Of a stretch of 64,000 bases of DNA, positions 1-64,000 are shown piece after piece (within the stretch, counting starts at the first letter, position 1; the number at the start of each line of letters is the position of its first letter). The DNA is taken from contig JALIZF010001885.1 of NCBI GenBank assembly GCA_029948255.1, positions 186,001 to 250,000 of the forward strand, in the 5' to 3' direction. The DNA is from Telmatactis stephensoni (Eukaryota; Cnidaria; Anthozoa; Actiniaria; Isophelliidae). The notes under the pieces are model-generated. The model was not told the DNA's origin. It saw only the letters and a list, made by a program, of their open reading frames with translations, and made no database searches. The position numbers and the translations under genes were made by a program.

Positions 1-209
1 AAAAATCGTCCAGCCACGCCCTTCTTAAAAGACTTCCGGTATCTTTTAGGGGTATTTTTTAAAATTTCCGACGAGCACACCCGATCCTTTTACAGTGGAG
101 TCCCCCCTCCCCCGGGCAAAAAGTAAATGAGCCAAAAGATGGTGATCGAAAGATAAATGATTCGCGAAAACATCAAACAACACAGATGGTTCTGAAACAC
201 CAATCCTAC

Positions 210-589
210 CTATTTTATCGGCAACCATATCAAAATATAACGAAATGTTAGAATCTGAGGTGTCGTTGATCTTGATAACCATGCATTTCACTGGAATTTT
301 ATACTTTCTCTCTTCCATGCTAACTACAAAACGTAAACAAAAATCCTTTAACACATAATTACGTAACAATATTTCCCATATATACTAGCTATTTACCATT
401 TATAATATCTGTTATTCCTTGTTCTTGTAATTGCTTTTCTTCCATTGCAATTCGCAAGCTTCCAAGAAACAAATTTTCTGTTATCTGGCTCATCTGGCTT
501 AGAGGACTATAATGGACGACGGTCCGTAATTCCTTCGCTCGATACATCTCCGGAGGCTGCTTAGAGCATAATTTCTTGAAGAAAGACAT
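210..589 (-). CDS. Atypical dual-specificity phosphatase, N-terminal two exons (partial)
   Basis: Two exons are visible on the minus strand. Exon 1 (589-397) encodes an N-terminus ending in QITENLFLGSLR and GITDIIN, the typical opening of atypical DUSP domains. Its donor is G|GTAAAT. Exon 2 (323-210) follows an acceptor TTTTGTAG, keeps the frame, and encodes the stretch DTSDSNISLYFDMVADKI, which matches the DUSP segment before the catalytic loop. It ends at a G|GTAGG donor. The HCxxGxxR catalytic exon would lie to the left of the window, so phosphatase activity cannot be verified. Family knowledge: these enzymes dephosphorylate Tyr and Ser/Thr, often on MAP kinases. The start is the first ATG of exon 1. 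Confidence 0.75.
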
Positions 590-1854
590 CAGAAGTCAAA
601 TCTTGGTAAAGATCTTTCTACATTTGATAAAATGAGACTCATCAACGGCAATGTCAAATTTGTTTGCGTAACCACCTGTGTATCGCAGGCTCAACATACA
701 AGGTTCTTTATCTTACCGGAAGTTAGAGGAAGTTAATGGTTACCACAGGTAACCCAGGTAGAGTACCAATAAAGACTTGAGAATGTTTGAAAAACTTTTG
801 TTCTATAAAACTGAAAACATTTCAATTTTGATTGGGGAGGCAATTAGTGTTAGTCTTGGGTTGAAGTGAATGTTTAGGTTGAATTCTAAGCTATGCTATC
901 CCCATTTCAGGCAACAACAAAGACTAGCGTGCAAGCAGAGATCATTTTCCTCTAATGCTGGGAGTACATCGCCAAGAAAAATTACCTCTACTGGACCATT
1001 TTCAGGGTGTAAAATTTGTGCTGCAATACTATCAAACTCATTTGGAACTGGTCTTAAGATAGCCTTAGGTCACAGATTAATTTTATCTAGGTTATAAACA
1101 GGTCGTAACTAAGGAGCAGATTTTGGAAACCATTTTTGCAACTTGTCGCTTACATGTATCATTCAGAGACCTTTGAACTTGTTTCTTCAATACAAAGTAC
1201 ATGGTTGAAGAAACAACTATAATAAAACCAACCAACAAGGAAAAGCTTTAGCTTATCACATGGCACACTATCTGCCATGCTGGATGTCAAATTAAAGTAT
1301 TAGGAGCCTCCACAACAGACCAACTTTTCTTTGCTACAGTGTACATTTGCAATCCTGGAGCTGGTTGTTCAAAAGATGATTGCCCTTAAGTAAACCCAGG
1401 AGTAAATCTAAAGGATTGACTCTAGTTGTCCTTCAACCAACCATGCCCTGAATGGAGTGCAAATAAATAAATATTTTAATTGACACTCCCCTGAAGGGGC
1501 TTTTCAGTGACAATCACTCCACACTCACTACCACTACATTTGATATATTCTACATACAGCACTCAACTCACTGTTGATTTTTGCCGAGGGAGGAAAAACT
1601 GAAGAACCCAGAGGAAAAAACCTTGTGGCAAGGGAGATAGTAACAGCAAGAGTACTAATTAAACAATGGAAAACAAAGGATTTTGTACTATTTAGTACTA
1701 TCAAGTTACTAAGTTTAACTGTTTAGTGTTCATGCTCTAAGATTTTAAATATGAAAGATGCAATAGGCCATTTCAAAAGTCCCTTCCCTCCAAAAGACTA
1801 TGCAAGACATTTTCTATCTCAGAATTATTTTTTATTATACAGAAAGACACCAGT
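590..1854. other. Intergenic, no supportable gene
   Basis: Only short reading frames without domain features. A hairpin-forming sequence near 737-765 (GGTTACC-ACA-GGTAACCC) resembles a motif seen again near 32339, 51953 and 57230. Confidence 0.5.
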
Positions 1855-4504
1855 TTACTCGTTTTCTTCACTACGTAGCCGAGCACTGCTGTTAGTGACC
1901 TTAATTGCAAGTTGTTGTGCTCGTTCAACTATCTCTTTGCGTTTCCTGCTGGAGACGTTGTGGGCAATTTCACAAGCATAGCTACGGTTTAACATCATCA
2001 TGACTTCAAGTTCCTGAAAAAAGAAATTCAAGTTTAGTACTGTCATTATAGCAACATTACATGATTGCAAACTCATGTAAGTTTAAAATGGAATGAAAAA
2101 TGGTGTGACAACATCATTGCTGTGATGTATTGAGAAGTTTTTGAATGAGTGTGATTAGACCATGCTGTGCTGGGACTGTGTCAGTGCCATAATGTTTATG
2201 AAAACATTTGAAATTCCTGCTGTTACCATTCAGTTCCCTGCTTGCAGAGTCTTTCTCAGTTATGGTCCTGTAATGAAAATTGAGAGACTCTGCCGATCTA
2301 AGCCGTTTTCTTTGATACACCGCCGTCCACAACCGTGGACGAAGCAAACCGGTTCGAAACCGGTTTTAACTGGAAAAGGCTCTGTTGTGATTGGACAGTA
2401 AAGTTGCAGTATGTTCGTAAGAAAAGTCTTGCTGTCACGCAAGGTTCAACCGTCTTGAAACTTCAACATTTGTGGACGAAATCGACTAAAGACATACATT
2501 TTCAGTTTTATCGAAAATACAAGATCAAAATTTGGAACCATTTACAATGTTTTGTAGGAAATCTGAGAAATGCAGAGCAGAAGTGACCCGAGGTCAATTA
2601 GCTGTTGTTTATTCATGCTTTCAGGGAACGTTTTTGCCTGAAATATGTCATGTTTCTTTCGAATTTCATAAAAATTGCCAGCCATTTAATATCCTTTATA
2701 GTTTTTCCCTAGATTTATTGAATATCTGCGGAAAATAAATGCTCTGGGAATAACTGAAATGTGTTGATTGATGCAAAAGTCTAAATATTCACGTGCGTTG
2801 CTAAGTTACCGGAGCGCATGCTCAACAAAGAAAACGGCTTAGATCGGCAGAGTCTCTCATTTTCATTGCAGGACCGTAACGAGAGAGACTCCGCTAGCAG
2901 GGAAACCATTCAGTAAACTGCTCTATAAAGATATTGAAATTTCTATCACAAAATTAATGTGTCTGGTTGAGACTGTCAATTTCAATTGCAAAAAATGTGT
3001 TGCTTTATCAATGGCAGATACAATTCAGTGAACATTAAGAAAGAGGTTCTCTTTGATCTGTGTTGAAACTGCAGTTACTCTACCTTCTCTTATCATCAAC
3101 ATTCTCATTACTTATCCATGGTTCAAATTTAAACTCAAGGTGTTAGTTGTAGAATGTGATTCTTTTAGAGAGAAGGACAAAAAGAATGATACCATGTGTT
3201 GCATCAGTAAATGAACCCAATATAACTAAAGTTAAACTAACCAGAACAGACAGTTGCATGTATGATTGCTATCAAAGGCAGAAGATGTCTGCCTGTTGAC
3301 ACTAACTAAAAAGAACTCTGACAATAACTCTAAATTTCTAACAGGCAATACAAATGCAACCACAGGCAGACTGAGGTAAGTTAAGTTGACATGCATCAAT
3401 ATGTGCATTCACTGCAGTGCCTGTCAGTGCCTTAACTGTACCACAGTAGGTGCACAAATAAAGCTCTGCTAATGAGCACCAAATAGTTACTGAGTTTGTG
3501 TATGACTTCTGCTTGTGCTCACATGTATGTCACAAGCATGAATCAGGCTAAGGCACAAGCACCATAATTTATACAGACTCAGTAATGTACTTGCTTATAA
3601 GCAGTGTCTTGTCTTTTGCACTAGTAACATAAGCATAAGCACAAGCAACATACACAGACTCAGTAATGTACTGCTCATAAGCAGTGCCTGTCTTTTCACT
3701 AGTGACATAAGTATAAGCACAAGCAACATACACAGACTCAGTAATGTACTGCTCATAAGCAGTGCTTTGTCTTTTCACTAGTGACATAAGCATATAAGCA
3801 CAAGCAACATACACAGACTCAGTAATGTACTGCTCATTAAGCAGTGCTTGTCTTTTCACTAGTGACATAAGCATATAAGCACAAGCAACATACAGACTCA
3901 GTATAGTGTATTTTTTCAATGGCAGTACCTAAGCCTGTTTACATTGTTCATTTCAATTAATGTGCATACATCACCAAATGTAAACATAGCTTGGTGATTT
4001 TGGAAGGATTTAGTACCTTAACATTGTGTACAACAAATTTCTTGAATCCATCAGGCATGAGATGTCTGGTCTTACGGTTACTTCCATAACCAATACTTGG
4101 CATCAAATATTGACCCTTGAATCGACGACGTACTCTGTTGTCTATTCCCTTGGGTTTACGCCAGCTTTCCTGTTGATAACAGCAATATATTAAGAATTGT
4201 CTAATTCAAATGAACACTGTAGATATCATTAACATGAACATCACACTAAAATGACTTATGAAACTGTAATGCTTATATTACAAGGGACTGTATGTTACAA
4301 TAACACACAATCCACTAAGTGTAATCAACTTGTCTTACGATAATGCTTTATTACCAATAATTTCTAATAATAATTTAATAAATTTGCAAAGCACTAGACA
4401 GAAATCATATTTACCCCGACTCTCTTGTATCTGTCAGACTGATGTCTAATAAACCTCTTTCGTCTTTTCTTGACGATCCTCGGTTTATTTACTGGCATAA
4501 CCAT
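1855..4504 (-). CDS. RPL32: Ribosomal protein L32 (eL32)
   Basis: Component of the large ribosomal subunit. Three coding exons are visible: 4504-4415 (30 codons, start ATG at 4504), 4169-4017 (51 codons) and 2013-1855 (52 codons plus stop), giving 133 residues, close to the usual 135. Hallmarks in order are [62 protein letters not shown] and ARLRSEENE. Splice sites are GT-AG (donor GGG|GTAAAT, acceptors ATCAACAG and a CAG at 2014-2016). All exons are undamaged. The 5' untranslated exon is upstream of 4510, and I could not place it. The introns carry two related H/ACA-type RNA candidates and a foldback transposon, listed separately. Confidence 0.95.
2234..2904. mobile_element. Foldback MITE with 9-bp target duplication (Mutator-like)
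   Basis: The segment starts TTCCCTGCTTGC and ends GCTAGCAGGGAA. About 80 bp at each end are inverted copies of each other, including the conserved GACTCTGCCGATCTAAGCC core. Both sides are flanked by the identical 9-mer ACCATTCAG (2225-2233 and 2905-2913). Long terminal inverted repeats plus a 9-bp duplication are typical of Mutator-like elements, so that assignment is an inference. It encodes nothing and sits in the last intron of RPL32. Confidence 0.75.
2995..3176 (-). ncRNA. H/ACA-type snoRNA candidate A in RPL32 intron
   Basis: On the minus strand a first hairpin is closed by CCTTCTC/GAGAAGG (3176-3083). A hinge with an ANANNA box (AGAGTA) follows, then a second hairpin closed by TGC/GCA and an ACA trinucleotide (3000-2998) exactly three bases from the end (CAT). 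A diverged copy with the same layout lies in the upstream intron at 5095-4917. Intronic placement in a ribosomal protein gene, and conservation of the stems and boxes while the loops differ, support a box H/ACA guide RNA for pseudouridylation. The length (about 180 nt) is on the long side, and the target is unknown. Confidence 0.6.
3570..3910. repeat. About 80-bp tandem minisatellite, roughly 4 copies
   Basis: CAGACTCAGTAATGTACT recurs at 3574, 3655, 3733 and 3814, with a final truncated start at 3893, so the period is 78-81 bp. It lies in the last RPL32 intron. The open frame across it on the minus strand is an artefact of repetition. Confidence 0.85.
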
Positions 4505-4916
4505 TTTGGCTGCAGCAAAATCAATAATCAGTACATTGTCAGTTTGGAACATACATATAAACACAATACAGTTGTTGCAAATGTCCTGCCATGCCATTAT
4601 GAACCATCAACAGGAAATATTTTTTGAACAATTATATAATGGATACATATTCTGAACTAAGACATTCTTGCAAGCAATCAGCTCTTTCAATGTGCTCAAA
4701 GTCACAAATCATCAGCTTCATTAATAATTTTATAAGTCCTACATTCTTGAAATCCAAAGAGAAGTTCACACAAAGATGCACACAACATAAAATACATTAT
4801 TTTTTGAAAAACGTTATGTGAATTTCACAGATGATTAAGCTTACATATGAATCATTTTACGGAAAACTTTATAATATAAAGAAACATACATGTACAGTAA
4901 TACTACATGTAGTTTT

Positions 4917-5095
4917 GAATGTTGCAGCTTCTATTGAGATTCAAAACATTGAACATTAAAAAAGAGGTCCTCTTTGATCTCACCCACTGAAACTGCATTT
5001 ATCTCCTTCTCTTGACGGCCAACATTCTCATTACTTGTCCACAGTTATGAATAACTGAGGCCTCAGTTGTAGAATGTGGTGCTTTTTTGAGAAGG
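4917..5095 (-). ncRNA. H/ACA-type snoRNA candidate B upstream of RPL32 coding exons
   Basis: Paralog of the candidate at 2995-3176. Its 5' hairpin is closed by CCTTCTC/GAGAAGG, the hinge AGATAA fits ANANNA, the 3' hairpin is closed by TGCAG/CTGCA, and ACA (4922-4920) is followed by three bases (TTC). Shared inner blocks include ACATTCTACAACT, AAGTAATGAGAATGTTG and GATCAAAGAG. It most likely lies in RPL32 intron 1, between an unseen 5' untranslated exon and the first coding exon. The predicted guide pockets and targets were not derived. Confidence 0.6.
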
Positions 5096-5430
5096 GACAC
5101 GATATGATATGAACTCATTACGATATTTATACGGTAGGTAAATACTGCCGTTTGTAACACTTCCCAGTTCGAGGTCGTAGAAAATACTTCAAGGTACGAT
5201 AGTTCGTAGAGTAATTTTTAAAGTAAACGCCAAATTACTACAAAAATTAGACCTATGAAAGACAACAAGTTGACAAACATCAACTTCCAAAGAATTCTCG
5301 AACATGAATTTTATGTCCAAAATTATTCAATTTCTCAGAGACGAACCACTAAAATATTGTCGCCATTACATGAAATGGTATTAAATCTGTTTATTCACGA
5401 ATTTTAAGTTCATGATGGCATATAAATAGG

Positions 5431-5682
5431 TTGTTATTATCAGGATTGCAAGACCAACCTGATATTCTTGGAACGACAGCCGAAGAAAATGGCGAAGAGG
5501 CCTTGAAATCCCTCGCGCTGCATGATGGGAAGTTTGAAAAACGAGAGAGAAAGCTGGGTTCTAGTTCAATACACAGGAAGCCCAAAAACGACATGCTTAA
5601 TAAATGCACCAAATATCTAAAACTTGTAAAAAAGGGAAAAGGAAAAAGAAAAAAAAGGGGAAAAAAGGGAACAATACCATAA
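5431..5682 (+). CDS. Possible coding exon with basic C-terminus (unrecognised)
   Basis: An open stretch follows a possible acceptor (TTATTATCAG) and encodes an acidic then strongly lysine-rich tail (KKGKGKRKKRGKKG) ending in a stop. It resembles the end of a nucleolar-type protein, but I recognise no family and no upstream exon on this strand. It lies between the divergent RPL32 and F-box genes, so it may instead be untranslated or promoter sequence. Confidence 0.25.
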   Translation: MLLSGLQDQPDILGTTAEENGEEALKSLALHDGKFEKRERKLGSSSIHRKPKNDMLNKCTKYLKLVKKGKGKRKKRGKKGTIP

Positions 5683-5828
5683 CTCAAGAATTAATACATC
5701 CGTGTTTGTATACCTTCTAAATTTGCGCGCGCTTACATGGCCCTCGCGCTGACCGACGACACAATCGCATCAATCGTAGCAAAAAATGTTATAATAATAA
5801 TATTGCCGAGATCATACACGGCATAATA

Positions 5829-8149
5829 ATGGAATGCATACCGGAGGTACTTTTATTGCGGGTCTTTTCTACCCTTGATTTTGACAGCCTACGTCGCGTT
5901 GCCATGGTGAACAAACAATGGAATAGGATTGCCTACGACTCGTCTTTATGGGGCATGACCACTTTATGTGGACTATACATCGGCGAAGAGGACTTTCACT
6001 CGTTTGTCAACAGGATTTCTGAGTCTGTTGTCTGCTTGGATCTTCGTTCCTGTACCGGTGTGTCTACAGAAGTTCTACAGAACATTGTGAACAAATGCTA
6101 CCGGCTAAGGACACTAAGGTATCAGGACCTCCATATAATGTTGACCCTGTTATAACGAACTAGTCGAACATCAACTAACGACCATGTCTCTATAACGGCC
6201 ACCTCGACCTCTCTACAACGGCCGTCCCTTCCATTGATCAAATCCAAACTAGCCTCTGTACGTATGCACCGGCGCCGGTCGATGTCACCTCTCCAAAATC
6301 AGCACTATAATTATTCTCACTCCAAGGCGGCTGCTGTTGCATCCTCGGGGACCCAGGGCGAAAGGGGAGGGGGAGGGGGAGGGGACCGGAAGGGCGTTGC
6401 TGTTGCGAGGTCCAACTGCATTTTCTTCGTACTTACATATTTCATTAAGAGTTCTTTCTTATATATTTTGTTTGTTTGTTTTGATTTCAGTGCTTTGTTT
6501 TGTTTTGCTTATTATTTTTGAAGCAAGGTCATGTACATGAGTTGCCACGTTTTTGGGTTGGAATTTAATAATAATAATAATAATAATGACTTTATTTAAA
6601 AACTGCATAAAATGGATCAGGTTGAACCAAAGGAACAACCTGGTATAAAGCCGGACAGATACCATTCATACATATTTTTTTCAGATTTCATCCCCTTTTT
6701 GATTTATTATTTTAAATCCATTTGAGTGTTGTTTTTACTCCGACAAAGGGCCTAGACTCGAAACCTTAGTAATGCAAGTACTCTAGCATCTTTTTATACG
6801 GTGTTACAGAGTTTCCATTCATTGGCTTATAGTATGCAGCCCAAATTATTAGTAAACTCGTTAGTTTTCCAGCAGTTTAAAATTATATACTAAACATCCA
6901 AAACTTGATGGTACATGAAATGGAAATGGGATCGAGCTCCGCGCGCCGCGCCTTCAACATCCTTCGCAATTTTAAAACGAAACATTTGTAATGCACTTCA
7001 TAACAAATATTATCCGTCTTCCTTACAGTTTACAAGGATGTCAATTTGCAAACAACTCTGGGCCGATCACTACTATTCTCCCTTCATCCTCACTGAGCAT
7101 CAAGAATCTCGACTTACGATTCGTTCACGGTGACGCGTCAAAGATATTCAGTAGAGCGCTACCACGCATGCGTCAACTAGAGGTGCTTGGACTCGACAAC
7201 ATCCCATCATGCTATTCGTCTATGTTCCAGTTTCTGCGCAACCTTAGAGTGTTTTACTGTCAAAATTGCGCATCCATCACCGATGATGACTTAGAGGGTA
7301 TAGGATTACATTGCAATGAACTCGAGACCCTCAATCTATCTGGTTGTGCATATATTAACGGACAATTTCTTCCTGGTTTGATGCGTGGTTGTCAAAAATT
7401 GAAAACTCTTCTTCTAAGCTGTACTAGAATACGAAATCAATTTATTAGGGAAACTAATTGGTCGGATGCCATGGTTACGGAGCTGGATATTTCATATTGT
7501 TATGGCATCAGCGAGGAAGGCCTTTTGTTTCTCCTCTCTGGTCTCTCGCGTCTCAATTATTTACAGATTTCATTCTGCGGCTGGGGACGAGCGCTTAGTG
7601 ACTGACGTTGTAAATGTCATGGCAACCAGAATAAACACGAGCCTTGAGACACTGGATATTCATAGCAGTTTCAACCTATCTGGGCATGCGCTGTGTAGAC
7701 TTCTTGACAAGTGCCCTAATATGACGACTCTTTGTGTTGGCAGCGCAATTAATTCGGACGCCGAGCTGGAATCCGCCTTGCAATGTCTTCCAAAGCTAAA
7801 GAACTTTTTTATAACGAAACAGTCGACTATAAAGACAGAGACAGTCTTCAATCTGATTGCCAAGCACTGCAAGGACATCGAGATCCTCGCTTTATACAAT
7901 TTTTACGCCATAAATCGTGGAAAAGTTGAAGAAAGCCTAAAGAACATGGTGCGTAGTTGTAAGAAATTAAAAACACTTTGTATACGTGGAACTAACGTTC
8001 CGTTACGAACTGAACTTGCAGCCTTGGCAGCACTGACTAAGGTTGTGTCTGGAAGAAGAGACATCAACATTTGTAAAACTCCTCATATGTTGCTCTCTGG
8101 GCCGAAAAATAGCTTGGATAACGTCATTAAAAGGGAATTTAAAACTTAG
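5829..8149 (+). CDS. F-box/leucine-rich repeat protein, one frame break
   Basis: Exon 1 (5829-6118) starts with an F-box (IPEVLLLRVFSTLDFDSLRRVAMVNKQW is the domain region) and ends at a donor AAG|GTATCA. Exon 2 begins at 7029 after CTTACAG and continues in phase with leucine-rich repeats (for example LETLNLSGC, VTELDISYC, LNYLQISFCGW). Around 7590-7606 the frame shifts by one base, and the rest of the LRR region (to the stop at 8147-8149) is in another frame. Family role: the F-box binds Skp1 in an SCF ubiquitin ligase, and the LRRs recruit substrate. The intron (6119-7028) holds a G-rich run and an (AAT)n microsatellite near 6565-6587. The break could be a sequence error or real damage. Confidence 0.8.
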
Positions 8150-9300
8150 AAATCAAGCTACATTTGTTTACAATTGATATAAAGCGAATGCCGCGTTTTT
8201 TCTTACTCTTTTCCATGCTACGCGCTACATCATATATCCCCATGCTTTCGTCCACTCTGAAACACATACCCCTTTCGAGCACAGCCTCCCCAGTTGCAAA
8301 GCAGACCCAAAGCCGGTAGAGAATACCCGTCGCCATTCCTACCAGGTAAAACTGTATATGTGGCCCCCGTAAGAGTGCAACTATAGAGATAGTGATAAGT
8401 TAATTGCGCGAGACAAATTATAAGTTAGCGTGGCTAAAGGGATTTGTGCGCGGCCTTCTTTGCGAGGAATTCACGATTCGACTCATTCTATTCCAATCCT
8501 GCTTCCATCCAGTCGCGTTTAGCACTGAATAGCGCATTGGTAGAAGGATATGTAGAAGGCGCATCGGTCTTCTCTTTCTTAAAAGAAGAGTATATCTTGG
8601 ACGCCATATACTATCCTGCTTCTCGAATTACGCGTTATTCATCGGTCCAGTTTATTATAGAAAGCTAACAGCAACGCATGCGCATGTGTGTGCGAAGGAA
8701 GATGGCGGATATTTTTTGAGCTCTCAGTTTTCTCTTCGCCATCTTCTCAAATTGATATTTCTTAAAACTGGATCGAAGCCCGCTGCTTAGCTCGTGTAAG
8801 CTCTTATGATTATCCTAAGCAGTGGTACTCTCAGTCGTCCTCTCTCTCTTGAAAGAACTCATTGATATGAACTGTCAAGATCTTGTACATTAACCTTTAA
8901 TTTTTCAAGTGTAAGTTGGTAAGTATGCGACTTAGCTTGCAAAACTAGAAGTTCGTATTTCGATCCTAGCTACCTCGCACACTTGTTCGGACTTCAGACT
9001 TAATTCGAATCAGCTCTCTAGCTCGTTTAGTCTTAATGATTATTCTAAGCAGTGGTTCTCAATATGATTTTATTTGATTTCTTTATATATCTAATTTGTT
9101 AACACGTAGAATAAAGTTGTTTGTTGGTGTTGTTGTTGTTGACGTTGTTGTTGCATTGTTCAGTGTTCTCTTATCTAAAGGCCCGCACATACGATGTACT
9201 GAACTTTTTTTTAACTGCGCACACAGTTGCACCGTGTGTCTACCCCTGAAATAGTTGCGCACAGCAGTTGCTTATTTAGGATCGAGTTCTACTTTTGCAA
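8150..9300. promoter_or_regulatory. Intergenic; candidate TATA-less promoter near 8670-8720
   Basis: GCATGCGCATGTG (NRF1-like) at about 8676 and AAGATGGCGG (YY1-like) at 8699-8708 sit close together, a common layout of TATA-less metazoan promoters. No first exon could be confirmed downstream. The rest of the interval shows no gene. Confidence 0.3.
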
Positions 9301-9310
9301 ATTTTTCTGG

Positions 9311-9760
9311 GCGCAACATTACAGGGGTGGACACGGTACGGTGTAACTGTGTTACGCGCAACATTTCAGGCGGGATAGACCACGGTACTTGCGCAACATT
9401 GCAGGGATGGACACGGTGTAACTGTGTTGCGCGCAACATTGCAGGGATGGACACGGTGTAACTGTTGCGCGCAACATTGCAGGGATGGACACGGTGTAAC
9501 TGTGTTGCGCGCAACATTGCAGGGATGGACACGGTGTAACTGTGTTGCGCGCAACATTGCAGGGATGGACACGGTGTAACTGTGTTGCGCGCAACATTGC
9601 AGGGATGGACATGGTGTAACTGTGTTGCGCGCAACATTGCAGGGATGGACATGGTGTAACTGTGTTGCGCGCAACATTGCAGGGATGGACACGGTGTAAC
9701 TGTGTTGCGCGCAACATTGCAGGGATGGACACACGGAGTAACTGTGTTGCGTGCAATGTT
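9311..9760. repeat. 40-bp tandem repeat array
   Basis: The unit GCGCAACATTGCAGGGATGG plus ACACGGTGTAACTGTGTTGC recurs at 9431, 9469, 9509, 9549, 9589, 9629, 9669 and 9709, with diverged copies from 9311. Open frames across it are repeat artefacts. Confidence 0.9.
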
Positions 9761-10070
9761 GCAGAAAAAGTTTGCTAGCTACGTCTGTCCGGGCCTCTAA
9801 GACGTGAAATAGTGGTCGACTTTCTATAAAAGTTTTCGGGCCATGTTTTTTAGTCGATATAAATGAAAGTGGTTGGCTAGTTTGTGCGCAACATTGCAGG
9901 GATGGACACACGGAGTAAGTGTGTTGCGTGCAATGTTGCAGAAAAAGTTTGCTACGTCTATCCGGGCATCTAAGACGTGAAATTGTAGTAGACTTTCTAT
10001 AAAAGTCTTCGGGCCATGTTTTTTTAGTCGATATGAATGAAAGTGGTCGGCTAGCTTGTGCTCAAGCATG
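9721..10070. repeat. Two tandem copies of a 177-bp unit
   Basis: The unit starting AGGGATGGACACACGGAGTAA at 9721 recurs at 9898. Shared blocks include TGCAATGTTGCAGAAAAAGT and TCTAAGACGTGAAAT. The first bases belong to the 40-bp family, so the larger unit incorporates the smaller one. Confidence 0.85.
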
Positions 10071-13000
10071 TTAAGGCCTGGGTCAGGCCCCTATTTAGCA
10101 TAAAATGGTATTTTTTTACATTTCAAGAGTAATATCAAACATTTCGCTTTCTAACTTGGAGACGTGTTAGAATTTGTCGATTTTGAAAAATTCTCATTGA
10201 CAAAATGGGGAACGCTTGGTCACGTGACCATCCACGTAATATAAAAAATGACAAAAATTCAATCGAAAACGGGCCGTATAGAGACGTAAAGTGAAATAAT
10301 AGAATAGATGCCAATTTCTGACTATTGGGTTTGTCTTTCAAAATCTGCCTGGAATGGTGGTCCATCATTGATTGTTAAGGAGATATTTAAGTCGAGAATA
10401 AGAATGAAAGTGGTCGGCTAGCTTGTGGCAAGTTTCAGTAAAGTGCGCCGGCCTCAACTTCTTCTGATGGATAACTTTCACGTAAACGTAAGGTCGTTTA
10501 TTTGCTTTGTACGTGATGTAGGAAGAGCTTTGTACGTGAGTGTACAAGGTACTTACTTATTTGTCCTTAACACCTAAGTGTGTTTCTTACTCTTTGTGAA
10601 GTACGTGAAGTGTTTGTAGGTCGCTCTTTGGCCTTTATGACGTAAAAGCTATATCAAAATAAAACTTTGACCGCTGGGAATTTAGGTTATTTCAACTGAG
10701 GCATTGCATGATCGACTGTCGGACATCTAGAAGCCCCATAAATCTAAGCATACCTAGAAAAACTGATCAAATAAATATGATAAATATCAAAATAAAATGA
10801 ATTGAATAAGTATAAAAATTATATATAAATTGGACAAATGCTTTTGTTTTTACGCTTTATCGCCTGTATAAACCAGACTTAACTTTTTTAAAGCGTGGAT
10901 AATCATTATTCTGTTCACAAACAATTCTGTCCTATTATAGTTTGGAAAACAAGCCTTGACCTACATCAGGGCTTTATCAGGTCTTATCAAGTGATAATCA
11001 AAATCACGTTTCTTTAGAAAATGGTCTGGTTTTATGAATTACTACTCTTATAAACGTCATATGTGTGACATTGAAAGGAAAAAGGTTAACTATTGTAACG
11101 TAATCGTTTTGATACTTAAAGTACTCCTCACCCTAATTGAAATTTTGATAATCATTTCTCTATAAATTAAAAAAGCTAGATGGTTTAATATCCTTGAATG
11201 AGGATGTCTACATCAGTTTTGACTCGTAAGCCAGCATTTGAAATCGCCGCAAAATGCAAATACCGGGTGGTATGCATTAACCCAAGAATTTGCTTCATTT
11301 TGTTTCTATAAGCCAGTTGCAACAATTATGCAAGTGCATTTAAGTGAAGTAGCAAAAATATTTGCCATTAAGAATTTCTATCAATTTAAATTTGGCGTCG
11401 TTGTTCAATAATAACCCCAAAAGCCACTAATTTAAAATTCGTAAAAGCATGCAGCAGCATCTGTCAGTGAACACCCTAAAAAGAACCAAACACTTTGACC
11501 CCTAACGCGCGCAGGGATAACTTTCTTGGCTGAAAACACTTCTAAAAGTAGAGAAGTGATCCTAGTCATCATTTCTGAAATAAACAGGTTCTTACTGGAG
11601 ATCGAGTTACTATTCATCTGTTATCTATCGTATCAAGCAGGTTAATGTAGAGGCGGGGGTCAAAAATAACTGCATATCGGAACTACCCTTGGAGTTCATA
11701 ATGAATTTCTAGCAGGGAATTATAATCCTATGATTGAACCTAGCTGTGAAGAAATGCCGTTTGTAATGTTAGGTGTACTGTTGATGGAGGGTGAATCAAT
11801 GGTATGGAGTCATTGAGGCAAATTTAGCCGTTATAAGAGCGTAAAAGGTTCAGATAGCCGTAAAAAAATTAGTCGTAACTTTTTTCTAGTAATGAACAAT
11901 TGTCAAGACTTTCATGAGGACTTGATACATATTGAAAAATAGAGCTGGGGTCTTGTGTGGTAAAGCAGATGGGTTCTGGAAAAGCAGTTGAGTTCTAAGA
12001 CCTCAAATGTGTTATTCAACAATGGAAATTATCTTTCTAAAACAATTATGAAAATTAATTGATTCATCTCAAGCTTTGCGTCGACCGTAATTGCATGGAA
12101 GAATTCCGTTACTGTAAAATAAGCCAAAATACTCACCGTAAAACCCATCCTCTTGATCTCAAGCAAGGAGAGATTTTCAAAATGCGGCAAAGACGGCATG
12201 ATCGATAAATATATGGCTGTGTTATAGCAGGGTTGTGGCTTTTACAGTTAACGGTTAATTTTCCCCCGTTAGGTACGGTTAACTAAGGTAAAATAATTGA
12301 TTTTCATTGTTTTTGAAGGATAAAAATTAATTGCAATTGATGAATAACGCATTTAGCGTTTAGGAACTCTTTTTCACTCTTAGCTTCTGCTTTATCGCAC
12401 AAGGCCCCCACCCCCCTCCCCCCACACACATACCCCCACACACCCCAAGCTCAATTTTTTGGTACTATACAACGAAACAAGACTCATATAAGCTCTACAT
12501 TTGTGTTTGGTCCTTTCAAAACGAAAAAATCCTTCCTAGAAAAAAGGTTTCAAGAATAACATTTGTTACGGCTATTTTACACCTATAATGGCTAAATTTT
12601 TGGCCGTTTTACGGCAAACAGTTAACCCATTGCAGTAGCGGATCCAGGGGGGGGGGGTCAAAGGGGTCAACGGAACCCCCTTGAAGGTTTGATATTTTGG
12701 GGGGGGGGGGGGTAATAGAAATATGTCTTTTAAAAAATGCTAGACGTTTTGCGTTGTGCGTGTAGAGTATTATGTACAGTTGGGTTTAAGAAACGGAGAC
12801 CCCCCTTTGAAAAACTGATTGAGACGCCGTTATATATAGAGGTGTCTTGTCCGTATTCAACAGGTATTCGTATTCCAGAGCAAGTATGATCATATTGCGC
12901 AGATCTTCCAGGATATCTCAAAGGTTCTGCCCCTGATTTGTCGTTATCTCAATTTGGCTAATGGAAAAGCATTCTCTAGACATTTCGTACAAATTGTTGT

Positions 13001-15542
13001 AATAATTTGTTCTTCATATGGTTTTAATGGCCTTGACGGCGGCGTTATTCATTTGTATCAGTTAATCCCAAAACGGGCTCTTTTCAATTAAATATATGCG
13101 CATTTTCTTGTTGTCCCGCCATTTTGTTCGCAATTATATAGCTGTTTTGAGCTCGGTTATTTTCTCGTACTGTTTATTCATCAGTATTTAAAATAAATCA
13201 ACGAAAACAAACCCCATCGATTACAAGCTCAAAAATCTACAGTGAGCCTTAATTTCTGGAGTGTCTACCAAAGAACTCAAAAATACTGAAATGCCAATTT
13301 TTTATTAAGCAAGCATGCAAGAAGTGCCACTTTTTTCGCCATTCCAAAATTCAGCACATTTACCATCGCGGGTAACGTTGCAATTGTTAAATACGTAATT
13401 AATTACAAAGTAGGCTAGAGAAAATCCTTATATAAATAGTGTATACAACATAGAAGAAATCCTAAGAAATTGAGTAATTCAGGACTAGTTAATGAGCTAT
13501 TCCCAGTTAAAAACAGGGTCTCAAACTTTTAATCGAAACACCGGCCCTGTAATATATGGTATGCCAAGCCAAGAGCTCCAGTATGGGCTACTATACGACG
13601 TATATGGAATTTATTTGAGGAAATTGAACACCACTATCGATTCCAGATAAAAGAAGAATCCAAATTTGAAGACATTTGAGTGTAAGTCTTTCGTCGAAGA
13701 AAATTATCACACAATACAAAACTCAAGTGTTTTTTTTTTTCTTCTTCTTTGACGGCACTCAGACGGTGGCCTCCGACAAGTTCAAACCCCGCCTTCTAGC
13801 CTCTCATTCAAAGAAACAAAAACCTTTTAAGCACGTGAGAATGGCGACGATAACTACATTAAACAGCTGCTCGCGGCGATCGCGCTGATAGTCTCTCAAC
13901 CCCGAGAACTTCGCTGTTGGCCCCAAGGAACTCAGCTTCGATTCCGTGGAGAAAAAGATCTAGAGTAGAAAAGAGATGGGTGAGAGAAGAAAGAATGAGA
14001 GAATGAAACATATGTAATGCCTTTGTTCTTTCTTCCAACATCTCCCTTTTATATACCAGATTGGCAAACAGTTGGTAGCTAAAGCATTCCAGCCAATGTA
14101 TTTTAGTATGTGCTAACATAGAAGCCCGTTGACAAAAACTTGGATAAATGACAAGAATTTACAAAATCAGTCGATGGGATCGCTAGATAGTGTCACGTAA
14201 TAACAAAGAGCGGACATGCTACGCCACGTGATCGCCACGTTTTCATGAAAGACAGGTTCATTGATTTCCTCTTCAGTGCAATGGCTCCAGGTCTCCACTT
14301 CCTTTCTCGAGAGTCCTAATTTCTTGAGCACCTCAAGTTTCTTAGATTTGTGCAGTTACTTGATTTACTTTTGTTACTTGATTCCTCAGTGGTTTCGATT
14401 CTTAAGTCCTCTTTTTGCTTCTTGGTTTCGTCTAGGGAACAACATTTATTTTGTACTTAATTGCCCCGAATCTAGCAAAAATTAAATACATTTTTGATTA
14501 GATGACATAAAGCCAAACCAGAGTAATTAATTTGAGTTAAACGAGCTGGGAGGCTGGTCTTAACGAGGTCGTGAGTCTTTTTGGTTACTGGAGTTACTTT
14601 TGTGTCTTCACCCCAATTCATTTTGATTATTTTTTCTACTGGACGAGTCCTTTTGGGTTCCTCGAGTCACTTTTGCTTCTTGGTTCCCTTACGTTCGTAC
14701 TACAGTCTTGAGGCCTCTTTGTTTCTCGAATTTTATTTGGTTGGTTGTAATTGTTCCTGGCTCCACATACTATATATTCATTTTATCAAGACGCGGGTAA
14801 TTTCTGCAGGGAAATGTACCACGTACCAATTTTGGGTAGAGGGACTTAGAGGTGAGTATAGGCGGACTTTGCTATGTGTCACTTTTGTCCTCACTACTTC
14901 ATTCCTTCCCAATAGTTTCTTTAGTTCCCTTCCCATTTAAAAATTGGTAAAATTTCCCAATCTCTGGGGGGAAATCTTGCATCACTTCAATTTGTTTGGA
15001 GGGAGAGGGCAGTAAAGACAGTAAAGGATGTGGATTTTCTTCTCTTGCATTTCACCCCTCCCAAGTAGTTACTTTTGTTAATTTTCCTTCGCATGCATTT
15101 ATTTTCTCACTCATTTAACGAAGAGGCATGTAATTTCTTCAGGTAAATCGTTGAAGAAGAGGTGGAGTTCTTCAGAATGATATGATTCTGGTCATTCTGC
15201 TGCGGCCCTTTCTCATTGGCAAAACGGATATCAATCGAGGAAAGTAGTATATGACGTATATTATCTTAAGCCTTCAGTAACAGAGAACGGATTGTTCATA
15301 ACTGCTCATACATCAAAAACAAAGGTAAAGTTATAATCAAATCGTCAACCTAAATTAAGCCTTACGTTCACTCACGTATGCCTTAACATCACGTACGGGG
15401 CCAATCTCACTAATGCTTTGTTTACTTTCAATTTAATGATACCCAAAAATGTAAGCTTGCCCGCTCTCCCTGGATGGATTATAATTCCTTTTGTACAAAA
15501 AGTCACGTCCATCAAAAAACATCCATTTTTTATTTGTTTTTA
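10071..15542. other. Long intergenic stretch, no supportable gene
   Basis: AT-rich sequence with G-runs near 12646-12712, a C-rich CA tract near 12410-12440, a T-rich run near 13729 and short open frames without recognisable domains. I see no RNA gene. Confidence 0.5.
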
Positions 15543-16823
15543 ACTCGTGGATATGCGAAGCATAGAAAGGAGTTATTGTGGGGACTCGGTGTCACTCGCT
15601 CACTCAGACGTTAGCAGATAGCCGTTAGAGTCTGGGTACGAGACTGTTTCCGCTCGACTCCGCTCGCCTGCAGTCGATAACCACGGACTTTGTGCATCGC
15701 TATTAAGCGACAAAAATCTATTTAAGTGCAACATCAAAGTAATCCAAGCTTTTAGTGTTCGTACTCTATTATCACAAGCCAGTCAAAGTAGATAAGTTAA
15801 ACAAACGAAAACATTTTGAAAGCAGTCTGCAGTCGTCGGTCGCCGCCGTGAAGGCCTCGAGTCCGCTAGCCGAAAACAGCAACAAAAAGGCGTATTGAGT
15901 TAGTTTATTGGCTTAGTGTTTTGTAAAGTAATTTCTTTTATATTTATAGCGGCATTTTGCTACAGAGCACAGAGAGAAGCATTTTTGCATTTGTTTTGTA
16001 ACCACACTCTGACAATAAATATACAAAATTCACCAGACGAAACCAATCAACTTCTGGATGGTCCAGTGGATATGCCCTTGGCTTTCGAAGCGAAAGGTCC
16101 GGGTTCAAAGCCCGGCACAGCGGTGAATTTTTTTTTTCACTTTTTTTTTCTTTTTGACAGATTTTTTTTCTTTTATAGCTAATGACTCTTTCTTAGCTAA
16201 AGAAATTATTGATTTATTGACACAGAAAGCCCATATAAAAAAGAGGAGCGGCGAAGGAGGGCCCAGCGTCTGGACTATGAAGGCCATCGGGTCGAGTCCG
16301 CTAGCCGAAAACAGCAACAAAAAGGCGTATTGAGTTAGTTTATTGGCTTACTTAGTGTTTTATGAAGCAATTTCTTTTATATTTATAGCGACCGGTTTTG
16401 CTACAGAGAGAAGCATTTTTGCATTTGTTTTGTTTGTAACCACACATTGAATAAATACACCAAATTTACTAGTCGAAGACATGCAACTTCTGGATGGTCA
16501 AACGAAAGGTCCGGAGTTCGAGTCTCGGCCAGGCGGTGGTCAATTTTTTTTCACTTTTTTATTCTTTTTGACACATTTTTTTTTCTTCTTTTATAGCTAA
16601 AGACTCTTTTTCGCTAAAGAAATTATTGATTTATTGAAATTTTTGTCTTCAAATGAAAACTCGTTATTTTACTAAAATGTTTTGCTTGGGCTTCCTGTGG
16701 TCATTTCGGTCAATCCACGACATTATTTGATCAAGTTATATGATAGAGTGAAGCAGTTTGCAGTGTACGCAGTGGGACATTACTTTTATTAGGTACATAT
16801 CTATTCACGATATATCCACGAGT
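15543..16823 (+). mobile_element. Non-autonomous DNA transposon with ACTCGTGGATAT termini
   Basis: Perfect 12-bp terminal inverted repeats (ACTCGTGGATAT / ATATCCACGAGT) are flanked by TA on both sides (15541-15542, 16824-16825), suggesting a TA target duplication. Inside, a roughly 350-bp block is tandemly duplicated (15858-16219 and 16293-16638). Each copy carries a tRNA-like stretch: near 16056-16120 TGGTCCAGTGGATATGCC and GGGTTCAAAGCCC resemble A and B boxes of a pol III promoter, and the second copy is decayed. A related element lies in opposite orientation at 53499-55312. Confidence 0.7.
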
Positions 16824-16825
16824 TA

Positions 16826-17303
16826 GCCATAGGGGCCTTTGATTATGTTTTTGTTATCTCGAGCTACGTGTGTGACGTCACGGCAGCCATCTTGGATGGA
16901 TCTCAACTCATTTTGGTGTTTGTTTTATATCCATGCATCTTTTACCTTTGGATTCCCAAACGAATGACTAATTGCAAATTGCTAGCTTCAAACACTAATC
17001 TGATGATCGAATCTTATGATCTGCCTCAAATGTGCCCTCAACCAGACTTTTTTCCAGCGAAAACTGGCCATTCCAAAGACTGGTTGAGAATGACGTCATT
17101 AATGCATGAAACACAGCTATCTTGATAAGGCAGATAAATGGAGCTTCTAAGCTCGTTTAATTCAACGTATTTGCAGTATCATTTTGTATTTTTGTATCAT
17201 TACTTTTCGCAATAAAAGAATGTAATACAATTTCAAAATTCTGCTCTCTGTACTTTGTCCCTCTCACTTATGCGGCCTATTAAAAGATTGGAGCAAATCG
17301 AAA
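16826..17303. other. Intergenic, no supportable gene
   Basis: Contains TGTGACGTCACGGCAGCCATCTTGGATG, whose reverse complement recurs near 30110-30150, so this is probably a dispersed host repeat. Confidence 0.4.
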
Positions 17304-17307
17304 TTAA

Positions 17308-17535
17308 GGTGATGTTACACGAGTCGATTCGCAACATCGATTTTCCGCGCAACAAATGTTACCCGTAAAGTTTATGCCGTGGAAAATACAAAACGCAACT
17401 ATTTTTAGCAATATTTTTGCTCAGTGAACAAGTTGATGTTTGATATGAATTTTAAAAACTTTTAACGCAAAATTATCAATTTGACCAAGTGTTGCGCGGG
17501 AATTGTTGTTGCGAATCGACCCATGTAACATCACC
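17308..17535. mobile_element. 228-bp MITE with TTAA target duplication
   Basis: Starts GGTGATGTTACACGAGTCGA and ends with its imperfect inverse, about 30 bp long (…GTAACATCACC). It is flanked by TTAA at 17304-17307 and 17536-17539. TTAA duplications are typical of Kolobok and piggyBac superfamilies. The internal GCGCAACA sequence resembles the 9.3-kb array. Confidence 0.75.
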
Positions 17536-17703
17536 TTAAAGGACTGCAAATCCAACTGCTGGCAACTGTAAAGATACTCGACAAACTGATACCTACTCGA
17601 AGATTTCTTCAAGGTATATCTTGTAACAATAGACCACACATAGTTGTAAGCAAGAATTAATGAACTTTGCACTCTGCACGCACATGTCCTAGTGCACAGT
17701 TAA

Positions 17704-18405
17704 GGTTTCAGGGGACCTTCGGAATCAGTTTTTCTCAAAATCTCATTTTTTGCAGTTTTGAACGCCCAATAATATGATCTAAGTATATAACAATGTATAA
17801 TTGGTGAATATAATCTTCAGAAATGGAGAAATTGATGAGTTTTGCTTGAAAAGCCCAGTGGCCGCATTTGTGAACTTTGTACGCCAGCCGATTTCTCATG
17901 TTTCAAAATTAAACGCAATAGGTGCATAGACTTTAATGGATTTCCTTGAAATTTTCTTGAATTACAGAAGTACATCGTAGCTACAAAACTGTGTCTCAGA
18001 CTTTTTATTTATGAACTAGTTCAAAAGATATTTTGAGTTATGTAATCAAAGTCAAAGAAAACATGGTGACCCAAATTTATAAAAAATATCTCAGCGATGA
18101 AAGACTCGATCCATATTTTGAGACACACCTTTAGAAATCACTACCTCTCAACTACAGGAAAACGCTTTGAGCATGTCAGGTAGCTTGATATCCATGTACC
18201 TTGATCTATCCAAAGGACCATCCCTAAATTTTAAGAAATACTCAAAATACGCCAAAATAATAAATAATCTGGAATTATGGTTTCAATTTGTGATTCTCTG
18301 ATTATTAAGCTTTCAGAAAATATATACTTTATGGGGTAGTTTAACGCATCATTCGCGCTCTATTCTAAGTTTAGCGAGAAGCGGTAACGGAGGTCCCCTT
18401 AGACC
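17704..18405. mobile_element. 702-bp MITE with TTAA target duplication
   Basis: Left end GGTTTCAGGGGACCTTCGG and right end (inverted) GGTCTAAGGGGACCTCCG are imperfect inverted repeats flanked by TTAA (17700-17703, 18406-18409). No coding capacity. It lies 168 bp from another TTAA-type MITE with different termini. Confidence 0.55.
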
Positions 18406-18409
18406 TTAA

Positions 18410-20281
18410 TTTTTAGGAAGGAGTGGTACGGGCTGACAACGCAAATCAAAAACGAGCAAAGCCTGCATACAACCTTCTCCTTCCTACAGAGAGACTGCAG
18501 GAAGACCATTAAAATAGATCAGAACAGCATGACTGTGATCAAAGCTAAGTCTGTTCAATGCCACGTTGTACCATGCCGCTTCGCAAGGTTTTGATTGGTC
18601 AGTTCGAATGTCTTATCCAATCAAAACGGAGACACCACACGTGTATACACGGCACGTGCAAAACTGCTGTGAAGTATGGCCGGTCCTGTAGGGTCAGCTG
18701 AGAGTGTCTTTGATACTCGTGAATATACGTCGCGAAGCAGGAGAGCTGTTCGTAATAGTGACCCGCTGATAGATATATGCACCTACCATTATCGGACACA
18801 TTACTGCAATTCCTGCTTAATTTCGCCTAACTACATGAAATTTTCGCAATAAATTAAAAAGCCATAAAAATTGGATTCTCGGGTTACAATACCAAGCACA
18901 TGGTGTGTAGTCTGCTACCAATTAACGGATACAGTCTACAAGGTGCGCGAATATATGGATTGTTTGCAATGTGCATGCGTCAGACTGTGCGATAGACGAC
19001 CCAGTCGAACTAATTTGTGGGTTCATTTTCTAATACTGTAGTTTGAAAACGGTTTTTAAAGAGAAGCGTTTTCAATTCTCAGTCAAATATCATGACTATA
19101 GCCCACATATAAAAGCAATGGAAATGTTTCCATATGAGTCCATCGTTCGTCTCCACGCGTACTCCACGTGCATTCTCCACGTGCATTCTCCACGTCTAGC
19201 ATACCCTTTAGCTATAGCGTGCATTCACAATTGCACACTGCATGGTTATAGCAGGAATTTCCGATGTTTTTTATAGACATTATGGAACTGACACAGTCAC
19301 ACCCTGCTGGCAGAGGGATTCTTTAAAGCTTCTCCTCGAAGAGCGAAGCACAGCAAGAAAATACGATCATGGTACAGCACATTAAGTTTCCCCTCTGATA
19401 TGAAAACTACATTATTGCTTGTACTGAAAAATGATAGCCACATTGTGATCGTATTTTTAAAATTATATTTTCTTGTTCAATTCCAAACCTCAACCCCTCA
19501 TATGGCCATGGAACAATCGCTTCTCAGACTTTTTTTGTGACCCTGACCTTGAAACAGAGGACCAAACTTTGTTTCTTCGGGGCTCATGCTGGCTTAAGTT
19601 AACTTGTCATCAATATGTAGATAGCCTACCGAGCCGTTCAAAATATTATGCCTGGGATAAGGTTTTAGCTAAAAAGAGATCAGATACTTTATCCTCTGTC
19701 AAAACAGTGCATTAGAGAGTCGAACGGAACAACTTGATCCCCCACGTTTATCCCCTAAGGCGTTTTTTTTAGAAAACGAAATTATATAAGGTCGTTCGGC
19801 ATCAGGATTATTTCTTCCAATTTCTTGGGATTTTATCTTGAAGACGTTATTTCACGATGAAGTTGTTTATACAGAAAGTACAATTAAAAGCTTAGAAGAA
19901 CTTAAAATAATCTTCCGTTTAAGCAAAATTCTGTCAATCTTTGAATTGTAGACAAATCTCATGTCAAAATTGTCTGGGGCTTGATGAACGCTGTTTCTCA
20001 AATCACTCAAAAAAGTCCTGTCAAACGAACTTATTGCAATTCCAAAAACCTTTTAGCCCGGAGAAACTATCACAGCCATCGACAAAGCATTTGAGCGTTT
20101 AAGAGTGTTGATGCCAAGATGATAACTTCCCAAACTTGAGGGGTATGGAGGTGACGATTACGATTTGACGTGACTTTGACCTGAGGATATCGTATGTTTC
20201 TTGACTCGACAAATATCATAACAATCCGAATCCGTGCGTTTAGATCCTCTCTGACTTTGATGGGATAAGTCGTTGTGAGAT
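18410..20281. other. Intergenic, no supportable gene
   Basis: Short frames only. CCACGTGCATTCT is directly repeated near 19165-19192. The last 100 bases may include the 5' end of the transcript for the protein at 20282. Confidence 0.4.
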
Positions 20282-20857
20282 ATGGAGATTCTAAGGCCGT
20301 CTACTCCAATGCCGCACGCAAGAAGAACGAAGTATGACTATTTCAGAAACAGGAGGTATCCTTCGGATTCTTGTCTTCCCCATTTACAGCCACTTTTAGA
20401 AGAACACCGCACTAAAAGATCCAGGACAACTGGGGATTTGTGTCAGCCATTCCAACGTTGTTCTGTTAGTTGTGATGAAGGAGAAACAGTCGACATTCTC
20501 GCGCTTTCACCGAATCATGCAAATATCTTAAAAATGAAAGACATTGGTCCTCATAAAGCAAAATTAAAACTGCCTGACATTGGCAATGAAAATGGGAGTG
20601 ATATAGATGTTGATTCAGAGCGATTGGTGGGAAAGTTAAGACAGCAAAACAACCGGCCACAGAGGAAACTGAACTCTTCAAACAGTTTACCGTGCTTAGA
20701 CTTTGAAAACTCTACCAAGAAAGTTGAAACACTCAAATATACTGCAAATAATTCGCTGAATAATTTGTCACTGAAGAGACACATTGAACAAGAAAATAAA
20801 AACTTCGACCCGGCTATGAACCGACGGGTTATTTTCCAAAAATACTTTGAAGGATAG
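20282..20857 (+). CDS. Hypothetical 191-residue protein
   Basis: One uninterrupted frame from ATG to TAG, rich in Ser, Asn, Lys and Arg, with no membrane segment or signal peptide, and apparently largely disordered. It contains basic patches (HRTKRSRTTGD, LRQQNNRPQRK) and an acidic NENGSDIDVDSE stretch. I do not recognise the family. It could be a single-exon gene or the last exon of a longer one. No clear AATAAA occurs until about 21305. Confidence 0.5.
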   Translation: MEILRPSTPMPHARRTKYDYFRNRRYPSDSCLPHLQPLLEEHRTKRSRTTGDLCQPFQRCSVSCDEGETVDILALSPNHANILKMKDIGPHKAKLKLPDIGNENGSDIDVDSERLVGKLRQQNNRPQRKLNSSNSLPCLDFENSTKKVETLKYTANNSLNNLSLKRHIEQENKNFDPAMNRRVIFQKYFEG

Positions 20858-23800
20858 CAAAGAGCAAGATGTAATCATCCAGTTAAAGTAGTTTTGGAGG
20901 CGCCGAATGACGTCTTAGAGGAGACCAACGTTGGTTGAAAATATTAGCTAATTTTTACGACTGTTTAAGATTTGATCTTTTTTAACAATGTAACACTGAA
21001 TATATATCAAGAAACGCCAAAATATTTTGAAAAAAAGTAAGAAAAGCAAAGGTGAAAATATATTATATTTTATAGTTCTCCTGAGTTTAATTTATTCTTT
21101 AGGCTCGAAAGATGTCAAAACTGCCTTTAAAAACAAATAGATCTTAAAGAGAACACAAACGTTTACAATGCTTGGCCTTTCAAAGGTTGTGTGTACATTA
21201 GTGTAAAACCTTTCAAAGTGAAATGTAAACGGGTTTTGCAATGATTGATTTATACATCTCGCCCTAATTAAACGTGCTTCAAACTTTAAGCTTTTAAAGA
21301 AAGCAAATAAAATGACTGTTTGAATTTAATTCTTGTTGTATTTGATTAATTGGTGAATTTTGAGGCAAGAGCAATTTAGAAATGACTTAGTTTCTGCGCA
21401 CTTTCAGGTTTTGAACGGGTTAGACTGAATTATCGTACTGAAAAACGTCGCACCCTGTAAATATCCTGATAGTTTTTAAATCATTCGTAAAATACTATCA
21501 TTTATTACACTAATGAATCATTCTAAATTCCAGTATAGAAGGTATATATTACAAAAAATACGCATTCAACCCCGTACTTCACTCCAAATAAACATTAAAG
21601 CCCAACTTCAAAAATTTGGCTCAAATTTGCAACCAAGGCAGTCTGCCTTGGAGCGCGCGCAAGACCCTGTTCCTTAGGACTCCATTTGCGGCTTCCATTG
21701 TTTATCTTTCGACTCAGCAAAAGTGAATTCACGCGAGATAATGACCGATAAAAATTCCAAAGTCGCATAGTGGAAAAAAGATTTAAAATCGATCAAAATA
21801 GCCTCACGTCAAGATAGGGAAGCTAAGCCTTGCATCGCATACTCGGCTTAAATACTTAAAAAACGACAAACATTGCAACAATATGCAAAGTTATTCACCA
21901 ATGAAGAAAAACTAACAACGTTTTTGCCTAAGGAAGCATAGCAAATTTCACGAAAAAGGGATAATTATTGACTTTAATTAACAGAGAATCAGTTTCTCCA
22001 GTAGTTCTAGTTCCTATAGTTTCGCAGATGGTTTTGCGTTTCCAAAGTCATTAGACCGGAGTGGGCCGGCAAAGGTGCAGAATTCCAAATCGTGACTCCA
22101 ACTATGCTCCAACGATCACTTAAACTTAACTGACGCCTTTCTGCCTATATTTAAATCACGTTTCTACTCGTAAATCCAGGAAAATTGTTTTTGCAAGATA
22201 AAGATAAGAAAGGATATTCAAAATCAAGGAAATCGCTGCCGATAAAAGGGTCAGCTAGTGAGTCGAATATACAAGAAACTCAGTTTTGAATTGAATTTGA
22301 CTTTTTATCAGTCTGTTACTGAACGTTCTGGACACAGCTAAAAAAAATTCAATGCTTGGTTTGTAAAATATTGTCTTTCAAGTGATTAATACTTTCAATC
22401 ATGGCCGCCAAAACATGAAGTTTCGCACGATTTAGCTGTTGCTATGGCAATATTGTTTATCCTCCTTCCGTCTTAGGTCAAGTTTTCCGGCTTGTGGGAA
22501 ATTTTTCTACTGTGTTTTCTTACGTCATTCGCAAAAGTTCAAGTACATAATTTGTCTTTGTTTAAGCTGTTTGTTTTAGTTTACTGACTCCGACGTGTAA
22601 AAAATAACTGAAAATTAAAATAGCTGTTAAGCGAGCTTGTTTGATCTTGAATTTTAATGGCTGTTTCGCTCGTGTATCATATCCAAGCTAAGGTTTTAGG
22701 TCAGCTCATGAAAAGGTTCTTAACAGCAATTTCCTTTTGATATAGTTTAAACGACGGAAAACTAGTTGTAATTAAAGTGCCCACTCACAACCAAAATATG
22801 CAAAGTCACAAAAGCCAAAAACCCACGCCGATTTCTGTTTTGTGTAGGGCGACAACTGCGCCCTTTCTACCATCTATCTACTAAGTTCTATTAATTAACT
22901 GGTAACGCTTAGGCATCAAGTTATTAAGTGGCAGTGCCTTGACAGAAGTCCCCATCCCAAATCAATAAAACGAAAATAGCAATTTTATTAGTTGATTTAG
23001 TTTAGTTTTACTTGGTTTTGCCAGGCCAGGGTCACCACAACAGCTCAGTTTCGCCAATTGCTGTGGGCCCTGTAGTGCAGTCTTGGCACAAGTTCTCTAA
23101 AATAACACAAACTCATGTCAGCAAGTTGTTTGAAATTACTTGCTTTACACTTAATCTTGTCATACTTGCTTTACTACCTGTATCATGAGCCGTTGGACTT
23201 TTTTCTACCGGAATTTCAAGTTATTTTTAGCCGCATTGTTGTTGCTTTGTTTTTCTTTTTTCATTGCAGACATTTAGGCTCTCTTTTGAAAGTTCTCTCT
23301 CAGCAGTCGACACCATGGGAATTGATAAACAATCTCGATTCGCACGCATTCGCAAAGTATACGTACTAAATTATGAAAGCCTTTTTCACACAAAAGTAGA
23401 AATTCGCAATGATCAGATCAGTTTGCGCAAAATATAAGATAATGTTACATGCTAACTTGTTCAGAAACGTTTTGCAGTGTCATTGCTAAACCAGCTGGCC
23501 TTTTTAGTAAAAGTTATTGTTCACTTAATTCTTAATTCATTGCATGATCAGAACTGTTCCTAATAAGTTTGATCAGGAAGAAACATCGGAAGCCAACAAA
23601 ATCTACCGCAATAAATTAAGACAAGCAGTGATAACTTTCTGCTCTTTAAAAGGTCATGGTCAAAATGTGCCCAGCCCCTTTTTTTATTTGCTCGAACATA
23701 AGCAAGTTGTCCTCAAATATTGGATCCCAGTCTATAAGTGAATCAATTACTATCTGTAATCTCGAGTCCTCAAACACAAGCTCATTTTCTTTGCATCTGG

Positions 23801-26340
23801 ATCCTTTTTTTTTTTTTTTTCAATTTCGGAAAGTTCCTTGAGGCTGCAGGAAGGTGTCTATTGACATTACCCGCGCAGCAGGGCATGCAGAGATAGCCAT
23901 CGCAAAGGGCCAGGAAGCAGGGATTTTTTTTTTTTGACATTAAAAATGTTTATCACAAAGTGGGTGGCTCCTCAAGAGTATGCCTTGTACGTGCGACTTC
24001 TCACATGTTCTTACGGCTAGCACATCCAGTTTAATCTAAGAATAAACTATTTGAACAGACTATGGCCTTAGAAGCCGTTTTTATGAAGGCAAGTTGTCCG
24101 ACCCTGATCGCCGGTAGGAAAGAATTTTAAAGAAAGAGATAATTTTAAATAAATAATTTTTAATGAAGATAAAAAGAAGAAGTTTATATATGTAAGTTTA
24201 CAAACCTCGCTGCCACAGAAACTCTAGCAATGTCACTCAAACGTGGCATTAAGTCACCGTGTCATACTTGTGCTGGAGTGATCATGAAAAGTCCGATAAA
24301 AACCGTTCTTGTCGTGAAATTCCACTGCACTTGAAGTTGTCAAGATCTGAAGGAGTTTGGTTTCATGTGATCAAGTAAGGATCATAGAATGCAAGGCCAG
24401 TCTGACGCAACAAATTCCTCGACAAATAATTCACAATGTGCTTGTTACTCGTGCCCAGGCCTTTAGGCCGGGAACGAGTTATAAAATGCAACTGTTTTTT
24501 TTTCTCTTTTCGTCCTCAGCTATTTCTGATTGGTTCGTTCTAAGGCACCTCTGATTGGTTAAGAACGTAAAAACAATGCCCTTCATTCATCAGTCCTCTA
24601 GGAGGCGTGAGCTCCTCGAAGCTGGGGAATAAAGACTTGGGCAGGATTTAATGGTGGACAATGGCTGGAGTACAGCTTTAAAAACAGGCCCTTTGAGCAG
24701 TAAAAAAAGCGAAGTCGAGCTTTTTACTCGAGGCATACCCAACTCCATTATAAGAGCGTTAGAATGGACAGCTATTTTGAACTCGGTCTCCGATTCTGCG
24801 ACCAAAAAAATGAATTCTAAAGGGACTTCTTCAAGTCGTACACTTTCCCCGTCTCAAGCATCAGATGTAAGCCAGAATTGGCGAGCTCTTATCATCAAAG
24901 CAGAGTGCCCCTCACAGTTCTCACTGCATATGTTGCTAAACGAACAGCAATAGAGGGAAGTCAATTGTATATTTCCCGTCAAACAGTTATGAGAGCTAGT
25001 GGGGCCGGTTTTTGTACTAAATTTGAATATCGAAAACGAAGGAGACTGAAGCTCTGTGTTGTCCGTGCTCTGATGATCTGATAGTATGCGTGTTTTATGT
25101 TTTCATATTAAAATATGAAAGAAAAATGTAGATGAGTAGTTACTATGTTAGTGAGTCGGTTGTAGAGCCTTTACGACAAACAATTCAGATGATAAGTGAA
25201 ATAAAATCAACTTAAAGAACAAGATATTAATTCGCTTGAATTTTACGAGGTCTTAAAGAAAACCAGACTCTTGGAATGTGGGGTCAAGGTGGATTGGCAA
25301 AAATCTGTCACGGAGCTCTGGAAGATAAGTAGGGCTTATCAAAGTAGGATTCCTATCAAAGTAAATTAAAAGGCTGGGGTCAAAGTCGTCACCCAGGTTG
25401 ATTGTACACAAACGTACAATTATTGAGGCTGAGCGTTTGTGTCAGTACTTCAGATCGATAGAATAAAATGGGAGATTGAACACTCTATGTGGTTGAATTC
25501 TATTTATCTTTGGTTTGATCATCTTGAACATTGAACATGTCTAAAAATGTAAATAATTTGGCCGTCATGGTAGACTATTTATATGGCATGGTAAATTGAT
25601 ACAGTTCGTTAAGTGGATCTAAGTGGGACAGTTCGGGCAAAATTAAGATGGTTATTAAGACCTCTCCTATAAACAGGGCCTCACCTTGGGCACGAGTGAA
25701 CGCACGAGTGCGTCTAGTTACCAATTGAAATCCGCAAGAACAGAACGAAAACAGGCAAAATAAAGTAAGATAAGTCGTTCTGGAATACTTGATCAAATTA
25801 TACTTCGCTATAAAAGGAATTATGATTAATTGAAATGTCATGTCCGATTGATGAATATATTTGCAGGCGATATGCCAGACAAATTCCTTGGAAATAAAGA
25901 CATAATATTGAATGTCAACACTGTCTGAAAAAACAAAAGCAAAAACAAAAACAAAAAAGAAAAACTAAAAATTGGTATTAAATAAAGTCAAATAAGGATC
26001 CGTTCTATAATTGTTGACTATTAGCTGACTACGACTTTATGCAGGGCCGTAGCCAAGGGGGGTGCACTAGATGCACGTACACCCCCTGTAAAAGCCAAAG
26101 GTCCGCTCATCTATAACCGCGCTAGCTCCCACTGAGCAGCATGAGATATATAGTAAAACGAAGATTTGTGAAGTTTTTAGAAATCAATTGCAAACAAATT
26201 CCCTATGAACAACTAGTACCGAGAGGAAATTGCAGCAAAAAAGAAAAAGAATTGAGCGGAATGAATCAATCACTCATTCTAGAACGAGTAAGCGCCTGGT
26301 ATGAAATCAATTTCTAATATGAAAAACAACTAATCATAAA
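20858..26340. other. Long intergenic stretch, no supportable gene
   Basis: AT-rich with several T- or A-runs (23806-23820, 23925-23934). Open frames near 23115, 23544, 24651 and 25575 have no domain, splice or codon support. Confidence 0.45.
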
Positions 26341-26349
26341 TCATTAGTG

Positions 26350-29300
26350 ACGATGAAATAGTGGAACGTAACTCACCCTTAACGAGTGGGGCGTGTCTTA
26401 TGGATTTAAAAAGCGTTTTTCAGTGGATCACCGAACGTAACTTTATACGCACGACTCCGCCCTGTAACGCTGCTATTATGATAGATTTTCTCTGGGCTAT
26501 TAAAAACCATTGATCACTGTTGAAATATAAAAGAAAAGTAAAGTAACTATATTTTAGGTCGATAACTCGTGAGTAACTGATAAACTTGAGGTCGACGGTG
26601 CCCTCATTTTACTCCCCTCTCGCCATCAGTGCTCTGTTTTAAATGGAAAGAAGTTGAAACAAGGATGTAAATATATGACATTCAAAGAATGCAAAGAACC
26701 TGAGGGCTTAAGGGAACCTTTCAGCGATTTTATTATGTGACAATTGGTGCAGAAAGATTTCAAAACTGAAATTAAATCGTATCACACATATTTCGGCCCG
26801 CGAAAGGGGAGCCCCAGGGGAGAAAACCACGCGTGCCATTGTCATACCGCTTGCCACTTGCTGCTATATAAACTGTATTTCAAAATTATAAAATTTTCTT
26901 GCAAAATGCTGTATTTTTTGAGCGCTAGGTTAGTCTTTGTAAGATACAATTTTAAGTTTAGATCGTGTCCTCATTTAGTGTTAACACGCTAGTGTACTAT
27001 GACACGTAGAATTAACAAAATCTGTAAAATAATCAAACAATTTTACGTACACGTGATTCTCCGTTCCCGAAATGCCGCGGCAAAAATGGAATGTTCTAAA
27101 CTGATATTGAAATATAAAGTTAAGAAAATGGAAGTTGACTTGGGGTATATTCATTCCACTGCGCATGCGTACGTTACATAATCCGACAAATAGAAACAAA
27201 CTCACTCAAAATGAGCCTGCGCTGGCGAACTACTATCATACTTAGTGATATCCTAATAATACATCTTAGGTTGCAAAGAAATAATGTAACGTAATTTTTA
27301 TTGACAAACGTAACCAGTGGTACGTATCCGTAGTGAATTATCACATACGTCGTGACTTAGATTTAAGTGATTCTCCGATTTCCAAATGCCGCAGGAAAAA
27401 TAGAAAATCTTTACAAGATAACCGATGCATGCTGAAATGTAAAGTTATGGTAATAGCTAGCGAGTCACCTTAGGGCTTGAGTTATCCAGTCTACTGGCAT
27501 GGGTATGGAATCAATCGTGCATAATAGGTTCTTGGTTTATAGTTAATGTTGAAATGCAAAGTGAAGAGAATGGAGAATTGCCTTAGGGCTTTGATTACTT
27601 TCGTATGCTGATCTGGCTGCGAACAGAAAACTGAACGTTTGAATTTAAAGGGGGACATGGGGGTTTGCGGATCGGCGGATTGAGCCTTCTTTTTCGTGCG
27701 GATTCTCGGATAAAGATATTTTTAAGAACGGATTTGCGGATTCACAATGGTCGGAATCATGGATTTGAAGAAATGATCCAATGAAAACTATAATTTATAT
27801 GACCATGCTACTTACGGACATGTGTAACGTACTTTTTGTCAGAGAAATCGCTTTCTTTAACAATATTCCATTGCTGAACAAACTTTGAATCAAAGCATCG
27901 CATGTATGCAAATGTATAAATAAGCATTTGTTGTAACATTCTTTCAAAATATGATAGTTTTGAAGTGCATTTATTACCGAAATTACATATGTGGATTTTA
28001 ATAAATTTCCCAAGCGGATTTGCGGTTTCAAACGATTTTTCTTGCGGATTTACGGATTTTGGCAACCCCCCATATCCCCCTCTGTAAAGTTGCATCGCGA
28101 ACCAGTTCAGTCATTATGCGTTAACTCGCACTAAACTGACCAGTCTTACTTAGTGATATCCTAATAATATATCTTTGGTGGCAATGAAATAACGTAACGT
28201 TAAACCGACAAACGTAGAAACCAGTGGTACGTATCCGTTGTGAATTATCATACGTGACTTATATGTGCACGTGAGTCTCCGCCCTATAAATGCACGCCGT
28301 TAATTCCTTTAGAAAATACAATCATTACAATTTGATGTGTTGAAATATATAGTTATGATCATGGAGAATTGTCTTTGGGTTTGAGGTAACCAATCTACTG
28401 GATATGTTTGTATCAGAATCCCACTTGTTTTATATATCACTTGCGATTCCATGCGCGTACGAAACAATAGTCAACAGAACAGATGGAATAGTCTAAAGCC
28501 CGATTTGCATGACAACCTATTTATGGCACGGTACCTCTAAATCTTGGCACGCGGACCGGATATTTTGGGTATGGCACCCCTATCAGGCTAGTGCTAACAA
28601 ATTTCCTGTTCGCACGATGATAAATACGAGTGCCATGCCAAAAATGATGTGCGCGCGTGCCAAGTTCTAGGGGTGCCATTCCATAAAAGGTTGTTGTGTA
28701 CGTAGATCGGGATTTATAGTTGCTAGTGAAAACTGTAATGCATGGCGACTTTAGTGCAATGAAACTGATGGTTGAACAAACGTAAATGTTGAAGTAAATT
28801 TAAGATAGATTATTTTTAGGAGAGAAACTGATGAAAATTGTTCCTGTTGAAATGTAATGTTAAGAGAATAAAGAATTGCCTTAAGGCTTCGATTACGTTT
28901 GCATACTGATTGCATCTAGCTGCAAACAGTATGAAACTAAGAGAAAAGTTTGAATTTAAAGTATGATGAGAAACTAAGTTGTCCAGTCACGTATGTACTC
29001 GTCATGGCGAACAGAACAAACTGACCAGTCTCAAGGTGCTGTTTATATGAAGATGAGTTCTCCCTGCTAGCCGGGATAGCTCATATCCTATCTTTTCTTC
29101 TCGATTTCCCTAGGGGACACAAATTGACAAAGCTAAGGCGTTATCCCGCTACTTTCAGCTTAAGCTAAATTAAAATAACTCGGCACTTGAATACAGTTTA
29201 TCTGTCCATTTATAAACAGCCCCTAACTGACAAACGTATCCAGTGGTACGTATTTGCAGTGAATTATCAACATGACTTACATACGTAATTCTCCGCCCTC

Positions 29301-29450
29301 TAAATGCCGCAGTATAAATAGAATGGTTTTAAAAGATAAACAAATTAAGATTTGATATATGTTGAAATATGAAGTTATGATCATGGAGAATTGCCTTAGG
29401 GCTTGATTCAATCTGGGGATGGTTACGTTTCTTAGAATAGAATCTTGCTT
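26350..29450. repeat. Diverged direct-repeat region with promoter-like core
   Basis: CCAGTGGTACGTAT recurs at 27314, 28221 and 29240, each followed by GAATTATCA, a TACGTGA-like element, TCTCCG(CCC) and AAATGC. A second block, GTTGAAAT…AATTGCCTTAGGGCTT, recurs near 27572, 28362, 28875 and 29385. The 27.0-kb and 26.4-kb areas hold more decayed copies. In one copy the core reads CTCCGCCCTATAAATGC, including a TATA-like box. The arrangement looks like serial duplication of a unit of roughly 0.9-1 kb. Function is unknown. Confidence 0.6.
28494..28716. mobile_element. Short palindromic MITE, 223 bp
   Basis: TAAAGCCCGATTTGCATGACAACC at the left is matched by an inverted imperfect copy at the right (GGTTGTTGTG…ATCGGGATTTA), with further inner complementarity (CTTGGCACGCG). 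A target duplication is unclear, perhaps TA. Confidence 0.5.
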
Positions 29451-29887
29451 TAGTTATTTAAATGTCCATATGCGTTAATGTTTGCAGGCTCATCTGCTCT
29501 TAGGAACAGGAGCCGGAAAAACAGAGGGACGCGAATCCTGCTACAAAATGATCAATCATCGAAGCTGTTGAAATTTAAAGATTTAAAGATATTTATTTGT
29601 ATAGCGCTAAATTAATCATGCTTTTTGGCTAAGACGGATGTTCGTCAAAATTTGCTTGTAAGTAAGTACTATAGTATTATCTAGAACGGCTTTAATGCAA
29701 TCCAGTATTTCATAGGTTGCGTCTATACTAATCTGGACAAGTTCAAATTTATCAAATTAAGTCCCGGGGGTTAGGAACGTCCGTCCACACTAAATCTGCA
29801 TGCTTCTTAATTGTCTAACATTACTCTGTTTTAGGGGCGGACCCTGCATTAGAAATTAATTAAAGGTGATAAGGGGATAGGGCAAAA

Positions 29888-29953
29888 GCAAAACAAAACA
29901 AACAAACAAACAAACAAACAAACAAACAAACAAACAAACAAAAAAAAAAAAAT
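29888..29953. repeat. (AAAC)n microsatellite
   Basis: AAAC repeated about twelve times, ending in an A-run. Confidence 0.95.
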
Positions 29954-30219
29954 CTCCAGCCAAAACAACGAATGTCTTTGATTAATATAGTTTAAGGGAC
30001 TGGGCAAGAGTTAATTGCTGGGTTTCATCCATTCCTTTGGGAATCAAAAGACAAAGAAGCGGTAGCCATGTTGGATGAACAAACAATAGACGCTAATGAG
30101 AAATCTTTTGTTGAAGTTCATCCAAGATGGCTGCCGTGACGTCACATGCAACTCAAGAATAGACCCTTTGCACAAAGCTACTACTAATGCAGATATATCC
30201 ATGTCTCAATAAAACAGGA

Positions 30220-31206
30220 TCAAGTGGATTTTTTATTAGATCTCGATGTCTTTAAGGTAACATCAAGGATCCAACTATCAATCATAGCTTTTTTAATGGG
30301 ATCCAGTCGATTGTCAATCACCCCACACTTCTTGATGATAAGCCCTTCTTCATCTGATTCAAAGAGCTCATCAACCACGTGGTATCGCGATTCATTGCTA
30401 TGGTAATGCCATGGTGATTTATCGTACGTCATTCCAGGTTCAGCATTAGAGTCAAAGCGCTCTTCCATCTGGGAGATGCTTGATTCGTTGCCATGGAATT
30501 GCCATGGTGATTTGTCGTGTTTCTTCCTCTCGGGTTCCTCTAACAGGGGTAATAATTTTGAGCTCGAAAGAAGGCGGCCGTCATCATGGTTGATAAAGAA
30601 AACGGGGTGGTGTTTACCTGAAGCTAGATTATTTTGCGCCATCTCAAGGTCTTGACCACTCTCTACAGACCGACCATGAAGCTCTCTTGTCGAATCTTCA
30701 AGTGCTTCAAAGTTCTTACCAATCGACTCGGTTTTGTTAAGAAGTGCAACTTCTTTTGATATCAAGGAAGTCTTTCGTTTTCCCGCCACTCGTGGTAGCT
30801 CTTTAGCAGAGTTCTTTTGTCCTTTGAATCCGCAACGAAATACCCCATTTACCCCCGTTCTATCACCAAACTGAAAGCACTGTGTTGGTTTGGGTAATTT
30901 TAAATCATTCGGGGAGCTAACATTTGGCGATGAGTAGCTCTTAAACAAGATTCTCCTCCCTGCCTTCACATGCGGGCTGATTTTGCAAGTTTCCTGAAGT
31001 TCCTTAGAGCTTTGAGAGCGAGGGATTCTGGGAGGAGTTGGGTGTCGCTGTCTGTTCTGCTCACCTGTTGAAACGTTGAAACTCTCACGTCTCGGTTTGT
31101 CTTTAGACTGTTGCATTTTCAAACCACTAGACGCAATATTTTGTTCAAACTTGTAGAGTTTACTTGTACAAAATGTTAATACATGGATAACTCTTGTAAT
31201 AGTCAT
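30220..31206 (-). CDS. Hypothetical 328-residue protein with duplicated DKSPW motif
   Basis: Uninterrupted frame ending at TGA (30222-30220). The protein is polar and Ser/Lys-rich, so mostly disordered. Near the C-terminus a motif DKSPWxxHxNES occurs twice (HDKSPWQFHGNES and YDKSPWHYHSNES), each followed by an acidic segment. Met31 (MQQSKDKPRRE) could be the true start because residues 1-30 are hydrophobic and unlike the rest. I do not recognise the family. It may be a single-exon gene or a terminal exon. Confidence 0.55.
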   Translation of the reverse strand: MTITRVIHVLTFCTSKLYKFEQNIASSGLKMQQSKDKPRRESFNVSTGEQNRQRHPTPPRIPRSQSSKELQETCKISPHVKAGRRILFKSYSSPNVSSPNDLKLPKPTQCFQFGDRTGVNGVFRCGFKGQKNSAKELPRVAGKRKTSLISKEVALLNKTESIGKNFEALEDSTRELHGRSVESGQDLEMAQNNLASGKHHPVFFINHDDGRLLSSSKLLPLLEEPERKKHDKSPWQFHGNESSISQMEERFDSNAEPGMTYDKSPWHYHSNESRYHVVDELFESDEEGLIIKKCGVIDNRLDPIKKAMIDSWILDVTLKTSRSNKKST

Positions 31207-32675
31207 ATAGCAACGTAAAAATAGCTAATAAGGAAACATCCGATGCCAGGAAATTTGTCTGTGCATGAGGCTGCCTATATGATGTCTTGAAAAAAAAGGT
31301 GAAACGTTTCCAAGCCCTCTGGGCTGGGCTGCTTAATTCTCCATGAAAATCGTCCGGGTACCTCGTTCTGTGTTTCGTTCGTTAGAGATGCAATGGCGAT
31401 AGTAAAGTCAATATATATAGTGGCCCAGTATCCTGCAAAAATGTCTAAGACGAAAGGTGTCTATGTTAAGCCTTCTGGTTGCTACTTTTGTCATGAGACT
31501 CCTTTGAAGGTTTCTTTTTTCAGTTTTGGAGCAAGTCACAGTTCTGTAATAATGTGTCGAGAAACTCAGCAAAGAACAGTCTGAAACTCTCCAAGGACCT
31601 TGCAATCGTCCTTTGCAGTTAGTACTCTAAAGCAATTCAGCTTATTTGAGCCGGCTGACATGCTTGCAATTTGTCCAGAATCCAAGCTAACCCAACAACA
31701 CTGATTTGCTTTCAGTTCTGCTATGTCGAGCAACACAACACAAAGAAAGAGGAAATACAAAGCAATGATCGTCTTGTCGTTTCAACTCTCTCGGTTAAGC
31801 AAACCAGGAAACAATCTCGTTGCAAGTCAACCTAACACAGGACAACTGAAGAGAACGTTAATTTGTTTATAAGCCGTCTTAACTCCATTCTGTCAATCAC
31901 ACAATCCCTACACAATATCTCTCTTTCAGAAATGTTTACATTGCATTACAAAACCTATTAGATATATCCTTTAATTTGAGTAGTGGAAGCTTTATTACCA
32001 TAGTTAATTATATGAAATATTCTGTAATGTGATTCAGATAGTAAGCCTGCAACAATGAAAGTAGTAGCATTCGCTAGGGAATTAGATAAGTGTGCAGAAT
32101 AATTCATCTTGTAGCTACAAATTCAACAATTTTTAATCCTTGCTTTGATTAACCATGCAAGAAATATCCAAAATGAGATGTGGAAAAAGAAAGAAAGAAA
32201 CTAATATTGGAACAGAAAAAGAAACGTGAACTAACTGGAACAAATTTAGGCAAGAAGGGGAAAGGAAAGAAAGGGAAAGGAAGGGAAAAGAGGGAGGGAA
32301 GGATGGACGAAAAAAAACTAGACGCTGATCGCCAGCGTTACTGGGCTACCTGTGGCTATTGGCATTGGCTGGTACAGATATGTGCATCTAATTATAGGCT
32401 GTTCAGCAGAAGTATAAGTGAACTGTGGAATTTTGTTCCATGTTCAACAATTGAGCTTAAAGTTTCTGAATTCCAATACCGGGTAGATTTTATCAGAGAA
32501 AAACAAAGAGAATACAAAGCAGCAGTATAGTTTTATCTCGATCGCGCCTTGTGATTTACAGGGCCTGCCTGTATAGATCTAGGGGTGTCCACATCAGGGA
32601 TTCTCTGCATATTTCTAGGGTGTTTTTGGCCAAAGTGATTAAAAGACTGCTGCTGGAGAGTAAAAGAAATAAGTG
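31207..32675. other. Intergenic, left flank of the viral element
   Basis: Contains a purine-rich tract (32180-32310) and TTACTGGGCTACCTGTGG at 32339-32356, which recurs inverted at 51953-51970. A hydrophobic minus-strand stretch near 31566-31760 looks signal-peptide-like but has no ATG. I could not find the left terminus of the viral element here. Confidence 0.45.
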
Positions 32676-32682
32676 TTATATA

Positions 32683-33273
32683 ATGTGTTGCAATGCCCCT
32701 CAAGTAGATTACGAAAAGTATACAGTTTGCTCTAATTGCCTGCGACGTGAAATTAAGCCCCCAGAGCCGAGGCCTTTAAAGTGTTGTGGTAGGCGAATGA
32801 CCATAGAAGAAGACACTTCGGCCGTGTGTGAAATCTGTGGCCGTATAGTTTTTAATGCGGTGCCCTGTGCTACCTTTGGTCAATGTTATGCTAACGGCGG
32901 TCGTAAAAAGACGCCATATAAGAGAATTATTTACTTTAGAAAGTGGATGCGAATTATCTTAGGTTTAGAGCCAGTCTATGTTGATAAGAAAACCTTACGG
33001 CAGATAAAAGCTCATCTCAAAGAACCCACGCCACAGGGTTTGAAAAAGACTCTAAAAAAATTAAAGCTACAAAAATATAATAATGGCATTTCTTATATTT
33101 TGTCAGAAATAACCGGAGAAAAAATTCCCGACGTTTCTATGCAAATTATGCGTAGGGCCGAGAGTATGTTTATTCAGCTGCGGGGGGAAATCCCTTATTA
33201 CCCTGACGTCATCTACAAAATATTTTATGAAATCGACCCCAACCACCCCCTATTGAGATGGATTCCTGGTTGA
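32683..33273 (+). CDS. VLTF3-like late transcription factor
   Basis: 196 residues. The start is set at 32683 because the box TTATATAATG (32676-32685) overlaps that ATG, although the frame is open further upstream. The N-terminal third has paired cysteines (CSNC, KCCG, CEICG), a zinc-ribbon arrangement. The C-terminal part has the VLTF3 signature features: a YxRxxYFRKWM-like segment, KLQKYNNGISYIL, and the terminal YYPDVIYKIF followed by HPLLRWIP. Family knowledge: VLTF3-type proteins drive late transcription in nucleocytoplasmic large DNA viruses and are found in some Polinton-like viruses. The frame is undamaged. It is the leftmost recognisable gene of the element. Confidence 0.75.
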   Translation: MCCNAPQVDYEKYTVCSNCLRREIKPPEPRPLKCCGRRMTIEEDTSAVCEICGRIVFNAVPCATFGQCYANGGRKKTPYKRIIYFRKWMRIILGLEPVYVDKKTLRQIKAHLKEPTPQGLKKTLKKLKLQKYNNGISYILSEITGEKIPDVSMQIMRRAESMFIQLRGEIPYYPDVIYKIFYEIDPNHPLLRWIPG

Positions 33274-33316
33274 TGACTCATCGGGACTTCCCCTTTGAGA
33301 ATAAAAAAGAGCAAAA

Positions 33317-33390
33317 CTGGCTTTTTGGCCAGAAACCCCGTCGGGGAATAGATCGACTCGGAAGCTAATGCGTATTCCCCGACGGGGTTT
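33317..33390. terminator. Tandem hairpins after the VLTF3-like gene
   Basis: A small hairpin (CTGGC/GCCAG, 33317-33332) is followed by a perfect 18-bp inverted repeat: AAACCCCGTCGGGGAATA at 33333-33350 and its complement at 33373-33390, with a 22-nt loop, ending in TTTTTT. It lies between the ends of convergent genes. A transcription-end or RNA-processing role is an inference. Confidence 0.5.
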
Positions 33391-33457
33391 TTTGACTTTG
33401 TCTTTGCGCGTGAAATCCCTCATCGCGAGGTTAAATCACAGACAACACTACGGAAAC

Positions 33458-33577
33458 GGTCGGACTTACGGGGCTTATTTCATCCCGCGCCAGAGGTCCT
33501 GGGCACGACAGACATATAGGTCGGACTTACGGGGCTTATTTCATCCCGCGCCAGAGGTCCTGGGCACGACAGACACA
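33458..33577. repeat. Two tandem copies of a 61-bp unit
   Basis: GGTCGGACTTACGGGGCTTA starts at 33458 and 33519. The copies are almost identical over the full 61 bp, so the duplication is recent. Confidence 0.9.
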
Positions 33578-33647
33578 TACCCCACTAAGCATGAATAAAT
33601 GGGAGGGCTACATTTATTCACATTTAGTGAGGGGCTGTGAAATGCGC

Positions 33648-33728
33648 CCGACGAGGCTCGAACCCAGAATCTCTGATGCCCTCCAGCTCAGAGATCCAAG
33701 GCTCTAACCGTTCGGCCACATCGCACAA
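33648..33728 (-). tRNA. tRNA-like sequence (pseudo-tRNA or SINE head)
   Basis: On the minus strand TGGCCGAACGG fits an A box and GGTTCGAGCCT fits a B box at normal spacing. TGCG/CGCA can close an acceptor-like stem. The middle does not form a normal anticodon arm: ATCTCTGA and TCAGAGAT pair over an 11-nt loop. A functional tRNA is therefore unlikely. It may be a tRNA-derived insertion within the viral element. Confidence 0.4.
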
Positions 33729-33837
33729 CCAATATTTTTTGACTCCAAAATAGTATTTATGTTAGACGCGTGACGTCATTGTCTGGTTTTTGACACATGC
33801 AAATTAAATCCTGTCTCGCTTCGCTGGAAGTGAATAT

Positions 33838-34442
33838 TTAATGATTTAGTTTTTGTTTGATTTCTTGCATGGCTTCGCTGTAGATTTTCTTGCGTAGTTC
33901 GGGATCGTCTTTTTTAAAAACTTCGACGCTTTTTTGTCGTATTTCATTTTTTAATTGCTCGTATTTATTTGACTCGGCCATAATTAAAGCAAATTCATTC
34001 TCATCGATTCTGTTATTGTGGAGAGCTTTCGAAATGAGGTCTGAGATTGTATTTATTTTAGATTTGCATAACATTGTTGTTTTCTCATGTTTCGAAACCT
34101 TTTGGGTTAATTTTTTAGTCGCTACCGTGGCGACGGCTGAAATAATTCCACAGAGTCCCCCAATCGCGCTTAAAGGGATTCCTACTAGAATTCCTGGGCC
34201 CTGTTAAAGACTGTGGCAATCCCCGAACTTGTTAAAAGGGCTGATAAACTACCGGAAGATAAAGCAATGGCATGGGTCACAGAGCGTGTTTTATTGTATT
34301 TTTTACGCACGCCGTCGTAATGTTTGACCTCGGCGCCTAATTCAGAAAGGATCATATTGATTTTTTGAAGTCGAAAACTTTCTCCATCAGATATGACAGG
34401 GTATAATGGGGCAGAGGGTTCTTCTCGTATCACATCGGTCAT
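33838..34442 (-). pseudogene. Hydrophobic-core viral protein, one frameshift
   Basis: The N-terminal part runs 34442-34185. Starting near 34200 the coding signal continues in another frame through a Gly/Ala-rich hydrophobic segment (about 34200-34120) and a basic stretch, to the stop at 33838. The full product would be about 200 residues: an acidic N-terminus, a likely membrane or amphipathic middle and a charged C-terminus. The start box is CATTATATATAATG (34440-34453), shared with the plus-strand gene. Function is unknown. It may be a membrane-associated minor virion component. Confidence 0.6.
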
Positions 34443-34453
34443 TATATATAATG
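34440..34453. promoter_or_regulatory. Palindromic bidirectional start box
   Basis: CATTATATATAATG is a perfect 14-bp palindrome. Its two ends are the ATG codons of the divergent genes at 34442 (-) and 34451 (+). The same TATATA(A)TG motif precedes most genes of the element. Confidence 0.75.
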
Positions 34454-35937
34454 GTACAATACGAATGGCACAGATTTAGGACGGCCTACCCGCACGCCGA
34501 TTTTAAAAAGTTCTCTGCCGGGCCTCAGAGTATTGAATTCGAATACAATGGAATTGCTGTCGATGTGTTTAGAGAAGATATTACGCCAGATGGACCTTTT
34601 CCAACGGCAGTGCATCACTATGGCGACGCAAAATTAAATGCGGCGCTTTTAAAGGCCTTAGGTACCTAGAGATCCTAAAAACAAGACCGTTAAGATATCT
34701 CCATCGTCGTGGCCTAAGGATTTTACAGTCGCTAGAATAAATTACCCAGTGCCCGCTGTGGCTTGGCACACGATGCCTCCTAAGACTAATTTCTCTCATT
34801 TGACCTTAGAAGTGGCGCCGGGTAAAAAGATACCTTTAAAAGTTCGTAACGTGTTTAAAAAGAGTGAGACAGAATTTAAATCTGCAGCGGCGGCAAAAAA
34901 ATGGCTAAAAGGGCCAAGTATGACTTACTGGGCGCAACAGTTAAACTTTGCCGTATGGGCGGCGACGGCGGGCTGCGGTGTGGGTTTAGATATGCTACAG
35001 CGGTGTTCTTTTTTACAGTTTCATGTAATTTTTACTATTCGCCGCATTCTACATGAATTGGGAGCGCCTTTGCCGGGCGATCTTAGCTTTGATGCCTACG
35101 ACACACATTATAAAGAGGCGGCCTTTGAGAGGCTATGTAATGAATTTAAAATCCACAAGGACTTTAGGTTCTTAGCGCCCAACAATGGCGGCGTTGGCGA
35201 TCCTTATGGCTACGATTACGCAGGGCTTAACATAGAAGAAGGCGGCTGGCCTAACCCTGAGAATAGATTTAGAGATGAAGGGTAAGCCTAAATATGGCGG
35301 GCCTGAGATAGAAGTGTTAAAAGATTCTCGCACTCCTAGACAATACGATTGGTTTGTATTGCAAAAAGGTGAAGGTCTGGTAAATCTGGCCCGCCTAAAT
35401 AGAAGCATAGAGGCCTACGTTTATTGTGTGCTGGGGGCGCAGGTAGATACACGCTCGCCCATCATAGCCGCTGGTGGTGCTAGTCAAGAAACACAACAAC
35501 AGTTCTTAGTGCTCTTTGAATCGGCCGTCATAGAAAACGACATTGCCAAGAGCATACAAAGGTATCAGTTTGCCGTCCAAGAGGCTAAAGTGCGCTTAGA
35601 CTACGCCATAGCCCCAGGTTGTTGGCTAATGCCTAGCGATTTAGTGATTAATACTCACTCTGTCGTGGGCTATAACAATCTTTTACAAAAGGCTACTGAG
35701 GTGATGAAATTTGGCATCAATGACATCAACGGCGATTTGAAGCAGCGTAAAGTGCCACACTTTGATAAGCCGCCGAAGAAAAAGCCACCGCCTAAGAAAG
35801 AAAAACCCACCCTCGGCCCACCAGAGAAAAAGCCTATTAAGCCGCTGCCGACTATAAAAGAAGAATACGACCATGATCTTTTAAAGGGCGGCATTACGGC
35901 GGCGGCGGTGGGGCTGGGCTATTTTATGCTACGGTAA
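34451..35937 (+). pseudogene. Large viral protein with Pro/Lys-rich tail, two frameshifts
   Basis: Coding signal runs 34451-34669, about 34670-35285 and 35275-35937 in three frames, each break being a one-base change (near 34668 and 35287, the latter in a G run). The product would be about 495 residues. The N-terminal two thirds look globular. A tail of about 35 residues is Pro/Lys-rich (PPKKKPPPKKEKP), followed by an acidic linker and a C-terminal hydrophobic stretch (ITAAAVGLGYFML) that could be a membrane anchor. I do not recognise the fold. Its position near the capsid gene suggests a structural role. Confidence 0.6.
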
Positions 35938-37383
35938 TTATATCTTTAACTTCTTTAAAAGTACGGCGCCTATGGCGACGACAAGAATCCAAATATTGTT
36001 GCCGACAAACTTCAGCAATTCGCCGCCGGTCTTCAACACCAAAGATAAGACGCTGCCTAATAGACCTGGCACGGCGGCGGCCATTTTTTTACCTAGCGCG
36101 GTCAGGCCTTGACCTATTTTTTTAACACCGGCGCCGACACCTTTTAAAGAGGTTAATATGACTCCTATGACACTACTTATAGCCACGGCAAAGGCCGCAG
36201 GAATGCCATATTTCAAAAGGGCTCGTTTTATTTTTTCTTTGGTGGTGAGGCCTAATTCACGCTCTAATTTATTTTTTTCTTTTTTAAGCTCGGCGACTCT
36301 TTCTTGAAGGGAGGTTAGTTCTTCTTGGGCGGCTGTGCGTTCTTCTTCAGGGCGATTTAGGTCGTTGATGATTTGTTGTTTTTCGTTAATGTTATGTTCT
36401 AAATCTTCTATCGCCTGTGTCGTTTGCCTTAGCCGCTCTTCAAGGGTGCGGACTCTATGTTCTAACTCGGCCTTTTCTCTTTGCGAGGCCTCGAGTTCGG
36501 AAGTAAGGGTGGCGGCATCGGTTTTGGTTATCCCTAACTCTTGGGTGGTTTCGTCTAGCGCCGCGCGGGCACGGTCTCTTTCCCGCAGGGCTTTGTTGGC
36601 CTCGGTGACAATGGTATTTCTTTCTTCCAAAATAGAATTGTAGCGGTGTTCGGCATCTTCGAGGAAGTTTTCTGTCTCTAGGTTGTGGCGTTCTTCGTTG
36701 GCCGCCAAGGCTTTTTCGTATTCTTCCTGGACGCGGTCAAATCGGGATTGTAGATTAGACAGGGCCTGGGTTTTGACCGCAAGGGCTTGTTCGGCCTCGC
36801 CTAGTTGATCTTCTAGGTCGATGGCTCTCTTTTGTAATGCGATCTTTGCATTGTGCTCTTCCAATAGCTCTAAGAGGCCTCTCGATGCCATTTTAAATCC
36901 CTTGAGCGCCTTTACCGTTTCTCTAACCTCGCCTTCTTTAGTGAAAAGGGGCTGTGGCTTAGTCCATTTGCCTTGCCTCTGTTCGTTGGGAAACGAGATG
37001 TAAACTTGGCCCTTCTGCTCAGTTAGTCTTACATAATCGAAGTTAAAGTGTTCGTATAATTCTAAGAGGCGTTTTTCGGCCAGTTCGACCGGAGTTTGAA
37101 GAGTTTCTTTTAGTGTTTCTTCATCGCGAAATTTGTTAAATTCTTCCATTTGAAGGTACTCAGGGATTGGCTCGTCGGGATGCAAACGCTCGTAGTCATG
37201 TTCGAGGCCGCGGATATACTTGTATGCGTCATTGCCAAAACGACGAAGGGCATCTCTAAAGACGGCGAACCTGTTTCTTTTCCCTCTTTCTATCTGTAGA
37301 TTTAATTCTTCTTCGTCTTCGTTATTGTCGTCTTGATCCCTGTGTGTGAGGGGGTCAAAATCAGGATCTATTTCGCCTTCCAT
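35938..37383 (-). CDS. Coiled-coil viral membrane protein, 481 residues
   Basis: Undamaged frame. Residues 1-20 are acidic. About residues 150-390 form a long heptad-rich coiled coil (many E, L, K, R and Q, for example LEHRVRTLEERLRQTTQ). The C-terminal part has a hydrophobic helix (YGIPAAFAVAISSVIGVIL), an amphipathic Gly/Ala/Lys section and a final hydrophobic helix (WILVVAIGAVLL). It starts at 37383 within CATATATATATAATG, shared divergently with the major capsid gene. Likely a virion or membrane-remodelling protein, by inference. Confidence 0.7.
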   Translation of the reverse strand: MEGEIDPDFDPLTHRDQDDNNEDEEELNLQIERGKRNRFAVFRDALRRFGNDAYKYIRGLEHDYERLHPDEPIPEYLQMEEFNKFRDEETLKETLQTPVELAEKRLLELYEHFNFDYVRLTEQKGQVYISFPNEQRQGKWTKPQPLFTKEGEVRETVKALKGFKMASRGLLELLEEHNAKIALQKRAIDLEDQLGEAEQALAVKTQALSNLQSRFDRVQEEYEKALAANEERHNLETENFLEDAEHRYNSILEERNTIVTEANKALRERDRARAALDETTQELGITKTDAATLTSELEASQREKAELEHRVRTLEERLRQTTQAIEDLEHNINEKQQIINDLNRPEEERTAAQEELTSLQERVAELKKEKNKLERELGLTTKEKIKRALLKYGIPAAFAVAISSVIGVILTSLKGVGAGVKKIGQGLTALGKKMAAAVPGLLGSVLSLVLKTGGELLKFVGNNIWILVVAIGAVLLKKLKI

Positions 37384-37395
37384 ATATATATAATG
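37381..37395. promoter_or_regulatory. Bidirectional start box between coiled-coil and capsid genes
   Basis: CATATATATATAATG contains the minus-strand ATG (37383-37381) and the plus-strand ATG (37393-37395). It is the second divergent pair served by one AT box. Confidence 0.7.
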
Positions 37396-38645
37396 ATCAG
37401 CTCAAAGATAGATCCCAGTATTCTGCCCAAACAGACCGGCGGCTTAAAGGCCGAAAGGACTTTTCACCGCGTTACTTTTACGCCCTCTAGTGCAAACCCA
37501 GGGGAGACATTATACGTCAGCGTCCCCACGCTCTCGGAAAATCTTCTCTTAGTGCCTGGCACCCTGGCGCTGCGGTTTGATTTGGCCATACAACCAACAA
37601 CGGCCGACAAACGCCATTGCGTTAACAACATAGGCCGCAACATCGTCAATCGCATGAAAGTTAAATTTGCCGGAGAATGTCTTTTGGATCTCAACAGGTA
37701 TGACCTTTACCACACTTACAAAGATCTATTCATGTTGCCCAAAGAGAGAGATGTGCTGGTGGAGCAGGGCGTTGGCACTGATACCGTTGAGAAAGATGAG
37801 AAGTAGCTTCATCCAATAAGGGAAGTGATGCAGGAGCTACGGCGCTATCAACGGCCTATGGCACCAAATATGTCATCCCTTTGGATTTTGAAGTTCTGAA
37901 GACCCATGGTGTCTTTTACCCCAGAATCTTATCATCTGATATGCAGTTTGAAGTGACGCTGGCGGACACCACTAACTTACTGCAGGGCACTGACGCGGCT
38001 TTGTCTGGGGCGATTCACGACTACAGTATGACCAATCTACAGCTGCAGTATGAAACCATTCACAGCGATACCTTAGCCCGCAGTGCCGCCGGTGAATACT
38101 CTGCTGGCAAGGCTTTTCTCTATGACCACGTGCATCATCACAAGACCATCCCCATTCTAGACAAGACCCAAGATTTAATTACCGAAACGGTGAATATACC
38201 CCGCAGGTCTCTGTCTGGGCTGCTGCTGCTCTTCGTAAAGCCGTTTTCGGCCGGCCAGAGAGATTCAGAGAAGTTTGTCAATCCGAACATTACCGACGTC
38301 AAAGTCAATATCAACGGCGTTCCTAATAAGATTTACTCGCAGGGATTAAAGCCGGCCGACATTTACAAAGAAGTAGTAAGACGGTTTGGCGACCACATAA
38401 GCCCCGCGCAGTTCTTTCATGGCAATAAATATGCCCTGTGGGTGGATCTAAGAACCTCAGAGGACAATGATATTCACGGCCAGGGCTTAAAGCTGGTCAG
38501 CACGCAAGACGGCGTCACTTTGGAGATAAAACGCACAACAAATTCTGGCGCGGGCAATGATGACAAGATCAACTGCCACATCTTTGTCGTCGGCGATGCG
38601 CAAATGAACATAGAAGGTAATCAACTTCATTCCATTGCCTATTAA
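37393..38645 (+). pseudogene. Double jelly-roll major capsid protein (hexon), one frameshift
   Basis: The first jelly-roll part spans 37393-37806. A one-base deletion near 37800 moves the frame, and the rest continues to 38645. Total length is about 417 residues, usual for DJR capsid proteins of Polinton-like viruses. Supporting features are the LPKQTGGLKAERTFHRV N-terminus, a NRYDLYHTYKDLF helix, NIPRRSLSGLLLLF, and the FVNPNITDVKVNINGVPN strand pair. Family knowledge: trimers build the icosahedral shell. The start is fixed by the TATATAATG box, and the frame open further upstream is spurious. Confidence 0.8.
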
Positions 38646-38701
38646 GATTAAAAAAATATAAGACCCGATTTTAAGATTAAAATATCCGTTAGGTATAAAA
38701 A

Positions 38702-39494
38702 ATGTTACGCGTCTTTGAAAACCCAAAACTAAATCTAAAACTCAATACCCTCAAAAAGGGAGATGAATTGTATTTTAAAGCAAAAGACGTTGCTAAGGCC
38801 TTAGGCTACAGTTGTGCAAAAAATCCAGTAAGAGACCACGTATCTGAGGAATACAAAAAAACCCTGGGCGAAGTAAGGGGGCATCGAAATGGTGCCCCCT
38901 TGAATGAGCAACCAAACGCCGTCTATGTTTCTGAGCCCGGCCTTTATGAGCTAATTTTTAACAGTAAGATGCCGGCCGCCGTAGAATTCAGAAAGTGGGT
39001 CTTCGAAGAAGTATTACCGCAGATTCGTAAAACGGGCCATTATGATCTGAAGAAAGATATAAGGGCCATCACGTGTTTTAAGATCGAAAATGAGTTTGAC
39101 CTACATAAAAAAGTAATAGATTACATCCGTCGCTTTCATAATCTTCTCATCGTCGCCGGCCTCGGAGAAAACCAAGATACCCAGCAAAAGCGAATACAAA
39201 GTTGGCAAAAGGGCTATCAGAAGGGGCAGCCAGATCTTATAGTGCAAAATGCTCATAAAAATTATAACGGCTTCTGTATAGAATTAAAGACGCCTAAGGG
39301 CACTGGAGAAGTCTCTGAAGCCCAAAAAGAAGCATTACGAAGATATGAACAGCAGGGTTATCTTACTTTGGTCAGCCACTGACTATGATGAAATAGTTGA
39401 TGCCCTTAAAAGAATACTGCAGCGGCCTAAGGGTTCCTTGCCCGCGGTGTCCCACGGCGCTTTAAAAGCGAAGAAACCTTGGCGGTGCATATGA
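38702..39494 (+). pseudogene. BRO-N domain fused to VRR-NUC-like nuclease, late frameshift
   Basis: Residues 1-115 are a BRO-N domain: FKAKDVAKALGYSCAKNPVRDHV, and YVSEPGLYELIFNSKMPAA followed by FRKWVFEEVLPQIRKTG. After a linker, residues 150-228 match a PD-(D/E)xK nuclease of the VRR-NUC kind, with GQPDLIVQNAHK, FCIELKTPKGTGEVSEAQ and YEQQGY. Near 39370 the frame slips by one base, and the final helix continues in another frame to TGA at 39492. The start lies in TATAAAAAATG. BRO-N is a DNA-binding module common in large DNA viruses, and the nuclease half may act in replication or repair. Confidence 0.75.
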
Positions 39495-39538
39495 GAGTTA
39501 TACATCGCCTTTAAAGGTAAAAACATCTCTATGATATA

Positions 39539-39857
39539 ATGATCAGCGTCTCAGAATTTAACAATGCCATCAAAGAAGCCGAAACCATGACAAAAGTGGC
39601 GCGATTTAGAAGTCGGGCGCATTTATAAGATTGTGGACTATGATGTCTATGAGTTACATGCGGCCGAGACGATGAAGCTGACCCTTGAAGATGGCGATAA
39701 TAAGCTTTACACTATGTGGGCGCCGCAGCGGGTAAAAGAGACTTTAGAGGGCAAAGAATATACTCATATACGGAGTAATGGGCTTAAAAAAGGCCGCAAT
39801 AATAGCCATTGGAGCTTTAATGCGGTCAAAATAGAAAAGAAAGATATGTTCTCTTAG
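39539..39857 (+). pseudogene. Small viral protein, about 105 residues, one frameshift
   Basis: Starts in GATATAATG (39533-39541). After about 20 codons the frame shifts near 39605, and the rest (GRIYKIVDYDVYEL, NKLYTMWAPQRV, THIRSNGLKKG) continues to the stop at 39857. Alternating polar strands suggest a small beta fold, possibly nucleic-acid binding. This is a weak inference. Confidence 0.5.
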
Positions 39858-39864
39858 ATATATA

Positions 39865-40038
39865 ATGAGCGACGGCCAAGAGATTTACATTGACAGCGAA
39901 GAATGGACTTTAAGTTCCTCGGACGGCGACTACAGCTCCTTGTCATCTTATGACAGCGAAGACGAGGTATTTACTTCATCGGGGCCTTTTAGGCTCAGCG
40001 TTATAGAAAAAACCACCATTTACGAAAGGCGGCGCTGA
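39865..40038 (+). CDS. Small acidic Ser-rich viral protein, 57 residues
   Basis: Complete frame from the ATG in GATATATAATG (39857-39867) to TGA at 40036-40038. The composition is Asp/Glu/Ser-rich (YDSEDE, SSSDGDYSSLSSYD) with a basic RRR end. It is short, but its start box matches the other genes of the element, which supports it. Confidence 0.55.
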   Translation: MSDGQEIYIDSEEWTLSSSDGDYSSLSSYDSEDEVFTSSGPFRLSVIEKTTIYERRR

Positions 40039-40131
40039 AGTCGACAAAAAAAAACTATATAGTGCCGGTTGGGGCTTTTTTTTATTCTAAGGTGTATCGT
40101 TATTTGAGGTTAAAATATTTTCTATTATATA

Positions 40132-40671
40132 ATGCAAAGCTGTCCAAACTGCCCAAGAACTTTCTATAATATTGATCGTCTTTATTACCATGTCGAAAAT
40201 ATGGTGTGCCTTAAAAATAGGCCCACATGCGGCGATTGTAATAAGACTTTCACCGCCCTTGAGAGTCTAAACTATCATCTCCAAAAAAGAGTCTGTCACA
40301 AAGAAAAACCAAATAAGACATGCGGCGTCTGTCATTGGACCTTTTATTCGGTCAAAAATCTTAAAGATCACATAGAAAAAAACGTATGTCTTAGAGAACG
40401 GCCCAATACCACATGCGACACTTGTAATCATACGTTTTCTACGCCCCAACGGCTTAAATATCATATCGAAAAAAAGGTATGTCTTAAAGAAAACTTGACA
40501 TGCGGCGCTTGTAATAAGACCTTCGCTACGCCGCAAAGGCTTAAATATCATACCAAGGCAAAAATCTGTCTTAAAGAGCGGCCAAATACAACATGCGGCT
40601 CTTGTAATCATACTTTCTCATCCGCCTGGCGGCTTGAATATCATAAACAAAGAAAAGGATGCGGGCGCTGA
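40132..40671 (+). CDS. Six-finger C2HC zinc-finger protein
   Basis: 179 residues, almost entirely six zinc fingers of spacing C-x2-C-x12-H-x5-C (for example CGDCNKTFTALESLNYH then a final C). The fourth ligand is Cys, not His, in every finger. The hydrophobic core positions (F, L) are as in classical fingers. It begins in ATTATATAATG. Probable DNA- or RNA-binding regulator encoded by the virus. The frame is undamaged. Confidence 0.8.
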   Translation: MQSCPNCPRTFYNIDRLYYHVENMVCLKNRPTCGDCNKTFTALESLNYHLQKRVCHKEKPNKTCGVCHWTFYSVKNLKDHIEKNVCLRERPNTTCDTCNHTFSTPQRLKYHIEKKVCLKENLTCGACNKTFATPQRLKYHTKAKICLKERPNTTCGSCNHTFSSAWRLEYHKQRKGCGR

Positions 40672-40800
40672 AATCCATTTGAAAAGTAAAATATCCGCCC
40701 GACGCCGTTGACACGGGAAGACCTTATAAAAATCACATAGAGAGAGATGTAATTTTTTTTTTTCTATGGCGATGGGACGCCGCCATCATCTTAGAATATG

Positions 40801-40965
40801 AAAAAAGTTCTATTCCGCTTTAACAACGGTTTGTTTTTTTGTATACTTTTACGAAAAAAAAGTTCTATTCCGCTTTAACAACGGTTTGTTTTTTTGTATA
40901 CTTTTACGAAAAAAAGTTTATAATGGATTTAACAACTGTATCTTTTTTTGTAGACTTATTTATAT
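40801..40965 (+). repeat. 55-bp direct repeat, three copies, upstream array
   Basis: GTTCTATTCCGCTTTAACAA recurs at 40807 and 40862, with a diverged third copy from 40916. Each is followed by a T-run and GTATACTTTTACG or similar. The third copy runs straight into the TATATCTATATATGG start box of the next gene. The same unit occurs inverted at 41681-41951. Confidence 0.85.
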
Positions 40966-40971
40966 CTATAT

Positions 40972-41652
40972 ATGGAACGGTGTAAAAAGTGTCAGAGAAC
41001 ATTTACTTCTGCCGCGCGACTTAAACAACATATAAAAACCAATTCCTGTGGCATTAAATGTCACCGCTGCCAAAAGAGCTTTTGCCGGCCGCAGAGTTTA
41101 CAAAACCATTTAGAAAGAAAGGTGTGTTTAAAACCTAAAGTAATACAATGCGGCTTCTGTAAAAAGATATTCGCCTGTAAACAACGGCTCGAAAAGCATA
41201 TGGAAAAGTGTCTTAATCACTTCTGCGGCGATAAAGAATGGCACGAGAGTAGGTGTAACGAAGAATATAATCTTAATGACGTAGATTGTTATAATTGCGG
41301 CGACTTACTCTTCAGATGCAAATGCCGGGAAGATTATATACGCGCGCTTGTCTTGGAAAAAAAATCCATTGACCGGCGATTTACATCGGGTGCCTATTTT
41401 GACAAGATAGAAGGAACGCCCTGGGAAAATGTTAATTACTGGTCTTCTGAACATATAGGTGGCTGCGGCGCCGTTAGAAACTCTGAAGAACATATAATGG
41501 GCTGTCTCTTTCCTGTTAAAGACCGCCAGCCCAAAGAAGATATAATTATAGAAGAGGGTTATTATGGGTACAACAGCTGTTACTGCTGCGGTAAATCATT
41601 TTCTTCGAAACAGAGATTAGAATATCACTTAGATCACCTCGTATGTCAATAA
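40972..41652 (+). CDS. Zinc-finger protein with C2HC fingers, 226 residues
   Basis: The N-terminal region has three fingers (two with C-x2-C-x12-H-x5-C, the third with H-x3-C). A central Cys-rich part contains CYNCGDLLFRCKC, and a final C2HC finger (CYCCGKSF) closes the protein. It is related to the gene at 40132. It is flanked by 55-bp repeats in opposite orientations, three before and five after. The frame is undamaged. It may bind the repeats, though this is speculative. Confidence 0.75.
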   Translation: MERCKKCQRTFTSAARLKQHIKTNSCGIKCHRCQKSFCRPQSLQNHLERKVCLKPKVIQCGFCKKIFACKQRLEKHMEKCLNHFCGDKEWHESRCNEEYNLNDVDCYNCGDLLFRCKCREDYIRALVLEKKSIDRRFTSGAYFDKIEGTPWENVNYWSSEHIGGCGAVRNSEEHIMGCLFPVKDRQPKEDIIIEEGYYGYNSCYCCGKSFSSKQRLEYHLDHLVCQ

Positions 41653-41680
41653 AATGTTAAAAAAATACTACGGCGGGCTT

Positions 41681-41951
41681 AATAAGTATACAAAAATACA
41701 TACTGTTGTTAAAGCGAAATAGAACTTTTTTTTAGAATAAGTATACAAAAATACATACTGTTGTTAAAGCGCCGTAGAACTTTTTTTAGAATAAGTATAC
41801 AAAAATACATACTGTTGTTAAAGCGCCCTAGAAGTTTTTTTTAGAATAAGTATACAAAAATACATACTGTTGTTAAAGCGCCCTAGAAGTTTTTTTTAGA
41901 ATAAGTATACAAAAATACATACTGTTGTTAAAGCGCCGTAGAAGTTTTTTT
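41681..41951 (-). repeat. 55-bp repeat, five copies, downstream inverted array
   Basis: AATAAGTATACAAAAATACA starts at 41681, 41736, 41790, 41845 and 41900, a strict period of 54-55 bp. Read on the minus strand it is the upstream unit (AGTTCT…GCTTTAACAACAG…GTATAC). Copies are nearly identical. It lies between two convergent genes. Confidence 0.9.
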
Positions 41952-41959
41952 TTCGTAGT

Positions 41960-42140
41960 CTATCCCTCGCCTTGATAAATTCCATCGTCTTTAGTCCGAT
42001 GGGCCTTTAGATCGGCCGTACAGCGGTGGCCCACAAACTCTGCTTCTCTGTAGATTTCATTGCAGTGCAAACAGCGCATTTTCTTCTACTTCTTCGGGAA
42101 TGACACAATCACTCGACGGCGACGACGTTAAGCAGTCCAT
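41960..42140 (-). pseudogene. Small Cys/His protein, about 60 residues, one frameshift
   Basis: Starts in GATATATGG (ATG at 42140-42138). After an acidic stretch the frame slips near 42075, and a zinc-binding pattern CLHCNEIYREAEFVGHRC follows, ending at TAG (41962-41960). It is the first of four tandem minus-strand genes counted from the left. Confidence 0.45.
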
Positions 42141-42144
42141 ATAT

Positions 42145-42741
42145 CTAAAGCATTGATGTGCGTCCTGGGGGCTTTTTGCCGGGGTGTTTGGGTGCGGGTT
42201 TTTTATCCTCTTCTTCGACCCGTGGTAAGGCGGCCCTGCCGATGGGCTGTGGCGCCATAGTATTATTTTTTTGTTTTATTGCTCCACAAAGTGGGATGGC
42301 GCTCATAACGCTGATGGGTTTGTGGCTGTAGATCTTGTCCGCCGCAGGTTTTCCATTAACAAACGCACCATTGAGTCGAGTGCCGCCATCGCTTGACATA
42401 AGGCGAAGCTTTACCAGCCCTTTGCAATGGGCCACTAAGTGAAAAGTCACAGGTGTCAAATCTTCCCCGCTCACAGTACATGGCTCATAAGAAAAATGAA
42501 CTGGCACCCTTTTGTTTGTGGTGGTTCTGAAGGGTATTATGGGCTGATTCCCACTGTCGACAAGACTAAAGCCCACATTGGCGCCATTGCCGGTGTTAAT
42601 ACTAACCGAGCAAAGAATGATATAATAGCCTTCAACATCTACAAAAAACCCATCAATATCCATCCACTCATCTTTTTCAAAATATTCTTTTTCAGCTAAG
42701 TAATAACTCACCTCTTGAGTTGTGGAATAGGGATTTTCCAT
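42145..42741 (-). CDS. Jelly-roll-like virion protein 2
   Basis: 198 residues, undamaged. About 150 residues are beta-rich, with YYIILCSVSINTG, NVGFSLVD, VHFSYEPCTV and VTFHLVAHCKGLVKLRL, patterns reminiscent of single jelly-roll or TNF/C1q-like domains. A basic Pro-rich tail (PAPKHPGKKPPGR) follows. It is paralogous to the gene at 42749-43203. A fibre or minor capsid protein is a reasonable guess. Start box TATAAAAATATAATGG. Confidence 0.6.
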   Translation of the reverse strand: MENPYSTTQEVSYYLAEKEYFEKDEWMDIDGFFVDVEGYYIILCSVSINTGNGANVGFSLVDSGNQPIIPFRTTTNKRVPVHFSYEPCTVSGEDLTPVTFHLVAHCKGLVKLRLMSSDGGTRLNGAFVNGKPAADKIYSHKPISVMSAIPLCGAIKQKNNTMAPQPIGRAALPRVEEEDKKPAPKHPGKKPPGRTSML

Positions 42742-42748
42742 TATATTT

Positions 42749-43203
42749 TTATAGCGAAAGAACCGTCAGAGTGCTAATGGTCATGTGATTATAAGGCCTA
42801 TCTCTCTTGTCGGCAATTCCATTGACGCGAAGTTTGCCCGAGTCATCGGCCCGCACTTGAAGCTGGACTTTTTTCTTCACTTCGGCCACCATATGAAACG
42901 TGACGACGCTTAAATTCTCTGTAGAGTTGATCGGCGGTTCAAATGAAAAATGGGCCGGCTCTCGTTTATTCGTCTTAGCGCGCATAGGTAGAAAGGGTTT
43001 CCCGTCGTGATCCACAAATTGAAATCCCGCATTCACATGGCTCTCGGTACTAATACAAATACTACAAAGAATCAATTTTCGGCCGGGATAATTCACATCC
43101 ACGCTCAATCCTGCCACATTTTGCCAAGACCCCAGATTATAATCTGCTTCGGTATCTAAAGCCGCATAAACACAATCTGCTCCTGGGCCTGTAAGGGATT
43201 CAT
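42749..43203 (-). pseudogene. Jelly-roll-like virion protein 1, one frameshift
   Basis: Paralog of the next gene (shared LILCSICIST, NAGFQFVD, PAHFSFEPP and VTFHMVAE positions). The likely start is in AGTATATATG (ATG at 43203-43201), directly after the stop of the upstream gene. A one-base break near 43165 separates the first residues from the main frame (43117-42749). It lacks the basic tail of its paralog. Confidence 0.55.
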
Positions 43204-43208
43204 ATATA

Positions 43209-43425
43209 CTACATCGGAAGCCTCATAAAGTCGACGACAGCTTCTTTACCCCACATAGCCAGAGTCACTAAGGCCGAGAACCTTTCGGCCGTTTTATTGG
43301 CCGCCAACTCTTCTTTGAGCCGCTTTACTTCTTCTTGCAGATCCAACACCTGCTCTTCTAGACTTCTTTTTTCTCGTATAAATTCAGCAACCTTAGGATA
43401 CAGCTTCAGTTGGTGACTGTTCCAT
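43209..43425 (-). pseudogene. Coiled-coil small protein, one frameshift
   Basis: Starts in TTTATATGG (ATG at 43425-43423) and soon slips one base. The main frame encodes a heptad-rich helix (SLEEQVLDLQEEVKRLKEEL) and a terminal hydrophobic part, to TAG at 43211-43209. The open signal also extends upstream of this ATG, overlapping the decayed ATPase gene, so the true start is uncertain. Confidence 0.4.
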
Positions 43426-43439
43426 ATAAATGAATGCAG

Positions 43440-44051
43440 AACATATTCCTTTGTAATGCTCTTATTCGTAGGAACCCACAGGTGCGGTAAAGACAGCAGT
43501 TTGTCGTAAGAAACAACTTTTAGGTCCTTTTAGTATACAAGTTTGACTACATTGTACTACTTTGCCCCACTTATGTAGAAAAAATAACAAACTTGGAGCC
43601 GGTAATAGGGAACAAAAGAACGAGGAATTCTTTGTAGATATAGCGAGACCCCTAATGAACTTAGTCAATCCACTTGAAGTTCCTGGCAGAAAGCATTTCC
43701 ACATGACACACAGACCCTACTTATTCTTGATGACATTGCTTGTGGCGACGACGTTAAGAAACGCACGTCGGAGTTAATTAAGCTAGCCTTTAGCGGCAGA
43801 CACGACAACATCTCTGTTTGGTTACTCTCGCAGCAGTTGAACTAGCGTCTCTAAGCCCTTTCAGGGAAAATATTGGTGCTCTGGTGGTATTTTACACTCC
43901 TAGTAAGAGCGACTTGGAGACCATTCTTTCAGACTATGGTGGAGAAATCACCAAAGAAGAACTACATAAATACATGCGGCATTTGAAGACCCATCAGCAT
44001 TCCAAAATGATCTTCTCTTTGAGATATCCATATAGCGTCGATATAGTTTAA
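43440..44051 (+). pseudogene. A32-like genome-packaging ATPase, strongly decayed
   Basis: Pieces in three frames match the FtsK-HerA packaging ATPases of Polintons and large DNA viruses: a damaged Walker A (PTGAVKT in place of PTGxGKT, about 43470-43490), FDYIVLLCPTYVE (43546-43585), Walker B LLILDDIA (about 43716-43740), GRHDNISVWLLSQQ (about 43795-43835) and the C-terminal ENIGALVVFYTPSKSDLE region to the stop at 44049-44051. At least three frame changes and a Walker A substitution make it non-functional. Family role: pumps the genome into the capsid. Confidence 0.75.
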
Positions 44052-44071
44052 AAACGTATGGTTTTAAATAT

Positions 44072-44524
44072 ATGGAGATTGAGCAGATCCTTGATGAAGT
44101 TCCCACACAGCTGGATGAAAATGACTACAAAGAACAACTTAATGTATTGGTAAGTTCCGGTAAGTGCAAAGAAATGATAGGTAAAGAGCTTACCCACGAG
44201 CAAGTCAGTAAGTTGTCCGAGGCGGAAGTCAAGAAGTTCCACAAAAGATACGAGTCTGCACTTGCAAGTAAGACTACAGACGCCGTTGCTGACTCAGCCA
44301 TTAAGCTAGCTACTAAGGTTTTGGGACTTGCGCTGCCCATAGACGACGTAGAGCAACTTCAGAAGGACATAAGAGAAGACTATGTCATCGCCCAAGAACT
44401 TAAGATAACTTGTGGGTGGTTGTCCTTGAAGTGTGGTAAGTTAATGGCAGTGGCGAGTGCTGTACTTCACGTTGCCCAACACATTGACCTTGAAAGAACT
44501 TACCACTTCTTGGAGCGACTTTAA
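44072..44524 (+). CDS. Hypothetical viral protein, 150 residues
   Basis: Undamaged frame starting in TTTAAATATATGG. Mostly helical in appearance, Lys/Glu-rich in the first 80 residues, then a more hydrophobic half (SAIKLATKVLGLALPI, KLMAVASAVLHVAQHI). I do not recognise the family. It lies between the ATPase and the small membrane proteins, so it is possibly structural. Confidence 0.55.
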   Translation: MEIEQILDEVPTQLDENDYKEQLNVLVSSGKCKEMIGKELTHEQVSKLSEAEVKKFHKRYESALASKTTDAVADSAIKLATKVLGLALPIDDVEQLQKDIREDYVIAQELKITCGWLSLKCGKLMAVASAVLHVAQHIDLERTYHFLERL

Positions 44525-44590
44525 GAAGTCAAAGATAAGTCAGGAACAAGTTCTTGAAGAAGTTGAAGACAAGTCATCTGTAAGTACTTA

Positions 44591-44712
44591 ATCAAGTCGT
44601 CGTAGGTTACTTATCAAGTCGTCGTAGGTTACTTATCAAGTCCTCGCAGGTACTTATCAAGTCGTTTGTAGGTCACTTATCAAGTCCTCGCAGGTTACTT
44701 ATCAAGTCGTCA
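44591..44712. repeat. 22-bp tandem repeat, six copies
   Basis: ATCAAGTC starts at 44591, 44613, 44635, 44657, 44679 and 44701, an exact 22-bp period. The array lies directly upstream of the start box at 44728. Confidence 0.9.
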
Positions 44713-44727
44713 AGTCCTTTAATATAA

Positions 44728-45048
44728 ATGAGTGACACTGAGCAACCACCGGTTGAGCACCAAGAAGCTAAGATTACTAAGCCCAAGAGTCCAGGCAGAG
44801 TAGCAGCCGGTAAGAAGCTGGCAGAAATGAATAGAAAAAACAAGGCCAAAAAAGACAAAAAAGAAGAAGACACTAGTAGCGGCTGGGACATTAACCCTGG
44901 ATATGTTATAGGCTTGGTTGGATTGGCTATTGGAGCCGGCAGTCTTTATTTGCAGTGGAAAGGACAAAAAAAGCCAGCACCGGTGACACCTCCGACACCT
45001 GCAAGCTCACCAACGCCTCAGCGTAAAAAAATACCCGACATGGAATAA
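44728..45048 (+). CDS. Small viral membrane protein, 106 residues
   Basis: Undamaged. A basic N-terminal half (KKLAEMNRKNKAKKDKKEE), one hydrophobic segment (YVIGLVGLAIGAGSLYLQW) and a Pro/Thr-rich end. Starts in TTTAATATAAATG. Probably a single-pass virion membrane protein. Confidence 0.6.
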   Translation: MSDTEQPPVEHQEAKITKPKSPGRVAAGKKLAEMNRKNKAKKDKKEEDTSSGWDINPGYVIGLVGLAIGAGSLYLQWKGQKKPAPVTPPTPASSPTPQRKKIPDME

Positions 45049-45069
45049 ATCTTACTTTTGTTATATATA

Positions 45070-45289
45070 ATGTCGTCTCAAGTGATGAAAACCGTTGAAG
45101 AAGCTCTTATTCTAACTTCTATATATTGTTGCAGGCGTAGGTTGGGTTGGTAAAAAAGTATTAAAAGAAACCTTTACTGGAGACCCAAGCACTAATGTTA
45201 TGAATTATGTTAAAATGACCGCTGCCGTTGCAGGAAGTATTGCCTTAAAAGATTATCTACAGAAAGAAAAGATTATACCTACTGTATAA
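45070..45289 (+). pseudogene. Small viral membrane protein, about 73 residues, one frameshift
   Basis: ATG at 45070-45072 in TTATATATAATG. The frame slips by one base near 45122, and the hydrophobic continuation (YIVAGVGWVGKKVL, MTAAVAGSIALKDYL) ends at TAA 45287-45289. Its stop overlaps the next ATG as TAATG. Confidence 0.5.
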
Positions 45290-45718
45290 TGGTAAGTCTA
45301 GTTGCAGGCGGCGTTATTGCAGGCTTTAGCTTTTACAGGCGCTAATTATGGAGGTCAATATTTAGATCGTTTAGTCCGCGGAGATCATAACAAAGATCTT
45401 ATTGCAGAGAGAAAACGTCATGACTTAGCTTTGGAAAGATATCAGAGGGATGTGGAGGCATGGAATAAAAAAAGACAAGCCTATCAGGACTGGTTGGATA
45501 AGAACTACCGGGATAAGATGCAGGCTGATAAGAATTTTCAAAATACCGACTATGCATTTAAACTCTATGCTGAAGCCCATCCAGAACACCCTATTAGATT
45601 ATCAAAGCTTCGATGGAAAAATTACTACACCCCTTCTAAGAGACAAAAAAATAATGAACTTTTATTTGTTGGTGTTTCAGGTCTGGCCATCGGAGGCACT
45701 GTAGCTTATTTATTATAA
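45289..45718 (+). pseudogene. Viral protein with N- and C-terminal hydrophobic helices, one frameshift
   Basis: ATG at 45289-45291, in the TATAATG box that also holds the previous stop. After SLVAGGVIAG the frame slips near 45325. The main part is charged and Tyr-rich (residues 20-120), followed by a C-terminal membrane segment (LLFVGVSGLAIGGTVAYLL). The stop at 45716-45718 overlaps the next ATG. Confidence 0.55.
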
Positions 45719-46357
45719 TGATTGTCTTTTTAGAAAGCTGATAAAAATAATTTCACTGTGAATTTAAATCCTCCCATTGAAGCCCATAAAGTTCGTCTTG
45801 TAAGTTGTAGTCTTTACAACAGCTGGTATAATTTAATTGGGGGTAAAGCTATTATACTAGTACCAAACGCCCAAGGCGCAAACATGCCAACCGTTCAAGT
45901 TATCCCCAATGGTCATTATACACCAATCACCCTGGCTAAGGAATTAGCAAAACATGGTTATACCTTCACAACAGGATTGCCCCATGAGATGAAAATTAAA
46001 CACAGTCTGTCTAATAATCGTTCAGTAACCCCTAATGAGATTGGCGCTTTAGCATCTTTATTAGGAATCTCAAAGAATATAACCAACACAGCCATTCCTG
46101 TGAAATGGAAAGTCGCCAGCAGTTACGAAGTCTACTGCGATTTGGTCCAAAGCTACAACGAAGGGAAGCCCTCTCATTTGATGTCGAAGTTTCCACCCAA
46201 GGGTAATCCATTTGACCTAGTGGAATACACTCCCATTTGTTTAAACTACGATTTGTCTTGCGACTTGGTAAGCAGCGTTAACATCACCATTAAAGTTGAC
46301 GGAAAAGTTGTAAATTTTAACAATAGAAAGATAAACCTTGTCTTGGAATTCATATAA
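45718..46357 (+). pseudogene. Penton-like minor capsid protein, early frameshift
   Basis: ATG at 45718-45720 in TTATAATG. The first codons are out of frame with the rest (break near 45735). The main frame encodes about 200 beta-rich residues: NLNPPIEAHKVRLVSCSLYNSWYNL near the start, NGHYTPITLAKELAKHGYTF in the middle and INLVLEFI at the end. Family knowledge: proteins with this opening and helix-turn layout accompany Polinton capsid genes and are taken as single jelly-roll penton proteins. The stop (46355-46357) overlaps the decayed start of the integrase. Confidence 0.65.
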
Positions 46358-47325
46358 TACCTCGCGTCGAAGACAAACTTAAGAGAATTTATTATGGACC
46401 TCAAGGCTATTGGAGAGGAGCCTCGGCTATTAAGAAACTTGCTGTGGCGGCTAGAGTCTCTGAAGACACAGCGAAGAACTGGTTAAAAAAACAGACCCTC
46501 TGGCAGGTTTATCTTCCCGTTCCTAAATACATTCCCAGACCCAGTTTCACTGTGAATGCGCCCAACGAAGTTCATCAGGCGGATTTGCTTTTCTTACCAC
46601 ACGACAAGGTGAGAAGAAGAACCTACAGATATGCTTTAACCGTCGTGCATATCGCAAGCAGATACAAGGACGCTTAGCCCATAACCAGTAAGGATTCAGG
46701 AGAAGTCGCGGAAGCGCTAAGTAAGATTTATAAGCGCGTTTTAAAATGGCCAAAGCTGCTGCAGGTGGATGCGGGAACAGAGTTCATGGGCGTCGTCACT
46801 AAGACCCTGAAAGACCATGATACTAAGATCAGGAGAGCTGAAGCAGAGTACCACAGGGGTCAAAGCCTCGTTGAAAGATTTAATCGCACCCTAGCGGAAC
46901 GCTTGTTTGGATATCAGTATTGGAAAGAACTAGCAGATCCATCCAAAAGCAACAGGGAGTGGGTGCAGAGACTTCCAGAGGTCATTAAGGCTTTAAATGA
47001 TGAGGAAACAAGGGCAACGGGAATGAAACCTAAGGATGCCATAAAAAGAAACACGTCGAACACAAATCCTACGTTAGGAGTTCAAGAGCAGTAGGAATGA
47101 AAGAAAAAAAATTAGGTAACGTCACGGTTCGATATCTCTATCAGCCTGGGGAATTGGAAGGAGGATCCAAAAGAGCTACGGATTCCTAATTGGTCTTTGA
47201 AAACTTACCAGATCTCAAAGTCCGTCACAAAAGAAGGACAGCCCGTGTTGTATTACTTAACACATGGTCCAAGCCGTGGATTTGTTAAAGAAGAGCTGCT
47301 CATAGTCCCCAAGGATTCAGAGTAG
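46357..47325 (+). pseudogene. Retrovirus-like (RVE) integrase of Polinton type
   Basis: The expected start codon in CATATAATA reads ATA instead of ATG (46357-46359). The catalytic core has the D,D,E pattern: HQADLLFL, LLQVDAGTEFMG, and SLVERFNRTLAERLFG. An in-frame TAG at 46675-46677 lies between the first and second Asp. After a stop at 47092-47094, the C-terminal SH3-like part typical of Polinton integrases (VRYLYQPGELEGG, VLYYLTHGPSRGFVKEEL) continues with at least two frame changes to TAG 47323-47325. It would insert the genome into the host chromosome, and this copy is inactive. Confidence 0.85.
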
Positions 47326-50300
47326 TGCTGCACCACGCGCCTGATTACACTCTAAGCACGTCAAACGTATATTACCTACAGAGTGACCTTTCTTATTATT
47401 TAAACGGTCCACAGAAAACTGCTGATCGTCGTTAGGTTTAAAATCCCAGAGTAGCGGTATGTTACACTTAGCACACCTTGCGTTGGGTTTATAAACATCA
47501 TTGACCGTTAAGTCAAATACCTTATTTTTTTCCTCATCAATTTTCTGATACCGCTGCAGTTTCTTAAGTATATTAGCCTTAGCTACTTCAGGCGGTGTAT
47601 TATCGTACCGTAATTGCGGACCCCACGCTCTTTTTAGTTGTTTGTAGTATTCAACTCTGCTAACTGCAGTGTAAATAAGATTACTCCAACAAAGACGCTG
47701 GTCTATAATCCATAAGTTTTCTTTAACTGTTAATCCCTGACCACTGTGTACTGTCATACAATAACCTAACCGCCAGTCCGGCGAAGAAATAACCTTTTCT
47801 ACTACAGATAGCGGCACCCAAGCCCTATCGTGTGTTACAGCATTTTCTAAAACCAAGTCAGTGTGGGGTACCGTAACTGTTTTTCTTTGAAAACGCGTGT
47901 CCCGCGGTTTATAAACCACAGGTACTTCGTGGTTAGGGTGTTTTGTGCGATGTAAATTAAGTAAATCCTTTTGTATTCTGGATTGTGTAGCACGTCGACT
48001 ACTAAACACCAACTCTTTTGGATGCCATCGGGATAAGAATTTTTGATATTTTAAGGCTTTCAGTTCTTTACGCATTACCCTACACTGCTCTACGTCGCTT
48101 AACCCGCGTAAGGACTTTTTAAAATCCCTAACTGAATCTTTACTGCGGTAGTCAGCGTTCACTTCTTCTACATAAGCAGCGTTTTTAACCATTCATGGGG
48201 CATTTCTCCTCCAATAGGCGGCGGCTGACAGGGATCGCCAACAAAGATAACTTGCGTTTCCCCATCTAAGAAGGCTACAAATTCTTTTAGTATCCCTAGG
48301 GGTACTGTACAGACTTCGTCCCATAGTATTACAGGCGGAATGTCGTGTATAGCTTCGGGAACCCACTTTTGATTGTTGTATCTAAAGAAGCTGTGGTACG
48401 TTTGTGCGTCGTAACCCATTTTACAGAGTTCACGTTCTAAACGGTGAGTGGGTGTAAGAACTTTTGGTTTACCAAATAATTGTAGTACGCGGGTTGTTTT
48501 ACCACTGCCACCGGTACCGTAAATATAAGAAAACTTGTGATAGCTAATTGGGTCTTTTACGGTTGGGTAAACTTGCACAGTAGGTTCCAACTCTCCTTGG
48601 ATGTGATTATCGCTGTACTTGACTCTTTCACGCCAAGCTTTAATTTTCTCATTTTTTACCCTCCACTGACCGCTCTCTGCGTAATCTTCTGGGGCATAGT
48701 GGTCTTTTATCATTTCAAGCAGCTCTGGTTTAATGTACAAACTATCTGTAGCTACACGTGGTACATCTTCTTTGTCAAATCTTAACAGCATAGCTAATAA
48801 AGATATGTGTGCGTAAGCTAACATACTAGCACGAAGATGGTAATACTGTGCTTTGTAGTCGTGATAGTAGCAGAGTATATGACCCAGCGGAGAATCTTCT
48901 ACGTTTACAAGAACACCTTCTTTATGAGCGCGTTTAATAAGAAAGTTGAGTTCTTCAGAGTCTGTCACTAAACGACGCTGCATATGTTTTTCACCCATTT
49001 TAGCACCTTGTGTAAATTTACCTATAACAATTCTTGCTGTGGGGTTATCGCTAGGCAACCATTGTGTTTGCACAGAATGACAGAGTATAGCTTCGTGGGC
49101 TGTGTAGGTTAATAAGTTACGCTCCTCAAAGAATTTTAACAAAGGCACCGGAATCCAAGGGCTGTTAGATAAATGTTTACCATACCAAGCGTAGATTATA
49201 GGATGTAAGTTAGGTTTAAATTTCCACGTGGTTAATTTTACAAATCCTGTGGCAGGTGCATCGTAATAACCCGGTAAACTTACACGGAAGAACTGACTAT
49301 CCGGATGCCCATAACGGTTATAATAGGGGATACAATCACCAAGCCCTTTAAAACTAGCTGGATAACAATGCTTCATGTCTAAAGAAATGTATTCATCTTT
49401 GTTGTACTCCATATTCCAAAGACCGCCGTGTCCGTGTTCAACACAAGCAGCAGCAATATCTTCTGTAAACTCTTTTGGTGTCGGTTTCCAACCATTACGC
49501 TTTTTAGCAGCTAAGAAGTCTAAACTACGACTACTAAAGACTTCATCTTCAAAATCTTCTCCAAATTCCTCACAAGCTGCTTTAATTTTGTTATGTTCTT
49601 CTTTTGGACGGTAAAGCGTACCGTTCTGTGTTATAAATTGGTTACCTTCAGGGTCTAAAAACCAAATAGAATTTTCATGTACAAAGTCACTGGGTTCTAA
49701 CATAACACCATTTAAAAACTCTTGTGAAACGTAAAGAGAAGAGGTTTCATAAACTTTAACTTCTTTTTTCTTTGGAAATTTAACCTCACGCCAAGCATGT
49801 CCGTTGTGCTGGTAAATAACAATAGGTCTTCCATTTTTACTGTTTTTATGAGTACTAGGGTAAATAATACCGTCGGTAATATCCTTAACTGTAATAGCTC
49901 GTTTAATTAATAATTCTAACCTTTTAATATTTTCTATGGCACCACCAGATCTTTTCACTGAAAGTTCCCAATGGTCAATAACTTCTTTTCTTTGCTTAGT
50001 AAGTTTTCCACCTCTGGCTGTATCGCCAAAGAATTCTCTAACTAACTTTGCAACACAATTACCAGGATGTCTCATGGGTTGTAAATTATTGGCATTAGGA
50101 GTTCTAATTTTATACGCAGAGTAAATAACAACCGTTACGGGATAAGCAGCGTCGTAGTATAAACTATCAATACCTACTAATGCACCGGATTTGGTATTTT
50201 TATTTAAAGTAAATATATCCTTTTTTCTATTGTTTTTTATTAGGATTACGTCCTTTTTCAACCACCCAATTTCCATTAAAATCTTCTTTAATAAAGGTTA

Positions 50301-50523
50301 CCTCCAAACGATAATCACCACTCTGAATGTAACCTATAATAGTTTTAGCTCTTTCCATGGTAATTGTATAATCTTCATCTCCTTCGATGAATGAAATAAA
50401 GTTAAAGTCAGCATTAGAAGAGTTTAAAGTTTGTTTTGTCAATCTTCTAACTTGGTCATTTTGAATCTGCTCAGCTAAATTCCATTCATCTTGCTCTAAA
50501 AGCAATCTGTTAATGATGTCCAT
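47317..50523 (-). pseudogene. PolB palm - SF1 helicase - HNH nuclease protein, two frameshifts
   Basis: Three adjoining frames (50523-50227, 50276-48168, 48192-47317) overlap slightly and would make one protein of about 1,065 residues. The first 98 residues carry the start box (AATATATATG). The middle frame has a family-B-like polymerase palm: motif A DMKHCYPAS (about 49380-49355) and motif C ATDSLY (about 48753-48736). A normal KxxxNSxYG motif B is not apparent. SF1 helicase follows: Walker A GTGGSGKTT (about 48520), WDEVC, GDPCQPPP, then VHSGQGLT and YTAVSRVE in the third frame. The end (47470-47330) is an HNH-type treble clef with CAKC, FSVDRLNNKKGHSVGNIRL and CLEC. One-base breaks lie near 50235 and 48180. 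Confidence 0.75.
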
Positions 50524-51952
50524 ATATATTAACCAAATATTATAACCTCAATACGGTGGAGCATCGGGAATCAAGCCTTTTCCGGCGGGTTAAAAAACGG
50601 GTCAAAAATCCCATACATTCCTTTGTTAAAAAAACACTGCTTGTGGCTTGCTGCGGGGGGCTCACCCTATCTGCTGCTATACGCAGATATTGCTCAGTTA
50701 TCAAGTGATGGGCTAGTGAGATCCGGATATCAACATCTAGGCAATTGCATTTCTAGCATGTGAATCAAATAGTTTTTACCATCTGAGATACAGTATATGG
50801 CCACAGTACTACAACCAATTGTTATTATGAATGAGATATAATTTTGTGTGATTAAAGACTGCATTGTATTCACCAATGATGTACAGTAATCAAAAGTTTC
50901 TAGTGTACAACAGTCATGAATATACCACTGTAGCTTGGACTGTAGTGTATTTTATCTAAAGGTAGTATTGAATTTGGAAATTACTTCAGGTTCTTCTGTT
51001 TATAACATTAAAAATGTTTGTTGGGACAGTCTAGATAAACTACCATACAGTTCATTACCAATGTTCATTAGTTGAACTAAGTTATTGATGATGAAATACC
51101 ATTATTTCTGTGGGCAAATATTAGTGATTACACACTTGGTACCTACATTCAACCCAAACAACAACACTTTGTCTTGACTACAAGGTGCTTGGATAGTCTT
51201 AAAGGGATCTATAGGACCAGGATTTGTTTCTATATCACTTTTTAGACAAATTAGCTACAGTCAGATACCAGGAATATTTTAGACAGGACATAGCGGCTAT
51301 ACAACAAGATTTTTATTTTTAGGATGTAGAGGTTGGTTATCGATGTCAGACATCATATCGTTGATAAGGGAGGTCAGATCAGATTTATGTCATTTCAAAA
51401 TCGAAGTATCTTCCTAGATAAACAGAAAGATTCACCCAATCTTGACCACAGGGCACCAGTTATTGTGAGGGTCGAAATGTCACTCGCTCACTCGCCCAGT
51501 CAGCCGTTCGTGCACATCCAGATTAATAATTAACTTTTCTAATTTTGCTATCGACAATACTGCATGCTATAAACAAAATTTTTTGGAGCATTCGGTTGGA
51601 CAGATCATATTTGCCATTTGCGAAATGCACATGATCCTTTCTTACTCTCCAATACAGCACTGCGATATTTATACCTGAAAAGAAGGGTTGCTTTTTTTCG
51701 TGGATGCACCCAAAGGCTTGTCACGAATTTTGCGCATGCGTATATTCAAATGAACTAGAAGCACACATCCAGCTCATCACTGAAACGGCTAAAAACTTAC
51801 TTCGAAATGTCATCTCTATAATGGCGGGCCTTCTATCTGGCTGAACGCTTGAAGCACCCGGTAATGCATTGCGCGTGTACAGTATTGCGCAAGAATGGCC
51901 ATTTCGCGAGACGAAGACAGGAAAAAAAACAAAGCTAATTTAAGACTGGGCC
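50524..51952. other. Right flank of the viral element, no supportable gene
   Basis: The first 150 bases (to about 50670) are more GC-rich and may be the right terminal region, but no inverted match to 31.2-32.7 kb was found. Further right is ordinary AT-rich host sequence with a fragment (GTCACTCGCTCACTCGCCCAG near 51478) resembling the ACTCGTGG element. Confidence 0.45.
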
Positions 51953-51967
51953 TACCACAGGTAGCCC

Positions 51968-52330
51968 AGTAATGAGGGAGGGAAGAAGGGATCGATGGAC
52001 AGACGGTGGAAGAAAAGGAAAATAAGGAGACGGGAGGGAGGGAAGGAAGTAGAGGAGAAAGGAAAAAGGAAGGAAGAATGAAGGTAGCAACTGAGGATCG
52101 AAGGGATGAAGGAAGGGAGGAAGGAAGTAACAAAAAGAGAACGAAAGAAATCCAAGGAAAGATGGATGCAAGATTCTGAGAAAAAGGCAAAAAAGGAAAG
52201 AAAGAAAGAGAGAAAAGAGATAGAAAGAGAGAGAGAGAGAGAGAAAAAAAAGGAGGGAATGAATGAATGAAAGAAGGAAGGAAGGAAACAAACAAACAAA
52301 CAAAGAAAAGAAAAAAACATGGTGCACAAC
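51968..52330. repeat. Polypurine GGAA/GAAA low-complexity tract
   Basis: Irregular GGGA, GGAA and GAGA repeats on the plus strand over about 360 bp, preceded by the hairpin CTGGGCCTACC-ACA-GGTAGCCCAG. Open frames on the minus strand here are Phe/Ser/Leu-rich artefacts. Confidence 0.85.
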
Positions 52331-52893
52331 CATGTAAAACCAACCAACAAGGACGTTTTAGAAGTGAATTAAGAACAAGTTAGATTTATTTTACTGAGTA
52401 AAAGCAATACGAATGAATGCATTATAAACGTAGAATGAAATTAAATATGACAAATAAAACATAAAATGAAATAGATAAAATCCAGGATAACAAATGATAA
52501 TTATGAAATAAAATATAAAACTATTCATTGCATTTACAAAATTATTATTAATAAATAGTAAATAATTATTTACGTAGTTATTTGCTGTGATGTTGATCTT
52601 TTTTCTTATCAAAAACCCTGAACCTACTAACAACTTGTTGATGAATGGCCTAAACGTGGGAATTGTGGAAATACAGCTACTGTAGATACAAATTCACATT
52701 CAAACATAAATATTATTCGTGATCTTGATAAAAATATTCACAAAATTACATGGCCAGGCAATGAGGCTTAAGACGCACCCACCGTATATATTTGACTTAT
52801 TTCTTCCAGGATTGATGGTAACATGTTTAAATAATCAAACTGTACCTGTAAATCGAAAGTCAAAAGAAGCAGAACTGAATCTTCATCAAAATA
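52331..52893. other. AT-rich intergenic, partly duplicated with 55.87-56.0 kb
   Basis: From about 52755 the sequence resembles the 3' flank of the paralogous gene at 55998 (GATTGATGGTAA, ATCGAAAGTCAAAAGA), so the duplication includes the flank. Confidence 0.5.
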
Positions 52894-53337
52894 TCATTCA
52901 AATTCCATCTCACTTTTAAAAATGGTCTCGGAAATTCTTTTTTTGATAGAACATTGGTTGTATTTCGCAATCAACTGTTTCCTTGTTTGTCGCAGCGTCA
53001 AATTCTGTTCCCTAAACGCAACTGTTGTCCTTTCCATCTCGATGCAAATGGCGTTCCTTCTTCTTGCACCACTCTTCGTACTTCTCGATTCCTTTTCCAA
53101 AGGCTTTAAGGACTCTTTGAACACAACCAACTGGTTACTCTCTTGAGTTGAACCTACATTTTTCGACTGACCAGGAAGCGTCTCGTTGGCAGCAGTTTTC
53201 TTATAGACAGGAATAAAGATGTAGTCGTCAAGCTGCCAGTGTGAGAAGACATGCTCTGGGGGTCCACAAAACGGGCGATAAACTATTCGTTTAGCGTTGT
53301 TAGTTTGATTAGACACCGAAGAATGAGAATTTCCCAT
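52894..53337 (-). CDS. Small putatively myristoylated protein, copy 1
   Basis: The start is chosen at 53337 because MGNSHSSVSN fits an N-myristoylation signal (Gly2, Ser6). The frame is open for nine more residues upstream. 147 residues follow: YRPFCGPPEHVFSHWQL, a Lys/Ser-rich middle, then GARRRNAICIEMERTT and a basic helical end. There is a paralog at 55998-56471. The family is unknown to me. It is probably a membrane-tethered cytoplasmic protein. Confidence 0.6.
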   Translation of the reverse strand: MGNSHSSVSNQTNNAKRIVYRPFCGPPEHVFSHWQLDDYIFIPVYKKTAANETLPGQSKNVGSTQESNQLVVFKESLKPLEKESRSTKSGARRRNAICIEMERTTVAFREQNLTLRQTRKQLIAKYNQCSIKKRISETIFKSEMEFE

Positions 53338-53498
53338 TGTAGATCGCAGCGATGATGCGGTCAAGTGATGTTAACTGCTCGAGTTCCGTGACCAAACTTG
53401 AGCAGATTTCGTATGGGTGTGAACCTCGCCTATTGACTTCCTCGCCATGGCAACGCGAAAAGTATACAAACAGAATCAAACCGCCAATGGCGTATATA

Positions 53499-55312
53499 AC
53501 TCGTGGATTGGATTAACATCGAGTTCCAGTGATTTATGATAGCTTCTCAGTTGGACTTCCTGTGGTGATCGCGATCTACCCATTCACTAGGAATCAGTCT
53601 AGATAGAGACATCTTTAAAGCAATATATTTTTATTTTTATCATCAAATTTCAACGGAAAGATTGGACCGACCTGTATAGCTTTTTGGGGGAATTGTTCAA
53701 TAGTCATTTTGAATGATCAAATATTAATACTATAAATATGAGTTAATTACTGGAATTCCTTTAGCGAAGAAAAGAGACATTAGCTATAAAAGAAGAAATT
53801 AATAATGAGGCAAAAGAAAGGAAAGCGAAAAATAATTTACGTAGACTACCCTGGGACTCGAACCTGCTCCAGATCATTCACGGGCAAAGCCATCGGCATT
53901 CTATTGGACCACTGAGTAATTGAACGACTTTGGAGGCTAGATTTTGTGTATTTAATGTCAATTTGTGGTTGTAACCACAGAAACAAAGTTAAGTGAACCT
54001 GCCCTGTACAAAGGCAAAAAAATACTTCTCTCTCTGGCAAAATGTCGCTATCAATAAAAGAAATTGTTTCATAAAATATTCAGTCACGAAACAAACTCAA
54101 TATCCTCAATATACGCCTGTTTGTTACTGTAGCGGCCGAAACGTTCCGCGAGGGACTAGGACCGAGAGTTTTCACAAGGTTATATCATGAAGATGTAGGA
54201 AGACAAAATGTAAGATTGCAGCATACCTTCGACTTTTTGAGTTAATATTTCGTTTGTAACGTAATTAATATGCTTATTTCTCAGTTGTGAACCGTTTAAA
54301 CCGTCTATACATCGTTTTACATCGTATATCAGAGGGACTTTGAGAATCTTGTAATCATCGTACACAATATCGTTGAAAAGCCTAATTGTCATGACAGAAT
54401 TAAAACCGAATAACGCGTTACTCCTCCCCCCTCCCCTCCCCTCCCCCTCCCCCTCCCCTTCTCCCCAGTCCCCCTCCCCTCTCCCCAATCCCCTTAAACC
54501 GCCAGCTACGCAGGCTAGTTCATTCCATTTCCTGCCTCTTCAGTTAGCTGTTTGCAGCTAGCGGACTCGACGGCCCGGGACGGCGGCGGTCAGTTCAGCG
54601 TTCTCAAAATATTTTTATTTGTGTATCTACTTTAACATTGACTCTTGTGATGATAGAGTACGAACACTAAAAGCTTGGATGACTTTGATGTTGGACTTGA
54701 AACGTTTTTTGTTGCTTGACAGCAGTATCGAACTGTAATGCGATATTGCGGAAGTCATCGATTAGTATGGTATGGCGAAACTTTGCATTTTAACGATCTA
54801 AAAGGCGTCTTCTTTAAACAATGTCTGTATATAATTCTTATCGTGGAGTGCTGAATTCTAGTCTATAATTATTAATAATCCAAGCTGATATTTTTGTGTT
54901 TCTCAGTGATGTGCATGCTCTCGCTATTTGCCCCGCCTAACTGTAGCACTTAGTATTTGCAATACTAGCTATTTATATTACAGACACTTTTATCTGCTTT
55001 AGTGGAACGTACCGACTGTAAAATGCATTGATTTTCCTTCTAGCTAACTATTTTGAAACGTGTTTATGTACTTCATATTCATTCTGATCTTAACTAAATA
55101 TAAATTTTGTCAGATTTCAACATAAATCGTGAAGAACCGAATATCGATCTGATCAATGCTCAATCCACGCTTCGATGCATCGTGATTAGAGCGAAAAGCG
55201 TCTCATCACGGTGAACATGCGCAGTAATATAGTTTAACAATATTCGTGTGAGTGAGTGACACATTTGCATATTCGACTCCTCACTCCAACTCGTGGACTG
55301 CAATCCACGAGT
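53499..55312 (-). mobile_element. Second ACTCGTGG-type DNA transposon, inverted copy
   Basis: Ends ACTCGTGGATTG and CAATCCACGAGT, flanked by TA (53497-53498) and TG (55313-55314, probably a mutated TA). Internal blocks match 15543-16823 in reverse: TAGAGTACGAACACTAAAAG near 54655, the GTCGAGTCCGCTAGC complement near 54560, and a tRNA-like part (53850-53925, B box GGTTCGAGTCC on the minus strand). It is longer than the first copy because of inserted sequence, including a C-rich run. Confidence 0.65.
54422..54500. repeat. (CCCCTCCCC)n C-rich tract
   Basis: Runs of four or five C separated by T on the plus strand, with potential to form a G-quadruplex on the minus strand. Confidence 0.85.
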
Positions 55313-55997
55313 TGACAAGAAGTTGTCTTCTTGTAAAATCTGGTTTGTAAGGTATATAAATCATTTTATTGTACAATCTCAAAGTATGTGAGTATCAACA
55401 ATAAGCGAGAGTTGTGCAAATTTTATGTAAAAGAGGTAAGCTTGACGATTCTTTTTCAAAAATCTGATTTGTTATTGAACACAGGAAGCCTAAAATTAAG
55501 GAATTTATTATTGATGATATAAAATTATTTTAATTCTTAACAATTGATTTATTTCCATTTTATATTGTGCAAATCTTGACAGTTTGCTGACGATTTTAGC
55601 AAATGGCGGCTGAAGAAAAAAAAAAGAAAAAAGAAAAAAAGAAAAAGAAAAATCAATTAAACCAATCCACATTAAATCTAAATGCAGCGAATAATATAGT
55701 AATTATATAATCTAATATCATGAATACTGATATAAAAGAATTTATAAGGTATTCTTCAAAGGAAAATCTTTTTTTCTTTTTTTCTTTAATTTAAAACAGC
55801 AATGTGAGATACAAATTCACTTTCAAACAAAAAATATATTTTTTCTATATTCCACTTCCCAAGTAATGAGTCTTGAGGCACACCATTTGACGAACTACTT
55901 CCAAGATTGATGGTAAAAAGAGTTTAAATGATCAAGCTGTAATATACATGTAATTCGAAAGTCAAAAGAGGAACTGAAAAATACCTTCATCAAAATG

Positions 55998-56471
55998 TCA
56001 TTCAAATTCCACCTCACTTTCAAAAAGAGTCTCGGAAATTCTTGTTGGACCTGTGATTTTCGTTGAACATCGGTTGTGTTTTGCAATCAACTGTTTCCTT
56101 GCCTGTCGTAGCGTCAAATTCAGTTGCTTGGGCATGCGCACAGTTGTTGTCCTTTCCATCTCGATGCAAATGGCGTTCCTTCTTCTTGCACCACTCTTCG
56201 TACTTCTCGATTCCTTTTTGAATGGCTTTAAGGACTCTTTGAACACAACCAACTGGTTACTCTCTTGAGTTGAACCAACATTTTTCGACTGATCAGGTAG
56301 CGTCTTGTTGGCAGGAGTTTTCTTATAGACAGGAATAAAGTTGTACTCGTCTTCCTGTTTGACAAGTTGCCAGTGTGAAAAGACATGCTCTGGGGGTCCA
56401 CAAAACGGGCGATAAACTATTCGTTTAGCGTTGTTAGTTTGATTAGACACCGAATAATGAGAATTTCCCAT
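55998..56471 (-). CDS. Small protein, copy 2 of the MGNSH pair
   Basis: 157 residues from MGNSHYSVSN (start at 56471). Very close to copy 1, with small in-frame insertions (VKQED after HWQL, GPT near the end) and no frame breaks, which suggests selection on both copies. Tyr instead of Ser at position 6 weakens the myristoylation signal. Its upstream side carries a 353-bp palindrome. Confidence 0.6.
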   Translation of the reverse strand: MGNSHYSVSNQTNNAKRIVYRPFCGPPEHVFSHWQLVKQEDEYNFIPVYKKTPANKTLPDQSKNVGSTQESNQLVVFKESLKPFKKESRSTKSGARRRNAICIEMERTTTVRMPKQLNLTLRQARKQLIAKHNRCSTKITGPTRISETLFESEVEFE

Positions 56472-56594
56472 TGTAGATCGCAGCGATGATGTCAACTCCT
56501 CGAGTTCCGTGACCAAACTTGGGCGGAACCAATCAGAAATGATGATGAAACGCGATTTTTGCTCAAAAATACTAATTACTGTCTAATGCTTGAC

Positions 56595-56947
56595 TAGCCA
56601 CTTTCATACCGTGAAGACTGGGTACGAGTCCCTTAAACTTTGATGATGGCAACACAAAACTTATGTAGTCAGAAAGAGCACATCGAGCTGTATATAATCC
56701 CGAGGTTTGATGTTAACCGGATATACATTGAAAGAGATACAGCAGTTCAAACATGCTAGATTTTTACAAAGAAATGTATCGTTGTAGGGACAAATGTCCA
56801 CAGATGTCCCTACAATTCTAGCATTTTTGCACCAAACTTCGGGATTTTATATAGCTCGATGTGCTCTTTCTGACTATATGAGTTTTGCGTTACCATCGTC
56901 AAAAATTGAGGGACTCGTACCCAGTCTTCACGGTATGAAAGTGGCTA
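56595..56947. repeat. 353-bp imperfect palindrome (foldback element)
   Basis: Arms 56595-56712 and 56830-56947 are inverted copies (TAGCCACTTTCATACCGTGA / its complement at the right end). The centre holds a second hairpin (ATGCTAGA…TCTAGCAT and GTAGGGACA/TGTCCCTAC). It lies 124 bp upstream of the gene starting at 56471. Confidence 0.85.
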
Positions 56948-57651
56948 ATACCAGAATTTTATCAACAGCATGAGTGAAAATATCTTTATCGAACCGTATG
57001 ACAGCGAGTGTTATTGCCGTGTTGTCTATGAAACATTCGAAATATTTCGCGAGCACTTATAAACGACGGTTGAAGCGCGTGCGCGCGGTGGATTTTTAAT
57101 TGGTTTTTGTCGGGTTTTTTGTTTTGCTTAATTTTGTTTTTGTTTTTATCATTCCCTGAAACACAGGCACCCCAAGCACTGTTTTAGAGAGGGCATATTA
57201 CGGGTGCGCGAGATGATTGTTAGTTTTGGGCTACCTGTGTCATGTGTCAATTTTGTAAGACCATTGGGGAAAAACAAAGCTCGCGAAAAAATCTATAAAT
57301 ATCTACAAACTGAAACAAAATGTATCTTATTTTATCCATAGATTAGATTTTTTTAAAATCTTTTGGGCAGTTTTATGGAGTATTTATTAGGTGGCTCGGG
57401 GGGGGGAGGAGTCCGACTGTACCCAGGAGGAGTCCGATCGTAAATGGACGGGGATGCTCCTCGTACCTTTTAGGGGTCAAAATCTGCACTCTGGTACCTT
57501 TTAGGGTGTCTCAGACTTAAGTGGACTACCAGAGACATAGCTGGTACCTTTTAGGGACTGTGTTTTGGGGCAAATAAACTACCTAAAATAAGCATGAAAG
57601 GGACGATTTCGATGAACTGAATTGAATCTTCAAAGCACATCGATAACAAAG
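56948..57651. other. Intergenic, no supportable gene
   Basis: Holds a G-run near 57399 and three copies of GTACCTTTTAGGG (about 57464-57555). TTTTGGGCTACCTGTG occurs near 57225. Confidence 0.5.
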
Positions 57652-57950
57652 TGTAACAACTTCTTTATTCAGGTTACGGATAACTCTACAGATAACTAGA
57701 TGAACTCTTAGTTATCCCAGTTCGAGGTGTCTTTCCCTCTTCATTTAACGAAGAGCAATAGAGTGAGTGCTTCTTGAGTTTTTAGTCTAGCCTTTTGCGC
57801 CGCTCTCTTACTTTGCACCACGAGCCCCAATTCTCTCATCCGGTGAATGGCTGCGCTGTTAAATACGCCCAACCCACGTGACACACAAACAATACAATAC
57901 ATAACATGTAACAAACAATACAATACACACACTAATTACGCTCTCTTACA
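57652..57950 (-). mobile_element. 3' LTR of the gypsy element, 299 bp
   Basis: Read on the minus strand it begins TGTAAGAGAGCG directly after a polypurine tract (GAAGAGGAGG, A-run, CAGGGAAAGG) and ends AAGTTGTTACA, giving TGTAA…TTACA termini. It contains a TATA-like GTATTTAA and AATAAAG close to its end. The 5' LTR lies beyond the window. Confidence 0.65.
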
Positions 57951-58081
57951 CCTTTCCCTGTTTTTTTTTCCTCCTCTTCTCTTTACTAAATGGGAAAATA
58001 TGGTTACTCACCTTTCATTCTCAGGAAGACCCGAAGACCCGATGCTGAAAGAGAAATAACAAAATGAACTTGCCTTGACTA

Positions 58082-61000
58082 CTATGAGAAGATCCAACTT
58101 GAATTTCTCATCCAAGTGGGTTTCCTTCGATTACGTTGTGGTCTATCTGTACGTTTTTCGTCATCCGTTTCTTCAGAGTCACTATTACTTTCGGTATTTG
58201 ATGGCTCATAGCTGTGTCTATTTCTCATCTCGGAATCGTGTGTCCGTTCCTGTCTCTCATACGAACTGTGTGAAGAATGCAAACCTGAAGTTGGGCACGG
58301 CAAAAGGAGATTTCTATGAAGTCTCTTAGTACGTCCTTTTCCGTCTTCACGTTTAACGTTATAAACTGGAATATCTTCATTTGGTTTGTCTACCACAATA
58401 TATATGTCATCTTCCCAGTAATTATCCAGTTTCCCTTGAGGGGTCACGTTTTTCACCAGTACCTTATCACCAGGGCCAAGCGTGCCTGATGTTGGTCTGC
58501 GACGATCATATATCTCTTTCTGGTGTCTCGATGAAGTTGTGGCGTTGCCCTTTGCTAGCTTATAGGCGTAATCCAAACGTTTCCGTAGATCTTCAATAAA
58601 GACTGATTCATCCTTACCTTGAAAAGCATTAGGATCATGGCTGAAGTACAGGTCTATCGCTAATCTGGGGTGGCGACCAAACATCAAATAAAACGGTGAG
58701 ACTCCAGTACTGTCGTGCTTGGTTGCATTATAAGCGTGAACGACTGGTGCCACAAATTCTTTCCAATTTGCTTTCTGTTCTTTTCCCAACGTTCCCAGCA
58801 TGTGCAGCAATGTACGATTAAAACGTTCACACATACCGTTTCCCATTGGATGATAGGGCGTGGTCCTCGTTTTAGTGGTGTTCGCCATTTTACACAACTG
58901 ACTAATGATCTTCGATTCGAAGTTCCTTCCCTGGTCGCTATGAATTCTAGCTGGAAAACCATAATGAACTATAAAGTTATTGAATAGTGCTTTAGCTGTT
59001 GTCTTGGCTGTTTGGTTCAGGGTGGGAATAGCCTGTGCGTACCTGGTGAAGTGGTCAGTTATTATAAGAATATTCTCATATCCTCCTTTGCATTTTTCAA
59101 GCTTTAAGAAGTCCATGCAGACAAGTTCAAGAGGCTCTGATGTCGTCACGCTCACTAGAGGGGCTACCCTACGTGGATTCTTTCGTAGGACACAAGCCTT
59201 GCAGTTCTTCACCCAGTTTTCAACATCTTTAGCCATCCCAGGCCAATAGAATCTCGATCTAGCTAGGTCTAATGTGCGCTCAACTGAAAAATGGCCCGAA
59301 TCATCGTGAACTCCAGATAAAGCCTTCCTCTTCAATTTCTCCGGTACAAGTAGTTGCAGAACATGTTCACCTTGAGGGCCTGTTTTGCCACGCCTGTAAA
59401 TAACACCTTTATCAAGAATAAGTTGGTCCCAGGATTTGAGTATTCTTAATACCTTGTTTTCCTCGTTCCTGGCTTCCCTTCTAGATGGCTTACTTCCTTT
59501 CTCCAAGTACATTTTTACCTTTGCAAGAACTTTATCATCCTGTACCAGCGAACGGAGATCTTCATGACTCAAAGCAGGTATTGAAGTCTGAGACTGGCAA
59601 CAAATTCCAGATCCTTCTGTAATACTATCTATGTCAACAAGAAAATTCTCAATACATGGGACACCATCCAGAGACAAAGACTGTGAAATGGCTTTGATAG
59701 TATCCTCTTTAATGGTACACATGTCTTCGTGCGGTCTTCTGGACAAAGCATCTGCGTCAACGTTCTTCCTACCTGAACGATACACAATGTCAAAATTGTA
59801 AGTGGCTAGGGCAGCTAACCAACGGTGTCCCGTTGCGTCTAATTTTGCAGAGGTTGTTACGTACGTCAAGGGGTTATTGTCAGTGTGGACTGTAAAAGTG
59901 TTACCATACAGATAATCGTGAAACTTTTCTGTTACAGCCCATTTCATGCAAAGAAACTCCAGCTTGTGTGCAGGGTAGTTCTGCTCGCTTTTACGCAAAG
60001 CCCTACTGGCAAAGGCAATCACCTTTTCCCTCCCATCTTCTTTCTGGCTCAATGTCGCACCTAATCCATCCTTACTTGCATCAGTGTTTAATACAAATGG
60101 TTTCTTAAAATCAGGATATCCCAGAACAAGAGGCGACGACAAAATCTCTACAACACGTTCGAAAGCTCTCTGGCACTCCTCCGTCCATTCCCATTCCTTT
60201 TCACTTTTCTTACCCGACTTGAGCATGCGTGTTACCAGATCGTTTAATGGTTTAACCAGTCGAGTAAAGTTCGGTACGAATTTCCTATAGTAGCCTGCGA
60301 AGCCAAGAAATGTTCTCAAATCTGCTAGATTCTTTGGGATTGGCCAGTTTTTAACGGCTTCTATTTTATCCGGATCCGTCTCTATTCCTTCTGAGGAAAT
60401 AACATGACCCAAATACTTTACCTTATTCTGGAAGAATGAACATTTCGAGGACTTGAGTTTCAAACCATATCTTTCAAGTCTTTCAAATACAGCTTCTAAT
60501 CTCTCTAAGTGTTCTTGAAATGTCTTAGCGTAGACTACGATGTCGTCTATATAAACTATGCATTTCCTGAAATTCAAGTCAGACATACAGTGTTCCATTA
60601 AACGTTGGAATGTTGCAGGGGCGTTGGTTAACCCAAAAGCCATTCTGTTACACTCATAAAAGCCAAGCGGCCCTACCGTAAAGGCTGTTTTGGGCTTGTC
60701 CTCCTCCTCTACTTCAATCTGCCAATACCCACTTTTTAGATCCAATACCGTGAACCATGAAGACCCTCCCATTGCCTCCAAAGCCTCGTCTATTCTAGGG
60801 ATGGAATAGGCGTCCTTGATGGTTCGCAAATTCAGTTTTCGGAAGTCTATGCAAAATCTTAAACTGCCGTCTCGTTTGCGTACCAAAACAACGGGTGAGG
60901 ACCAGGGGCTATGCGATTCACGTATTACACCACAGTCTAGCATTTCTTTTAAGTGTTGACGCACTTCTTCGTATTGTGATGGCGGAATACGACGATGTCG

Positions 61001-61981
61001 CTGTTTAAATGGCACATTATCGGTCAAGTGAATTTTGTGTTTTACAGATGATGTACAACCTAGGTCGTTAGAACTTCTTGCAAAAACCCTGCTCTCCCAC
61101 TTGCCTAACATATCCAACGCCGTTTTTTTCTGTTCTTCATTCATTGGTGAGTCACTAAATTCAAATTGGCAAGCTGCAGGGTCAATCTGCTCTGGCTCAA
61201 CTGATTCCTCGGACCCGCCCACTATACTTACCTGTTGCAGGGAAGCAAAAACCGCTCTAGGTGGTATTGTGACATCTTTCGGTGAAGGATTATGAACTTT
61301 GATTGGAATAAAGTTCCGCTTTCCATCCATATTCACTCTAACTAATGTTGGGATCACTTCTAAGGGAGATAGTAATTCTTCGCTATCAGGCTCTACTAAG
61401 GCACACAGAGATACACAGCTAATTTTCTGTGTCTTAACTTTTGACCAAACAACTGTGGTTTCGTTGGCATGGATTACTATTGGATTATCTGATTCTACTC
61501 TCACCTTGTTGGTTTTTAACGCTTTTCTGGACTTTTTATCTCGGTGCGCCAAGTTCTGGTAAGCCAATCTCCAAGCCAAATCGGGTTTTGCTCGACGAAT
61601 ATAAGATTGTCCATGATGTTCGATACATCTGTCTTTACATTGCTTAATTAAATTAGTCCCTAGAACCACTGGCACTTGCTTGTTAAACGCTGTGTTGGGA
61701 ACAACTAGTAGTAATGCCTGGACTCTTTCATCAACACCGCTACTTTGCTCTGGAAACGAGACTTCAACCTCGATAAAACCTTTAAAAGGTACCTCTTGAC
61801 CACCTGCACCTTCAATCTTCACTAAAAGATCCAACTGTTGTAGGGGACAATCTGAAAGATACTCGTTATAGAAATTTTCACTAACAGTGGAAATTTGAGA
61901 ACCTGTATCAACTAATACAAGGCAAGGAACATTTTCTACATACAGTAAACTCACATTAACATCTCCCAATAGGTCAGACAT
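58082..61981 (-). CDS. pol: Ty3/gypsy Pol polyprotein, intact
   Basis: 1,299 residues from the first ATG, but the frame is open further and overlaps the end of gag in the -1 frame, so ribosomal frameshifting is likely. Order: aspartic protease (DTGS at residue 25), reverse transcriptase (YIDD at 477-480, LPxG-like SGYWQIEV), RNase H (TDASKDGLGATL), integrase with a zinc domain (H…H…C…C around SGHFSVERTLD and CKAC) and D,D,E core (MDFLKLEK, HSDQGRNFE, GMCERFNRT), then a basic tail. No stops or frame breaks, so the copy is young. Confidence 0.93.
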   Translation of the reverse strand: MSDLLGDVNVSLLYVENVPCLVLVDTGSQISTVSENFYNEYLSDCPLQQLDLLVKIEGAGGQEVPFKGFIEVEVSFPEQSSGVDERVQALLLVVPNTAFNKQVPVVLGTNLIKQCKDRCIEHHGQSYIRRAKPDLAWRLAYQNLAHRDKKSRKALKTNKVRVESDNPIVIHANETTVVWSKVKTQKISCVSLCALVEPDSEELLSPLEVIPTLVRVNMDGKRNFIPIKVHNPSPKDVTIPPRAVFASLQQVSIVGGSEESVEPEQIDPAACQFEFSDSPMNEEQKKTALDMLGKWESRVFARSSNDLGCTSSVKHKIHLTDNVPFKQRHRRIPPSQYEEVRQHLKEMLDCGVIRESHSPWSSPVVLVRKRDGSLRFCIDFRKLNLRTIKDAYSIPRIDEALEAMGGSSWFTVLDLKSGYWQIEVEEEDKPKTAFTVGPLGFYECNRMAFGLTNAPATFQRLMEHCMSDLNFRKCIVYIDDIVVYAKTFQEHLERLEAVFERLERYGLKLKSSKCSFFQNKVKYLGHVISSEGIETDPDKIEAVKNWPIPKNLADLRTFLGFAGYYRKFVPNFTRLVKPLNDLVTRMLKSGKKSEKEWEWTEECQRAFERVVEILSSPLVLGYPDFKKPFVLNTDASKDGLGATLSQKEDGREKVIAFASRALRKSEQNYPAHKLEFLCMKWAVTEKFHDYLYGNTFTVHTDNNPLTYVTTSAKLDATGHRWLAALATYNFDIVYRSGRKNVDADALSRRPHEDMCTIKEDTIKAISQSLSLDGVPCIENFLVDIDSITEGSGICCQSQTSIPALSHEDLRSLVQDDKVLAKVKMYLEKGSKPSRREARNEENKVLRILKSWDQLILDKGVIYRRGKTGPQGEHVLQLLVPEKLKRKALSGVHDDSGHFSVERTLDLARSRFYWPGMAKDVENWVKNCKACVLRKNPRRVAPLVSVTTSEPLELVCMDFLKLEKCKGGYENILIITDHFTRYAQAIPTLNQTAKTTAKALFNNFIVHYGFPARIHSDQGRNFESKIISQLCKMANTTKTRTTPYHPMGNGMCERFNRTLLHMLGTLGKEQKANWKEFVAPVVHAYNATKHDSTGVSPFYLMFGRHPRLAIDLYFSHDPNAFQGKDESVFIEDLRKRLDYAYKLAKGNATTSSRHQKEIYDRRRPTSGTLGPGDKVLVKNVTPQGKLDNYWEDDIYIVVDKPNEDIPVYNVKREDGKGRTKRLHRNLLLPCPTSGLHSSHSSYERQERTHDSEMRNRHSYEPSNTESNSDSEETDDEKRTDRPQRNRRKPTWMRNSSWIFS

Positions 61982-62007
61982 GTCGGGACGTTTCTTCTCT
62001 CCAAGAC

Positions 62008-63264
62008 CTACTGCCTGTCCCTCGCCAGAGGTCTCCCAGAGTTTGACGGTTTGGCCGACTCTTTTTCTTTAGGTGTGTCCTTTCCGTGACTAGGATTTTT
62101 CTCTAATTTCTCGATTTTTTCCAAAATCCTACTTAGCATCTTTGTATTGTCTGGAAGTTCCTTCACCTTAGCTTCTAGCGCGTTGACTTTTTTTGCTAAT
62201 TCTTCTAAAGTGCTTTTGTCCGAAATTTCGCTCACACCAGTTGTCTTTGGGTATTCACGAGCAGTTTTCGTTTGCGGCATGTACGTTGCTTTCTGTACTT
62301 TCGGCACTTTCCCGCGCACACCATCGAGCTCATGTATTTCTTGTTCCATAGCTCTGAGTTCAGCTCTCAGCTTATCGAAGTCACGTATGCTATCATACTT
62401 ATGGCGCGTGGCGTTTCTTACCCGTTCGTCTCTTAGGCCGGTCCATAATTTACTCCTTAGCATCTCGTCAGCTTGCTCTTTGGCGACAGCTCCTCGACTA
62501 ATGGCTTTGTTTAGAATATCTTCCAACTTACACCCATAAGCAGCTACTGTTTCATCTACTTCCTGCTTGGAATTGTAGAACTGCTGAAGTAAAGTTGTAC
62601 CACTTTGTACAATGCCGTAAACCGTCTCGAGCTTTTGTAGGATGACATCCAAGGTGGCATCCTCCCCGAGGTGCATGGCAACACGACTTGCTTCTCCTTT
62701 CAAAGAACGGCGGACGCTTTGAAGAAGCAAATCTTTATGGCACACTTTATCTTTCATTAGGCATCTAACTTCAAACTTCCAAGCTTCGAAGCTTACCTCC
62801 CCTTTGGAGATACTCCCTGAAAAATTAGAAATTCTAGGCGCTCGACCATATACAACAGGATCTATTTCTAGACTTGTGGACTTAGCAATTTCTTTAGCCT
62901 TGTCTGAGTCAATTCGGAAGCTTTTGGACGGACCGCGTTCAAAAGGTTCAGTCTGCGTCATTCTAGTTTCCTGCAACGTAGGGGTGCTGGACTTAACGGG
63001 CACAATAAAACTCGAGGGTGGGAGCAACATAGTTTTGAATCGTGTGGGCGTAGAAGTCATTTCATATTGGGTGGTCTCTTTTATGTTCGTGGTATTCAAA
63101 TTGAAGCCAAATAGATTTTCCTCCGATAACTGTTCTGAGTGCTCAGGTAGCTGTTCTATGGGCTCCACAGAAAACAGCCCTGATCGCCTGAGTGTCATTA
63201 CGGCCTCAGCCAGACGATCGGTTTCGTCTTCTTCAAATTCTACACGTGTCGATGCTTCGGCCAT
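62008..63264 (-). CDS. gag: Ty3/gypsy Gag protein
   Basis: Start at 63264 (MAEASTRVEFEE), because the upstream extension encodes unlike sequence. About 418 residues with a retrotransposon Gag core (FEAWKFEVRCLM, SLKGEASRVAMHL, YGIVQSGTTLLQQFYNSKQ), the pattern also seen in the PNMA-type domesticated Gags. A C-terminal coiled-coil segment and a Lys/Ser-rich end follow. No CCHC knuckle is present. The stop at 62008-62010 lies before pol in the -1 frame. Confidence 0.85.
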   Translation of the reverse strand: MAEASTRVEFEEDETDRLAEAVMTLRRSGLFSVEPIEQLPEHSEQLSEENLFGFNLNTTNIKETTQYEMTSTPTRFKTMLLPPSSFIVPVKSSTPTLQETRMTQTEPFERGPSKSFRIDSDKAKEIAKSTSLEIDPVVYGRAPRISNFSGSISKGEVSFEAWKFEVRCLMKDKVCHKDLLLQSVRRSLKGEASRVAMHLGEDATLDVILQKLETVYGIVQSGTTLLQQFYNSKQEVDETVAAYGCKLEDILNKAISRGAVAKEQADEMLRSKLWTGLRDERVRNATRHKYDSIRDFDKLRAELRAMEQEIHELDGVRGKVPKVQKATYMPQTKTAREYPKTTGVSEISDKSTLEELAKKVNALEAKVKELPDNTKMLSRILEKIEKLEKNPSHGKDTPKEKESAKPSNSGRPLARDRQ

Positions 63265-64000
63265 TGTGTAAAATATAACACTTACTATAATTATCAATAA
63301 GAAAATCTGAATACTTATCGTTAAGCGTTGTTGCTTCTTGATCAAAGCGCCAAAAAGTTCCACAAACACACACATACGAAGATACCCAAACCCCCACTCT
63401 TCCACGTGTATTTATCAACAAAGCCAAGCACTAGACAATCAAACAAGAGTCGTAGTCGCGGCGAAGCCAATTCGATGCCAATCCAAACGAAAAAGAAAAA
63501 CACACTGAAGCTGGAATATTCCTACAAAAATATAAATCTTGATTAAACAATATTCTGCAATTACGTAACTTACAAAAATAAACAAATCTAATAACATAAA
63601 TGTCCAATGCGGTAAACGTTTCTTTAAAACACCGCAACCTATTGTATCCTAATTAATCAACTTATATTATACTAATTGAATTGGTACTAAATAAGCAATC
63701 TATTGTTCCTCTAACTTAAATAAACTTATATTATACTAATTGAATAGATATTAATTAATGATATATTAGCAATTCAAATTCAACTCAAAAACTTAAGCGA
63801 CAACTTTATAACTTTCAAATATGAACTTTGATTAAATAAGCTTAAATACTAAGTTACTTAAGATATAAATTCTTACAACAAAAATCAAATATATTACAGT
63901 TGCAAATAAATTCCAATGCACTTAGCTTAAGAAAAAAAGGTCCAAGATAGTTTCCAATCCTTGCTTGCTGAAAGGTCCAAGATAGTTTCCAATCCTTGCT
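63265..64000 (-). mobile_element. Gypsy 5' leader, reaches the window edge
   Basis: No coding signal. Contains AACTTATATTATACTAATTG twice (63659, 63723) and a 35-bp direct repeat GGTCCAAGATAGTTTCCAAT starting at 63939 and 63974, cut by the window end. No sequence matching the 3' LTR is found, so the 5' LTR must lie further right. Confidence 0.6.

What the first reader, a model, noticed from the sequence alone, without database searches (positions are those of the whole stretch)
32676..50530. A near-complete endogenous DNA virus of the Polinton/adintovirus type
Capsid, penton-like, packaging ATPase, integrase, late transcription factor and replication genes lie together over 18 kb. The replication gene, the BRO-N/nuclease protein, the C2HC fingers and the shared promoter are not the standard Polinton set, so this may be a separate, poorly described lineage. 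No protease was recognised.
Basis: partly seen in the sequence, partly recalled or inferred. Interest (0 to 1): 0.9.

Follow-up and report, generated by a model that had tools for sequence, protein, structure and literature searches.

The report
Polymerase-helicase virus multiplied in cnidarian genome
An 18,000-base stretch of what is probably a cnidarian (coral-like) genome is a broken copy of a DNA virus whose capsid gene occurs at about 118 places in that genome, and it is predicted to copy its DNA with a fused polymerase-helicase protein instead of the usual polinton polymerase, which likely makes it a little-described animal branch of the polinton-like viruses.

The parts
32518..50678 (.). 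whole element (broken provirus, 18.2 kb)
   Evidence: left break shared by other copies; right end CTGCTGCT
32518..32608 (+). left terminal repeat (91 bp in intact-ended copies)
50671..50678 (-). right end; only the terminal AGCAGCAG matches the left repeat, a type seen at 4 places
32683..33273 (+). VLTF3-like late transcription factor, intact
   Evidence: Pfam PF04947 4.9e-10
33838..34442 (-). hydrophobic protein in two overlapping frames, unknown
   Evidence: no Pfam match over cut-off
34773..35937 (+). unknown protein(s) in two overlapping frames, hydrophobic C-terminus
   Evidence: no Pfam match
35938..37383 (-). 481-aa coiled-coil protein with hydrophobic C-terminus, intact
37393..38645 (+). 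major capsid protein, frame broken near 37800
   Evidence: intact frames in other copies; model of P0001
38702..39382 (+). BRO-N/VRR-NUC protein, intact
   Evidence: PF02498 1.4e-27, PF08774 3e-5
40132..40671 (+). zinc-finger protein 1 (Cys-Cys-His-Cys type)
40972..41652 (+). zinc-finger protein 2, flanked by inverted arrays of a 55-bp repeat
42145..43529 (-). putative fibre-like gene (coiled coil, then two similar domains), broken into three frames
   Evidence: read by eye; no Pfam match
43440..44060 (+). A32-type packaging ATPase, broken over several frames (limits approximate)
44072..45718 (+). three small proteins of unknown function (44072-44524, 44728-45048, 45302-45718)
45734..46357 (+). 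penton-like candidate (conserved family; fold not tested)
46327..47094 (+). retrovirus-type integrase with in-frame stop
   Evidence: rve in the relative of copy C372
47317..50523 (-). replicase: OTU-like / palm motifs / SF1 helicase / HNH; three frames in this copy

Best explanation
Window 32518-50678 holds a broken provirus that most likely belongs to the Tlr1-type polinton-like viruses, likely inserted by its own retrovirus-like integrase and predicted to have copied its DNA with a fused polymerase-helicase protein. Shown: the gene set is one linked element present at many loci; better-preserved copies end in 91-bp inverted repeats starting AGCAGCAG; two of them have 5-6 bp target duplications, and uninterrupted paralogous sites show both empty targets. 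Inferred: the integrase makes a staggered cut and joins the AGCAGCAG ends; the large protein starts DNA from a protein primer and extends it (palm), unwinds (SF1 helicase) and may cleave itself (OTU-like Cys/His); VLTF3 drives late genes from a TATATA box abutting the start codon; the A32 ATPase packs linear DNA into a double jelly-roll capsid. This copy is dead and mosaic: its left part is about 99% identical to copies whose replicase is only about 70% identical to its own, and its right end is of another type.
Against: The palm is unproven: no Pfam polymerase hit in 35 members; comparison with five canonical PolB frames of this genome gave only hhalign probability 2-4% and E 0.01-0.02, though in the motif C register; the replicase model is middling (pLDDT 71.7, pTM 0.41) and fold matches covered only the helicase. 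The rve match is below Pfam's cut-off. No direct comparison with Tlr1 itself was possible. The window copy has no clean target duplication, and C656, with both terminal repeats, has none either.
Confidence: 0.82

Rival explanations
1. A standard polinton/adintovirus whose PolB has merely diverged.
For: RVE-type integrase, A32 ATPase, double jelly-roll capsid, terminal repeats and 5-6 bp duplications are shared with polintons; OTU-like residues also occur in adintovirus PolB (PMC11071296, passages).
Against: The polymerase part lacks the first motif-C Asp and is fused to a helicase; no DNA polymerase family matches; canonical DNA_pol_B_2 genes exist elsewhere in the same genome (88 matches); no protease was recognised.
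Confidence: 0.08
2. A fragment of a giant-virus (Nucleocytoviricota) insertion.
For: VLTF3, A32, BRO-N and a capsid model nearest to PBCV-1 among solved structures.
Against: It is an 18-kb unit with fixed ends, inverted repeats and target duplications in sister copies, repeated at many loci with the same gene order; the scanned genes of the element show no D5 helicase or giant-virus DNA polymerase. Giant-virus polymerases were not sought genome-wide.
Confidence: 0.03
3. A purely intracellular transposon of viral descent that no longer makes virions.
For: High copy number, recent insertions and many defective copies.
Against: Capsid frames without inner stops of 435-548 aa at many loci; a capsid 97% identical to an intact copy in a separate public record, which may be the same species (P0001). 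No selection test was done.
Confidence: 0.3
4. Unrelated insertions lying side by side.
For: Mosaic identity along the element.
Against: Linkage in 71 of 79 and 56 of 63 loci and common ends.
Confidence: 0.01

Closest known systems
Tlr1 element and other polinton-like viruses with a Tlr1-like helicase (pPolB-S1H)
   Same: replicase order OTU-like / palm motifs / SF1 helicase / endonuclease with the first motif-C Asp missing; Tlr1 also has an RVE integrase (PMC11071308, passages) and the packaging ATPase (PMC4642659, passages)
   Different: probably an animal host; HNH tail (Tlr1 itself is said to have GIY-YIG, PMC12721341); VLTF3, BRO-N/VRR-NUC and zinc-finger genes; sequence distance to Tlr1 itself not measured
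Polintons/Mavericks and adintoviruses
   Same: RVE-type integrase, A32 ATPase, double jelly-roll capsid, terminal repeats, short target duplications
   Different: no standard pPolB in the element, no recognised protease; canonical PolB genes are elsewhere in the same genome
OmPLV of the dinoflagellate Oxyrrhis marina
   Same: A32 ATPase, BRO-N/VRR-NUC fusion, helicase-polymerase fusion, multi-copy provirus (PMC12721341, passages)
   Different: helicase in front of a complete pPolB, tyrosine recombinase, no target duplications
Transpovirons
   Same: encode Tlr1-like helicases (PMC11071308, passages)
   Different: plasmid-like parasites of giant viruses; this element has capsid and integrase genes

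Membership tests
Tlr1-type polinton-like virus | palm motifs fused in front of an SF1 helicase, first motif-C Asp missing, conserved OTU-like Cys/His | tested here: met
   motif counts in 35 members, helicase fold; that the palm region folds as a polymerase is inconclusive
Tlr1-type polinton-like virus | RVE-type integrase | tested here: met
   rve 4.7e-6, below Pfam's cut-off, in the truncated frame of a sister copy; terminal repeats with 5-6 bp duplications
Tlr1-type polinton-like virus | double jelly-roll capsid and A32 ATPase | tested here: met
Tlr1-type polinton-like virus | groups with Tlr1/PLV helicases in a tree | not tested
   reference sequences not at hand
Polinton/Maverick | complete protein-primed PolB | tested here: not met
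   no DNA polymerase family in 35 replicase relatives; none in the window ORFs scanned
Polinton/Maverick | Ulp1/adenain-type protease | tested here: inconclusive
   no match in Pfam scans, but several ORFs are unknown or broken
[quoted passage not shown] integrase with chromodomain (PMC11071296) | tested here: inconclusive
   standard PolB not found; OTU-like residues present; hexon and chromodomain not compared with references
Nucleocytoviricota | large genome with the core genes DNA polymerase, D5 helicase, A32, VLTF3 and capsid | tested here: not met
   18-kb bounded unit; A32, VLTF3 and capsid only in the Pfam scans and capsid model

The most novel reading that the evidence does not exclude
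A family-level lineage of integrating viruses of animals (and perhaps of mycorrhizal fungi) that combines a giant-virus-like capsid, VLTF3 and BRO-N/VRR-NUC with a Tlr1-type polymerase-helicase-nuclease and a retrovirus-type integrase, still moving in its cnidarian host and trading modules between co-resident strains.
Probability: 0.5. Interest if true: 0.75.

Novelty: new variant of a known kind. Interest (0 to 1): 0.6.

Why it matters
Polintons and adintoviruses are the textbook DNA viruses integrated in animal genomes; in the passages read, the Tlr1 plan is described from a ciliate, algal and metagenomic viruses and transpovirons. A multi-copy, recently mobile family of that plan in an animal would extend its host range, may explain why cnidarian capsid genes fall outside the main polinton cluster, and may explain a lone giant-virus core gene reported in a sea anemone. 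Its mosaic copies make module exchange, and the question whether such proviruses form virions, testable in a living animal.

Tried and rejected
A scan for Walker A motifs found one only and suggested that no packaging ATPase exists; the genome-wide family search corrected this: present but broken here. The first idea of a 13-bp terminal repeat came from this copy's odd right end; other copies show 91 bp. Scans of viral contigs with the capsid, its alignment and the replicase alignment gave pattern matches but no confirmed relative. Genome contigs gave one 3-kb contig binned as an archaeon, probably misbinned. PDB sequence searches with the capsid and penton-like profiles found no capsid protein. 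Fold comparison of the replicase was filled by helicases, so its N-terminal part is barely tested. Profile comparison with canonical polymerases was weak. An empty allele of the window's own insertion was not seen: its left flank matched only itself among the candidates scored. Of the five copies whose right-end region was fetched, three showed the 91-bp repeat (C372, C511, C656), one another right end (C635), and none was found for C223. One search covered one strand only and missed four of the five empty sites; one search searched both strands.

Full report
What is there. The window is bases 186001-250000 of contig C64 of an unnamed 483.5-Mb genome in 1,782 contigs. GFP-family exons match at 30 places; GFP-like proteins are known chiefly from cnidarians, also from some copepods and lancelets (recalled), so a cnidarian, probably a coral or relative, is the best guess. 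The element spans 32518-50678. Of 39 other genomic matches to window 32000-33200, 38 start at query base 509-519, 28 of them exactly at 519, i.e. window 32518 (only 40 of 575 candidates were scored).

One element, not a heap of insertions. A search with the capsid N-terminus gave 135 matches, which merge to 118 loci on 104 contigs. The A32 family gave 79 matches and the replicase 64 matches at 63 loci (63 of 184 candidates scored, so a lower bound). 71 of 79 ATPase loci have a capsid gene 3-9.5 kb upstream on the same strand, 56 of 63 replicase loci have one 7-17.5 kb away on the opposite strand, and 87 of 118 capsid loci have a linked ATPase or replicase. The 118 include likely segmental or haplotype duplicates: six contigs (C40, C397, C593, C1299, C404, C1325) carry pairs of capsid loci 19.5-19.9 kb apart.

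Ends and mobility. Right-end regions of five further copies were fetched. Three end in 91-bp inverted repeats: 91 of 91 identical in C511, 88 of 91 in C372 and in C656. C511 is flanked by a 6-bp duplication (CACATC) and C372 by a 5-bp one (ACCTT); C656 has no matching flanks, C635 has a different right end, and none was found for C223. C372's left flank belongs to a host repeat with 39 other full-length matches at 98-99% (40 of 2,005 candidates scored); three of these were fetched and all three run uninterrupted through the insertion point (38-40 of 40 bases equal to C372's right flank after the 5-bp duplication), and two of three paralogues of the C511 flank do the same at that site. The window copy has the left repeat, but its right end is of a type found at four places, itself included, and its flanks (ATACAA/ATACGC) are no clean duplication.

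Mosaic. Against copy C372 the window is 99.0% identical at the left end, 94.0% over the capsid region, 88.4% over the ATPase region, 68.7-75.4% over the small gene before it and the penton-like gene, 87.6% over the integrase region and 73.2% in the one matched piece of the replicase start. Its replicase is 95% identical to that of C94 but 69-70% to most others listed. Recombination between co-resident strains explains this best (inference).

State of this copy. Capsid, ATPase, integrase and replicase frames are broken, and an ORF of about 0.4 kb between the penton-like gene and the integrase of C372 is missing. VLTF3, BRO-N/VRR-NUC, the coiled-coil protein and both zinc-finger proteins have open frames. 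The copy is dead.

Setting in the literature. Bellas et al. 2023 state that cnidarian capsid genes were the only metazoan ones outside the main Maverick-Polinton cluster (PMC10120064, passages). [quoted passage not shown] A 2017 survey reports a lone VLTF3 in the sea anemone Exaiptasia (PMC5294986, passages); elements like this one could be the source (inference). Compact units with VLTF3, capsid genes and a PolB close to adintoviruses were reported in Amoebidium (PMC11244446, passages), so VLTF3 by itself is not new in such elements. A Stylophora coral adintovirus with pPolB is also known (PMC11071308). Searches combining polinton with coral/adintovirus, Cnidaria/Tlr1, arbuscular mycorrhiza, Maverick/Acropora, BRO-N/VRR-NUC and VLTF3 listed no title or abstract start that describes a Tlr1-type element in an animal; I read passages only, and subscription journals are not held. 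The 2016 paper on the fusion was not available.

Mechanism, shown and inferred. Shown: bounded insertion with duplication, a linked gene set, near-identical copies. Inferred: integrase-made insertion, protein-primed replication by the fused enzyme, late transcription by VLTF3 from a TATATA box abutting the start codon (9 of 15 ORFs against 47 of 551 ATGs in the element; the motif was chosen by eye), packaging by A32. Whether virions form is unknown.

Noticed in passing
window 40801-40957 and 41681-41952: Arrays of the same 55-bp repeat flank the second zinc-finger gene in opposite orientation; possible origin or binding sites.
   Followed up: partly
contigs C40, C397, C593, C1299, C404, C1325 of the host genome: Pairs of capsid loci 19.5-19.9 kb apart recur on six contigs, probably one tandem pair copied by segmental duplication or present as haplotypes.
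   Followed up: no
host genome, PF03175 matches such as C234:626635-628584: Canonical polinton-type PolB genes (88 matches) coexist in the same genome, in frames of up to about 1,480 aa.
   Followed up: partly
window 58082-63411 (-): Two long frames that look like the pol (1328 aa) and gag (467 aa) of a Gypsy-type retroelement lie in the right flank (read by eye).
   Followed up: no
window 52894-53370 and 55998-56582 (-): Two similar ORFs, a duplicated unit in the right flank.
   Followed up: no
window 50741-51240: Interspersed repeat just right of the element, among 43 matches mostly at 86-100% identity.
   Followed up: no
window 39534-39850 (+): Broken small frame with a motif (LEVGRIYKIVDY...LTLEDG) that resembles, from memory, small proteins of invertebrate viral elements.
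   Followed up: no
L084: A 3.2-kb contig binned as a Diapherotrites archaeon encodes a broken relative of the replicase (30% identity); probably misbinned eukaryotic or viral DNA.
   Followed up: partly
window 3573-3903 and 9391-9764: Minisatellites with 81-bp and 40-bp units in the left flank.
   Followed up: no
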